Assembly (NCBI GenBank): GCA_946699065.1
Contig: CAMPDV010001448.1
Location: 1-64,000, forward strand
Length of the DNA: 64,000 bases
Source of the DNA: Loxodes magnus
Taxonomy: Eukaryota; Ciliophora; Karyorelictea; Loxodida; Loxodidae
Direction of reading: 5' to 3'
Part shown: positions 1 through 64,000 of the stretch, in pieces
Numbering within the stretch: the first letter of the stretch is position 1
How the letters are laid out: each line of letters begins with the position of its first letter
Translations under genes and position numbers: made by a program
Notes under the pieces: model-generated
The model's database searches: none
Told to the model about the DNA's origin: nothing
What the model saw: the letters and a program-made list of their open reading frames with translations, nothing else

Positions 1-720
1 ATACATAAGAGAAAAGGATTGAAAATTAAGGCTGTTTAGAAAAAAGACATTTTTGGGGGAAAAAATAGAAAACTAAAAGTGCCAAAACATAAAGAAAACA
101 ACGTATTTTTTTAATTTTAATTTTAATTTTAATATGACCTATATTCGAAAAAGCACCAAATAAATAACACTTTTCTTAGATAATTAATTAGAAGGTATCT
201 AAAACATTTTTTTTAATATTAGATAATATGTCTCAATTCGAAAAATTCCTAAAATAAAGAAATTAAAAAAAATTAAAAAATCGATTTGAAAGAATCTTTA
301 AAAAAAGTTAAACATAAAAGAAGCAAAATTAAATAAAATTAACGATTTTTAAAATAATTGTTTACAATGAAAAAATTGTATATGTAAACATTAAAAAAAC
401 GAAAAAAAAATCGTCAATAAATCTAATAATCAAACACCTTATTTAAAAAAAAACACGAATCTAAAAAATAGCAGATCCATTAAAAAAAATAAAGAAAAAA
501 AAATCTATATGTCAAATCAATAAAAATAAAAAATGTAAAAATTGAAACGAAGAAAAAAAAGATTAAAAAAGTAGTCATAAAAAATAATCAAAAGATCTAG
601 AAAAAGTAAAAAAAAAAAGAAGTATACAAAGAAAAAGAAAATATTAAAAGCAAAAGAACCAAAAATTATGAGAAAAAAATACAGAAAAATACAGAAAAAT
701 ACAGAAAAATACAAAAAAAT
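1..720. repeat. A-rich low-complexity tract with short tandem repeat
   Basis: The plus strand is almost entirely A-runs broken by short T and C steps; any translation is lysine/asparagine-rich low complexity. A 10-bp tandem repeat, unit ATACAGAAAA, runs about 679-712 in roughly four copies, the last degenerate. I see no convincing gene here. Confidence 0.6.
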
Positions 721-820
721 TAAAAAAAATTAAAAAAAAACGTAAATTATATTAACATTTAAAAATATTGAGAATAAAACAAATAAAAATTATTTAAGAA
801 AGATGAGTTATAAAGAATAA

Positions 821-876
821 GCCCGGCTATCTCAGTCAGACTCTTAATTTGGTGGGTTTGAGCCCCACGTTGGGCG
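821..876 (+). pseudogene. Truncated tRNA-Lys(CUU)-like sequence
   Basis: The ends pair as a seven-base acceptor stem (GCCCGGC with GTTGGGC, two G-U pairs). The T arm is intact: GTGGG, a seven-base loop TTTGAGC, then CCCAC. The middle keeps the CTT anticodon context (ACTCTTAAT), but about a dozen bases of D arm and anticodon stem are missing compared with a normal tRNA-Lys, so 56 nt remain. A T-rich run follows directly, like a Pol III terminator. It cannot fold into a normal cloverleaf and is best read as a tRNA pseudogene or the head of a tRNA-derived element. Confidence 0.6.
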
Positions 877-902
877 TTTTTATTTTTATCAGTTAATAAA
901 AA

Positions 903-966
903 GATAATATGAAGACTTGAACTCGGGACTTTCGAGTTATAGTAGAATATTCTAACCACTGGACAT
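903..966 (-). pseudogene. Second degenerate tRNA-like sequence, opposite strand
   Basis: On the minus strand CCAGTGGTTAGAATA resembles a D arm and CGAGTTCAAGTC resembles a T loop, with a plausible anticodon arm between them. The stems contain mismatches and no sensible anticodon emerges. It lies back to back with the tRNA-Lys fragment at 821-876. Confidence 0.3.
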
Positions 967-1503
967 TTGAATCTTTTTAGTGCAAAATTATTTCATATGA
1001 GTATCTATAAGGATGTTATTTTTAAAAACAGCAAACTTAGTCATTTTAGTAGTTGCTATAAACTTGAAATCATAAGTTTTGAAGGCATATTTAAAATGCT
1101 CTAATATTTTTAAAAATATTTTCAAATAACATTTATTTAACTAAGATTTTGGTCTAAAAAAAATTTGTAAAAAAAAGATTTAATCTCAGAATATTTCCTG
1201 CCATATACAGTCATCTTTAACTTCCTAAAAAGTAAAAAAGTTTAATATAGTTAAAAATAAGCACATCTTTATGGCCCGTTTTCTTTTGGTATAACTATTA
1301 CAATGTTTAAGTTGTAAAACTGGTTCAAATATATACAATTTAGTTAAAAAAATATGTGAATATACTTGAGTAATGAAAATCAGTCGTAAAAGTTAGTGTA
1401 GGGTAGAATAAAGTTGACATAGAAACATAAGTTTCTACTATGTGATTGAATGCAAAATTAGTTATTCCAATCTTATCTTCAGGTTTTTACCATTAGTGAT
1501 GAA

Positions 1504-1993
1504 ATGAATGCCCGTAACGATTTAAAAATTAGATATTATGTGATGCTCTATGCTATGTATACCACCAAAGTTCAAAACCTAGCATCCATAACAAAATATA
1601 CGAATGACAGACTAAAAATATGTGTGACCCGTAGTGACTTTCGTTATACCCTATAAGATAGTCCAATCGATGAACGTTTGCATCAAAGATAAAACCAAAA
1701 TATTGACTGAAATAGACTTTATTCACTTTTTGAAACTATCGTTAGATATATCTTTATCTAAAACTTTAATAATGATATATAGGAAAGCAGTGATCGACGA
1801 TATTGAAGCCAAGTCAACGATCCAATAAATGAGTCACATTGCCCAAGGAGAAGATACTTTAAAACAGTTGATATTCTGTGCTATCTACTTTATATCTTCT
1901 TAATTAGATATTTCTGGATTTTTATAAATTCCAATAAGATACAATGAGAGGAATACACTTGTGATCCACAGGTAATCAGTCTTCTTCTTCTGA
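1504..1993 (+). CDS. Unrecognised 152-residue protein with one short intron
   Basis: Model: exons 1504-1630 and 1662-1993, TGA stop. The 31-nt gap 1631-1661 begins GTAGTG and ends GATAG; removing it joins two differently framed coding stretches, and the total becomes a multiple of three. A 40-nt intron starting nine bases earlier would also restore frame. Codons are strongly G-first. The protein starts MNARNDLKIRYYVML and continues with a helical, mixed hydrophobic region (IDFIHFLKLSLDISL). The frame extends upstream of the chosen ATG past a possible acceptor (TCTTCAG near 1482), so an earlier exon may exist. I do not recognise the family. Confidence 0.55.
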
Positions 1994-2549
1994 ATTTTCA
2001 TATTTGATTATAAATAGAGTGATATACCGATTTAGGTGGATCCACGCTAATAAATTTTTTAATTTTATTGGCTCGAAGCTAAATGTAGGCGGATACTCGT
2101 TAGAGGCTTTCCTTTTAATGAAAATAGTTAAATTAATAGTATTAAATATTTAAAAAGTCTTTAAAATAAAAATAATAAAATGACACTTAAAAAAATAAAC
2201 ATCATATGCATTAAAGCTATTCAAATGCATGAGCATAAAACCCTTTTTCCCATCAAATACTATATCATAAACTTATTGATCATATTCCATTATCTTTAAT
2301 AGCCTTCTTACTGAAATTACTTTTAATAGCTTAGACCATATAGCATTCTTTATACCTTTTTCATAATCCAAGAGACAATTTAATTTGTTTCGTTTTATTT
2401 TAATTAAAGTATATATTTAAAGGATTAAAAGTAATAAAAAACTGAAAGTATTTAGTTTTGTCTACTTTGGAAAGTTAAATCTAGTTGGGTTGAAATTGCT
2501 TCATCCAAATAAGTTAAACTTCTATATTAACTTTTCTAGATAAGCAGTA

Positions 2550-3130
2550 TACTAGAATTCATTCATTACTATTAGGATTCAGGTGAGATTGGAAATAGAG
2601 GAGGTTAATTCCAAAACAGTCTGTAGTATAATTGATTTGTAAAAGGGTACGCTACAATGAGGAGTTTAATCTAGCAGTAAAAAGATACTAAGAAACTTTC
2701 TTTAAAAGGGAAGAAAAAAGCAAAAAAAAAATCTAAGCTATAAGATTTAAGGATTAATGGAACATGTATATCATTTACTTACCTAATAAGTAGAATCTGG
2801 AGCTTAAAACGAAAAGCATTTGATAGATTTATTTTAAAGCTTTTCGTAAAAGAAAATAGACAACTTCATATTATTCTTTTTTAGAAGATTTACAATATTG
2901 AGGCTAGGAAGTAGATTTACCCTTAATTTAGCTGCTTGCTTATATGAATCAATTAAGATAGTTAAGTTGTTGGTTCAGTTTCTTTCAGCTTATCTAATTA
3001 AAAAATTTATGTTAAAGAAAGAAAAACTAAGTGTAAGAGCAGGAAACTATTTATCAATGAGCAATAAATTGAAACGATCAGAGAAGAAAGCAAGCTCAAA
3101 CTTCCAAAAAACAACTTTAAAGTACTAGCC
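2550..3130 (+). CDS. Unrecognised lysine-rich coding region, ends uncertain
   Basis: One frame, with codons beginning at 2583, shows G-first codons throughout, for example VRLEIEEVNSKTVCSIIDL early, MEHVYHLLTQQVESGAQNEK from an in-frame ATG at 2757, and a basic serine/lysine-rich tail (SNKLKRSEKKASSNFQKTT). It contains an internal TGA (codon 2658) read as Trp and several TAA/TAG read as Gln. No in-frame TGA is found soon after 3130, so the end is not fixed. A second frame looks partly plausible between 2580 and 2800, so an intron or frameshift is possible. Confidence 0.45.
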
Positions 3131-3411
3131 TTAGAGTTAATAAATTAATTAAAGTATTTAATTGATTATTTATTATATTGGAGCATTACTAGTTAATTAA
3201 TAAATTATTAAGATTACTAGACTCAGTATCTTTAATTAAAGATAATTTAATTCTGTATAATACTTCTTATTTATTATCTTAATAAACTAACAAGATACTT
3301 TAAACCTTTAAGTATACAATATATTTCATTCTAAGCTTTTATTTACAAGAGATTTGCTAATAAGTATCATTAAACTAATTTAAAAATAAAATTTAGCTTT
3401 AATGCTTTTTT

Positions 3412-3900
3412 ATGGTAGTTAATATTTTAGGTTTATTTTAGCTTAGAGATATAAGGAAAATCAAAATAGAGTAAAAAGATCTAAATTAAGAAAAGGGAAG
3501 TTAAGCAGATAGAGTTTTAAAAGATTTGATAGATAATGTTTTCAAGAGACTAAAGTATGAATGTTGTTGTAATTTGGGGTTTAAATTTATGCCTATTGAA
3601 TAGTGTAGTGAATGAAGCAGCAAATTCAATCTAAGATATTGCAAAGTTGGAGAAAAAGACAGCAATTTTTTAATTCCTAAGAATATAAAAAATAAACGAA
3701 TCTGAATATTTTTGATTTAAGATAATCAAGAAATTGAAAAACTTAAAGAGTGTGTACAATTATGCTACTTTGAGAATTTAAATCTCAAATTATTGCATGA
3801 ATATTTCAATCTAAATTTTATAAAGGCCATTGGATACTTGTAGTTCTAGAAGGATTTACAATTTTTTGTTTTTTCAAAAGGATAATTCTTAGATTTATAA
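3412..3900 (+). CDS. Unrecognised cysteine-containing protein, about 160 residues
   Basis: Open from ATG 3412 (MVVNILGLFQLRDIRKIKIE). It has two internal TGA codons read as Trp (SEW and RIW contexts) and a cluster of cysteines (YECCCNLGFKF, then CSEWSSKFNLRYCKVGEKD). Codons are G-first. The end given is a TAA at 3898-3900, after which coding character fades; if only TGA terminates, the next in-frame one is at 4246, deep inside the opposing gene. It overlaps the convergent minus-strand gene ending at 3874 by about 26 bp. The family is unknown. Confidence 0.55.
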
Positions 3901-4419
3901 GTTCAAAGTAGACATTTTGGCAACCACTTTAGACATGTACATTTCTCATTTAATCGCAGCTTTTTATTTAAGAATTTGATTAATTAAATTTTAGTGACTT
4001 CTTTTTTATTCATTTAGAAACACTGGAATTCTATAATTATTAAATTCTTCTGTAAAACTTTTGTTATTTTATTTTATCTTAAGAAAAACTTGCTAAACCA
4101 CGCTCAATATCCAATCTGTAACTACTTGAAAGCTTAAATATTTTTTGAAAATCAAGCATGCCTTTTGGTTGCAATTGATTATTTTAATTTATTCAGAAAA
4201 AAATTGTAATTTAGCGGCTATTTCATTCTAGTTCGTAAGTGATAGTCTTGAATCTTTTAATTAATAAGCTTCAATTTAAGATTTAAAACTCTTATCTTGT
4301 AGGTTTTATTTTTTCTCACTTTCATTATGTCTATTTAAGTCCTTTCTTATTACTACTAAAGACTGTATTCTTTTTAAATTTTATAACTAAAGTCAACTAG
4401 AATTTCTTGTGACATTCAT
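3874..4419 (-). CDS. Unrecognised 181-residue protein, complete TGA-terminated ORF
   Basis: From ATG (4419-4417) to TGA (3876-3874) the length is exactly 182 codons. Internal TGA codons read as Trp occur in NSSWLQLQ and IKWEMYM, so the same gene uses TGA as sense and as stop. Codons are strongly G-first. The N-terminus is MNVTRNSSWLQLQNLKRIQ, followed by a Lys/Gln-rich helical region (SEKKQNLQDKSFKSQIEAY) and a mixed C-terminal half (VVTDWILSVVQQVFLKI). It is convergent with the 3412 gene and its start lies at the edge of repeat unit A1. No family recognised. Confidence 0.65.
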
Positions 4420-5742
4420 TTTAGTTTTAAATAACTTATACTAGCTATATAATACTTATATTATCTCATACTACAAAGAAGCATGTTATGTTAAGTTTAC
4501 TCTTTCTATTAATTCAGAAAATAATAATAGAATATATTTAAAATATGTTTTTTTTCTTAAAAAAACTTATAATTTTATTAATATCAAACAACTTATTTTA
4601 ATAAAGAGAGTATTAATAGTGATAACTATGCTTTTTAGATTTGTATATAATAATAGAATTAAGTTTTTATCTTTAAATAATCTAGAATAATTTAGGTATT
4701 ATTAATTAGAAATGATAATTACAAAAATAACATAAATAATAAATATAATATTAGTTTGCTATAAAAAGAGAAAGTTATCTAAATGTATTAATTATAACTA
4801 ATCTAATATCTTTATTAATTAAAGAGAAATTAATTAATAACTAATAAAGCTAAAAGGATAAAATATTAAGTATTTAATAGACATAATTAAACATATTAAA
4901 GCTTATTTTAATAAAATTAAATATTACTATTTAATAATTGTAAGATAAAATTAGTGATACACCATTTCTAGTTAGTTTAAATATTTACTTTCTACTACTT
5001 ATATTTATTACATTTATATAACTTACTTAGAATCAACATTAAAATAAATTATATTAGTTTATTATTATAAGAGATACCTTTATAAATAAAAAGTTTTAAT
5101 GAAATAGTAGTAAGAAAGTGGACAATTAAAAGAATTTATCTTATAAATACTAAAAATTTTTTTTTTTTTAATAATTTGATGTTTTTTAATCTCTATTCAA
5201 ACTAATTAATAAGAAACTTATTTTATTTCCTTTTTTCCTTTTTTCCTTTTTTTTAATTAGTAAAACGCTTAATGAAATAATTTTTTGATTAAATGTAAGT
5301 GAAAAATAATAATTAATAACAATAGTTTTTTAAAAAATGGTAATATTTTATTTATCATTTATAAGGGTCTACAACGAAATAAGGTTTATTTATTAAGAGT
5401 CTTTGATTTAAAGCACAAATAAGTTGTAATTAATAAATGCATATTAAAGTTATTATAATAAGGATATAATTCTTCGTTATAAAACTTTTGATATAATAAT
5501 TTATCCTTTTATTTAAAAGTAAAAAAATATAAAATAATTAAAATTGAAAAAGTTTGTACACTATTAGTTTAATATCTCGTCTTGTTTTAAGACAAAATAG
5601 AATTAATAAATCAATGTTTTAGAAGATATTTTTAAATATGCTTAATAAATAATTTAATTGTTTAATTTTATTGAAATTAAATCAGTAAAATTTATTGAGC
5701 TATTTTAATTAAATATTTATTGAAGTAAGTTATAAAAAATAA

Positions 5743-6826
5743 ATGGAGAAAAATTAAATGGAGAAAAAAGAAAAGCAATTTACTAAAAGTATTTTTTTAA
5801 GAAAACTCTTAAGAGTGAGAAGCCACATTTTAGGGAAAATATCTCTACTTCATTTTAAGTATGAAATTCTGCCTAACTTATGCTACTAAAAGCTTATAAA
5901 TAAGATCAGTTATGACCAAAGTAAAGGTATTTCTTTAATATTTTTTAGACTAAATCATTACTGACACTTCAGCTGTGTTATTGGTAGCCATATCAATTGA
6001 CCTGAATTGAATTGTATCAGGTTCAGGATATCCTGAATGTTCGATAAGGATCTGGAACTTCCAGACAGGTGCTCTCATAAGAACTATAACAGGACATACT
6101 GATTATGTTAACTCGGTAGTGATCTCCCCAGACTCTAGCTATATAGTATCGGGATCTGAAGACACAACTATAAAGATCTGAAACTTATAGACTGGTGCTC
6201 TCCAAAGAACTTTAACTGGTCATACTTCTACTGTTTGATCGGTAGTAATTTCCCCTGACTCTAGCTATATTGTATCGGGATCTTATGACACTACTATAAA
6301 GATCTGAAATTTCCACAATGGTGCTCTCCAAAGAACTATAACGGGACATACTTCTATAGTTAGATCGGTAGTAATCTCCTATGACTCTAGATATATTATA
6401 TCGGGATCTGAAGATACAACTATAAAGATTTGGGATTTCTAGACTGGTCAGATTGTGCGAACTCTTACTGGGCATTCAGACTCAGTTAGATCGGTGATAG
6501 TGTCTAAGGATAATAGGTATATAATATCAGGTTCTGTTGACAGTACTATTAAGATATGGGATTTCTCTTCTGGTTAGTGTATTCGTACTCTTTAAGGTCA
6601 TGCAGGTGGTGTACCAAGTATTCAGTTAAGTTTTGATTCAAGTGTAATATTTTCTGGTTCAAGGGATAAAACAATCAAGATCTGGAACTTTGATAGGGGT
6701 GAGTGTATATAGACTTTACAAGGGCATGCAAGAGGAATATATTCTATAGCATTGAGTATTGATAATAGATGGTTGATATCGGGAGGATATGACAAGACGA
6801 TAAGAAAGTGGTGGGTTTCGAGTTGA
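5743..6826 (+). CDS. WD40 gene 1: 351-residue seven-bladed propeller protein
   Basis: Exons 5743-5920 and 5949-6826 with a 28-nt intron (starts GTAAAGG, ends TTTTTTAG) that splits an Asn codon. An in-frame ATG at 5758 is an alternative start. The first 59 residues form a basic helical N-terminus (SIFLRKLLR, KISLLHFKYEILP). Seven WD40 blades follow, typically TGH..V.SVVISPDSSYIVSGS.D.TIKIWN. The blade Trp is TGG in some blades and TGA in others, Gln is often TAA or TAG, and the frame ends at TGA after RKWWVSS. This copy lacks one codon in blade 1 (ITDTS instead of ITGHTS). A protein-interaction scaffold or recognition surface is the family expectation; the partner is unknown. Confidence 0.85.
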
Positions 6827-7334
6827 GTAACTTATGATTTGACTTAATTTAATTTTACGATTAAAGATATAAGATATAAGATATTGGTGATGCATTTAAA
6901 TGAATGTTTAATGTTAATAATATTTTAGTTTTATGAAGTGTTTGTTTTTTATTTATTTATTTAAAATTTGTATATTCTTAAATATTCTTGGTTTAAAATA
7001 AAGGTTGAGTAAATAATATAGGTTATTAAATTAGTGAGGTATGTTGATTTAAAGTGGGTAATGTTTAAAAATATAAAAATATAATTTTGTTAAATGAAGA
7101 TGTATAATAAATTTAAGTTTAATTTTATTCTATAAAACTTTATAGATTTATTTTTAGATTTTGTAAAAATTTAAAGTTAAGCAAAAATTTTAATTTTTTT
7201 TGTGAAGTAATTAAAATATTATTTATAAGGTTAAAGTTAGTTTATAATTCTGATTATTATTATAATTAATTAAAATTAATTATTAGTTATTTATTATAAT
7301 TATTAATTTTAATATTTAAGTTTAATATTTTTAG

Positions 7335-8135
7335 TTTCCGATTGGAAAATTAATTTTTCTGATGGTAAGTTTTTATTTTTCAATTTTCGAGTATGGATTT
7401 CATGAAAATAAAAAAATTTGTTTCTTGCTCAGCGTTTTACACTACCAAAGATTTTTGGAACGGAATAAATTTAATTATTTCGGGATAAAAATTCTGAATA
7501 GTAATAATTTTTTTATTTTGGAATAAAAAATTTTAAAATTGGAATAAAAATTTTGAAAGTAGTTTTTAAAAAAGTTTTTAAAATTTCTTAGAAAAGCGTT
7601 TCTAAAATAATTTTGAAAATAGTTATCTAAAATCGTTTTGGAAATAAAATTTGGAAACTAATTTTAAAAATCTTTGAATTGATTTTAAGGAATTTTTTTA
7701 AAAAATTTTTTTTGATAAATATTTCTGGGACGGGATACATTTTTTTTAATATGTAAAAAAGGGGATTTTTTTTAATAGAATTAAACTAAAAAAATTTGAA
7801 TTTTTGGATGCTAATTTAATTTTTTAAGTTATATGTTAATAAATATAATTAAATATGTTTATTCTTGTGTTTAAGTTCAATAATAAATTTTAATTTTAAT
7901 GTTTAATATGTTTCGTTTTCGATTGGAAAATAAAATTTTCTGATATTAAGTTTTTTATTTATCATTATCTTTCAATTTTAGAGTTTAAATTTCATGAAAA
8001 CAAAAAATTTGTTTCTTGCTCAGCGTTTTACACTACCAAAGATTTCTGGGATGGAATAAATTTTTTGATTTCGGGATAAAAAATCCTAAATAGGAATAAA
8101 ATTTCAAGAAAAAATTCCAAATATAAACAATTTTT
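7335..8135 (+). pseudogene. Two degenerate copies of a repeated small ORF
   Basis: Two versions of the same short protein-like stretch occur about 570 bp apart: one near 7335-7560 (EYGFHENKKICFLLSVLHYQ) and one near 7905-8135 (EFKFHENKKFVSCSAFYTTK). Both correspond to the intact small ORFs at 27964 and 63504, but here frameshifts separate the HENKKFV part from the following HYQRF part. A further degenerate relative may lie at 8400-8640. Function unknown; each WD40 unit with a full downstream flank carries it. Confidence 0.45.
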
Positions 8136-8688
8136 GAGAAAAAAATAGGAATTAAAAAAAATTGTATATTAAAATAGAATTTGGAAATTTTTTTTGTTGA
8201 AATGGTATTTTGTAAAAATAAAATCATTTTTTTGTTTTTGGGAAATTTTTTTATTTGAAAAATTTTTAGCAAAATTTTTTTGTTTTTGATTTAAAAATAT
8301 ATTTAAATAAGGTAAATTATTTTTGAAATGATAAAAAAAATTATTGCTTATGCTTTGGAAAAAAATACAATTTTTAATTTTTAAATTCTTTTCGAGTAAA
8401 TGAAAAAACTCGCTTCAAAAATTTTTAATATTATAAGAGTTTACTTAAATGAAAAGGATCTCAAGAAAAAAGGAGATATAATAAAATAAACCATGAAATT
8501 GTGAAAAATTATCCTTTTTTCGCTCTGAGTTATTCGCTACAAAAGATTTTCGGGATGGATAAATTCTTTTCTTAAAGGGATAGAATTTTAAAAGATTTGA
8601 AAAGTTTTCTAAATAACCTTTAAGAAGTAATTATAAAAAATAAATGACAATTTTAGGAAGAAATAAAATCAGTAAAAACAATTTTTCT

Positions 8689-9005
8689 TTTTTTAATTAA
8701 TTTCAACTAAAAAGGTTTTGGACCGGAAACTCCTTTCCGATTGCAAGACCCGACGCTCTCTTTTTATGGAATAACAGGGATATCCTGTTGTGCTCCAGGC
8801 ACAGCTGATAGGGAGCTCCATCGCTATGAGCAGCCAGGCTTCAAGCCCCTACCAAGAGCGGATAATCTCAAAGGCAGTTTTCCCTTCAGAAAATGACTCT
8901 GAGTAGGGACTTCCTCAGCGACAGGAAATGAACTTGTTCCTAGCCATAAAACCAGAAAGTGTTGTCACGAAGGTCATTCTCAGCTCCCACCATCTTTTCA
9001 ATTAT
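8689..9005 (-). mobile_element. SINE-like GC-rich element, copy 1
   Basis: A 317-bp GC-richer island in AT-rich DNA, flanked by the 14-bp direct repeat AAAACAATTTTTCT (8675-8688 and 9006-9019). The homologous place in unit A2 (near 28712) holds a single uninterrupted, slightly diverged target. On the minus strand it starts ATAATTGAAAAGATGGTGGG and ends with TTAGTTGAAATTAATT plus an A-run. The long variable target duplication, the A-rich 3' end and the absence of inverted ends point to target-primed insertion rather than a DNA transposon. GGGGCTTGAAGCC inside it is a weak B-box look-alike. Confidence 0.75.
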
Positions 9006-9323
9006 AAAACAATTTTTCTATAAGAATGCTTAAAACTAACTTTTTAATAGATATTGCGAATTTAAAAAAATAACTAATATGAAAAGAGCTAAAAAATCTC
9101 TTTATAAAAATATGATCAATCAAATAGAAAAAATTAGGTACAATACATCTGTAATAATAAATTTTAGGCCAATTTACAAAGAATCTAAAAAAAGTAATTA
9201 AACAAGGATCTAAATAATATATCTAACCTAACTATATAAAATATAGAAACAAAAATTTATTAATCAAGTTTAAAAATATTCTGCTTTATTATAATAATTA
9301 GAAAAACATTAAAAATCGAAAAG

Positions 9324-9494
9324 ATGAATAAAAGAGTTTTGAAAAGAGCTTACTACGACTAACTATCTGTTTTTAGTTTGCAAAAATATGTTAATTTAGA
9401 AGAGAAAAACGAGTTTTTTAGAAAAATTGCTATATTAAGTATTTTTTCTCATTTCGTAATATTAAAAGAGTAGCTTTAAAGATAAGCTTTCTGA
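9324..9494 (+). CDS. Possible small ORF, 56 residues, conserved in unit A2
   Basis: ATG 9324 to TGA 9494, starting MNKRVLKRAYYDQLSVFSLQ, with G-first codons. The matching start at 29034 in unit A2 keeps the first 15-20 residues nearly unchanged and then diverges with indels. It could equally be an exon or the decayed 5' part of the retroelement whose remnant starts near 10490. No family recognised. Confidence 0.35.
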
Positions 9495-10489
9495 TTTAAA
9501 GCAACTTGAATATATCTACTATGTATATAGAAAATTGATTTTATTTATTAATCTTAAAATTTGAATTTCTATTGAAGCTATTTTATTAAAGTTGAAAGCT
9601 TTGCTAAAAAAATTGATTGGTTATTTAACATAAAAAACATTTGCTAGTAAACTATATAAATAATTTGAATATATGCAAAATAATAAAAATCTTCACTTTC
9701 TTGTAAAGTATCTTATATTTCCATCTAAAATAAGAATAAAATTATATTCTAATATTAAATAATAAGAATTAGCAAAATGAAAGTGTAAATAATTAAGAAT
9801 TCAATATAGTTTTCATTATATCAAAAAAGGTTAAAAGAAAAGCTTTAATCTTTTGTATTAATTAAAATAATATACAAAGTGTAAGTTAATAACTATTATA
9901 ATTATATCTATAAAAAATGGGAAATATTAATATAAAAAGAAACATTTATAGCATAATAAAAATCAAAGTTTCTACTAAGCCGATAATGCTAATAGTACAC
10001 AATTTCATAAATAACCTTAAAATTGAGCTATTTTTGTTATATGCTAAATTATTAGACAACTAAATTATAATTTATAATTTAAGCATTCCTTTAATAAATG
10101 TTTGATTTATTATACAATATAGTATTTTTTAATTTAAGATACTAAATATTCATAGACATAAAAACATTTAAAGTGGTTTAATAAATAGGATTTTTAAAAG
10201 ATTAAGCACTTATTTAAATTTAAAATATCTTATCAAGAAATTAAATTAAAATGTTTTCATATTCATTTTCTAATTAAAAATAGTCATTATTTATTGTTCA
10301 CTGATCTATTTTATTTATATTTTAAAGATTGTAATTATATTTATTCATAAAGTATAATATCAACTAAAAATTGCTAGATTATTTAAAGATAAAAACTTAA
10401 TTCTTAAAATAATTCTTTAATAAGATAAACAGTAATAAGATTTTATTATAGCTTAAAAAGAAAATTTTTTCTTACAAATTGATTTATAA

Positions 10490-11690
10490 AACAAAACTTA
10501 ATTTTATATGAGATTAATTGAAGATGTGCAAGAATTGGAGGAAATATAAAATAAATAGGTTATAAGATGCAATATATCGTCAAAAATATTTAGAATATTT
10601 TCCTGCAAACTTATCTAGAATTCTTTTAGATAGATTAAGATAATCTTGAAGTTTAATATAAATTTATCAAAAATAACATATAATACAATGTTGATTAAAC
10701 ATTAGGATCCTTTATTCCAGACAAGTTATAACAAATTTCCTCGAGATTTTATTAAGAAATATGCAGGTCTAAAAGGGCTAACTTAGTATATAAAGAAGCA
10801 TACATTATATCTGGAAGAATAAACAAATAAGTAACTAATTTTCATGAAAAAGTGAAACGACATTCTGAATAACTTCAAGTCTAATTTGTGAAAGTTTGAA
10901 AAAAAAAGCAAAAAAGAAACTTTTACTTCTAAATGGAGATGCTAAAGAAATATTTTCATATACTAAGAAAATTAAAAAGCCTAAAAAATAAATTAAATGA
11001 ATTTTAATTCTAAGATTAGTATAAATTAAAATTTTTTTACTAAATATATAAGAGACAAAATACAATAATATTTCTATAATACAGCTACTCAAAAGTTTAA
11101 GAGAATGAAAATAGCTAAAATATATACTAAGCAGTTTAGTAATCTTAACCAATTTTTAGTAATTACTTACACTAAGTTGAACAAATAATTTAGACAAGAA
11201 ATTATCAGTATATATAAGCTTAGAATCCAATCTTATAATTTTCGAAAATATCTTTAAGCTTGTCATTATCCTATTGATAATCCCTACTGTATGTGTAGAG
11301 AGTATGATACATTTGAGCACATTTTTAAATGCATATACTATTCTAATATAAGAGATTGACTATCGTAAAAGATTGTGAATTATGACTTAAGATGCTTTAT
11401 ATTATATGATTAAGGACTTATAAACTTCTTTCCTAAGTCTTATTTGGGATATTTAGATTTATAAATAAAAGTATTTCACAAGAAACTTATATCAAGAAGA
11501 TTAGAATTATTAGAAATGGAAAAAGTAAAAAAGGAAGAAATAAAAGAGAGACTATAACAAGAGTAATTAAAAATTGATGAGATCAAGATTATAATTAAAA
11601 AGCATTAAAAACATTTACTAATGTCTATAATTGAAGGAAGCAATTCATGCAGTTATAGATGTCAAAAAACTCTTTTAATTTAAAATTTAA
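10490..11690 (+). pseudogene. 3' remnant of a second non-LTR retrotransposon (family B)
   Basis: This corresponds to 30540-32960 but lacks about 1.2 kb that encode the reverse transcriptase core, lost between about 11005 and 11010 relative to the other copy. What remains is the pre-RT linker (LNGDAKEIFSYTKKIKKPK) and the C-terminal zinc motif. That motif is PYCMCREYDTFEHIFKC (Cys 11288, Cys 11294, His 11318, Cys 11330), the C-x-C-x7-H-x3-C finger also seen at the end of the element at 47305. The C-terminus continues to about 11690 with a charged helical tail. Frameshifts are present; it is a dead fragment. Confidence 0.7.
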
Positions 11691-12935
11691 ATAAACAGTT
11701 TCGTGCAATAACTCTTTTATTAAAGTGAAATATTATTACTAAATAGCTTTAATTTATACCATTTATTTTTATAAATAAATATTAAAATTTAAATTCTAAA
11801 AACTAATTAAATTGCTAATGAAGCCATTTAAAGAACTCTTTATTTAACTATAATTAATAAAACATAGAGAATATAAAGGAAATAATATCTAAAAGGAATT
11901 TAAGTTCTAAGTAAGCAAAAGGAAACTTTAGCTTTATTACTTTAATAATATAAAATTCTAAATGATAGCAAAATATAGTTTAAAATAATCCTTTATAATA
12001 GTAAGATATTAATATTAACAATACTATATCAAAAATATAAAATAATTAAATAATTATATGCTAGAATTAATTATCTTTGTATCAATTTAAAACTAATAAA
12101 GAGGATGGTTTTCATAATTTTGATAAGAGTTTTAAATAATTGGTTAACAATAAGCATTTGATTACTAGATTATAAAAATATAAAAGTTCACATTTGATAA
12201 TTAATGTCTACAATAATTAAAACAATAATTTAGTAAATTAAAAAGTAAATATAGTTAAACATATCTTTAGAGATAACTGTATAAAATAAAATTAATAAAG
12301 AATTATCAATAATTATAAATTTAATGAATGTATAATTTTTAGTTCTAAGTAATATAAGTAATTATAATAATAATCTTAACTAACTTTTATTATATTTTAA
12401 AGTTAAGTATAAATTATTAATTTATATATCAAAATTTAATAAACTTATTATAATTATGTAAAATTAATTATTTTATCATTATCAGTTTAAAGAAATTTAA
12501 ATATAAGCCATTATTATTAATTTGCTAATAATAAGAAAATTATACTTACATAAAATATTTAACTATAATTAAATTACTTTATTTCTTTTATTTAAAAATA
12601 TATTTTAACAAAACTATCCTTTAATATTTAAAGTGCTAAAAGATTAAATTTTAATTATCCTATCATTTTTATTATTTATATATATCAACAATTATATTAG
12701 AAAGGCCCATATTTTAGCTTAAAATTAATAAAATAAATGATAATTATTAAATAATTTATTTTAATTTTTTTAAATTAATAGTTAAAAAATCTTATTCACT
12801 ATTTAAAAATTTAAATAATAAGTCATAATAATAAACTATAAGAATTTAAATATCTTAAATATTGAGACATAATTGTATAATTATTGGCATTTAACCAGGC
12901 AAATTACGCTAAATTTAAAAGTTTGTATATTTCAT

Positions 12936-13730
12936 TCATGGTTCTCTTTCACTCTCATCTTGATAAAGAATTTTTAAGCTCATTAAATCTGTTTATGGGT
13001 TTTTAATATAATCTATTTTCTCTTCACTCTAGTTCTTAAAAATCTTTGATGGTCTTCTAAATATTATTGATGAAATATTTTTATGTATTTATCTAATTTA
13101 ATTATCTTATCTTTTGTAAACTATTTATTAATATAGTTTAGTCATATAAAACAAGTCTTTTACACTATTTCCATTAATTATTTTAAGTTTATTAAAAATT
13201 TTAAATATCTGTAAAAAGATTAAGTTTGAAAATGTACTCAAATGTATCAAATTCCTATATACTTAAGCAAAGTTTATTGAATTGAGTTTTGATATATCGA
13301 TGATTCAGTTCATATTTAAAATTATAAATATAAGTAATTAATTTTTAGATTGAAATAGTTTTTTAAATTAGATGTCTATTGTATTTAGCGTATATTATTA
13401 AAGAGAAAATGTTTTATATCTTTTATTAAATCAACAAATAATTTTTTCTATTGACATGACTGCATTTTTAAAGGCATTCTTAGAATTATTTTTTTTAAGT
13501 TAAATATTGCTATGCTTATTAAACTCTTTGAAATCATCAATTATAATATTTATTTGCAAATTTTCATGAGTAAGCAAGATTTTGATTATCTTGGTAACTC
13601 TTAATTTTTTAAAAATATTTATCTTACTTCAGATTTATTTCTTTGCTCTGATTTTAAGAATAAAGATTAAATGGAGTAATTTTTATATTTTTACTAAGTA
13701 TAATTATTTTTGCTTAATTGGAACTATCAT
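12936..13730 (-). CDS. Unrecognised 264-residue protein, complete TGA-terminated ORF
   Basis: One uninterrupted frame from ATG (13730-13728) to TGA (12938-12936), exactly 265 codons, strongly G-first, with three internal TGA codons read as Trp (QIWSK, ICWFN, MNWII). It opens MIVPIKQKQLYLVKIQKLLH and is basic and Leu/Ile/Asn-rich. A mid region reads SKNAFKNAVMSIEKIICWFN, and the acidic end reads LMSLKILYQDESEREP. The 3' half is duplicated at 34205-34470, where it is cut off by an inversion junction, so this copy is the only whole one here. No domain recognised. Confidence 0.7.
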
Positions 13731-15118
13731 TGTCGATATTAAAATGAAAGGTAAAAATAAACTAGTATTCCCAACACTTGTGCAATATTTAATAACTTAT
13801 AGATAGCTAATCTAAATCTTTCTCTTACACATGTTGTTCTTATGTTAAAATACTATTTTAGGAAATAATAGTATGTTACATTATAGTAAAGCAAATAATT
13901 AAAGTAACAGTTATTAAGGAGGAAACTTTGAAACAAACATTTTAAATTTCTAAATTTTAATTTCAGAAGTACCTTTAAACTATTGCTGGCTTTCTTTTTA
14001 AACATTATTATTCATTAAAAATCAATATAATCATTAAATCATTAGTCTATTATTCATTAACTACTTTAAGTCAAAATACTAACAAATCATTTTATCCTTT
14101 TTAATCAAATTCAATTATCATTTATTAAATAATCCTAATTTACTTTTATTTCCCACTTTAAATATTCAAAAATTATCACTAAATCATATTAAATTTATTA
14201 AAAAGCCTAATTTAAAACTTTCATAATCAAGGAATCCCTTTTAGAATATTTAACTATATATTAATCAAAGTATTTTAAATCTATTTTATTTATTAAATTT
14301 AAAGAACTAATTTTATATTATATTTTCAGTTCATTACATTTTAGCTAGTTTAAACTAAATCAAATAATTTTGTAGCATAAGAAGTAATTATTAATAATAA
14401 TAATAAAACTTTAGAAATTATTTTTTACTTAATAGATTCATTAATATCCTATAAATATTATCTCTTTAATTTCAACGTTTTACTATTAGATATCTTTATC
14501 GCTCTATTTATTAAATTAAGATAACCTTTTAATTTTAGAATTTAAAGCCAAAATTTGCTAAAAATAAGAATATTTATGTAATTTTTAGTTTAAATGTTTT
14601 AGTAATTGTATTTTTATTTATAATTTTCTAAACACTAAACTTTTTTTAAGAAAGGTTTATTTGTAATTGTCTTACACATTTTAGAAATTTTTTAATTCTT
14701 TAATATATATAAAAATATTTGTTTAATTTTAGAAATAGTTCTTTAATTTATATAAGAACTTAGCTTTTTAAAATATGTAAAATTTATAGAAATTTGTAGT
14801 TAAATATGTTTAAATTGTAATTCATTTTAGGACTGAGTTTTAATATTTTCTTCATAAATTTAATAAAAAATCTTAAAATTTGTGACTTTCTTTCTCTTTA
14901 CTAACTATTAACTAGAAATATTATTACTAAAGAAACCTTTAAGATTTTACTAATTTTTTACTTCTAATATTTTTAGATTATAACATTAATTAAAATATCT
15001 TTTTATTTATTTTATTTTAAGAGGATTCAAATTAAAAAAATTGGATTATCTGTTAATTGAATAAAATTTTACTTTTTTAATTTTATTTATTATAAAATCT
15101 AAAATAATATTTAAAAAA
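13731..15118. other. AT-rich gap without a supportable gene
   Basis: Mixed A- and T-rich sequence with no stretch showing G-first codon structure on either strand and no repeat shared with the rest of the window that I could find. It separates the 264-residue minus gene from the ORF pair at 15119. Confidence 0.5.
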
Positions 15119-15400
15119 ATGGAAAATTGCGCGGTAAAAACTGAATAGTCGATTCGCCTTTCTAGAAACTAAAATAGAAAAGCCAAAAGAAAGGCGGGCA
15201 AAGAAAAATAAAAGTAGATTACTATATCAGAATCTAGTTCTTCTTCCAAAGGTAAAGTGATGGTTGGAATGTAATAAATAGAAGAATAAAAAATGACCCA
15301 TATTAAAAACTCTAAAATTAAGTCGAACAAATGAAAAAATAAATTTCCCAATACGAAGAAACCATATATAACAAAAGCATATAAATAAGAGAACTTATGA
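15119..15400 (+). CDS. Small basic Ser/Lys-rich protein (ORF a), 93 residues
   Basis: ATG 15119 to TGA 15398-15400 is exactly 94 codons. It starts MENCAVKTEQSIRLSRNQNR and continues with KAKRKAGKEKQKQ and a serine run SESSSSSKGK. An internal TGA is read as Trp (SNKWKNK). Its stop overlaps the ATG of the next ORF in the four bases ATGA, an arrangement that in some retroelements permits termination-reinitiation. An alternative reading removes 17 nt (GTAATATTGATTTTCAG) as an intron and fuses the two ORFs. Function unknown; the basic composition would suit nucleic-acid binding. Confidence 0.5.
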
Positions 15401-15950
15401 GTAATATTGATTTTCAGGATAATGAATTAACAATCTTAAGAAAATAACTAATATAAAATCAATTAATAACAGAAGAATAATTATGAAGATAATCTTAATC
15501 AAACTTACCCAATAATCAAATAATGGAATTAGAAAAAACTCCAACTTAAATAAAAAAAGAAGAAATCTCATAAATCGAAAATTTAAGATCAGAATATAAT
15601 AAAAAGATTAGAAAAGATAGAAAACAAGATATTTATAAAAAATTAATACAGATAAGAACTTAAACTATGTTGATACTGCAAATCAAGATTTCATTTATTA
15701 AGGAAATGTATAACCTGAAAAAAACTGAACGAAAAAGAACAAAAAAGAACATGAAATTAAATTAACAAACTTTGAATTACATCAAATGGAATTTATAAGA
15801 GAAAAATATTTGGTGGATAGACTGAGAATCAATAGTGGTTACCTACCACTTAATCAAGAAGGTCGTGGTATCCATCCTCGTTAAGAAAATGGCAGCAAGT
15901 ACCTGGTTGAAATCCCAAAGTATGCTAAACTCTTTTTTACATTTATTTTA
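15397..15950 (+). CDS. CCHC zinc-knuckle ORF (ORF b), frameshifted copy
   Basis: Starts MSNIDFQDNELTILRKQLIQ and contains the knuckle CWYCKSRFHLLRKC, a perfect C-x2-C-x4-H-x4-C of the retroviral Gag / retrotransposon ORF1 type. It aligns with the inserted copy at 56269: NELTILRKQLIQNQLITEEQ matches NELLILRRQLIQSNLITEEQ. At TEEQLW this copy has TAA-TTA-TGA and the other CAA-CTC-TGA, direct evidence for the code. A one-base shift near 15595 separates the N-terminus from the knuckle frame, and another lies before GYLPLNQEGRG, so this copy is probably inactive. Role inferred: RNA-binding ORF1-like protein of a mobile element. Confidence 0.65.
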
Positions 15951-16031
15951 TAATTAATTAATTATAAATTCCAAAGTTTATCTTGCATTTTATCTTTATA
16001 AATTATTATCTTTTAAATTTATTTAAAAAAA

Positions 16032-16550
16032 GATGTCAGTATTCAAACCAGGATTCTTCGCGACGCCTAAAAGTAGAAGTTAACGGCATCCTAGAAAGGC
16101 TAGAACCAGGAAAAGGGTAGCAAAAAGGTCACCCATCAGGATGAATCTCCCGCCTTTAAAGAAAAGCCTAGGAAATAGGCTAAGAATATTATGCGCTCGG
16201 AAGTTTAGAATCTCACCACATAATAGTAAATAAGCTATGATTAGCTGATTAAAGTGGTGCTAGACCTCCAAGAATAGGTATAAAAGTTGAAGATAGACAA
16301 TAAGAAGTCAATGGAAAACTTGAAATTGCAGAGGAAATAGAATCGAGACTCATGATCTAAGAAAGAGACCTTAACGCATTTGAAATATATCACAAGACTA
16401 GAGCAGTTAATCTCAAAACTAACAATAGAAGCAGAAAGAATTAATCAGCAAATTAGAAAAAATAGAAGAAAATCAGTACAAATTGCAGCTATAATTGAAA
16501 TTGAAAGAATAAAGGAATGATCCAATGATAATTGAAGGTGAAAATAACTC
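16032..16550 (+). CDS. Basic plus coiled-coil coding region, no clear start
   Basis: A single G-first frame runs about 170 codons: DVSIQTRILRDAQKQKLTAS, a Lys-rich part (SKKVTHQDESPAFKEKPRKQ), then a coiled coil (QLIKVVLDLQEQVQKLKIDN and YITRLEQLISKLTIEAERIN). No ATG stands at its beginning; the preceding 100 bp are AT-rich and could be an intron ending in AAAAAAAG. It may be the continuation of the 15119/15397 ORFs or a separate exon of a host gene. A basic region followed by a coiled coil is common in ORF1-type proteins, but that is inference. Confidence 0.45.
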
Positions 16551-16817
16551 AAGATTTAAGTCTAAACTTTTATTTTTATTATTTATAATTAATTAAAATT
16601 TTTGCAGCATTTTAATTAAACAAAAAATTGATGTACTTGCAAAGCAATTTTTAATCTTGATATAATATGAAAATGATAACTAATTACTAATTAAATTTAA
16701 AAATTATTTAGTAATGAAAACATTAGCTTTCATTTTTAAATCCTTAATTTTAATAATATTTTCAATTATAATTCTAATTTAAATTAAAATTTTTTTATAT
16801 ATAATTTAAAAGATAAA

Positions 16818-17921
16818 TCAAAAATAAAAAATAGTTATTTTTTTGACTTATATTGATTAAAATATATAATAATTAAAATTTATGTATGTTTACCATATTT
16901 CTTATAGGTAATAAAAAATGTTTTGCAACTTCCATCTCAATAATCTTGATTTAATTTTCTTTAAGCATTTTTTCTTAGCTTGCTCACTAGTCAAATTATT
17001 CCATTAACTCTTCCACTTGTTCGTTTTATTACTCTAAAATTTAAATTCTTCTATGAAGCAATTTTGAATAAAAGTATTTAATTCTGTAGTCAATTTTTTA
17101 AAGTTATCTTAGAGTATGGAAGTTAAGATTAATTTAATTTTTTGTAAGTTATAAGTTTAAGTAAATCATAATTTTTTCAAGTCTTTAAATTCTTCCATTA
17201 AATCTTGCAGAGCTTCACATTAAGAAATATGTTAATAGGTTTCTTATTCTCCTTAAATGCAAATTTCAGAGTTTTTTATTTAATAGTCCTATATTTCAAA
17301 TAATACTAAAAATTGTAACTAAAGATCATTAATTTTAAAATTGATACTATTTCTCTAATCATTGTCTTGCTTAATATTGTGTAAGTATAAGTTGGAAATT
17401 TCAACTAGTCAATGTTATTATCTTAATCTTTAAAATAAAGGTGTGAAGTAGGTTATCGCACTCAGCCTTCCTATTACATCTGAATAAAATGTTTATTCTA
17501 TTTTATTTAAAATTATTTGCTACTACTAGCATCTTAAAGTTCTATTTGAAAATGTTAAGTCATTTATTTTAAATTCTTTAAATATTTAAGGTTACTGTTC
17601 TTTGTTAAAAAGAAATGCTACATCAGAGTTGGAATCCGTTTAAGATTCAGTGTAAAGTTTTATATAGAATTTGAAATAATACATTGCAATGTAATTTTAA
17701 AAGGATAACCAATTCAAGAAAATAAAGTAAGATTCATTAAAAGTAGAATTAAGACTTTTTTAAAGCACATCTTACTACTTTTCTTTAACTAGTGATTATA
17801 TCATTTTATTTTTTATCTCTGAAGAATAGTTCAAAGAATTACTTCTGACCCATACCGCGTCTTCGGTAGTATAAATATTCTAAAAATCTATTATATATTA
17901 ATTAACACTTTTTATTACCAT
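16818..17921 (-). CDS. Unrecognised helical protein of about 340-370 residues
   Basis: ATG at 17921-17919 (MVIKSVNQYIIDFQNIYTTE). The frame stays G-first for about 300 codons through SDVIGRLSAITYFTPLFQRL, LVEISNLYLHNIKQDNDQRN and EALQDLMEEFKDLKKLW. Around 17035 the coding signal moves to another frame that reads as an acidic coiled coil (EQQNEQVEELMEQFDQWASQ). No GT donor is present in the preceding stretch, so this looks like an indel rather than an intron. The original frame would end at TGA 16820-16818. It is divergent from the plus gene at 18055, with about 130 bp between starts. Not recognised. Confidence 0.55.
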
Positions 17922-18054
17922 TAAACTTACAGTCCCTGTACTTTTTATATCTTATTAAGATTGCCTGTCTCCAATAATTAATTATTAAATACCATCTCAT
18001 ACTTAGTGAGCTGCAGAAAGATAAAATTTATCGAGATAAAATGTAGGATTTGAA

Positions 18055-19990
18055 ATGCTTAATGATACCTTTAAAAATCATGATGGAAAAACTGAAGCTG
18101 ATGAGTAATTGATGCTAGTTTTTTAATTACCAGAAACAGACGTAACATTACAAACGAGAACTGTACCTGTTTGTATTTTAGAACAAATAATTGGATCTGG
18201 ATGAAGCGTGCAAATTAGCGAGGTGTTTTAGGATTATTACCTTGCAGTATAATTAATAATGAATTTTGGAGAAAGAAACATCCTGAGAACTAAAACTGAT
18301 TAATATCATCTTTCGTACATCTAGAGCCTGATGCATAGAATAAGTTTTTAAAATTAGAGGGAAATAAAAAATATATGCTCTTGAAATGGTTTAGTCTTAC
18401 CTAGCATGTATTCATGGTACTTTAATGGCTTATTATAGATCAGGAGACAAATATTAAGCCTATATATTGGCTTAGATAAGCACTGTATAAATAATTCTAA
18501 GAGAATAATCCGTGAAAGTTACAAACTTGGTAAGCTTTTAGTAGAAATTGTAAGGAATATAGTTATTGGAAGAATTGATGATGAAGAGAAATAGCTCTCT
18601 TGAAGCAGCTTTAAAGTATAGAGATTATATAAATTTTCTTCATCCTAGTGACTATGACTTCATACTTTATAATATGAGAAATTTTGAAATAGTAAAGCAT
18701 TCTTAAATAACCGACTTATGGTGTTTTGTCTATGGTTTATTTTTTACTCATCAATAAAATATAATAGTTGAAGGATTATCTGACTAAATCCTAAGAATGA
18801 TTTTGGTAAGATTTGCTAGAAATATTCAAGTCTTTAAATGAAAAGAATATTTGAAAGAGACTAACTGATTGAATATTTACAAAAAAAAACCTTAAGATCA
18901 GTGCAAAATACGACAATAAGTTGAAATTTTGTATTGGGTTGCTTCAGAAAAGTATTTTAGAGAACGCGAAAAATGCTAGCTTATATACTACTTAGAAGAA
19001 TTTATCTTTAGTAAGGTTAAATCTTAAAAATTTGAATGGAATTACTAATCTATGCTTAGCAATCTGTCCAAGTGGGAAAAGCTCCTTAAGTGAAGCAGGA
19101 GTTGCCAAATTTATTCTAGGAGCTAGTAAGTTTAATAGATGTGCTATTTGAACAGGAGATGCTTAGATTAGTATAATAAAATGCTCCCATACCTGTTTAG
19201 ATTAAAAAATAGACTAAAATACTTAAAATGTTCTTAGTAGTTAATAAACTGAATAAGAAAAAGTAAATAAAACTAAATAAATGTTAAATATTTATCATAT
19301 CTTAAGATCTCCCTTTTAAAATCAAATACATACATCTTAAAATAGCAAAGAATGGAAAATTATTATTTTCGGTTTAGCAAAAGATTTTACTGAAGAAAAT
19401 GCTCGAGCTATCTAAGAGAAAATTAGATGGTTATAAAGAAGAAAAACCTACGCCACCTTTGGAGTCAAATTTATTTTATTTATAATTGCAAGAACAGTTT
19501 CTTAAAATAGCGCAGTATATGAGGTTTTCAAGGAAAGACTTCCTAAGCTTAACAGTTATGATATGAATTGGAGAAATAGAAGAAAATCAGGTAAAGAATA
19601 AGCAAGTCTTATAGTAATGCATTAGGATAAACTATAAGAAAAAATCAGGATGTATAGTAAAAATATGTAGAAGAAAGTGGAAGAAAAATAGGAAGAAATA
19701 TAAGAGGAAATGCAAGAGGAAATTGACTATATTCCTTCAGAAAAAGCTATTTAAGTAGTAAGAATCTTTAAACAAGAAAAAGAAAGAATAGTGTAGCAAA
19801 TAGAGGACGAGGCAGAATATCCCATATGTTTTTCATTTTTCTCATAAATTTAGAAAGCTGCTTTGCATGTTGATCCACGTAATTTGAAATGTGAAATATA
19901 TCTATAGAGTTTGAGTTTTTGTCCTCTATATAGATAGAAACTTTAAAAACACTTTTAATTAAAATATCTTTTAAATATTTATATTCTAAT
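18055..19990 (+). CDS. Unrecognised multi-exon protein of about 600 residues
   Basis: Start MLNDTFKNHDGKTEADEQLM at 18055. Inferred introns: 18247-18271 (25 nt, weaker) and 19011-19059 (49 nt, GTAAGG donor, TACTAAT branch-like site, CTTAG acceptor); removing both gives one continuous frame. Middle: SSLEAALKYRDYINFLHPSD and TDLWCFVYGLFFTHQQNIIV. After the second intron: ICPSGKSSLSEAGVAKFILG. The C-terminal third (KEWKIIIFGLAKDFTEENAR, then a Glu-rich coiled coil QKKVEEKQEEIQEEMQEEID) is duplicated at 53726. The stop is not found; coding fades near 19990 at a hairpin with AATATTGC/GCAATATT arms. No family recognised despite good coding signal. Confidence 0.55.
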
Positions 19991-22870
19991 AATATTGCAA
20001 GCTCTTATTGAAGCAATATTAAAAGCTAAAATTAATTAAGATTATTAACTTTAACATATTTAATTTAATAATTTAATAAAATAAAATTTAATTTTCAAAA
20101 CTTAAAATAAAAAATATTTAAGATGCTTTCTTAAAAGCAATAATATTTAGTAAGCTTATTTGAAAACTAAATTTATTTAAAAAGGATAAATCTAATAATT
20201 AAATGATTTTAAATTATTAACTTTATAAAATTTTAAGTTTTTTCTAGCTTGGATAATTATAAATTACATCTATTTACATGAAATTCAAAAAATACCAAAC
20301 ATCCAATAGGGCTTCTTTACTACCTCTTCCAAAGAAAAAAGGAAGAGAGCAATCGAGATGCCATTTCTTCTAACCTCACGTCTTTTCTTTAATTAGACCA
20401 ACCTTTTGATCAGCAAAAAAACTTAATAATGGACCTAACTACTTTCAAAGCCGGGTAAACAACAGAATCAAACTTGGTAAACTCCGAACACGGAAGAGAG
20501 ACCTCGAAGGCAGTAGGAGATGGTATTGCGTGACTAGGAACGATCATTTGGCTTTAACTCTGAGCAATTTGATGTAGCGTAGTTTGCATTAAGGGTGATG
20601 AACTTCAATGAAGAAGTTTAAAAGTTAAAATACTAGAGCAAAAAACTAATTTTCAAGTCACAAAGAAAAGAATTAAATGGACGGGGATCGTATAGATGAC
20701 TATGAACGCAAATGGATGCGTTCTTCGGCATCCAAACCATTAGGATAAAAACACAACTTAGCTAAGGGATTAAGTAGTGAAATAAGAATAGGAAATTTAA
20801 CTCCTAAAACAATCAAGAATGGAATAGCTAATACTGGATCGATCTCAATATTCGTCAAACCCTAAGCTTAACCTCAAATGAGACTAATTCCGATTCAGAA
20901 AAGATGCTTTCACTTCTAAAACCAATAAAAGCTATATCAGAACTGTAAGAAGTTTCAATAGAAACAAAGGAATTTGTGATAAGCAAAGCGAACAGAAACA
21001 ATTGGGCTGAGCAAGATTTTTTGCACGAGAATGGAAGTATGTATAAGAGGAAGAATATGGAGTTATAACCAAGCCCGACAGGAATGTAGAAAGGTAAAAC
21101 TATCTAAAAAAATCGCAGATGGGAACGCAAAATCATAAAGTTGCCCCAAAAATTTTAACGAACAGCGAGGAGCTAGAAACACTGTACTTCTCGAAATTTC
21201 TTAATAGCAGAGAAACAATTTCATATAATTATAAATAAATAAATCAATTATTATTTACTGCTTTATCTAAAATTAATATAAAATCAAATAGCTTCATTTA
21301 AAGTGTGCTATTTCTTTACGTTCATAACATAGATATTTATTTTACTCCAAAAGTTAGAAGCTTTTATATAAAAAAGGATATCGATAATACAAATGAAAAA
21401 TTAAAATAATACTATTAAATAAACTATGAATTTCATTTAAACTTAATCATTCGATTCTAGTTGAGAAAAAAAGCTTGATCTGATACTGTGATAAATAAAA
21501 TTTTAGTCAAATTTTCTTGAAATAAAAAAATTTAAGTGAAAAAATGAGCAAAAAATAACTTTTTGAACTTTATTAAACATCAGAGTAATTTTTTAATAGA
21601 ATATGACAATTTGAAATAACATAATTAAATATGACAATTTGAAATAACATAATTAAAAGTATAGAAAAAATAGATTAATTTAATTTATTAGTGAAGAAAC
21701 TTAATTTATTGGAAGATATTCTCTAGAATTAAATTAATTGGAGCCTAAATTTTAATTAATATAATTACGATATAAATAAGTTATTATGACAAGAATTTAA
21801 CAAATATAAGATAATATTTAATCTAAAAGAATATGATAAATATTATAAATGACACAATTTAATAATAAAATTATTACGAAGAAAAATGTATTGAAACAAA
21901 TAAATACTAAATATAAAATTTCACTATTAAAAATATTTAGAATATAATAATAAAAATTATAAATAAATAAGCATAAACAATAAAAATAATAAGAAATTAA
22001 AATGCTATTAAATATAGTTTGAAAGAATTATATAAATTAAACTATTTGATTTATAATTTTTATTAAAATAGTAATATTTATTTCTACTTAGAATTATTTA
22101 AAACTATGCTTAAAATGTTTAAAAATAAAGAAAATTATTTTTTAAGCTATTTAAATATATTAAATAGGTTTAATAATATTTTTTAAATATGATACATAAA
22201 TTTTATACTTTCTTTTATTTCTAATTATATCTTAAAATAATATTATATTTTAATTACATTTTTAATCATTTTACAAATTAAATATTCTAAATTTGATATC
22301 TGAAGTCTTTTTAATTTATAAAGATTTTGCTAAACTAAATTTATATGAAAAATTAATGAAAACTATTTTATAAATATAAAAATATATTATTTTAATATAT
22401 AATAAGAAATTAAATATTTTTATAATAGATAAAAAGAATCCATCCATGATGTAAAATTGATTATTATTTTCTTTATTTACTTTATAATTTCTTTGTTTAA
22501 ATTTATTATCTATAAATACATTTTTTTACAATGCAAAGGCTTTAAAATTCCAGTCTCATTTTTTTTTAATTTTTATATATATTTGAAAGTATGATAACCA
22601 CTTGCTATAATATAGTTAGAAAGAAATTCTCTTCGATAAAAGTATAAATATTACTTATCAACTTGATAGAGTTTTTAATTGATTGCAAAATAGATTTTTA
22701 TAATAAGTTTCGTCGAAAATGTTTAAAAAATTAATTTAAATAGAAAGGGATATTTTAAACTAAAAATAAGAAGGGATATATACTCTATTGATATAATTTA
22801 TTTTATAAATAATTTATCTTATTTTAATTTCATATTTTAATTAAAAAACAATTAGCATTTTCCAGTCTGT
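19253..22870 (+). repeat. Segmental repeat U0, copy 1
   Basis: Aligns with 53726-57895: the last third of the 18055 gene, the GC-richer coding block at 20285, then an AT-rich tail (21240-22870) without a supportable gene. Copy 2 carries an extra 603-bp insertion at 56233. Copy 1 also has a 30-bp local duplication near 21599-21655 (the segment starting AATATGACAATTTGAAATAA) that copy 2 lacks. Homology starts inside a coding exon (AATAAGAAAAAGTAAAT), so copy 2 is a truncated duplicate joined to other DNA. Confidence 0.8.
20285..21235 (+). CDS. Unknown protein in a GC-richer block, copy 1 (frame broken)
   Basis: About 950 bp noticeably richer in G+C than its surroundings, paired with 54730-55665. 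Comparison of the copies shows synonymous third-position changes in segments such as KAGQTTESNLVNSEHGRETS, FNSEQFDVAQFALRVMNFNE, MLSLLKPIKAISELQEVSIE and FFAREWKYVQEEEYGVITKP, so it evolved as protein. In each copy the segments lie in different frames because of one-base indels at homopolymers, so neither is intact as read; undetected mini-introns are possible. About 300 residues, basic and mixed. No family recognised; it may be a cargo gene or an old mobile-element protein. Confidence 0.5.
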
Positions 22871-22874
22871 TAAA

Positions 22875-25045
22875 CCTAGAATTTGAAAACTTTGATTTTA
22901 ATTATAATTAGTACAATTGCATTAGTTATTAAATACTAATTATTACTAATTATTTTTCTATGAAATTTAATCTATAAAAATAATAAATATACGTAAATAA
23001 ATTATAAATAGTATTATAATAATATTATTTTCACTAATAATAAATAACTATAAATGAGTAAATTTTTATAAAATTTAATTACCAGAAATATTTTAATAAA
23101 AATATTTAAATAATAATAAATTTTAAACAAGCAAGAATAATATTCAAATTTCTATCATTTATATTTTATTAATACAAATTTATCAAAAAGCTTAATTTAA
23201 TTTAATTTAATTTAATTTAATTTAATTTATCTATTGCTCTTAGACAATCTTTAACTCTCCTTTTAATAAAAAATGGTCTAATTTCATATTTTTTTATTTA
23301 TAGGCATATTTGAATCAATAAAATTAAAAAATAATTATGTTCTTAATTCAAAATTTTAATTTATTTTGCTACTTTACTTAACATTTAAAGTTAGAATTTT
23401 AATATTGATATGAATTAAATTATTTTTAAAAACATTTAGTGGGATTTCATATTAAGTTTAGAAAAAGAATTAGAAAATAAAAAATTAAATTATTTTTACT
23501 TATTTATTAAAAGTTTTCACTTAAGCAGAAGTAAATTTGAGATTAGTAAAATAATTAATACTTATACCATATATACATCCATAATCTATGAAAAATAGTA
23601 AAAATAAACTATCTTTGAATAGGCTGATCATAAAAATCTGAGAGTTAGAGAATTTTTTAGCATTTTTAACATTTTTATTTTTAATATTTTGAAATTGAAA
23701 ATTTTTAAGAATAATTATTTTTTGTTGAATTTCTTTATTTAAAAAGTCAATTGATGCTAGATTTGTAAAATTTTATTTATAATATTTATCTTAGACACAA
23801 ATATTGTTAAATATAAAGTTTTAAATTATAATATTTTTAAATTTTTTTAATTAATTAATTTATACTTTATTTTTCTTTAACAATAATTTTAAATAATTTA
23901 ATAGAAGTTGATAGTGTCAATTAAATAATTAGTAAATTTTATATTCATTTTTTATTGAAAAATTTAATTTCTTAAGTTTTCCTTATAATTTTTAATTTAA
24001 CTTTTAAAAATATTTAACTACATTTCTAAGTTAAAATCTAGGTTACATAATTTATTATATGTTTTATCTAAACATTAATAAAATATTTAAAATATTTATT
24101 TATAATATAATTTAGAATTATATATTTTCTTAATATTTTTTAAATTATATTTAATTAATGTTTTTGCATTTACTTTGGTTTTTTATAAAATATTAAGAGA
24201 TTTTATATAAATTATTTTAAATTTTTATTAAACAAATAGAAAAATATTAATTTTCCTTATTTTAGTTTAAAATATTATTCTTCATTAATAAGAAATACAA
24301 TCACAGTTTTATTAAATATTTTATCTAGAGGATAAAAAAATTTCTTATTAGTATCTAATTAAACCTATCTTTAACTAGTTAAAGTATTTATAAATTGCAA
24401 GTATAGTTAAAGAAAAAAGGAATTTTCTTTTAAGTTTTTATGAATTAATATTACTAAATGAGTTAGTAAAGGAGGTTATAATATATTAAACACTTGATTT
24501 TAAGATAAATAGAGGATTTTAGATAAATGAATAGTTGACTCTATTGAAGATTTAAATTAGCTTTTCTTGATTTAATTATATAAAAGAATAATGTTTTCTC
24601 TTTACTATTTATTTTAGTATATATAATTACCTAAATGTTTTATAGAACTAGTATTATTAATACTTTAAATTTAATATATTCTTATACTCACTAAAATAAA
24701 CTTAGATAAATTAAGACTAATTATTTTACAAAATGTACCTTTTTATCAGTTTTCCAAACAAAAGTTAATTAAAAAGATAGTTAATAAAAATGAATATATA
24801 AATATAATTTAAATTTAGGAAAATTATAAATAATCTAAAATTCAAACTTATTTTAAAGCCTAAGTTTCAAATAATTCTATAATTATCTATATTTCTTTTT
24901 ATATTTTAATCTTTTGTAATGTATAAGATTAATAAATGATGATGTGCTATAAAGCAAAACATGAAGAATTGTTGATTAGGAACAGAAAGATATAGAATAA
25001 TAGTAGAATAATAAAATGTATTAAGAGTAAATAATAATCTATTAG
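22875..25045 (+). repeat. AT-rich repeat U1, copy 1 (upstream of WD40 gene 2)
   Basis: Matches 41650-43820 and 57895-60080. Its left end is a decayed copy of the last codons of the gene ending at 41756, so the repeat boundary lies inside that gene. It contains a pentanucleotide microsatellite (AATTT)n at 23191-23229. No gene with clear codon structure was found in it or in the following 25045-26361. Confidence 0.75.
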
Positions 25046-26361
25046 ATTAGTTCTAAATAACTTATATTAGCTAATCTAATACTTATATTATCTCATACTT
25101 ATTATAAAGAAACATATTGTGTTAAGTTTACTCTTTCTATTAATTTAGAAAATAATAATAGAATATATTAAAATATGTTTTCTTACTTAAAAAAGCTTAT
25201 AATTTTCTTAGTAGCAAACAAGTTATTTTAATAAAGAGAGTATTAATAGTGGTAACTATGTTTTTTGGATAAGTATATAATAATAGAATTAAGTTTTTAT
25301 ATTTAAATAATCTAGAATAATTTAGGTATTATTAATTTAAAATGATAATTCTAATAATAACATAAATAATAAATATAATATTAGTTTGCTATAAAAAGAG
25401 AAAGTTATCTAAATGTATTAATTATAACTAATCTAATATCTTTATTAATTAAAGAGAAATTAATTAATAACTAATAAAGCTAAAAGGATAAAATATTAAG
25501 TATTTAATATACATAATTAAACATATTAAAGCTTATTTTAATAATAAAATTAAATATTACTATTTAATAATTGTAAGATAAAATTAGTGATACACCATTT
25601 CTAGTTAGTTTAAATATTTACTTTCTACTACTTATATCTATTACATTTATATATTTTGCTTAGAATCAACATTATAAGTAATTATATTAGTTTATTATTT
25701 TAAGAGAGACCTTTACAAATAAAAAGTTTTAATGAAATAGTAGTAAGAAAGTGGATAATTAAAAGATTTTATCTTATAAATTCTAAAAATTGCTTTTTGA
25801 AATAATTTGATGTTTTTTAATATTTATTCAAACTAATTATAAGAAACTTACTTTATTTCATTTTTTTAATTAGTAAAAAATGTAAATAAATCATTTTTTG
25901 ATTAAATGTAAGTGAAAAACAATAATTAATAACAGTAGTTTTAAAAAAATGGCAATATTTTTATTTATCATTTAAAAGGGTCTACAACGAAATAAGGTTT
26001 TTTTATTAAGAGTCTTTGATTTAAAACACAAATAAGTTGTAACTAATAAATGCATATTAAAGTTATTATAATAGGATATAATTCTTCTTTATAAACTTTT
26101 GAAATAATAATTTATCCTTATATTTAAAAGTAAAAGGAAATAAAATATTTAAAATTTTAAAAGTTTGTACAATATTAGTTTAATATCTTGTCTTGTTTTA
26201 AGACAAAAATAGAAAAATCAATTTATAGAAATAAGATATTTATAAGTATGCTTAATAAATAATTAAATAATTTATTTGTTTAATTGTATTGAAATTGAGT
26301 CAGTAAAATTTATTGAGTTATTTTGATTAAAAAGTTATTGAAGTAAGTTATAAAAATTAAA

Positions 26362-27429
26362 ATGGAGAAAAAAGAAAAGCAATTTACTAAAAGTATTTTT
26401 TTAAGAAAACTCTTAAGAGCGAGAAGCCACATTTTAGGGAAAATATCTCTACTTCATTTTAAATATGAAATTCTGCCTAATTTATGCTACTAAAAGTTAA
26501 TAAATAAGATCAGTTATGACCAAAGTAAAGGTATTTCTTTAATATTTTTTAGACTAAGTCCTTACTGACACTTCACCTGTTCTATCGGTAGCCATATCAA
26601 GTGACATGAATTGAATTTTATCAGGTTCAGGATATCCTGAGTATTCGATAAAGATCTGGAATTTCCAGACAGGTTCCCTCCTAAGAACTATAACAGGACA
26701 TACTGATTATGTTTTATCGGTAGTAATCTCCCCAGACTCTAGTTATATTGTATCGGGATCTGCTGATAAAACCATAAAAATCTGGAATTTATAGACTGGC
26801 TCTCTCCTAAGAACTATAACGGGACATACTTCTGAAGTTTTATAGGTAGTAATCTCCTATGACTCTAGCTATATTGTATCAGGATCTTATGACAAAACCA
26901 TAAGGATCTGAAATTTCCACAATGGTGCTCTCATAAGAACATTAACGAGACATACTCACTATGTTAGATCGGTAGTAATCTCCTATGACTCTAGATATAT
27001 TATATCGGGATCTAAAGATACAACTATAAAGATCTGGGATTTCTAGACTGGTCAGCTTGTGTAAACTCTTACTATGCATTCAGGTGGAGTTTGATCGGTA
27101 ATAGTGTCTAAGGATAATAGGTATATAATATCAGGTTCAGATGACGAGACTATTAAGATAGGGACTTCACTTCTGGTTAGTGTATTCGTACTCTTTGAGG
27201 TCATACAGATGTTGTATCAAGTATTCAGTTAAGTGTTGATTAAAGTGCTATCTTTTCTTGTTCATGGGATAGAACAATCAAGATCTGGAACTTTGATAAG
27301 GGTGAGTGTATATCGACTTTATAAGGGCATACATCGTATATATATTCTATAGCATTGAGTGTTGATAATAGATGGTTGGTATCGGGAGCTAGAGACAATA
27401 CTGTGAGAAAATGGAGAGTTTTTAGTTGA
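26362..27429 (+). pseudogene. WD40 gene 2: frameshifted copy
   Basis: Same architecture as the other copies: exon 26362-26524, 28-nt intron 26525-26552, exon to TGA 27427-27429. Exon 2 is one base shorter than in gene 1. The missing base is at about 27160, where other copies read TATGGGA and this one ATAGGGA. That loss puts the last two blades out of frame. Before it the frame is normal (TGHTDYVLSVVISPDSSYIV). Afterwards one blade has TGA where Gln is usual (RTLWGH) and CSWD where others have GSxD. Probably a recent pseudogene, or a single-base sequence error. Confidence 0.75.
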
Positions 27430-27963
27430 GTAACTTATGATTTGACTTAATTTAATTTTACGTTAAAGATATAAGATATTGGTAATGCATTTAAATGAAT
27501 GTTTAATGATAACTATGTTTGTAGTTATATGAAGTGTTTGCTTTATATATTTATTTAAAATTTGTTATGTTCTTAAATGTTATTGGTTTAAAAAAAGAAT
27601 AATATAGGTTATAGAAATTAGTGAGGTATGTGATATAAAGTGGTAATGTTTAAAAATATTAAAAATATAATTTTGTTAAAAGAAGACGTATAATAAGTTT
27701 AAATTTATTTAATAGAATTTTATAGATTTTATTTTTAGATCTTGTAAATATTTCAGGTTGAGTATAAATTTTCATTTTTTTTGTGAAGTAGTTAAAATAT
27801 TATTTATAAGGTTAAAGTTAGTTTATAATATTAATTATTAATTAAAAAATTTAATTAAGTATTTTATTTATTTTATTTTAAATTAAATTAAATTAATTTT
27901 TTTTTATTTACTTTTTTATGATTGATATTTATTATTGATTATTAATATAAAATTTTATATTTT

Positions 27964-28179
27964 ATGTTTCCGATTGGAAAATTAATTTTTCTGATGGTAA
28001 GTTTTTATTTTTCAGGTTTAGAGTATGGATTTCATGAAAATGAAAAATTTGTTTTTTTGCTTAACGTTTTACACTATCAAAGATTTTCGGCTCGGATTAA
28101 ATTTTTTGATTTCGGAATAAATAATTTTAAAATTGGAATAAATTTTCAAGAAAAAATTCCAAATATAAAAGATTTTTGA
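27964..28179 (+). CDS. Small repeated ORF, 71 residues, downstream of WD40 gene 2
   Basis: ATG 27964 to TGA 28179. Core GFHENEKFVFLLNVLHYQRF, then SARIKFFDFGINN, ending FQEKIPNIKDF. The copy at 63504 ends in the same way (FQEKIPNIKHF) at a TGA, so start, core and stop are shared by two intact copies; copies after WD40 genes 1 and 4 are frameshifted. Codons are G-first. A 19-nt GTAAGT...TTTTCAG segment (27997-28015) has perfect intron borders but reading through it is also open. It is hydrophobic and aromatic-rich; function unknown. Confidence 0.5.
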   Translation: MFPIGKLIFLMVSFYFSGLEYGFHENEKFVFLLNVLHYQRFSARIKFFDFGINNFKIGINFQEKIPNIKDF

Positions 28180-29298
28180 GAAAAAAATAGGAATAAAAAA
28201 ATTTGCATATTCCAAAATAAAATTTGGAAATCTTTTTTGTTGAAATGGTATTTTGTAAAAATAAAAAACCTTTTTTTTGTTAAGAAAATGTTTTGATTTG
28301 AAGAATTTTTAACAAAATTGTTTTGTTTTTGATTTAAAAATATATTTTTGATAAGGTAAATTATTTTTGAAATTATAAATCATTTATTGTTTATGCTTTG
28401 GAAAAATATACAATTTTTGATTTTGAACTTCTTTTCGAGTAAATGAAAAAATTCGCTTTAAAAATTTTTAATGTTATAAGAATTTACTTAAATAAAAAGG
28501 ATCTCAAGTAAAAAGGAGATATAATAAAATAAACCATGAAATCGTGAAAAAATTATCCTTTTTTCGCTCTGAGTTATTCGCTACAAAAGATTTTCGGGAT
28601 GGATAAATCCTTTTCTTAAAGGGATAAAATTTTAAAAGATTTGAAAAGTTTTTTAAATGACTTTTAAGAAGTAAATATAAAAAATAAACGACAATTTTAG
28701 GAAGAAACAAAATCAGTAAAAAATTTTTTCTATAAGAGGCTTAAAACTACCTTTTTAATAGATAATGGAAATTTTTAAAATAACTAATCAAAAAGAACTA
28801 AAAAATCTCTTTATAAAAATATGATCAATCAAATAGAAAAAATGAGGTTCAATACATCTGTAATAATAAATTTTAGGCCAATTTACAAAGAATCTAAAAA
28901 AAGTAATTAAACAAGGATCTAAATAAAATATCTAACCTAACTATATAAAATATAGAAAAAAAAATTTATTAATCAAGTTTAAAAATATTCTGCTTTATTA
29001 TAATAATTAGAAAAATATTAAAAATCTAAAAGATGAGTAAAAGAGTTTTGAAAAGAGCTTACTACGACTAACTATCTGTTTTTAGTTTTCGAAAAGATAT
29101 TAATTTAGGAGAGAAAAACTAGTTTTTAAGAAAATATTGCTAATATTAAGTAATTTTTCTCTTCAAAATTTTTTCTCATTTCGTAATATTAAAATGAATA
29201 GCTTTAAAGATAAGCTTTCTGATTTAAAGCAACTTGAATATTTCTACTATGTATATAGAAAATTTATTTTATTTATTAATCTTAAAATTTGAATTTCT

Positions 29299-29608
29299 AT
29301 AATTAAAAAGATGGTGGGAGCTGAGATTGACCTTATGAATCATACTTTCTAGTTTTATGGCTAGGAACAAGTTCCTTTCCTGTTACTGAGAAAGTCCCTG
29401 GTCAAAGTCAACCTTTGCAAGGGAACGCCTTCCTCTTAATTATCCACTCCTGGTAGGGGCTTGAAGCCTGGCTGCCCATAGAGATGGAGCTCCCTGGCAG
29501 CTGCTTTTCGAAAGCAACAGGATATCCCCGTTATCCCATGAAGGGAGTGTTGGGGTCGTTAAACTGCAAGAAGTTGCAGTCCAAAACTCTTTTAGTTTAA
29601 AATTAAAA
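29299..29608 (+). mobile_element. SINE-like GC-rich element, copy 2
   Basis: 310 bp flanked by the 15-bp direct repeat AAAATTTGAATTTCT (29284-29298 and 29609-29623). The homologous empty site is intact in unit A1 around 9557, with the target present once. It starts ATAATTAAAAAGATGGTGGG and ends TTTAGTTTAAAATTAAAA. Body segments such as ATGGCTAGGAACAAGTTCCT and GGGGCTTGAAGCCTGGCTGC are shared with copies 1 and 3. No protein reading is convincing. Confidence 0.8.
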
Positions 29609-30539
29609 AAAATTTGAATTTCTAATGAAGCTATTTTATTAAAGTTGGAAGCTTTTGAAAAAAGTGATTGATTGTTTATCATATAAAAACATTTTTTAGT
29701 AAAATATATAAATAATTTGAATATATGCAAAATTATAAAAATCTTCACTTTCTTGTAAATTATCTTATATTTCCATCTAAAATAAGAATAAAATTATATT
29801 CTAATATTAAATAATACAAATTAGCAAAATGAAAGTGTAAATAATTAAGAAATCAATATACCTTCATTATATCAAAAAAGGATAAAAGAAAAACTTTAAT
29901 CTTTTGCATTAATTAAAATCATTCAAAAAGTGTAATTTAATAACTATTATAATTATATCTATAAAAAATGGGAAATATTTTGTACAATATAAAAAGAAAC
30001 ATATATAGCATAGTAAAAGCAAAGTTTCTATTAAGCCGATAATGCTAATAGTACACAATTTCATAAATAGCCTTAATAATGAACTATTTTTGTTATATTC
30101 TAAATTATTAGAAAACTAAATTATAATTTATAATTTCATATTCCTTTAATAAATGTTTGATTTATTATATAATATAGTATTTTTTAATTTAAATACTAAA
30201 TATTCTTAAACATAAAAAAATTTAAAGTGGTTTAATAAATATAATTTTTAAAAGATTAAGCACTTATTTTAATTTAAAATATCTTATTAAGAAATTAAAT
30301 TAAAATGCTTTAATATTCATTTTCTAATTAAATAGTCATTATTTTTTGCTTATTTATCTATTTGGTTGATATTTTAAAGATTGTAATTATATTTATTCAT
30401 AAAGTATGATATCAACTGAAAATTGCTAGATATTTAAAGATAAAAACTTAATTCTTAAAACAATTCTTTTATAAGATAAAAAGTATTAAGATGATATTAT
30501 AGTTCAAAAAGAAAATTTTTTCCTGCAAATTGATTTATT

Positions 30540-32960
30540 AAAAAACTTAATTTTATGTGAGATTAATTGAAGATGAGCAAGAATTTGAGGAAATATAAAA
30601 TAAATAGGTTATAAGATGCAATAGATAGGCAAAAATATTAAGAATCTTTCCTACAAACTTATCTAGAATTCTTTAGATAGATTAAGATAATCTTGAAGTT
30701 TAATATAAATTTATCAAAAATAGCATCTAATAAAATGCTGATTAAACATTAGGATCATTTATTTCAGACTCAAGTTATAACAAATTTCCTCGAGATCTTA
30801 CTAAGAAATATGAAGGTTTAAAAGGGCTAACTCAGTATATAAAGAAGCATGCATTATATCTGGAAGAATAAAATAATAAGTAATTAATCTTCATGAAACA
30901 GCGAAACGACTTTGGAAAGACTTCAAGTCTAATTAGTGAAAGTTTAAAAAAATAAAGCAAAAAGAAATTTTTGCTTCAAAATGGAGATGCTAAAGAAATA
31001 TTTTCATATACTAAGAAAATTAAAAAGCCTAAAATAATAAATTAAATGAACTTTGATTAAGAAATCAAAAGAAAATCCGATGATCCATGGAAAAATTGTA
31101 CTTTTAACAAACATTCTAATCTAATTAAATAATATAATTCTCAGTAATTAAAAAATAGATAAAATATAAGATAGTATTTAGGAAATTAAAGATTATCAAC
31201 TCTCATATTTATTAGGATTTTATCTTTTACCATACAAGAAATTATAAAAGAAATTACGAATGGAAAAGCAGCTGTTTCAGCTTGAATAAAAGGTGAACTA
31301 CTGAAATACGGTGGATAATATTTGTTAATAATTCTTCACTATTTTCTGAATAATATGTTAAGATTTGGAAAAATCTCTTAGGAATTATATGCATTGGTAA
31401 AATTCCAATATTTAAAAAAGGAAATAAAGATGACTGGAAAAACTGACTACCTATTTCTCTTATTAATATTATTATAGAATTATATGATAAAGCTTTAACA
31501 AAAAAACTATACAATCTGCTTTATTAGATAAATTTGATTCACCCTACATAAATGGGATTTATACAAATTAGATAAACAACTTAATAAATTTGAATAATAT
31601 AACAAATAATTGATAACTATCGGAAACGTGCTAAAGGTAAGCATTTTTGCATAAACTCAATTAAAGATCAAATTTATCAAATCTGAATGCATCTAAATTT
31701 GAAAGAACATTATAAATAATAAAATTTAAATTTATGATTAGATAATTAACCAATTATTTAAAAGGAAAAAGTATCATATTTAGATGTAATGCTACATTAG
31801 AAGAAGAATTTTAATCCTCATTGTAAAGAAGTCGCGTTCAAGTATTTAGCTGCAATAAAAAAAACTGTTTTTTAACTAATTAGATATAAGAATGTGATTT
31901 CTTGGCATTTTAAAACTTTATGCAAACTTTTTACACTACCTAAAGCAGAATATGAAGAGAACTAGTACCATGGTATTCAGAAAGGAATAACTGGAGTTTT
32001 GAATAGAATTGAATCAAGTATGAGAATGATTTAAAGAAAAGCATTTTAAGCAGCAACTCCAACATCAACAAGTTATATTTCATAGATTTAAAATGGCTAT
32101 CTTTCAAACACATTATGGCAATAAAGTTTTTTTAATTCTATTATAAAATTAAATAAGAAATTATTGATTTTTCAACATCGACAATAGGCTCTCTTTTCAT
32201 TATTAACTGAAAAATTTGATTTCAATGCTATGATAAAGTTTAGCAATTATCAGACCTCTATAGTATCGACCCGTAGAATTCCAAGATTAGTATAAATTAA
32301 AAAATTTTACTATATATATAAGAGACAAAATACAATAATATTTCTATAATACAGCTACTCAAAAGTTTAAGAGAATGAAAAAGCTAAAATATATACTGAA
32401 CAATTTCGTATCTTAACCAATTTCTAGTAATTACTTACACTAAGTTGAACAAATAATTTAGACAAAAAATTATCAGTATATATAAACTTAGAACCCAAAT
32501 CTTATAATTTTCGAAAATATCTTTAAGATCTTCATTATCCTATTGATAATCCCTACTGTATATGAGGAGAGTATGGTACATTTGAGCACATTTTTAGATG
32601 CATATATTATTCTAATATAAGAGATTGACTATCGTAAAAGATTGAGAATTATGACTTAAGATGCTTTATATTATATGATTAAGGACTTATAAACTTCTTT
32701 CCTAAGTCTTATTTGGGATATTTAGATTTATAAATAAAAGTATTTCACAAGAAACTTATATCAAGAAGATTAGAATTATTAGAAATGGAAAAAGTAAAAA
32801 AGGAAAATATAAAAGAGAGACTATAACAAGAGTAATTTAAAATTGATGAGATCAAGATTATAATTAAAGAGCATTAAAAACATTTACTAATGTCTATAAT
32901 TGAAGGAAGCAATTCATGCAGTTATAGATGTAAAAAAACTCTTTTAATTTAAAATTTAAA
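30540..32960 (+). pseudogene. Non-LTR retrotransposon family B: RT and C-terminal part
   Basis: Coding pieces in order: linker (LQNGDAKEIFSYTKKIKKPK); RT entry motif NGKAAVSAWIKGELLKYGG (31255-31312); IPIFKKGNKDDWKNWLPISL (31408-31467), the KxGD..NWRPISL motif with its Trp as TGA; LINIIIELYDKALTKKL; later RT/thumb GIQKGITGVLNRIESSMRMI; and the terminal finger, where the second Cys is lost (YCIWGEYGTFEHIFRC, TGA at 32563). The piece encoding the ADD catalytic box is missing or unreadable between about 31600 and 31750. Frameshifts separate several pieces, so it is dead. The 5' endonuclease part is absent. Classification to a clade needs a tree. Confidence 0.75.
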
Positions 32961-34204
32961 TAAATAGTTTCATACAATAACTCTATTATTAAATTTAAAT
33001 ATTATTACTAAATAGCTTTAATTTATACCATTTATTTTATAAATAAATATTAAAATTTAGGTTCTAAAAACTAATTAAATTGCTAATCAAGCCATTTAAA
33101 GAGCTCTTTATTTAACTATAATTAATAAAACATAGATAATATAAAGGAAGAAATATCTAAAAGGAATTTAAGTTCTAAGTAAACTAAAGGAAACTTTAGC
33201 TTTATTACTTTAATAATATAAAATTCTAAATGATAGCAAAATATAGTTTAAAATAATCCTTTATAATAGTAAGATATTAATATTAACAATACTATATCAA
33301 AAATATAAAATAATTCAATAATTATATGCTAGAATTAATTATCTTTGTATCAATTTAAAACTAATAAAGAGGATGCTTTTCATAATTTTGATAAGAGTTT
33401 TAAATAATTGGTTAACAATAAGCATTTGATTACTAGATTATAAAAATATAAAAGTTCACATTTGATAATTAATGTCTACAATAATTAAAGCAATAATTTA
33501 GTGAATTAAAAAGTAAATATAGTTAAACATATCTTTAGAGATAACTGTATAAAATAAAATTAATAAAGAATTATCAATAATTATAAATTTAATGAATGTA
33601 TAATTTTTAGTTCTAAGTAATATAAGTAATTATAATAATAATCTTAACTAACTTTTATTATATTTTAAAGTTAAGTATAAATTATTAGTTTATATATCAA
33701 ATTTAATTAAACTTATTATAATTATGTAAAATTAATTATTTTATAATTGTCAGTTAAATAAATTTAAATATAAGCCATTATTATTAATTTGCTAATAATA
33801 AGAAAATTATACTTACATAAAATATTTAACTATAATTAAATTACTTTATTTCTTTTATTTAAAAATATATTTTAACAAAACTATCCTATAAAATTATAAG
33901 TGCTAAAAGATTAACTTTTATTTATCCTATCATTTTTATTATTTATATATATATCAACAATTATATTAGAAAGGCCCATATTTTAGCTTAAAAATAGTTA
34001 AATAAATGATAATTATTAAAATAATTTATTTTAATTTTTAAAAATTAATAATTAAAAAATCTTATTTACTATTTAAAAGTTTAAATAATAAGTCATAATA
34101 ATAAACTATAAGAGTTTCAATATTTTAAATATTGAGACATAATTGTATAATTATTGGCATTTAACCAGGCAAATTATGCTAAATTTAAAAGTTTGCATAT
34201 TTCA

Positions 34205-34470
34205 TTCATGGTTCTCTTTCACACTCATCTTGATAAAGAATTTTTCAGATAATTAAATCTACTTATTGGCTTTTAATTAAACTATTTTCTGTTTACTCTA
34301 GTTCTTAAAAATCTCTAATGGTCTTCTAAATTCTATTGATGAAATATTTTTATGTACTTATCTAATTTAATTATCTTAGTTTTTGTAAACTATTTATTAA
34401 TATAGTTTAGTCATATAAAAGAGTCTTTTACACTATTTTCCATTAATTATTTTAAGTTTATTAACAAATT
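34205..34470 (-). pseudogene. Truncated copy of the 264-residue minus-strand gene
   Basis: Matches the last third of the ORF at 12936-13730, including its TGA stop, but its 5' part is missing: homology stops at about 34470 where the SINE-like copy begins. The truncation therefore coincides with the inversion junction. Confidence 0.65.
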
Positions 34471-34790
34471 TTTAATAATTGAAAAGATGGTGGGACCCGA
34501 GAATGACCTTCGTGACAACATTTTCTGGTTTTATGGCTAGGAACAAGTTCCTTTCCTGTCGCTGAGGAAGTCCCTGGTCAGAGTCATTTTCTGAAGGGAA
34601 CACTGTCTTTGAGATTATCCGCTCTTGGTAGGGGCTTGAAGCCTGGCTGCTCATAGCGATGGAGCTCCCTATCAGCTGCGCCTATAGTACAACAGGATAT
34701 CCCCGTTATACCATAAAAAGAGAGCGTCGGGTCGTACAATCGGAAAGGAGTTTCTGGTCCAAAAATTTATTTAGTTGAAATTAATTAATT
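34471..34790 (+). mobile_element. SINE-like GC-rich element, copy 3, at an inversion junction
   Basis: Starts AATAATTGAAAAGATGGTGG and ends near TTATTTAGTTGAAATTAATT; the body is about as similar to copy 1 as to copy 2. Left of it lies unit A2 in direct orientation; right of it, from about 34795, lies a WD40 unit in reverse orientation. I find no matching target duplication on the right side, as expected if the element sits on, or was used by, a rearrangement breakpoint. Confidence 0.7.
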
Positions 34791-34794
34791 AAAA

Positions 34795-37571
34795 AATAAA
34801 TAATAAAAAAACAAAATTTAATTTAAAATAAAATAAATAAAATACTTAATTAAATTTTTTAATTAATAATCAAGATTATAAACCAGCTTTAACCTTATAA
34901 ATAATATTTTAACTACTTCACAAAAAAAAAATTAAATTTTTACTTAACTTGAAATTTTACAAAATATAAAAATAAATCTATAAAATTTTATAGAATAAAA
35001 TTAAACTTAAACTTATTTTACGTCTTCATTTAACAAAATTATACTTTTAATATTTTTAAACATTACCCACTTTAAATCAACATACCTCACTAATTTAATA
35101 ACCTATATTATTTACTCAACCTTTATTTTAAACCAAGAATATTTAAGAATATACAAATTTTAAATAAATAAATAAAAGACAAACACTTCATAAAACTTAA
35201 AACATTATTAACATTAAACATTCATTTAAATGCATCACCAATATCTTATATCTTTAATCGTAAAATTAAATTAAGTCAAATCATAAGTTACTCAACTCGA
35301 AACCCTCCACTTTCTTATCGTCTTGTCATATCCTCCCGATATCAACCATCTATTATCAACACTCAATGCTATAGAATATATTCATCCTGCATGCCCTTGT
35401 AAAGTCTATATACACTCACCCCTATCAAAGTTCCAGATCTTGATTGTTCAATCCGTTGAACCAGAAAATATTACACTTGAATCAACACTTAACTGAATAC
35501 TTGGTACACCACCTGCATGACCTTGAAGAGTACGAATACACTAACCAGAAGAGAAGTCCCATATTTTAATTGTGTTGTCCCGAGAACCTGATATTATGTA
35601 TCTATTATCCTTAGACACTATCACCGATCTAACTCAGTCTGAATGCCCAGTAAGAGTTCGCACAATCTGACCAGTCTAGAAATCCCAAATCTTTATAGTT
35701 GTATCATCAGATCCCGATATAATATATCTAGAGTCATAGGAGATTACTACCGATATAACATATGAAGTATGCCCAGACAAAGTTCTTTGGAGATCACCAT
35801 TGTGGAAATTTCAGATCTTTATAGTAGTGTCATAAGATCCCGATATAATATATTTAGAGTCAGGGGAGATTACTACCGATTAAATGTAATCAGTATGTCC
35901 CGTTATAGTTCTTATGAGAGAACCAGTCTATAAGTTTCAGATCTTTATGGTTTTGTCCCAAGATCCCGATATAATATATCTTGAATCAAAGGAGATTACT
36001 ACCGATCTAGCTGAGGAAATATGCCCCGTTAAAGTTCTTAGGAGAGTACCTGTCTGGAAATTCCAGATCTTTATCGAATTTTCAGGATATACTGAACCTG
36101 ATACAATTCAATTCAGGTCACTTGATATGGATACCGATAAAACACGTGAAGTGTGACCAGTAAGGATTTGATCTAAAAAATATTAAAGAAATACCTTTAC
36201 TTTGGTCATAACTGATCTTGTTTATAAGCTTTTAGTAGCATAAATTGGGCAGAATTTCATACTTAAAATGAAGTAGAGATATTTTCCCTAAAATGTGGCT
36301 TCTCGTTCTTAAGAGTTTTCTTAAAAAAATACTTTTAGTAAATTGTTTTTCTTTTTTCTCCATTTATTTTTTCTCCATTTTAATTTTTATAACTTACTTC
36401 AATAACTTTTTAATTAAAATAACTCAATAAATTTTACTGACTCAATTTAAATAAAATTAAACAATAAAATTATTTAATTATTTATTAAGCATACTTATAA
36501 ATATCTTATTTCTTAAATATTTATTTTTCTATTTTTGTCTTATAACAAGACAATATATAAAACTAATAGTACATGCTTTTACAATTTTAATTATTTTATT
36601 CCTTTTTACTTTTAAATAAAAGGATAAATTATTATTTCAAAAGTTTATAACGAAGAATTTATATCCTTATTATAATAACTTTAATATGCATTTATTAATT
36701 AAAACTTATTTGTGCTTTAAATCAAAGACTCTTAATAAGAAAACTTAATTTCGTTGTAGACCTTTTAAATGATATTTAAAATATTACCATTTTTTTAAAT
36801 CTACTGTTATTAATTATTATTTTTCTCTTACATTTAATCAAAAAAAACATTTATTTAAGCTTTTTACTAATTTAAGAAATAAAATAAGTTTCTTATTAAT
36901 TAGTTTAAATAAATATTAAAAAAAATCAAATTATTTAAATCAAAGCATATTTAGAATTTATAAGATAAATTCTTTTAATTATCCACTTTCTTACTACTAT
37001 TTCATTAAAACTTTTTATTTATAAAGGTCTCTCTTAAAATAATAAACTAATATAGTTCTTTAATTAATAAAGATATTAGATTAGTTATAATAAATACATT
37101 TAGATAATTTCTCTTTTTATAGCAAACTAATATTATATTTATTATTTATGTTATTTTTGTAATTATCATTTCTAATTAATAATACCTAAATTATTTTACT
37201 TTATATTACACTTACTTCTTTTCTATTATTCTATACAAATCTATATTATATTGCTACTACTATTAATACTCTCTTTATTAAAATTACTTGTTTGATATAA
37301 ATAAAATTATAAGCTTTTAGGAAAGAAAGCATATTTTTAATATATTCTATTATTATTTTCTGAATTAATAGAAAGAGTAAACTTAACATAATATGTTTCT
37401 TTGTAGTATGAGATAATATAAGTATTAGATTAGCTAATATAAGCTATTTAAAACTAATCTAACAGATTATTATTTACTCTTAATACATTTTATTAGTCTA
37501 CTATTATTCTATATCCTTCTGTTCCTAATCAGCAATACTTCATGTTTTACTTTATAGCACATCATCATTTG
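34795..37571 (-). repeat. Inverted segmental unit A3 carrying WD40 gene 3
   Basis: Reverse complement of the 24950-27890 type segment: downstream flank, WD40 gene, and about 1.2 kb upstream flank (36380-37571, AT-rich, no gene seen). Homology ends at about 37571 (ATCATCATTT), after which sequence is unique. Confidence 0.85.
35292..36378 (-). CDS. WD40 gene 3: intact 352-residue seven-bladed propeller
   Basis: Exons 36378-36201 and 36172-35292; intron 36200-36173, 28 nt with the same borders as the other copies; TGA stop 35294-35292; total 353 codons. The first Gln after the intron is CAA here and TAA in the other copies. The N-terminus matches the family (SIFLRKLLR). Blades carry copy-specific variable residues, for example GSWDKT, GSTDWT, GHISSARS and GHSDWVRS, inside otherwise near-identical text. 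No frame damage seen. Likely a scaffold or recognition propeller; partner unknown. Confidence 0.85.
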
Positions 37572-37619
37572 TAAATTCTGCAATATTGGAGTATAAGACG
37601 AAACTCCCATCATAAGTAC

Positions 37620-38085
37620 ATGAGAATAATATATGGTAGAAAGAGAAAGATGTAAATCTTAATTGTACAACATTTACCTCAATAACAGGTTAGAACTATA
37701 AGATTTACCAAACTTTGAACTAATTCACATATATGAGGCAGTTACAAATTTGATTACTGAATACGTAATAAATAAGAAAAACTGAAGTAATAAATAGACT
37801 TTATAGTAAAAGATTACATTAAAGAAATATTAGAAAAAGGAAGAAAAGATACATTTAAAGAATTTTATCAAATTAAAAAGTAATTGCAAACATTTTTTTG
37901 GGATTTAATGAACATACGTTATTATATAATGAATTAACTAAACAAAGAAAATAGAAACTAAGCAAGGGAGAGCAAGAGGAAGTTTAGAGGAAAGTTGAAT
38001 TTAATCTAAGATAAGTGTAAAAAAGATTAACGGATAGTGAAAATGAATTAAGAACTAAAATTTAGCTCTAAAGAATTTTCTAATT
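37620..38085 (+). CDS. Coding-like region, unrecognised
   Basis: G-first segments occur in at least two frames: FIVKDYIKEILEKGRKDTFK followed by EFYQIKK, then, after a frame change near 37890, GFNEHTLLYNELTKQRKQKL and EEVQRKVEFNLRQVQKRLTD. The C-terminal part is charged and probably coiled coil. A short intron or an indel must lie between them, but I could not place it. It begins just outside the inverted WD40 unit. No family recognised. Confidence 0.4.
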
Positions 38086-38269
38086 AATTAATTATATTGT
38101 GCTTAATTAAAAGCCAAGCATAAGCTAAAATTATATCTTATTTTAACCTCTTATCCTTATTTAAATTGTATTAGATTGCATTATCTCATTTCTACTAATC
38201 AGATTCTCATATCAATTACCATTATAAAATCAATCAACTAAACTAAAATTAAGTTTCTAATTATTTTAA

Positions 38270-38498
38270 TCAATCTATTTCAAACTAAAATTAAGTCTCT
38301 AACAACTAAAAAGGGGCTACCATATATAATAGCTATGGATTAAACCTTTAAAAATTACTTATTTATACTAAATTTACTATCTCTCTTAATATTAAGCCTT
38401 TAGCTTTAACTCAATTTACATCTCTTTAACTAAGACTAACAATTTATTCTATTAATAAGCTATTTTACTATATAATTAAGGATCTCATTTTTAATCAT
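38270..38498 (-). CDS. Weak coding-like region, minus strand
   Basis: From ATG 38498 (MIKNEILNYIVKQLINRIN) a short coding-like stretch is followed, in another frame, by VKEMQIELKLKAQYQERQQ. G-first bias is present but the segment is short. Treat as a hint only. Confidence 0.25.
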
Positions 38499-38649
38499 TC
38501 TAGGTGTTGCTGTTAAACAATAAAATTAAAGCTAGTTAAGCATTATTCAAGAAAAGGATAACAGGGATAATATAATAAAAAGCTAATGAAAATCTATAAT
38601 CTAATAAAATAAGAACTTCATTAAATCAACCTAAATAAATTACACCTAG

Positions 38650-39190
38650 AAAATTTATAACTAAGTAAGTTATATTTAAGTTAAAGCTGGAATTTTAGAT
38701 TGTAATTTTGATGAAAATTACCTTCAAAAGCTGAAAAATTGTATGAAATAGCTATTGCATAAAACAATTTTAGTAAAGATAAATAAAATAAAGCAAAAGA
38801 TAAAATGAGAGAAACAACAATAATAAAAAGAAAATATTAAGAAAAAAACTAAGATGCTATAAAATTAAAAGAAGGCCTAAATATATAGATAAAGTTATTT
38901 TGTGTAATTTTTCTGCTAGATATCAGCGCTAAAAGAAAAAAGAAATATAATATATGCTGAATATAAGCATAACTATGAAAAGAAAACTAGAATAAAAGTT
39001 GAATAGCCATAAATTCAAGCAATATTTATTTCTAATGAGTAGAACTTACATTCGATATATCACTGTAGAAATTCGAACAAAACTTAAAAGAACAAGAATT
39101 ATATCTCTAATTGCGATTTATAAAGATGTTATGATAATTTTGAGTGCGTGTTTTGGCTTATTTAAGCCTTTAGAGTTTTTTCAAGCCTAA
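38650..39190 (+). CDS. Unrecognised gene with a 16-nt intron
   Basis: G-first coding: EKLYEIAIAQNNFSKDKQNK and AIKLKEGLNIQIKLFC. The 16-nt segment GTAATTTTTCTGCTAG (38906-38921) then interrupts; removing it continues the frame as ISALKEKRNIIYAEYKHNYE and on through SIYHCRNSNKTQKN, CDLQRCYDNFECVFW to about 39186. The Cys/His cluster (HC, C, C, C spaced through 30 residues) could bind zinc. Another frame upstream (VKAGILDCNFDENYLQK) may be a first exon joined by a 29-nt intron ending CAAAAG. Start and stop not fixed. Family unknown. Confidence 0.45.
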
Positions 39191-39387
39191 ATTTTAATTT
39201 ATTTTTTTGCCTTTAATTATTCTAACAAAATTAATTGCATATTCTTTTATTTCTTAGTGTTTCTCAATTAAATTTATACATTTTCATAGCTCTTCTATTT
39301 CTTAACTTTATAATTTTTGCATTAAAAAATTCCATCAGCTGAAAAATATAATATCTAAGAATAAATCTTAGGATATTAATTTGAAGA

Positions 39388-39970
39388 TCAATGAAGACTA
39401 ATTTAAATAAGTAGGCTATTATCTTTTAGTACCTATAGGTATTACCTTATTTTCTTAAATTTCCTTAATAATTAATCTTCCTCTGATTTATTATAAATTT
39501 TACTTTCTTTATTAAAACTTTCTTCAATTGATGAACTAATTAGTCTTATTATCTTACTAATTAAGATCTAATTAGCTTTATGCTTCTAATTTTTCTAAAT
39601 TTACAAATACTTACTCTTTTATTTTAAGCCTCGTGCAATATAGATTTTCTTTCATATTATTACACTTTTTATATAGTTCCGTCTTTTATAATCTTTATTT
39701 CTCATCTAATCTCCAATGAGATATTTCTATAGGAATGTTTAACTGTATAGGTAAATATTCAGACTAATTTTTTTATAAATTATAGTCTTCGACTATCTAT
39801 GTTCTGTTTAATTAAAAAGCTTAAATTACTTTATTAATTTTTAATAATTTAAGACTTAACTGTAATGAAGAGTTATTAATGAACTCTTTTCTTGACTCTA
39901 TTTTAATAAATAAACACTTATATTTTATTAATTTTTAAATCAAATTTATTAAAAAAAGAAAAAAGTTCAT
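39388..39970 (-). CDS. Unrecognised 186-residue protein with a 22-nt intron
   Basis: Exons 39970-39558 and 39535-39388. The 22-nt intron (39557-39536) starts GTAAGA, contains GACTAAT and ends TTAG; its removal brings two strongly G-first frames together and the whole is 187 codons ending in TGA. Starts MNFFLFLINLIQKLIKYKCL (hydrophobic, possibly a signal anchor), then LPIQLNIPIEISHWRLDEKQ, KENLYCTRLKIKEQVFVNLE and, after the intron, SSIEESFNKESKIYNKSEED. It is divergent from the plus gene whose coding starts near 39985. Family unknown. Confidence 0.65.
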
Positions 39971-39984
39971 TCTTAATTTATTGA

Positions 39985-40591
39985 AGCAAGTAAATCATTA
40001 TCAACTTAATAAAAGTTACTAAGCGATTTTATTAGCTCTAGAGACTAAATTTTATTATAAATCAGTTATAGAATCAGTAAAACCTTCTATTTTTGTGATA
40101 TTAATCATAAACAAGTTGTGAACAGTTTAACTTGCAAGATTGAGGAAGAGATTTAGTTCTTGATAGAATAATATAAACATTAGAAGTAACAAATGAAGAC
40201 TAAGGTAAGAACACTTTAATATCACTAATATGTATAATTATAACCTAATTGAATACAACTTAAAGGTGTAAATTTAAAGCTCCACTTAAAATTCTTAAAT
40301 GGTATCATGCTGAGATATCAATTCTTAAAAATACAAGGACTTAACTTAAAGAGACAATTTTTAAGCAGAAAAGAAGATTTCAAATAAGATGTTTAAAAGC
40401 ATTGAAGTTAATTAAAGAATCTAGCTGAAAGTTGTAATTTAAATTCAAGGATTTTATAGAAGTCAATTCTCCATTGGCCTGAACATCAAGAACTCCAAAA
40501 AGCAAAAATAACTAAAGGGAATAGAAGCGGTAAAAGGCAGAGTTTAGGAGCAAGTTATAGATATGAAATAATAATTTAAGCCTTCAAGTGA
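39985..40591 (+). CDS. Unrecognised basic protein, TGA-terminated, start unclear
   Basis: One frame runs from about 39985 to TGA 40589-40591. Segments: KQVNHYQLNKSYQAILLALE, FYFCDINHKQVVNSLTCKIE, EEIQFLIEQYKHQKQQMKTK, LAESCNLNSRILQKSILHWP, and a basic end GNRSGKRQSLGASYRYEI. C-x3-H...C before a long helix vaguely recalls the tail of a B-box plus coiled coil, but that is only a resemblance. A possible in-frame intron (GTAAGA at 40204 to about 40278) was not decided. No ATG was found at the left end. Confidence 0.45.
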
Positions 40592-41027
40592 ACTTGATTC
40601 ATCTAATAATTTTAACATTCATTGAATTATTTAGAATAAGAACATTAGTTTGCTTGGTTATCTTTTAATAGTATTTAAATTTTAATCTTTTAGCTATAAA
40701 GCATTAGAGCAAAATCATAGTATCATCTTATTTAAAAATAAGGAATGGATTAAAATAATAATAATAAGACTCAAGTTTAGATGAAGGGAATTAGTATAAT
40801 TTTAAGTAAAAGGAGAATAATAATATTAGAAGACTTCTACTAAAAGTATTTCTATTAATAAATATATTAATTGAATATCTTTAATTTAATATAAATCTTA
40901 ATTAAATAAAAGAAAACTTCCTATTTCATTTAAATTAAAGAAATAAAGAAATTAACTGGGAACAATAAAAATTTGAATATCTTCTAAATCTTCATTAAAA
41001 TTTTATCTCCATCTAAACTAATTGAGA

Positions 41028-41756
41028 AACTATTTCAAAATTAGAACTTTAGATTTAGCAAATAAATAAGAATAATTATGATTATTAGTAAATAAGAAAG
41101 TATAAGTCATAAATCAAAAAGATATTAATAGATATCAAAAATAAAATCTTAAGACTTTATGATTTACTGAAGCTATTAGAAATTACTTTTATTTGAAAGA
41201 GAAAAAGGACTAACTCAGCAGAATAAGTGTAAAACACTATAAAATACCTGCTAAAAGTAAAATCTAAGAAGTATAAAATAAACAAATAGGAAATATTATA
41301 ATCAGTTTTAATTCTGAATTTGACGATTCAGAAAAATATTCGCAAAATAAAGAAATACCTCATTAATTCATTACAAAAGTGGCAAAAAATAGATAAAGTA
41401 AAATAATTAAAGACCATTGAATGAGCTATAGCCTTAAGTTCAATAAATGGGAAGTGAAAAAATAGAATTTAGAGATAGATCTTTAATGTAGAGAATAAGA
41501 ACAGTTTAGGAAATAAGACTCAAATAAAAAGTATCTATAAATCAAAATCAATCTAGAAAGCCAATTTTTATTTAGTCTAGTAAATTTTTTGTTAGCATGT
41601 ACTGATAGAAAGGGACTGAGGGATTTTTAACAATGGTTTAACTAAATTATTTAAGATGTCTTAAACTTAGAATTAGAAAACTTTGATTTTAATTATAAAT
41701 TAGATACAATTGCATTAATTATTAAATACTAATTATTATTAATTATTTTTCTATGA
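41028..41756 (+). CDS. Unrecognised protein whose 3' end is shared by repeat U1
   Basis: A continuous frame from about 41028 to TGA 41754-41756: DLANKQEQLWLLVNKKVQVI, NQKDINRYQKQNLKTLWFTE, AIRNYFYLKEKKDQLSRI, NSEFDDSEKYSQNKEIPHQF, SKIIKDHWMSYSLKFNKWEV, and a C-terminal part LLACTDRKGLRDFQQWFNQI / LNLELENFDFNYKLD. TGA is Trp at least twice. The last roughly 35 codons are also present, decayed, at 22875 and 57895, so repeat U1 starts inside this gene and this copy is the likely source. A DNA-binding role is conceivable from the W-rich helical part but not supported by a firm motif. Confidence 0.5.
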
Positions 41757-43820
41757 AATTAAATTTATAAAAATAATAAATATAAGATACGTAAATCAAT
41801 TATAAATACTATTATTATAATTATATTATTTTAGCTTATAATTTGTAATTATAAATGAGTAATTTTTATAAAACTTAATTACCAGAAATTTTAATTTTAG
41901 ATTAAAATATTTAAATAATATTAAATTTTTAAATAAGTAAGAATAATATTCAAATTTACTATCATTTATATTTTATTTTCTTAATACAAATTTATCAAAA
42001 AGTTTAATCTTATTTTATTTGTATATCTATTGTTCTTAGACAATCTTTAACTCTCCTTTTAATAAAAATACTCCTAGTTTCATATTTTTTTATTTATAGG
42101 TATATTTAATCAATAAAATTAAAAAATAAATATGCTTTTAATTCAAAATTTTAATTAATTATGCTACTTTACTTAATATATAAAGTTAGAATTCTAATAT
42201 TTAAATAAAATAAAATTATTTTTAAAAAAATGAAGCTTAATTTCATATTAAGTTTAGAAAATAAAAAATTAAATAATTTTTACTTATTTATTCAAATATT
42301 AAAAAGTTTCCACTTAAGTAGAAGTTTAAAATTTGAAATTAACAAAAAAATTAGTAATTTTAACATATACACATCCATAAAGGATGAAAAATAGTAAAAA
42401 TAAACTATCTTCTAATAGACTACTTATAAAAAAGCTGAAAGTTAGAGAATTTTTTAACATTTTTAATTTTTTATATTTTGAAACTGAAAATTTCTAAGAA
42501 TAATTATTTTTATGTTTAATTTCTATATTTAAAAGTCAATCGATGCCAGATTTGTAAGATTTTTAATATTCTTTAATATTTATCTTTATCACAAATATTG
42601 TTAAATATAAAATTTTAAATTATAATTTTTTTTAATTTTTAAGATAATTAATTTATACTTTATTTTTTCTTTTAGTAATAATTTTAAATAATTTAATAAA
42701 ACTGATAGTATCAATTAAATCATTAGTAAATTTTATATTCATTTTTTATAGAAAAATTTAATTTCTTAAGTTTTCCTTATAATTTTTAATTTAACTTTTA
42801 AAAATATTTTAGTACATTTGTAAGTTAAAATATAGATTACATAATTGATTATATGTTTTATCTAAAGATTAATAAAATATTTAAATATTTATTTATAATA
42901 TCATTTAGAATTATTTAATTAATTATTTTGTATTTACTTTGGTTTTTTATAAAATATTAATAGATTTTATAATAAATTATTTTAAATATTTATTAAACAA
43001 ATAGAAAAATATTAATTTTCCTTATTTTAATTTAAAATATTATTCTTAATAAGAAATGTAATCACAGTTTTATTAAATATTTTATCTAGAGGATAAGAAA
43101 ATTTCTTATTAGTCTCTAATTAAACCTATCTTTAACTAGTTAAAGTACTTAGAATATTTCCAAGTACAGTTAAAGTAAAAAGGAATTTTCTTTTAAGTTT
43201 TTATGAATTAGTATTACTAAATGAGTTAGTAAAGGAGTCTATATATTAAGCACTTGATTTAAAGATAAATAGAGGATTTTAGATAAATGAATAAATGACT
43301 CTATAGAAGATTTAAGCTAGGTTTTCTTTATTTAATTATATAAAAGAATAATGCTTTCTCTTTGCTATTTATTTTAGTATATATAATTACCTAAATGCTT
43401 TATAGAACTAGTATCATTAATACTTTAAATTTAATATATTCTTATACTCACTAAAATAAACTTAGATAAATTAAGATTAAATATTTTACAAAATGTACCT
43501 TTTTATCAGTTTTCCAAACAAAAGTTAATTACAAAAGATAGTTAATAAAAAGGAATATATAAATATAATTTAAATTTAGGAAAATTATAAATAATCTAAA
43601 ATTAAAACTTATTTTAATGCCTAAGTTTCAAATAATTCTTTAATTGTCTGAACCGGCTTTTTATATTTTAATCTTTTATAATGTATAAGATTAATAAATG
43701 ATTATGTACTATAAAGCAAAACATGTAGAATTGTTGATTAGGAACAGAAAGATATAGAATAATAGTAGAATAATAAAATATATTAAGAGTAAATAATAAT
43801 CTATTAGATTAGTTTTAAAT
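41650..43820 (+). repeat. AT-rich repeat U1, copy 2 (upstream of WD40 gene 4)
   Basis: Matches 22875-25045 and 57895-60080, but here the left edge is continuous with a full coding frame. No gene beyond the 3' end of the 41028 frame is supportable in it, nor in 43820-45140. Confidence 0.75.
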
Positions 43821-45140
43821 AACTTATACTAGCTAATATAATAATTATATTATCTCATGCTTATTACAATGAAACATATTATGTTAAGTTTACTCTTTCT
43901 ATTAATTCAGAAAATAATAATAGAAGATAGTAAAAATATTTTCCTTTCCTAAAATCTTATAAATTTATTAATATCAAACAACTTATTTTAAGAAAGAGAC
44001 TATTAATAGTGTTAGCAATATAATATAGATTTGTATATAATAATAGAATTAAGTTTTAATCTTTAAATAATCTAGAATAATTTAGGTATTATTAATTTAA
44101 AATGATAATTACAAAAATAACATAAATAATAAATATAATATTAGTTTGCTATAAAAAGAGAAAGTTATCTAAATCTATTATTAATTATAACTAATCTAAT
44201 ATCTTTATTAATTAAAGAGAAAATTTAAATTAATAACTAATAAAGCTAAAAGGATAAAATATTAAGTATTTAATAGACATAATTAAACATATTAAAGCTT
44301 ATTTTAATAATAAAATTAAATATTACTATTTAATAATTGTAAGATATAATTAGTGATACACCATTTCTAGTTAATTTAAATATTTACTTTCTACTACTTA
44401 TATTTATTACATTTATATAACCTATTTTGCTTAGAATCAACATTAAAAGTAATAAATTATATTAGTTTATTATTTTAAGAGAGACCTTTATAAATAAAAG
44501 GCTTTAATGAAATATTAGTAAGAAAGTGGGCAATTAAAAGATTTTATCTTATAAATTCTAAAAATGCTTTGTTTTAAATAATTTGATGTTTTTTAATATT
44601 TATTTAAACTAATTAATAAGAAACTTATTTTATTTCATTTTTTTAATTAGTAAAAAGCTTAAAGAAAAATTTTTTTTTGATTAAATGTAAGTGAAAAACA
44701 ATAATTAATAGTAATAGCTTTTAAAAGAATTGTAATATTTTATTTATCATTTAAAAGGGTCTACAACAAAATAAGGTTTTCTTATTAAGAGTTTTTGATT
44801 TAAAGCACAAATAAGTTGTAACTAATAAATGCATATTAAATTTATTATAATAAGGATATAAATTCTTCATTATAATACTTTTGAAATAATAATTTATCCT
44901 TTTATTTAAAAGTAAAAAGATATAAAATAATTAAATTTTAAAAGCTTGCACACTTTACAGATAGTTTAATATCTTGTTTTGTTTTAAGACAAAAATAGAA
45001 AAATCAATGTTTAAGAAATAAGATATTTATAAGTATGCTTAATAAATTATTTTATTGTTTAATTTTATTGAAATTAAGTCAGTAAAATTTATTGAGTTAT
45101 TTTAATTAAATATTTATTGAAGTAAGTTATAAAAATTAAA

Positions 45141-46227
45141 ATGGAGAAAAAATAAATGGAGAAAAAAGAAAAGCAATTTACTAAAAGTATTTTTTTAAGA
45201 AAACTCTTAAGAGCGAGAAACCACATTCTAGGGAAAATATCTCTACTTCATTTTAAGTATGAAATTCTGCCTAACTTATGCTACTAAAAGTTAATAAACA
45301 AGATCAGTTATGACCAAAGTAAAGGTATTTCTTTAATATTTTTTAGACTAAATCATCACTGGTCACACTTCAAATGTTTGCTCGGTAGCTATATCAAGTG
45401 ACCTGAATTGAATTGTATCAGGTTCAGGAATTCCTGAATATTCGATAAAGATCTGGAATTTCCAGACAGGTACTATCATAAGAACTATAACAGGACATAG
45501 TTATTATGTTAACTCGGTAGTAATCTCACCAGACTCTAGCTATATAGTATCAGGATCTGGTGATAGAACGATAAAGATCTGAAATTCATAGACTGGTGCT
45601 CTCATAAGAACTTTAACGGGACATACTTCTCCTACTACTTCGGTAGTAATCTCCTATGACTCTAGATATATTATATCGGGATCTGGAGATAAAACCATAA
45701 AAATCTGAAATTTCCACAACGGTGCTCTCCAAAGAACTATAACAGGGCATAATTCATATGTTTTCTCGTTAGTAATCTCCTATGACTCTAGATATATTAT
45801 ATCGGGATCTTCTGATACAACTATAAAGATTTTGGATTTCTAGACTGCTCAGCTTGTGCGAACTCTTACTGGGCATATAGGTTATGTTTTAGTGGTGAAA
45901 GTGTCAAAGGATAATAGGTATATAATATCTGGTTCTGGCGACAGTACTATTAAGATATGGGACTTCTCTTCTGGTAAGTGTATTCGTACTCTTCAAGGTC
46001 ATATAAAAGGTGTATGTAGTATTCAGTTAAGTTTTGATTTAAGTGTTATCTTTTCTAGTTCTGGTGACAGAACAATCAAGATTTGGAACTTTGATAAGGG
46101 TGAGTGTATATAGACTTTGTAAGGGCATACAGATCCAATATATTCTATAGCATTGAGTGCTGATAACAGATGGTTGGTATCGGGAGCGGATGACAGGACG
46201 ATTAGAAAGTGGAGAGTTTCAAGTTGA
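45141..46227 (+). CDS. WD40 gene 4: intact 352-residue seven-bladed propeller
   Basis: Exons 45141-45318 and 45347-46227, 28-nt intron 45319-45346, TGA stop at 46225; total 353 codons, the same length as gene 3. An alternative ATG lies at 45156. Seven blades; the central ones read TGHTSP..SVVISYDSRYII, then SGSGDKTIKIWN. Distinctive variable residues: GSGD in several blades, GHIGYVLVV, GHIKGVCS, GHTDPIYS. A stretch of blades 5 to 7 (45856-46113) happens to be free of TAA/TAG/TGA, using CAA and GGT AAG where other copies have TAA or TAG. Role as for gene 1. Confidence 0.85.
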
Positions 46228-46346
46228 GTAACTTGCTATTTGACTTAATTAAATTTTACGATTAAAGATATAAGATATTGATAATGCATTTAAATGAATG
46301 TTTAATATTAATAATGTTTTTAGTTATATGAAGTGTTTGTTTGCTT

Positions 46347-46347
46347 T

Positions 46348-46390
<43 letters not shown>

Positions 46391-46393
46391 TTA
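46347..46393 (+). repeat. TTTA tetranucleotide microsatellite
   Basis: About eleven uninterrupted TTTA units 120 bp downstream of WD40 gene 4; other units have only two or three units at the same place, so this is a local expansion. Confidence 0.9.
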
Positions 46394-47315
46394 AAAGGTT
46401 GTATATTGTTAAATATTCTTGGTTCAAAAAAAAGGTTGAGTAATATAGGTTATAGAAATTAGTGAGGTATGTTGATTTAAAGATGTAATGTTTAAAAATA
46501 TTAAAAATATAATTTTTGTAAAAGAAGTCGTATAATAAGTTTAAGTTTAATTTTATTCTATAAAATTTAATAGATTTATTTTTAGATTTTGTAAAAATTT
46601 CAAGTTAAGTATAAATTTTCATTTTTTTGTGGAGTTGTTAAATCATTATTTATAAGGTTAAAGTTAGTTTATAATATAGATTATTAATTAAAAAATTTAA
46701 TTAATTATTTATTTTATTTTAAATTAAATTTTGTTTTTAAAATTTTGTTTTTTTATTTTTTATTTTTTATGATTGATATTTAATATTTATTATTATTAAT
46801 TATTAATTATTATTATTTATTATTTATTTATTATAACTATAAAATTTTTAATTTTATGTTAAATATTTTGTTTCCTATTGGAAAAATAATTTTTCTGATA
46901 ATAAGTTTTATTTATCTTTAAGGTTTAGAGCATGAATTTCATGAAAATGAAAAAAATGTTTTTTGCTCAGCGTTTTATACTACCAAAGATTTCTGGGATG
47001 GAATAAATTTAATTATTTCGGGATAAAAAATTCTAAATAGGTATACATTTTTTTATTTCAGAATAAATAATTTTAAAATTGGAATAAAAATTTTGAAAGT
47101 AGTTTTTAAAAAAAATTTAAAATTTTATTTGAAAAGCGTTTCTAAAATAATTTTGAAAATAGTAATCAAAAATGGTTTTGAAAATAAAATTTGGAAATTA
47201 ATTTTAAAAACCTTTTAAAAAAAATTTTAAGGAATTGCTTTGAAAACTTTTGTTTGATAAACATTTCTGGGACGAAATATTTTTTTTAATATGTAAAAAA
47301 GGGGAATAAAAATAA

Positions 47316-48300
47316 ATGGATTATTAAATTTCCTAGAAATCAGTTGACAACAACCTACCTGGCTAAGCCATTAAAGTTGGTTGTCAACTGAAAGAAGGGA
47401 TAACTCTCTCCTAACTAATCACATTTCTAGACGAATAAACCACTAACTATTAATCAATTATTTACACAAATCAACTTTTGATTTAATTCGAAAATGACCC
47501 GGAAAAATAATTTCAAATTAAAAAACTAATCGAAAACGAAATATTCAATAAAATCTTTGGAAATATCAAAAGAATGGAGGTTCTATGCAATTCGAAGTTT
47601 AATTTTAAAGGGAATTACGTACTTTTCTTCAAAAGTAAAGAACTAATGAAGAAATACACCAATAAACAATTTTTTCACATTAACCTAACCGATAACAATA
47701 TACCAAAATAATTGGTATAACTAAAAATTGAAGAAAAATTATTCGATAACTAATATAACAGAAATCACTATAAAATAAGAATAACAAGCACTAATGCAAT
47801 GAAATTAGATGATATTCTAAATATCTTTTTAACTTTTATAAGCGAAAATATAGAAGAAATTAACTTCAAACAAATAGAAAACAAGTCCTAACTAATAATA
47901 GAAATAATATGTGAAATCACATAACAAGAAATTTTAAAATTACCAAATGAAATAAAATATTACGATTAAAATATAACTATGAGACACAAAACTTAAATAA
48001 TATGTATATTCTGTGGCTAAGTGGGACACAAATTTGACTTCTGCAGAAGAATATAAGATTAAAAAATCGAATAAATAAATAAAAAAATAAAAAGGACAAA
48101 AGGACAAAAAGAGACTAAATTTAAGAGCGCTTAGAGTTTTAAGCGCAAATAAAATTTTAACAATAAGAACTAGATAAAATAATTTTTTTTCAGTCAGCAA
48201 CAAAACTTTAAGAATTAAAAAATTAATAGTAGCAAAGTAACTAGTAATAGTTTAACAAATTCCTAAACAATAATTTAGTTATATAAGAAGAAATCCCAGA
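47316..48300 (+). CDS. Retrotransposon ORF1: CCHC zinc-knuckle protein
   Basis: ATG 47316 opens a frame with no break up to the knuckle: MDYQISQKSVDNNLPGQAIK, NDPEKQFQIKKLIENEIFNK, MKLDDILNIFLTFISENIEE. The knuckle is CIFCGQVGHKFDFC (Cys230, Cys233, His238, Cys243; DNA 48003-48044), a perfect C-x2-C-x4-H-x4-C. A Lys/Gln-rich basic tail follows (IKRTKGQKETKFKSAQSFKR) and coding fades or shifts near 48300. Expected role: RNA-binding ORF1 protein forming the RNP with ORF2. Gln is mostly TAA; the His-side residues use normal codons. Confidence 0.75.
47341..47390 (+). other. Strong hairpin inside the 5' end of retrotransposon ORF1
   Basis: CAGTTGACAAC at 47341 pairs with GTTGTCAACTG at 47380-47390, extended inward by ACC/GGT with one bulged base, around a loop that contains a small GGCTAAGCC foldback. 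It lies 25 bp after the ORF1 ATG. It could be a structured RNA element for packaging, priming or translation control. No ribozyme core (hammerhead or HDV-like) is recognisable. Confidence 0.6.
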
Positions 48301-48542
48301 GAACAAAATGCTGCAGGAACTTAAAAAAAATATAAGATAACTAGCAGAAACCTTTAATAATATTGAAATATAGCAAGAAAAGAACGAAGAAGAAACAAAA
48401 TATCAAAAAAGTTCACCTTTAAATTCCTATAGAAATTATTTGAATAAAACAACCTTAAGAAATAGTAAGAAAACTAAGAAATGCAAAAAATTGAAAGAAC
48501 TGATTAATTTTAGGATGAGACAAACAATGAAGAAGAATCAAG

Positions 48543-51500
48543 ATGAATAGTAATGAACTAAAAACATTTAATTTCATTAATTCAAATATAAAATGCATCA
48601 AATAATATCGAAAAGTTAATGTGCATAAAAAATATTTAATAATTCTTCTTAAAAATAAATAATTTCCAACTAAAAATCTAAAAACAAAATGCTCATAAAA
48701 AAAAATCAGAAGAAATAATAAAAATATAAAAAGAAATAAATAATCAAGAAAAATAAATATAAGAACTCTATGAAATTAAAGAAAGAATTAAAGATAATAA
48801 TATAGTGTTGTAAGAAAAATGAACATAATAAATAGATTATAACGATTTATTAGAGTAAGAAATTTAAAATCTAAATATAAATTCAGAGATAGGAAAAGAA
48901 CAATTTGAATTTTAGATTACCAAAATGAATAAAAAAAAGAAAATCTAAAACGTGAGTTAGAAAAATAACAAAATTAATACAATATTTAAAATTAAAAAAT
49001 AATAATAAACAAGGAAAGAGACCAATTATTATAAGATTAGATTTCTGAAATCAAATAACAATATTTAAAATAATTGGAAGAAAAAGAGGTAGACATCAAA
49101 TTTATAATTAAAGAATACGCAAATAGGAATCTAGAAATAAATAAAAAAAATTAAATAATAGAAGATAAGTAAAGCTAAATTATTTAACTATAGAGAAATT
49201 TGAGTAAATCATTAGAAGAGAAGCAAAATTACTAAGAATAAAAACAACTTAACTTAAAATATACAACAATAAGAAATAATTTAATAACTAAGAAAAAAAC
49301 AAATATAATTACTTAAATTGATAAATATAATATTAGGGACAATATATTTCTTCTCAAATAAAAAACATTTTAAATATCTTCATAAGAAAATAATTAAAAG
49401 AAAAGAGAAGCAACAGAAAATTTGGAAAATTTAGAAACAAAATGTGAATAATTCTGATATAAACGTAAAAAGAAAGACTAAAAAGTTATTAAAAGTACTT
49501 TAACTTAAGATTTAAAATAATAAAAAATATAAACTAAAACTAAATAAAATTCTAGCCATACTATTTAAATAAATCTAACGAGTCTATAAAACAAAGCCTA
49601 GAAAAGCACATAAAAAGAAAATTTAGATTAATAATGATGATAAAAACTAATTATTAATAAATAGTTAAAAGCGCTGATTTAATCTAAAAAAAAAATTTAT
49701 CTACTTAAACATAGACTAAAAAATACTAAAAAAAATACCTAGAATATTAGAATAATATAAATGAATTAAAAAAAGTTTTAAACAAGAAGAAAATCTATTA
49801 AAAGTAAAATTATATCCAAAGAAAAACTAAATCTGAATTAAACCAAGAGGTTTAAAAAGTGGAACAAGATAACCACAAAATAATCTCTGAAATCAAGCAA
49901 ATTAATCACATCACCAATAGTAATATGTATAATAAAGCTATGAAAATTAGAAAAAACTATAAAATTTGAATAAATGTAATTTAATTAAAGATAAATAATA
50001 TAGCTAAATATATCAAGACTTTAACTAACTAAAAGATTTTCACCTATTTTTACAACAACTGGAAAATTGAGAAGGAAATGGAATTAACTTATAATATATA
50101 GAAGAATACGAAAAAATATACAGAATCGGATCCATAAATATACATGGAGGATACTTTAAAAAAAAAATTAGAAATAAATAATCTTATATAAGAAAATAAC
50201 CTGGATATTCTAATGCTCCAAGAAACTTATACTACTAAAGAATATGGAATATTAAACAAAAACTTCAAATAATATTTCCTGTAAGTAACTGGAAAGACAG
50301 AAGGACTATTTGCTTTTTTTTTAATTGAAGATCAAGTTGAAGAAATTCAAATATAGCATAATTATAAAAGGATACAAGCCTTCAAATTAAATGAATTAAT
50401 AGTTATAAATATCTATATGCCAACTAGTAATCACTCAGTGGAACTAGTATATAATTGTTATTAAGAACTAGGATAGTTATTAGATTAATTTAAAAATCAC
50501 AAAATAATCATATGTGGAGATTTTAATGCTCATTTAAATAAATAATAAAACATAAAATACGTAGATGAACTTCTATAGCAATTTGTGCGAACTTTTGATT
50601 TAATAGATATAAACTAAGAAAGATAAAATACTCATATAATTAAATAAACAAAGCAAAGATAAATAATTTATTATATATTCACTAATTAAAAAAACAGTCA
50701 ATAAGAAAACTTCAGATTTAATGTTTAAGAAGAAGTGGGGTTAACAACAGATCATTTTCTACTCATAACATAAACTTAAATTAGATAACCAATAATCTAA
50801 AAAAATGACAAATTCACATAATTTAAAATAAGTTATAAATTGAAAAAATTAAAATAAGAAATCTAAAAGTATTCCTATAAAGAAGAATATAGAGGGATAT
50901 AAGAATTTTTTAATTAATTAATAGATGAACAAAATCTAGAAGAACAATACTACTTTATTATAAATCTAATTAATATATCAGCATTCAATAGTGTAGGAAT
51001 TAAAAGACAACAAGAGGTTTAAAAATCTTAAAAATAATACTAATAGATGCTGAGAAAAATATAGCTAGAAATATGTATATGTAAGAAATAAATTAATATA
51101 ATAGAAATAACGATTACATATTAAAACTCAAAAAGAAATATTTAAAAGAAAAAAAAAGTACAGCAAAATGTAAAAAGAAGAAAAACAGCAAAATAAAAAT
51201 AATTAATAAATATTCCTAAATGGTAATAATCAAGAAATGGCCAATTAAGCCAAAAAGATTTTAAACCCAAAAAAAGGAACAAAAAATGAACCTGACGAAA
51301 ATGTAATAAGAAGATTTCATTCAAAATTGGGAGAAAAATGTATTTAATAAATAATAAAATCTTTCTCTAAACTAAAATAACAAAATTAATAAAGAAATTG
51401 ACAAAATCTATGGAACAAATATTAAAGAAAGATTAAAAAAAAAATGAGAAAATATTCCATACTAGTAAGTATGAGATGTAATCAGATTTTTACCTAACAA

Positions 51501-53725
51501 TAAGGCTCAAGGATTTGATTCAATATCAAATGAACTAATAAAAAACGCATCGCACGAACTATGATAAATACTATGCAAATTTTTCTAAAATTGTTAGAAG
51601 CAATAAAAACTACCTAAAAATATGAACAAAGTTAAAATAATAATGCTTCACAAAAAAGGAAACAAATAAAATTGGAAAATTACAGACCTATAGCACTCAT
51701 AAACGTAATTTAAAAAATATTTGATAAATTAGTAATTAACCAATTATACTAAGAAATATAAGATTAAGATATATTAAAAAAAGATTAAAAAGGATTTATA
51801 AAAAAGATGCAAACTGCTAATAATATATGACAATTAAAACAAATCATAGAAAACTATAAAAATAAAAAGAAAAAAGAAAATTATAATGAAGACTTATTAA
51901 TCACGTTAATTGATGTAGAAAAAATGTTCGACACAATAAATCGTAGATTTTTATTTGACCAGAAGAAAAAATTAAACATTTCGTAAAATATAATTAATAT
52001 AATAAAAGATACATATTAAAAAGTATAAATTAACTTCTATCTTGATGAAGAAATAACTAGAAAAATTCGGTAAGTAAATGGAGTCTTGCAAGGCAGCTCA
52101 AGTGGACCAATATTAGCAATAATATACTATGATATAGTATTAAGGTATTTAGAAAAATATGAAAAACTAGGGCATAAAATTAAAAAAAATTATCATGCTA
52201 AACTTGCTTGAGCAGATGATTTAATACTAATATCAAATAATCAAAAAAAGATGTAAATTTTACTAAACGAAACTGAAAACATTTTTAAATTAATAAGACT
52301 TAATATTAACACGGAGAAATGCGAATTTATATAAATACTCAAGAATAGAAACACAACGAACAAAGAGATTGAACTTTTTCTATTAGGAAAAAAAATTTAA
52401 TAGAAATAAAAAATTTAATACCTAGGATATCAAATAAACTAACTTAATGAAGAAAAGGTTCAGATTGAGTACCTCTTCAAGAAATTTTAATAATCGATAT
52501 TTATATTCTAATCCTAATTCTTTAAAAACTATAACAAAACATAGCCAATTAACTTTAAGAACTTATTCAGATTATTTATAATGCCAAAATTAGAATACTG
52601 CTCGGAATTAATCCCATATAGTATTCAATTAGGAATAAAAAAATGAAAAAATAAAATCTAAATAGCACAAATATAAATCCTAAGAAAATACTTGAAAATT
52701 CCACAAGCATCATTTAAAGAAATTCAGTATATAGATTTCAACTGATGTAAATTTGAAGATTCAAAAGCATAAGATTTTTTAAATTCTACAAAAAATTATA
52801 AGATTAATTCAGAAATAATCAAGAAAAAGAAAAAAGTAGATAAGATACAAAATTCTAATAACTTTTCAAACAGAGTTAAAAATGGAACTCAAAATATAAA
52901 AAAAGCATTAAAAAAATTGAAAAATACTATGAAATAAACAATGAATAAATAAGAGATCTTAACATAAACAATTATACTAAAGAAATCTAAAAATAAATAC
53001 AAAAAAAAATTTTCAAGGAAACAATATATAGAATATAAGATATAAAAACAGCCGAAATAATTTACAGACAACATAAAAATGAGACTAAATTTTAAAAAAT
53101 TACTTATATAACAACAAACAAACAAAGAATTAATAAAAGATAAAAATTAATTTATAGACTAAGAACGCAATTAATATTTTTTAGAGCTGATATCTCAGAA
53201 AGACATATTGATTAAGAGTAGATACTATGCCTTTGTTAGCAATAAGAAAAATTTGAACACATCTTTGATTGCTAGTATTACAGATAAATTATATAAGAAA
53301 ACAGTCTTCAGATACAAGAAACATTATAAAATTTACACATAAACATAAATCTGAAAAGAAGGAAATAATAAATATACAATAAGCAATGAAAATAATAAAA
53401 AATAGAGAAAAATTTAAAAGAAATGCTAGAATATAATCAAATATTAATAAATTAAGAAACAAAAAAGAATAAATAAATCCTAGAAGATATTGATCTTAAG
53501 ATTAAAAAAACATGGTCTAGCATAAAACAAAAACATAAACAAATAACTTAATTTTAAGAATGGTTGAGGGAAAAATAAATCCATTAATAATATTTGAATA
53601 AAGAAGACTTAAAATAATTATTTTTAGAATGAACAAAGATACAAGAAGAAGAGAAACTAAACTAAAAAAATCAAATCAAAACAATAATGAAGACCTAAGA
53701 GTTTCAGAATGAGAGTAAAATGAAT
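48543..53725 (+). CDS. Retrotransposon ORF2: coiled coil, endonuclease, RT
   Basis: Start MNSNELKTFNFINSNIK at 48543. A long Glu/Lys coiled coil follows to about 50080 (EEKEVDIKFIIKEYANRNLE). Endonuclease: GSINIHGGYFKKK, LDILMLQETYTTKE, CGDFNAHLN (50513-50539), LTTDHFLLI. RT: NYRPIALINVIQKIFDKL, LIDVEKMFDTINRRF (51909-51953), GVLQGSSSGPILAIIYYDI (52080-52136), LAWADDLILIS with the box residue before ADD encoded by TGA (52209) where families usually have Tyr or Phe. C-terminal finger CLCQQQEKFEHIFDC (53228-53272). Frame changes occur between the coiled coil and the endonuclease, at the A10 run, and possibly near 51240. Probably recently active; currently broken unless these are sequencing slips. 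Confidence 0.75.
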
Positions 53726-54510
53726 AAGAAAAAGTAAATCAAACTAAATAAATGTTAAATATTTATCATATCTTAAGATCTCCCTTTTCAAATCAAATTC
53801 ATACATCTTAAAATAGCAAAGAATGAAAAATTATTATTTTCGGTTTAGCAAAAGATTGAACTGAAGAAAATGCTCGAGTTATCTAAGAGAAAATTAGATG
53901 GTTATAAAGAAGAAAAACCTACGCCACCCTTAGGAATCAAATTTATTTTATTTATAATTGCAAGAACAGTTTCTTAAAATAGCGCATTATATGAGGTTTT
54001 CAAGAAAAGACTTCCAAGCTTAACAATTACGATATGAATTGGAGAATAGAAGAAAATCAGGTAAAGAATTAGCAAGTCTCATAGCAATATAATTAGGATA
54101 AACTATAAGAAAAAATCAGAATGTATAGCAAAAATATGTAGAAGAAAGTGAAGAAAGCAAGAAGAAATATAAGAGGAAACATAAGAGGAAATCGAGTATA
54201 TTCCTTCAGAAAAAGCTATTTAAGTAGTAAGAATCTTTAAACAAGAAAAAGAAAGAATATAGCAGCAAATAGAGGACGAGGCAGGATATCCTATATGTTT
54301 TTCATCATTCTCATAAATTTAGAAAGCTGCTTTGCATGGTGATCCACGTCATTTGAAATATGAAATATATCTATAGAGTTTGAGTTTTTGTTCTCTATAT
54401 AGACAGAAACTTTAAAAATGCTTTTAATTAAACTATCTTTTAAATATTTATATTCTAATAATATTGCAAGCTCATATTGAAACAATATTAAAAGCTAAAA
54501 CTAATTAAGA
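53726..54510 (+). pseudogene. Truncated copy of the 18055 gene's C-terminal third
   Basis: Matches 19253-19990. Conserved: MLNIYHILRSPF, KEWKIIIFGLAKDWTEENAR (Trp as TGA here at 53824, TGG at 19353 in copy 1), EKAIQVVRIFKQEKERIQQQ. One-base indels near 53928, 54027 and 54045 break the frame. The 5' two thirds are absent; retrotransposon ORF2 runs into it. By chance or design one ORF2 frame reads straight across the join (EQEKVN in both). Confidence 0.7.
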
Positions 54511-54729
54511 TTATTTACTTTAACATATTTAATTTTCAAAACTTAAAATAAAAAATGTTTAAGATGCTTTCTTAAAAGCAATAATATTTAATAAATTATT
54601 TGAATACTAAATTTTATTTAAAAAGGTTAAATCTAATAATTAAATTATTTTAAATTATTAACTTTATAAAATTTTAAGTTTTTTCTAGTTTAGATAATTA
54701 TAAGATACATCTATTTATATTAAATTAAA

Positions 54730-55665
54730 AAATATCAAACATCCGATAGGGCTTCTTTGCCACCTCTTCAAAAGACAAATAGGAAGAGAGGAAGCGAGAT
54801 GCTATTCTTCTAACCTCATGTCTTTTCTTTAATTAGACCAACCTTTTTATCAGCAAAAAAACTAATAATAGACCTAACAACTTCCAAAGCCGGGTAAACG
54901 ACAGAAACAAACTTGGTAGACTCCAAACACGGAAGAGTGGCCTCGAAGGCAGTAGGAGATGGTATTGCGTGACTAGAAACGATACTTTGGCTTTAACTCT
55001 GAGCAAGTTGATGTAGCGTAGTTTGCATTAAGGGTGGTGAACTTCAATGAAGAGGTTTAAAAGTTGAAATACTAGAACAAAAAACTAATTTTCAAGCCAC
55101 AAAGAAAATAATTAAATGGATGGGGATCGTATAGATGATTATGAACGCAAATGGATGCGTTCTTCAGCATCCAACACCATTAGAATAAAAACACAACTTA
55201 GCTGAGGGATTAAGTAATGAAATAAGAATAGGAAATTCAACTCCTAAAACAATCAAGAATGGAATAGCTAAATAATAGATCGATCTCAATGATCGTCAAA
55301 CCCTAAGCTTAACCTCAAATGAGACTAATTCCGATCAAGAAGAGATGCTTTCGCATCTAAAACCAACAAAAGCTATATCGGAACTGTAAGAAGTTTCAAT
55401 AGAAACAAAGGAATTTCTGACAAACAAAGCGAACAGAAGCAATTGGGCTGAACAAGATTTTTTTGCACGAGAATGGAAGTATGAACAAGAGGAAGAAAAT
55501 GGAGCTATAACAAAGTCCTAAGGGAATTATAACGTAAAACCCATTAAAAAAACCCGCGTATGGCAACGTGTAATCTTTCTGTTGCTCCAAGTATTTAACG
55601 AACAGCGAAAAGCTTGAAGCGCTGTACTTCTGAGAGGGTAAAACTCCTTAATAATGGAGAACAAT
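54730..55665 (+). pseudogene. Unknown protein in a GC-richer block, copy 2
   Basis: Counterpart of 20285-21235. The longest readable run here is SNETNSDQEEMLSHLKPTKA, continuing AISELQEVSIETKEFLTNKA and WAEQDFFAREWKYEQEEENG. Two single-base insertions relative to copy 1 (near 55173 and 55271) and other indels upstream mean neither copy has a single clean frame. Selection for protein is still visible as mainly third-position differences. Confidence 0.55.
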
Positions 55666-56232
55666 TTTATATAATAATAATTACAAAACCTAATATTTGT
55701 TTTCTTATCTAAAACTTTATAGTATCAAATTATTTAATTTTAAGTATGCGTTTTCTCCTCATTAATTCCAAAGATATTTATTTTACTCTAAAAGTTATAA
55801 ATTTTATATAAAAAAGGATATCGATAATACAAATGAAAAATTAAAATAATACTATTAAATAAACTATGAATTTCATTTAAACTTAATCATTCAATTCTAG
55901 TTGAGAAAAAAGTTTGATCTGATACTGTGATAAATAAGATTTTAGCAAATTTTCTTGATATAAAAAAATTTAAGTGAAAAAATGAGCTAAAAGTGGCTTT
56001 TTGGACTTTATTAAGCATCAGAGTAATTTTTTAATAGAATATGACAATTTGAAATAACATAATTAAAAGTATAGAAAAAATATATTAATTTAATTTATTA
56101 GTGAAGAAACTTAATTTATTGGAAGATATTCGCTAGAATTAAATTAATTGGAGCTTAAATTTTAAGTAATATAATTACGATATTAATAAGTTATTATGAC
56201 AAGAATTTAACAAGTATAAGATAATATTTAAT

Positions 56233-56835
56233 ATAGCTTATAACTAAGGAGAAAAAATAAGGGAATTAATGAATAGCATAGAGGATTAAAACAACGAATT
56301 ATTAATACTCAGAAGACAGCTCATTCAAAGCAATTTGATAACGGAAGAACAACTCTGAACTTAGTCACAATAAAACTTTAAATATGACACGAAAATGGAA
56401 ATAGAAAAAATACCAATAGAATTAAAAACAGAATTGAATCCAGAAAAAGAAATGATTGCTACAAGTTTCATTTAAAGATTAGAAAATATAGAAAATAAAT
56501 TATCATAAAAAAGAACGAAATAAAGACAATAATACAAACTTTGTTGATGTTGCAAATCAAATCAACATATTTTAAAAAACTGCTGATAATGAAAGAAAAT
56601 AAACGAATAAGAGCAGAAAAGAACATGGAGACAACTCAATAAACTATGAATAACTCCAACAGGGATCTACAAATAAAAGCTTTTTGCAAAACCACTTGAA
56701 CGGTTACAGTGGTAACCTTCCACTTAATAAAAAGGTCGTGGATCACACCCACGTTAAAAAAACTGTCCGCAGGAACTGGTTGCAATTCCAGAGAATGCAA
56801 AACTCTACTAACTTTAAGTTTATTATTATTATTAT
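56233..56835 (+). mobile_element. Inserted CCHC-ORF element with 16-bp target duplication
   Basis: 603 bp between two copies of TAAGATAATATTTAAT (56217-56232 and 56836-56851); the homologous site in copy 1 of U0 (about 21809) has the target once. It encodes MNSIEDQNNELLILRRQLIQ from ATG 56269 and the knuckle CWCCKSNQHILKNC (C-x2-C-x4-H-x4-C), homologous to the ORF at 15397. A one-base deletion at AATAAAAAGG shifts its C-terminal part. It ends in a (TTA)n-like repeat just before the target copy, as non-LTR insertions often do. It lacks ORF a and any RT, so it is 5'-truncated or non-autonomous. Confidence 0.8.
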
Positions 56836-57894
56836 TAAGATAATATTTAATCTAAAAGAATATGATAAATATTATAAATGACACAATTTAATAATAAAAT
56901 TATTACGAAGAAAAATGTATTGAAACAAATAAAAACTAAATATAAAATTTCACTATTAAAAATATTTAGAATCTAATAATAAAAATTATAAATAAATATG
57001 CTTAAACAATAAAAATAATAAGAAATGAAAAAGTCTATTAAAAAAAGTTTGAAAGAATTATATAAATTAAACTATTTGATTTATAATTTTTATTTAAATA
57101 GTAATATTTATTTCTATATATAACTTAAAATTATTTAAAACTATTCTTAAATGTTTAAAAATAAAGAAAATTATTTTTTAAGCTATTAAATATATTAAAT
57201 AATTTTAATTATATTTTTTAAAAAGGATACATAAATTTTATACTTTCTTTTATTTCTAATTATATCTTAAAATAATATGATATTTTAATTACATTTTTAA
57301 TCATTTTACAAATTAAATATTTTAAATTTGATATCTTAATTCTTTTTAATTAAAAAGATTTTGCTAAACTAAAGTTATATGAAAAATGAATTAAAACTAT
57401 TTTATAAATATAAAAATATATTATTTTAATATATAATAAGAAATTAAATATTTTATAATAGATAAAAAGAATCCATTCATGATGTAAAATTGATTATTAT
57501 TTTCTTTATTTACTTTAAAATTTCTTTGCTTAAATTTACTATCTATAAAATACATTTTTTTATATTGCAAAGGCTTTAAAATGCTAGTCTCATCTTTTTT
57601 AATTTTTATATATATTTGAAAGTATGATAGCCACCTGCTATAATATAATTAGAAAGAAATTCTCTTCGATAAAAATATAAATATTACTTATCAACTTGAT
57701 GAGTTTTTAATTGACTTCAAAAGAGATTTTTATAATTAATTTCGTCGAAAATGTTTAAAAAATAAATTTTAATAGAAAGGGATATTTTAAACTAAAAATA
57801 AGAAGGGATTTATACTCTATTGATATAATTTATTTTATAAATAAATAATTTATCTTATTTTAATTTCCTATTCTAATTAAAAACAATTAGCATT

Positions 57895-60800
57895 TACATC
57901 TCTTAAACCTAGAATTGTAAAAATTTGATTTTAATTATAAATTAGATACAATTGCATAATTATTGTTAATTCTTTTTCTATGAAATTAAATTTATAAAAA
58001 TAATAAATATAAGATACGTAAATAAATTAAAAAAATATTACTATAATAATATTATTTTTCGTTTATAATTTGTAATCATAAATGAGTAAGTTTTATAAAA
58101 TTTAATAATCAAAAATTTATTTTTAGATTAAAAATATTTAAATAGTATTAAATTTTAAATAAGCAAGAATAATATTCAAATTTACTATAATTTATAATTT
58201 ATTTTATTAATACAAATTTATCAAAAGGTTTAATTTAATTTAATTTATTTATTATTCTTAAATAGCCTTTAAATCTTCTTTTAATAGAAAATGGTCCTAA
58301 TTTCACATTTTTTTAATTTATAGGCATATTTTAATCAATAAAATTAAAAAATAAATATGTTTTTAATTCAAAATTTTAATTTATTTTGCTACTTTACTTA
58401 ATATTTAAAGTTAGAATCTTTATATTGATATGTATCAAATTATTTTTAAAAACATTTAGTGGGATTTCATATTAAGTTTAGAAAAAGAATAAGAAAATAA
58501 ACAATTAAATAATTTTTTTATTTATTTATTCAAATATTGAATAGTTTCCGTTTAAGCAGAAGTTTAAGATTTGCGATTAGTAAAAAAATAAGTACTTTTA
58601 CCATAATAAACATCCATAATCGATGAAAAATAGTAAAAATAACCTATCTTCGAATAGTCTGATTATAAAAAAACTGAGACTTAGAGAATTTTTTAACATT
58701 TTTAACATTATTAAATTTTTATATTTTAAAATTGAAAATTTCTAAGAATAATTATTTTTGCTGAATTTCTTTATTTAAAAAGTCAATCGATGCTAGATTT
58801 GTAAAATTTTTAATTCTTTAATATTTATCTTTATCACAAATATTGTTAAATATAAAATTTTAAATTATAATTTTTTAATTTTTAAATTAATTAATTTATA
58901 CTTTATTTTTCTTTTAGTAATAATTTTAAATAATTTAATAGAAGTTGATAATATCAATTAAAAAATTAGTAAATTTTATATTCGTTTTTTATAGAAAAAA
59001 TTAATTTCTTAAGTTTTCCTTATCATTTTTAATTTAACTTTTAAAAATATTTTACTACATTTCTAAGGTTAAAATAGAGATTACATAATTTATTATATGT
59101 TTTATCTAAACATTAATAAAATATTTAAAATATTTATTTTTAATATCATTTAGAATTATATATTTTCTTAATATTTTCAAATTATATTTAATTAATGTTT
59201 TTGCATTTACTTTAGTTTTTTATAAAATATTAATAGATTTTATATAAATTATTTTAAATATTTATTAAACAAAAAGAAAAATATTAATTTTCCTTATTTT
59301 AATTTAAAATATTATTCTTAATAAGAAATGTAATCACAGTTTTATTAAATATTTTATCTAGAAGATAAGAAAATTTCTTATTAGTCTCTAATTAAACCTA
59401 TCTTTAACTAGTTAAAGTACTTAGAATATTTCCAAGTACAGTTAAAGTAAAAAGGAATTTTCTTTTAAGTTTTTATGAATTAGTATTACTAAATGAGTTA
59501 GTAAAGGAGTCTATATATTAAGCACTTGATTTAAAGATAAATAGAGGATTTTAGATAAATGAATAATTGACTCTATAGAAGATTTAAGCTAGGTTTTCTT
59601 TATTTAATTATATAAAAGAATAGTGTTTTCTCTTTACTATTTATTTTAGTATATATAATTACCTAAATGCTTTATAGAACTAGTATCATTAATACTTTAA
59701 ATTTAATATATTCTTATATTCACTAACATTTTTAAACTTAGATAAATTAAGATTAAATATTTTACAAAATGTACCTTTTTATCAGCTTTCCAAACAAAAG
59801 TTAATTACAAAAGATAGTTAATAAAAAGGAATATATAAATATAATTTAAATTTAGGAAAATTATAAATAATCTAAAAATCTAGCTCATTTTAATGTCTCA
59901 GCTTCAAATAATTCTATAACTATCTATATCATCTTTTTATGTTTTAATCTTTTGAAATAAGATTAATAAATGATGATGTGCTAAGCAAAACATGTAGAAT
60001 TGTTGATTAGGAACAGAAAGATATAGAATAATAGTAGACTAATAAAATGTATTAAGAGTAAATAATAATCTGTTAGATTAGTTTTAAATAATTATATTGG
60101 GTAATCTAATACTTATATTATCTCATGCTTATTACAAAGAAACATATTATGTTAAGTTTACTCTTTCTATTAATTCAGAAAATAATAATAGAATATATTA
60201 AAAATATTCTTTCTTTCTTAAAAAAGCTTATAATTTTCTTAATAGCAAACAAGTTATTTTAAGAAAGAGAGTATTAATAGTGGTAACTATGTTTTTTGGA
60301 TAAGTATAGAATAAAGTTTTTGTCTTTAAATAATCTAGAATAATTTAGGTATTATTAATTTAAAATGATAATTACAAAAATAACATAAATAATAAATATA
60401 ATATTAGTTTGCTATAAAAAGAGAAAGTTATCTAAATTTATTAATTATAACTAATCTAATATCTTTATTAATTAAAGAGAAAATTTAAATTAATAACTAA
60501 TAAAGCTAAAAGGATAAAATATTAAGTATTTAATAGACATAATTAAACATATTAAAGCTTATTTTAATAATAAAATTAAATATTACTATTTAATAATTGT
60601 AAGATATAATTAGTGATACACCATTTCTAGTTAGTTTAAATATTTATTTTCTACTACTTCTATTTATTACATTTATATTACCTATTTTACTTAGAATCAG
60701 AATTATAATAAATTATATTAGTTTATTATTATAAGAGAGGCCTTTATAAATAAAAAGTTTTAATGATAAAGTAGTAAGAAAGTGGATAATTAAAAGATTT

Positions 60801-61378
60801 TATCTTATAAATTCTAAAAATGCTTTGTTTTGAATAGATTGATATTTTTTAATATTTATTTATGCTAATTAATAAGAAACTTATTTTATTTCTTTAATTA
60901 GTAAAAAACTTAAATCAAATTTTTTTTGATTAAATGTAAGTCAAAAATAATAATTAATAACAATAGATTTAAAAAATGGTAATATTTTATTTATCATTTA
61001 AATTAGTTTACAAAGAAGTAAGGCTTTATTATTAAGAGTCTTTGATTTAAAGTACACATAAGTAGTAACTAATAAATGCATATTAAGGTTATTATAATAG
61101 GGGTATAATTCTTCGTTATAAAACTTTTGAAATAATAAATTATACTTTTATTTAAAAGTAAAAAGATATAAAATAATTAAAATTGTAAAAGCATGTACAC
61201 TATTAGTTTAATATCTCGTCTTTTTTTTAGATAAAAATAGAAAAATCAATGTTTTAGACGATATTTATAAATATGCTTAATAAATAATTTAAGTGCTTAA
61301 TTATATTTAAATTAAGTCAGTAAAATTAATTGAGTTATTTTAATTAAATATTTATTGAAGTAAGTTATAAAAATTAAA
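57895..61378 (+). repeat. Repeat U1 copy 3 and upstream flank of WD40 gene 5
   Basis: 57895-60080 matches U1 at 22875 and 41650; 60080-61378 matches the upstream flank of the other WD40 genes. AT-rich, with no supportable gene; the preceding 55670-56230 and 56852-57895 are likewise AT-rich tail of U0 without a gene. Confidence 0.75.
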
Positions 61379-62937
61379 ATGGAGAAAAAAGAAAAGCATT
61401 TTACTAAAATTATTTTTTTAAGAAAACTCTTAAGAGCGAGAAACCACATTCTAGGGAAAGTATCTCTACTTCATTTTAAGTATGAAATTCTGCCTAATTT
61501 ATGTTACTAAAAGTTAATAAATAAGATCAGTTATGACCAAAGTAAAGGTATTTTTTTAATATTTTTTAGACTAAGTCATTACTGGTCATATAATTGAAAT
61601 TAAAGAGGGTGGAAATGGGACCTGAGATGCACAAGGGACCTTCTGCAGGTTTAAAGGGACTTGCGATGAAGATGCAATCCCCCGTGCTGAGAAATAAGCC
61701 GCAGAAAGGCTTAAATACCTTCCCTCAGCAACTTATGCACTCCGTGGTGCATTCATCCTTGGACTTCCCAACTAAGAGACTCAATTACACCTCCTAATAA
61801 CTCAGACCGAGGTGCCGCCTTGGAGTGATCTCTCCACCTCTTAGGAGCTACCTAGGCAGATCGGCGGTTTCTGTCAGTTGAAGACGGACTGGATGGCGAT
61901 ATTCGCCTATAAAGCCGAGAAGTGGGTCCAGGCGAGACGATAGGAAAGTCCAAAAGACATACACAAGAAGAAAAGATTAGTGATGATGTGCACTTAACAC
62001 ACATCAGGTTGGCATCTATTAAGATAACAGTCCCTTCCTTAACACTTAATTTAAACTTTAAGTCATTACTGGTCACTCTTCGACTGTGATATCGATAGCC
62101 ATATCAAGTGACATGAATTGAATTGTATCAAGTTCATGAACTCCTGAATGCTCAATAAAGATCTGGAATTTCTAGACAGGTACTCTCCAAAGAACTATAA
62201 CAGGACATACTTCTGATGTTTGATCGGTAGTAATCTCTCCAGACTCTAGCTATATAGTATCAGGATCTGGTGATGAAACCATAAAGATCTGAAATTCATA
62301 GACTGGTTCTCTCATAAGAACTATAACGGGACATACTGATTACATTTAATCGGTAGTAATCTCCTATGACTCTAGCTATATTGTATCAGGATCTTATGAC
62401 ACTACTATAAAGATCTGAAATTTCCACAATGGTGATCTCATAAGAACTATAACAGGACATACTTCTACAGTTATCTCGGTAGTAATCTCCCCGGACTCTA
62501 AATATATTATATCGGGATCTGAAGATACAACTATAAAAATCTGGGATTTCTAGACAGGTCAGCTTGTGCGAACTCTTACTGGGCATTCAGGCTGAGTTTT
62601 ATCGGTGATAGTATCTAAGGATAATAGGTATATAATATCTGGTTCTTATGACAGTACTATTAAGATATGGGACTTCTCTTTTGGTTAGTGTATTCGTACT
62701 CTTTAAGGTCATAAAAGTGGTTTATGTAGTGTTCAGTTAAGTTTTAATTCAAGTGTTATCTTTTCTGGTTCTGATGATCATCTAATCAAGATATGGAACT
62801 TTGATAAGGGTAAGTGTATATAGACTTTATAAGGGCATATATATTTCATATATTCTATAGCATTGAGTGTTGATAATAGATGGTTGGTATCGGGAGGATG
62901 GGACAAGACGATAAGAAAGTGGAGGATTACGAGTTGA
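61379..62937 (+). CDS. WD40 gene 5: intact frame except for a 470-bp insertion in exon 2
   Basis: Exon 1 61379-61541, intron 61542-61569 (28 nt), exon 2 61570-62937 ending at TGA 62935-62937. Exon 2 is interrupted at 61589-62058. Removing the insertion plus one 17-bp target copy (487 bp) leaves exactly 881 bp, the exon 2 length of genes 3 and 4, and an open WD40 frame (ITGHSSTVISIAI) through seven blades. Variable residues include SSWTPECS in blade 1, GHTSDVWS, GSYDTT, GSDDHL, GGWDKT. With the insertion retained the protein would be about 60 normal residues followed by unrelated sequence. Confidence 0.8.
61589..62058 (+). mobile_element. 470-bp SINE-like insertion in WD40 gene 5
   Basis: GC-richer insertion between two copies of TAAGTCATTACTGGTCA (61572-61588 and 62059-62075). 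Other WD40 genes have the target once. Its head TATAATTGAAATTAAAGAGG followed by GTGGAAATGGGACCTGAGA resembles the heads of the 310-bp elements (AATTGAAAAGATGGTGGGA), so it looks like a longer relative. No inverted terminal repeats beyond chance. It could be an ordinary SINE insertion or, in a germline genome, an eliminated sequence. Confidence 0.8.
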
Positions 62938-63503
62938 GGAACTTGCTATTTGACTTAATTAAATTTTACGATTAAATATATAAGATATTGGTTAAGTATT
63001 TAAATGAATGTTTAATGTTAATAATTTTTTTAGTTTTATGAAGTGTTTGTTTTTTATATATTTATTTAAAATTTGTTATATTCTTAAATATTATTGGTTT
63101 AAAAAAAGAATATTATAAATTATAGAAATTAGTGAGGTATGTTGATTTAAAGTTGTAATGTTTAAAAATATTAAAAATAAAATTTTGTAAAAGAAGACGT
63201 ATAATAAGTTTAAGTTTAATTTTATTCTATAAAATTTAATAGATTTATTTTTAGAATTTGTAAAAATTTCAAGTTAAGTATAAATTTTAATTTTTTTTTT
63301 GAAGTAATTAAAATATTATTTATAAGGTTAAAATTAGTTTATAATTTTGATTATTAATTAAAAAATTTAATTAAATGTTTCATTTTATTTATATTATTAT
63401 TAATTATTTATTTTTTATGATTGATATTTATTATTATTTATTATTTATTATTATTTATTATTATTAATTATTTATTTATTATAATTTTAAAATATTAAAT
63501 TTT
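62938..63503. other. Downstream flank of WD40 gene 5
   Basis: AT-rich sequence shared with the same position after the other WD40 genes, plus TTAT/TATTA simple-sequence runs near 63400-63480. No gene seen. Confidence 0.6.
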
Positions 63504-63743
63504 ATGTTTAAAATTTTTCCTTTCCGATTGGGTGAAAATTTTTTTGATATTAAGTTTTTTATTTATCATTATCTTTCAGATTTAGAGCTTAAATTTCATG
63601 AAAATAAAAAATTTGTTTTTTTACTCAGCGTTTTACACTACCAAAGATTTTCGGCACGGAATAAATTTTTTGATTTCGGGATAAAAAAATCCTAAATAGG
63701 AATAAAATTTCAAGAAAAAATTCCAAATATTAAACATTTTTGA
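63504..63743 (+). CDS. Small repeated ORF, 79 residues, downstream of WD40 gene 5
   Basis: ATG 63504 to TGA 63741-63743, 80 codons, reading through one TAA as Gln. Core LKFHENKKFVFLLSVLHYQR, then FSARNKFFDFGIKK, ending FQEKIPNIKHF. The same core and ending occur at 27964-28179. Conservation of both ends and of the terminal TGA in two diverged copies suggests a real short gene that travels with the WD40 unit. Function unknown. Confidence 0.5.
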
Positions 63744-64000
63744 GAAAAAATAGGAAATAAAAAAAATTTTATATTAAATAGAATTTGGAAATATTTTTTA
63801 ATGAAATGGTATTTTGCAAAAATAAAAAACATTTTTAGGAACATTTTTTGATTTGAAGAATTTTGAACAAAATTTTTTTGTTTTTGATTTAAAAATATTT
63901 TTTTGATAAGGTTATTTATTTTTGAATGATAAATAAAATTATTGTTTATGCTTTGGAAAAAATAAAATTTTTAATTTTGAAATTCTTTTCGAGTAAATGA

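Follow-up and report, generated by a model that had tools for sequence, protein, structure and literature searches.

Five WD40 genes lie in a 64,000-nt stretch of a Loxodes magnus contig (hereafter the window), and they raise the question of why proteins built on so constant a frame differ from copy to copy at a few positions of their blades. We approached this question through the anatomy of the genes, the selection acting on their variable codons, a structural model, and the family of related copies in the 705.7 Mb genome.

Anatomy of the window genes

All five genes were recovered at the places given in the initial annotation, which had been made from the sequence alone. Each has two exons separated by a 22-nt intron and encodes seven blades, in a reading frame that requires NCBI translation table 27 (TAA and TAG read as glutamine, TGA as tryptophan or stop). 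Exon 1 is 169 nt long in every gene, the 22-nt intron reads GTATTT(C/T)TTTAATATTTTTTAG, and a conserved TGA ends each gene. Blade 1 has 44 residues, being shorter in genes 1 and 2 through a 3-nt gap, and blades 2 to 7 have 42 each. The features are as follows.

5758..5926, plus strand: gene 1 exon 1, coding for some 57 N-terminal residues; in-frame ATG further upstream at 5743
5927..5948, plus strand: gene 1 intron, 22 nt, predicted from the DNA
5949..6826, plus strand: gene 1 exon 2, encoding the seven WD40 blades; ends in TGA at 6824-6826
26362..26530, plus strand: gene 2 exon 1
26553..27429, plus strand: gene 2 exon 2, WD40; probably broken by a 1-nt deletion in blade 5
36195..36363, minus strand: gene 3 exon 1
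35292..36172, minus strand: gene 3 exon 2, unbroken WD40; Pfam WD40 matched; protein used for the structure model
45156..45324, plus strand: gene 4 exon 1; a further in-frame ATG lies upstream at 45141
45347..46227, plus strand: gene 4 exon 2, WD40; terminal TGA
61379..61547, plus strand: gene 5 exon 1
61589..62058, plus strand: gene 5 insertion, 470 nt; 17-bp direct repeats at 61572-61588 and 62059-62075
62059..62937, plus strand: gene 5 exon 2, WD40, from the end of the insertion onwards; ends in TGA

Genes 1, 3 and 4 carry an in-frame pair of ATGs 15 nt apart; in genes 1 and 4 the starts previously placed (5743 and 45141) correspond to the first ATG of the pair. The insertion in gene 5 sits just past the intron, is flanked by a 17-bp target duplication, and had no Rfam match at gathering score. 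Because of this insertion and the 1-nt deletion in gene 2, two of the five copies look broken. The blades had been described as nearly identical, which holds for the same blade compared between genes; within one gene, blades 5-7 are clearly unlike blades 2-4.

Searches for additional domains agreed with the earlier view that the family is without a NACHT domain. Pfam detected no NACHT in the gene 3 protein, and in its N-terminal segment neither a HET nor another NLR effector domain nor any other family above cut-off (best PF14392, 15.2 bits against 27). A genome-wide search with the NACHT profile PF05729 gave 31 weak matches (27.9-37.8 bits, cut-off 26.7), none of them on this contig. Likewise, neither a transposase nor a NACHT domain was found by Pfam at 1-4, 7.4-12.3, 14.6-19.4, 19.2-21.8, 21.8-26.3 and 28.2-33.1 kb of the window. 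ARAGORN found nothing, and gene finding by codon usage followed G+C and failed to separate genes. In a public protein search, those of the best 120 of 6,296 matches that carried an organism name were from bacteria or fungi, and the six inspected among these 120 were other WD40 proteins.

Diversification of the blade face

We fixed four blade positions a priori, 7, 9, 25 and 27, from the fungal HNWD family as it is described in the available text of PMC1805685 and PMC2873952. Among the window copies these positions hold ranks 1-4 of 42 for amino-acid difference, and 1 of 111,930 four-position subsets equals them in variability (blade 1 was left out at positions 26 and 27, where it is not comparable). 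The same positions were the top four of 42 in sets of 25 loci, 14 representatives and 37 loci. Positions 5 and 6 were variable as well, and 15, 38 and 40 less strongly so. At position 25, before the conserved Asp, we found exactly the eleven residues reported earlier. The variable codons do change at their first and second bases, as had been noted, but their third bases differ too (0.35-0.53 of comparisons at the four positions).

The AlphaFold2 model of the gene 3 protein is a seven-bladed propeller (pLDDT 97.6). In this model, with strands assigned by DSSP, the four positions fall in the d-a loop, at the start of strand a and in the b-c loop, and by WD40 topology they therefore lie on one face, the predicted top face, as the initial annotation had anticipated for its variable sites. 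The residues termed R1-2, R1 and D-1 are general top-face contact residues of WD40 proteins, according to the available text of PMC3419727. In each blade, positions 7, 9 and 25 correspond to R1-2, R1 and D-1, and position 27 follows the tetrad Asp.

To measure selection we used loci chosen by similarity to gene 3. Of 46 aligned loci, 40 were free of frameshift, counting gene 5 with its insertion removed and not scoring indels that adjoin the intron; GT..AG and the terminal TGA were kept in all 46, and the intron was 21 nt long in five. Leaving out the six frameshifted loci and identical sequences gave 37 distinct copies, among which two loci lacking a blade were retained. The alignment used a raised gap cost, since a lower cost produced paired false indels at the variable codons. 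Across these copies, dN/dS was 2.58 (1.96-3.57) at the four positions, 0.37 at the remaining positions and 0.10 in exon 1, as pairwise Nei-Gojobori counts in which pairs are not independent. Pairwise counting was used because the copies recombine. Synonymous divergence at the four sites was itself raised (dS 0.31 vs 0.18). In 231 pairs, pN at the four positions was 0.439, against 0.131 for upstream non-coding divergence and 0.159 for pS at the remaining positions. Within the window, exon 2 diverged more (0.143) than the upstream flank (0.082), and the flank more than exon 1 (0.043). As dN/dS exceeds 1 at the variable sites but is far below 1 at the others, variation spread evenly over synonymous and nonsynonymous sites is excluded. 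These codon comparisons support a scaffold under purifying selection in which a few face residues are under strong diversifying selection.

Family size, sequence exchange and competing explanations

One exon-1 28-mer has 947 exact copies in the genome; viral contigs gave no exact match to an exon-1 pattern. First-look candidate totals, such as 99,126 for PF00400, were not taken as gene counts. The flanks of the window genes are duplicated over kilobases, and a LINE, with one reverse transcriptase (RT) beside a LINE-type endonuclease, lies between genes 4 and 5. Tract exchange between copies, raised earlier as a matter for gene conversion analysis, was observed both as mosaic copies (e.g., L034/L035) and in a run test, where 40 of 586 pairs reached p<0.01 (35 loci, 200 shuffles per pair, excluding loci with whole-blade gaps and pairs with fewer than eight differences). 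Two of the 46 loci miss exactly one 126-nt blade, the other 44 having seven. Four-residue signatures common to different blade numbers were rare (3/131), so free blade shuffling of the HNWD type lacks support.

We consider it probable that these genes encode recognition propellers, with a constant scaffold and a diversified top face, spread by segmental duplication and tract exchange, and with recognition as their likeliest use. Purifying selection would hold the scaffold while diversifying selection drives the top-face residues at positions 7, 9, 25 and 27 apart. New copies would come from segmental duplication, and gene conversion or crossing-over would move tracts between them, chiefly among corresponding blades; exchange on a constant frame means that new combinations of face residues would keep appearing. 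The likeliest use would be to recognise many or fast-changing protein partners, as in the fungal HNWD receptors. The diversifying propeller proposed in the initial annotation is thus supported by dN/dS and by the modelled face; that the proteins bind ligands, that these are microbial or non-self targets, and that the window family serves as an adaptor are what we infer from this pattern.

Diversified faces might instead reflect selection for many different but constant housekeeping partners, the copies being sub-functionalised scaffolds in no arms race. Ordinary WD40 families, too, differ from one another in their top-face residues. High diversity at hotspot sites is also known generally in highly repetitive WD40 proteins (in the available text of PMC5587647). 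We nevertheless regard this explanation as unlikely, given 31 face haplotypes in 37 copies of such similar frames, a mean of 20 of 27 face residues different, and the 947 exact copies of the exon-1 tag.

A functionless high-copy repeat, in which the genes ride on segmental or mobile repeats and unconstrained surface sites drift, appears improbable. The number of exon-1 copies, the kilobase-long duplicated flanks, the neighbouring LINE, the six of 46 frameshifted loci and the disrupted gene 5 are all in keeping with it. However, drift cannot surpass the neutral rate, whereas pN at the four sites is over threefold the divergence of the flanks, which largely refutes the drift version; the constraint on exon 1 and the framework and the preserved splice sites, stop codons and (in 40 of 46 loci) frame also argue against passengers.

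Targeted hypermutation of the variable codons (e.g., DGR-like) in place of selection is very improbable, for while change restricted to single codons and a 1.7-fold rise of dS there would fit it, the sites hold 47 codon types (third bases A 425, T 390, G 105, C 71), all three codon positions vary, unlike the adenine-directed first- and second-base change described in the available text of PMC10907252, synonymous change is hardly raised in neighbouring codons 8, 10, 24, 26 and 28 (pS 0.195 vs 0.155), and the sole RT in the scanned parts of the window accompanies the LINE-type endonuclease.

Known systems and kinase-linked relatives

As candidate recognition propellers, the window genes resemble the HNWD family of NLR genes (het-d, het-e and het-r) of Podospora anserina. 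As far as these are described in the available text of PMC1805685, PMC2873952 and PMC12222747, both systems have 42-residue WD40 units on a conserved frame, diversifying codons 7, 9, 25 and 27 on the top face (with dN/dS above 1 there in the ciliate), and a multigene family with sequence exchange. HNWD proteins, however, have 10-12 interchangeable repeats, whereas the ciliate blades, typically seven, appear to retain their position identity. Neither HET nor NACHT was detected in the gene 3 protein, nor NACHT on this contig, and, further unlike HNWD, the ciliate genes use table 27, have far more copies and have relatives with a kinase. The window family would be a functional analogue of HNWD; it is not a member. 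Podospora and this ciliate diversify their blades at the same four positions in proteins whose partner domains differ, which suggests that the WD40 top face has been recruited convergently as a programmable recognition surface. By this analogy, our results suggest a large recognition repertoire in a protist, resembling fungal self/non-self receptors; a protist family of this size would open the study of how single-celled predators and hosts discriminate microbes, prey, symbionts and kin.

Other systems share single features. DGRs also place single hypervariable codons within an otherwise constant recognition fold, but the ciliate variation is not adenine-directed, and the scanned parts of the window contain no DGR-type RT. 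The 90-bp-exon LRR genes of Tetrahymena likewise form a young, lineage-specific ciliate family of thousands of tandem-repeat genes, located near LINE-like elements and in pericentromeric and subtelomeric regions; they differ in being LRR, not WD40, and in their repeat-per-exon structure, and the available text of PMC6564038 holds no report of per-site diversification of their binding face. Highly repetitive WD40 proteins and bacterial kinase-WD40 proteins share the conserved frame with diverse hotspot sites (PMC5587647, available text). PkwA (5yzv), which was rank 2 in Foldseek, combines a kinase with a C-terminal propeller, as do related genes of the ciliate genome, whereas the window genes are without a kinase and differ in their short intron and family size.

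All eight kinase genes inspected in the ciliate genome end in similar propellers, the kinase lying upstream. The kinase of one of them, L018, had no match in the six frames of the window at E up to 10. The junction YDQSK/DQILTGH of the window genes resembles YDKSQ/DKIFTGH of L018 in a comparison by eye of this one kinase gene with predicted splice sites. In both, a short phase-1 intron is predicted just before blade 1. In five kinase-linked propellers taken alone, dN/dS at the four sites was 1.74, with an interval that spans 1 (0.96-3.16). The kinase would be the signalling output; the window family, having none, would serve as adaptor, decoy or partner.

The 126-nt blade also occurs in the genome as long tandem arrays, and one exact 35-mer of their unit is present 3,462 times. 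Two array results weigh against the reading of a selectively diversified face: the four positions are not always the top ones (1 to 784 of 111,930 subsets do as well, with units defined by Hamming distance and without residue anchors, which bias conservation), and one array piece out of ten had a pN/pS of 0.67 at these sites. Both the pooled array pN/pS and the array-kinase distance comparison exclude the L017 array, whose unit is of another type. We give little credence to a broader scheme in which the ciliate maintains an immune-type repertoire, some thousand or more WD40 recognition propellers together with kinase-linked receptors, and in which the face-bearing blades of those receptors would be refreshed by conversion from arrays of thousands of 126-nt cassettes. 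In the distance comparison, blades 1-4 of the five kinase genes were in 20 of 20 cases closer to some sampled array unit than to any of blades 1-5 in the remaining four genes, the 193 distinct units sampled giving the arrays an advantage. Blade 5 was nearer to the arrays in two of five genes, with one tie, and some blades had their closest match within the same gene.

Anatomy of the five propeller genes

The initial annotation described five WD40 genes in the window, and we located all of them, with the following starts:

5758, gene 1
26362, gene 2
36363, minus strand, gene 3
45156, gene 4
61379, gene 5

Each gene has a 169-nt exon 1 followed by a 22-nt intron, and an exon 2 that encodes seven WD40 blades with a conserved TGA right behind the last strand. 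We read the genes in table 27, the code of Loxodes magnus, whose introns average 19.3 nt with 93% at 25 nt or shorter according to the text of its genome paper (PMC11441545). Table 27 has no unambiguous stop codon, so that an uninterrupted frame does not by itself indicate a gene; we relied on selection and conservation instead, with gene status examined in the 46 loci that we aligned. Genes 3 and 4 end in the residues RKWRVSS, and the order of the sequence suggests that strand d of blade 7 would be supplied from the N-terminal side. Blade 5 of gene 2 has lost one base, and gene 5 is interrupted by 470 inserted nt flanked by a target duplication of 17 bp. This insertion (61589-62058) is G+C-rich, and searching the window with a threshold of E 1e-10 gave no second copy.

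Variation on the propeller face

Codons 7, 9, 25, and 27 are reported as positively selected in the repeats of HNWD, a Podospora anserina NLR family (PMC1805685, PMC2873952); since our test class was taken from these reports, it is independent of the present data. With blades numbered in the HNWD register (L1 T2 G3 H4), these were the four most different of 42 positions among the five window copies, and 1 of 111,930 four-position subsets was as extreme. As the initial annotation had expected for its variable sites, dN/dS exceeded 1 at the four positions (2.36, 1.61-3.81); it was 0.44 outside them and 0.16 in exon 1. Non-coding flanks served as the neutral yardstick, and divergence among the window genes was 0.082 upstream, 0.043 in exon 1, 0.143 in exon 2, and 0.113 downstream; the propeller exon has thus diverged more than the flanks and exon 1 less. 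Genes 1 and 3 share the most similar tract, which starts at blade 4 position 15; its 14 face codons carry nine non-synonymous and two synonymous differences, and its 134 other codons carry four and six, respectively.

An AF2 model built from an alignment of 24 sequences (pLDDT 97.6, pTM 0.93) had 7big, 5yzv, and 2ymu, designed and repetitive propellers, as its closest solved folds. Across blades 2-7, positions 5-7 fell in the d-a loop and 25-27 in the b-c loop (each in a strand in 0 of 6 blades), and position 9 lay inside strand a in 5 of 6. In WD40 topology, these elements belong to the top face, and the modeled positions are accordingly predicted to share one face, as had been proposed. Positions 7, 9, and 25 equal R1-2, R1, and D-1 of PMC3419727.

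The 705,730,643-base assembly was searched with exon 1, and every one of the 40 copies scored, from 1,734 first-look candidates, was at least 97% identical. Thirty of these, window gene 3 among them, were made into loci; 12 more from an exon-2 search and window genes 1, 2, 4, and 5 completed the 46 aligned loci, in which gene 5 was counted with its insertion left out. Six carry a frameshift, and 37 distinct sequences do not. Among these 37, the four positions had a dN/dS of 2.58 (1.96-3.57), compared with 0.37 (0.29-0.50) for the remaining positions and 0.10 for exon 1; 14 representatives more than 5% apart gave 2.50 (1.82-3.72) at the four positions. There were 31 distinct 27-residue face haplotypes among the 37 copies. 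An exact exon 1 28-mer had 947 genome matches, 469 on the forward and 478 on the reverse strand, and its reversed control had none on either; because just three of the five window genes contain it, the family may exceed 947, and allelic contigs may be among the copies.

Exchange between copies was evident in L034 and L035, two loci that have blades 3-7 in common and differ in blades 1-2, and exactly 126 nt are absent from L024 and L026. Outside face codons, we compared the longest uninterrupted stretch of polymorphic sites identical within a pair with 200 shuffles and obtained p<0.01 in 40 and p<0.05 in 113 of 586 pairs; the pairs are not independent. Only 3 of 131 four-residue signatures of blades 2-7 occurred at more than one blade number; exchange is therefore mostly among matching blades, unlike in HNWD repeats.

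The proposed diversifying recognition propeller is the best reading of these data, given a face dN/dS above 1 and an excess over the neutral flank; recognition itself we infer. Scaffolds serving many stable partners are a possible alternative. A DGR-like process behind the variable codons is unlikely, as the codon make-up at these sites speaks against it. Neutral drift of surface sites is excluded, since change at the four positions (pN 0.439) exceeds mean flank divergence (0.131) and pS in the rest (0.159; 231 pairs from 22 loci having upstream sequence).

Kinase-linked propellers and blade arrays

At L018 (contig C512, 2957-5000), a protein kinase (PF07714, 5.1e-56), which we take to be TKL-like, is followed by a window-type seven-bladed propeller. 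In this one kinase gene, the putative intron site and the junction residues, judged by eye, resemble those of the window family; no L018-like kinase was found in the window. All seven further kinase places picked among 150 matches listed had a propeller directly downstream, so that 8 of 8 inspected (L018, L062-L068) carry one C-terminally. Five of the eight (L018, L062, L063, L066, L067), all having PDQKW-type blades, gave a dN/dS of 1.74 (0.96-3.16) at the four positions and 0.26 in the rest, with 5 of 111,930 subsets equaling the four positions. On contigs C1-C130, 16 of 48 kinase matches lay less than 30 kb from the left contig end, and all 16 point outwards. By analogy, this arrangement may resemble subtelomeric gene families, with contig extents assumed and repeat-ended contigs a possible source of bias.

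A WD40 family search also found the 126-nt blade in long arrays:

L009-L017 and L019, on C1503, C6957, C119, C9, C1832, C620, C272, and C4046

Units, delimited without residue anchors, are mostly spaced at 126 nt and are of two types, ..SPDQKWIVSAS.. and ..SNDTKWIVSGS... All units share one frame in 6 of 10 pieces; six pieces hold 75-78 in-frame units per 10 kb. The four codons were 6.5-14 times more nucleotide-diverse than elsewhere in 10 of 10 pieces; variability peaks at or near them, although they are not the top four in every piece (1 to 784 of 111,930 subsets match, depending on the piece). Their pN/pS exceeded 1 in nine of the ten and was 0.67 in L016. An exact 35-mer of the unit had 3,462 genome matches, 442 on the forward and 3,020 on the reverse strand, and its control had none on either. 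The arrays are satellite-like DNA built of a protein domain.

Known systems and neighboring elements

HNWD has been characterized in detail. Neither HET nor NACHT was found in the gene 3 protein, and by these defining features the window family stands outside HNWD; a genome-wide NACHT search returned weak matches only, none on the window contig, which bears out the suggested absence of this domain. By analogy, the family may nevertheless work like HNWD. No known output domain was found in it, which suggests a role as an adaptor or decoy, and signaling would probably run via the kinase-bearing relatives. An earlier study noted, as a general feature, that highly repetitive WD40 proteins are diverse at hotspot sites (PMC5587647). 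No such ciliate family was described among the matches listed, judged by title and abstract start, and "WD40", "WD repeat", and "kinase" are all absent from the main text of the L. magnus genome paper (PMC11441545).

Between genes 4 and 5 lie a LINE-type endonuclease (PF14529, 4.4e-7; 50084-50758, plus strand) and a reverse transcriptase (PF00078, 5.1e-21; 51837-52436, plus strand). Neither copy of a duplicated segment of higher G+C (19245-21825 and 53716-56235, 88.6% identical) had a Pfam match at E up to 0.01. Three copies of another G+C-rich element, roughly 320-340 nt long and without an Rfam match, lie at 8684-9023, 29295-29611, and 34458-34800; they are 79-92% identical and occur in both orientations. 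On the minus strand, 1313-1594 is a fatty acid hydroxylase-like stretch (PF04116, 1.2e-6, slightly below the curated cut-off).
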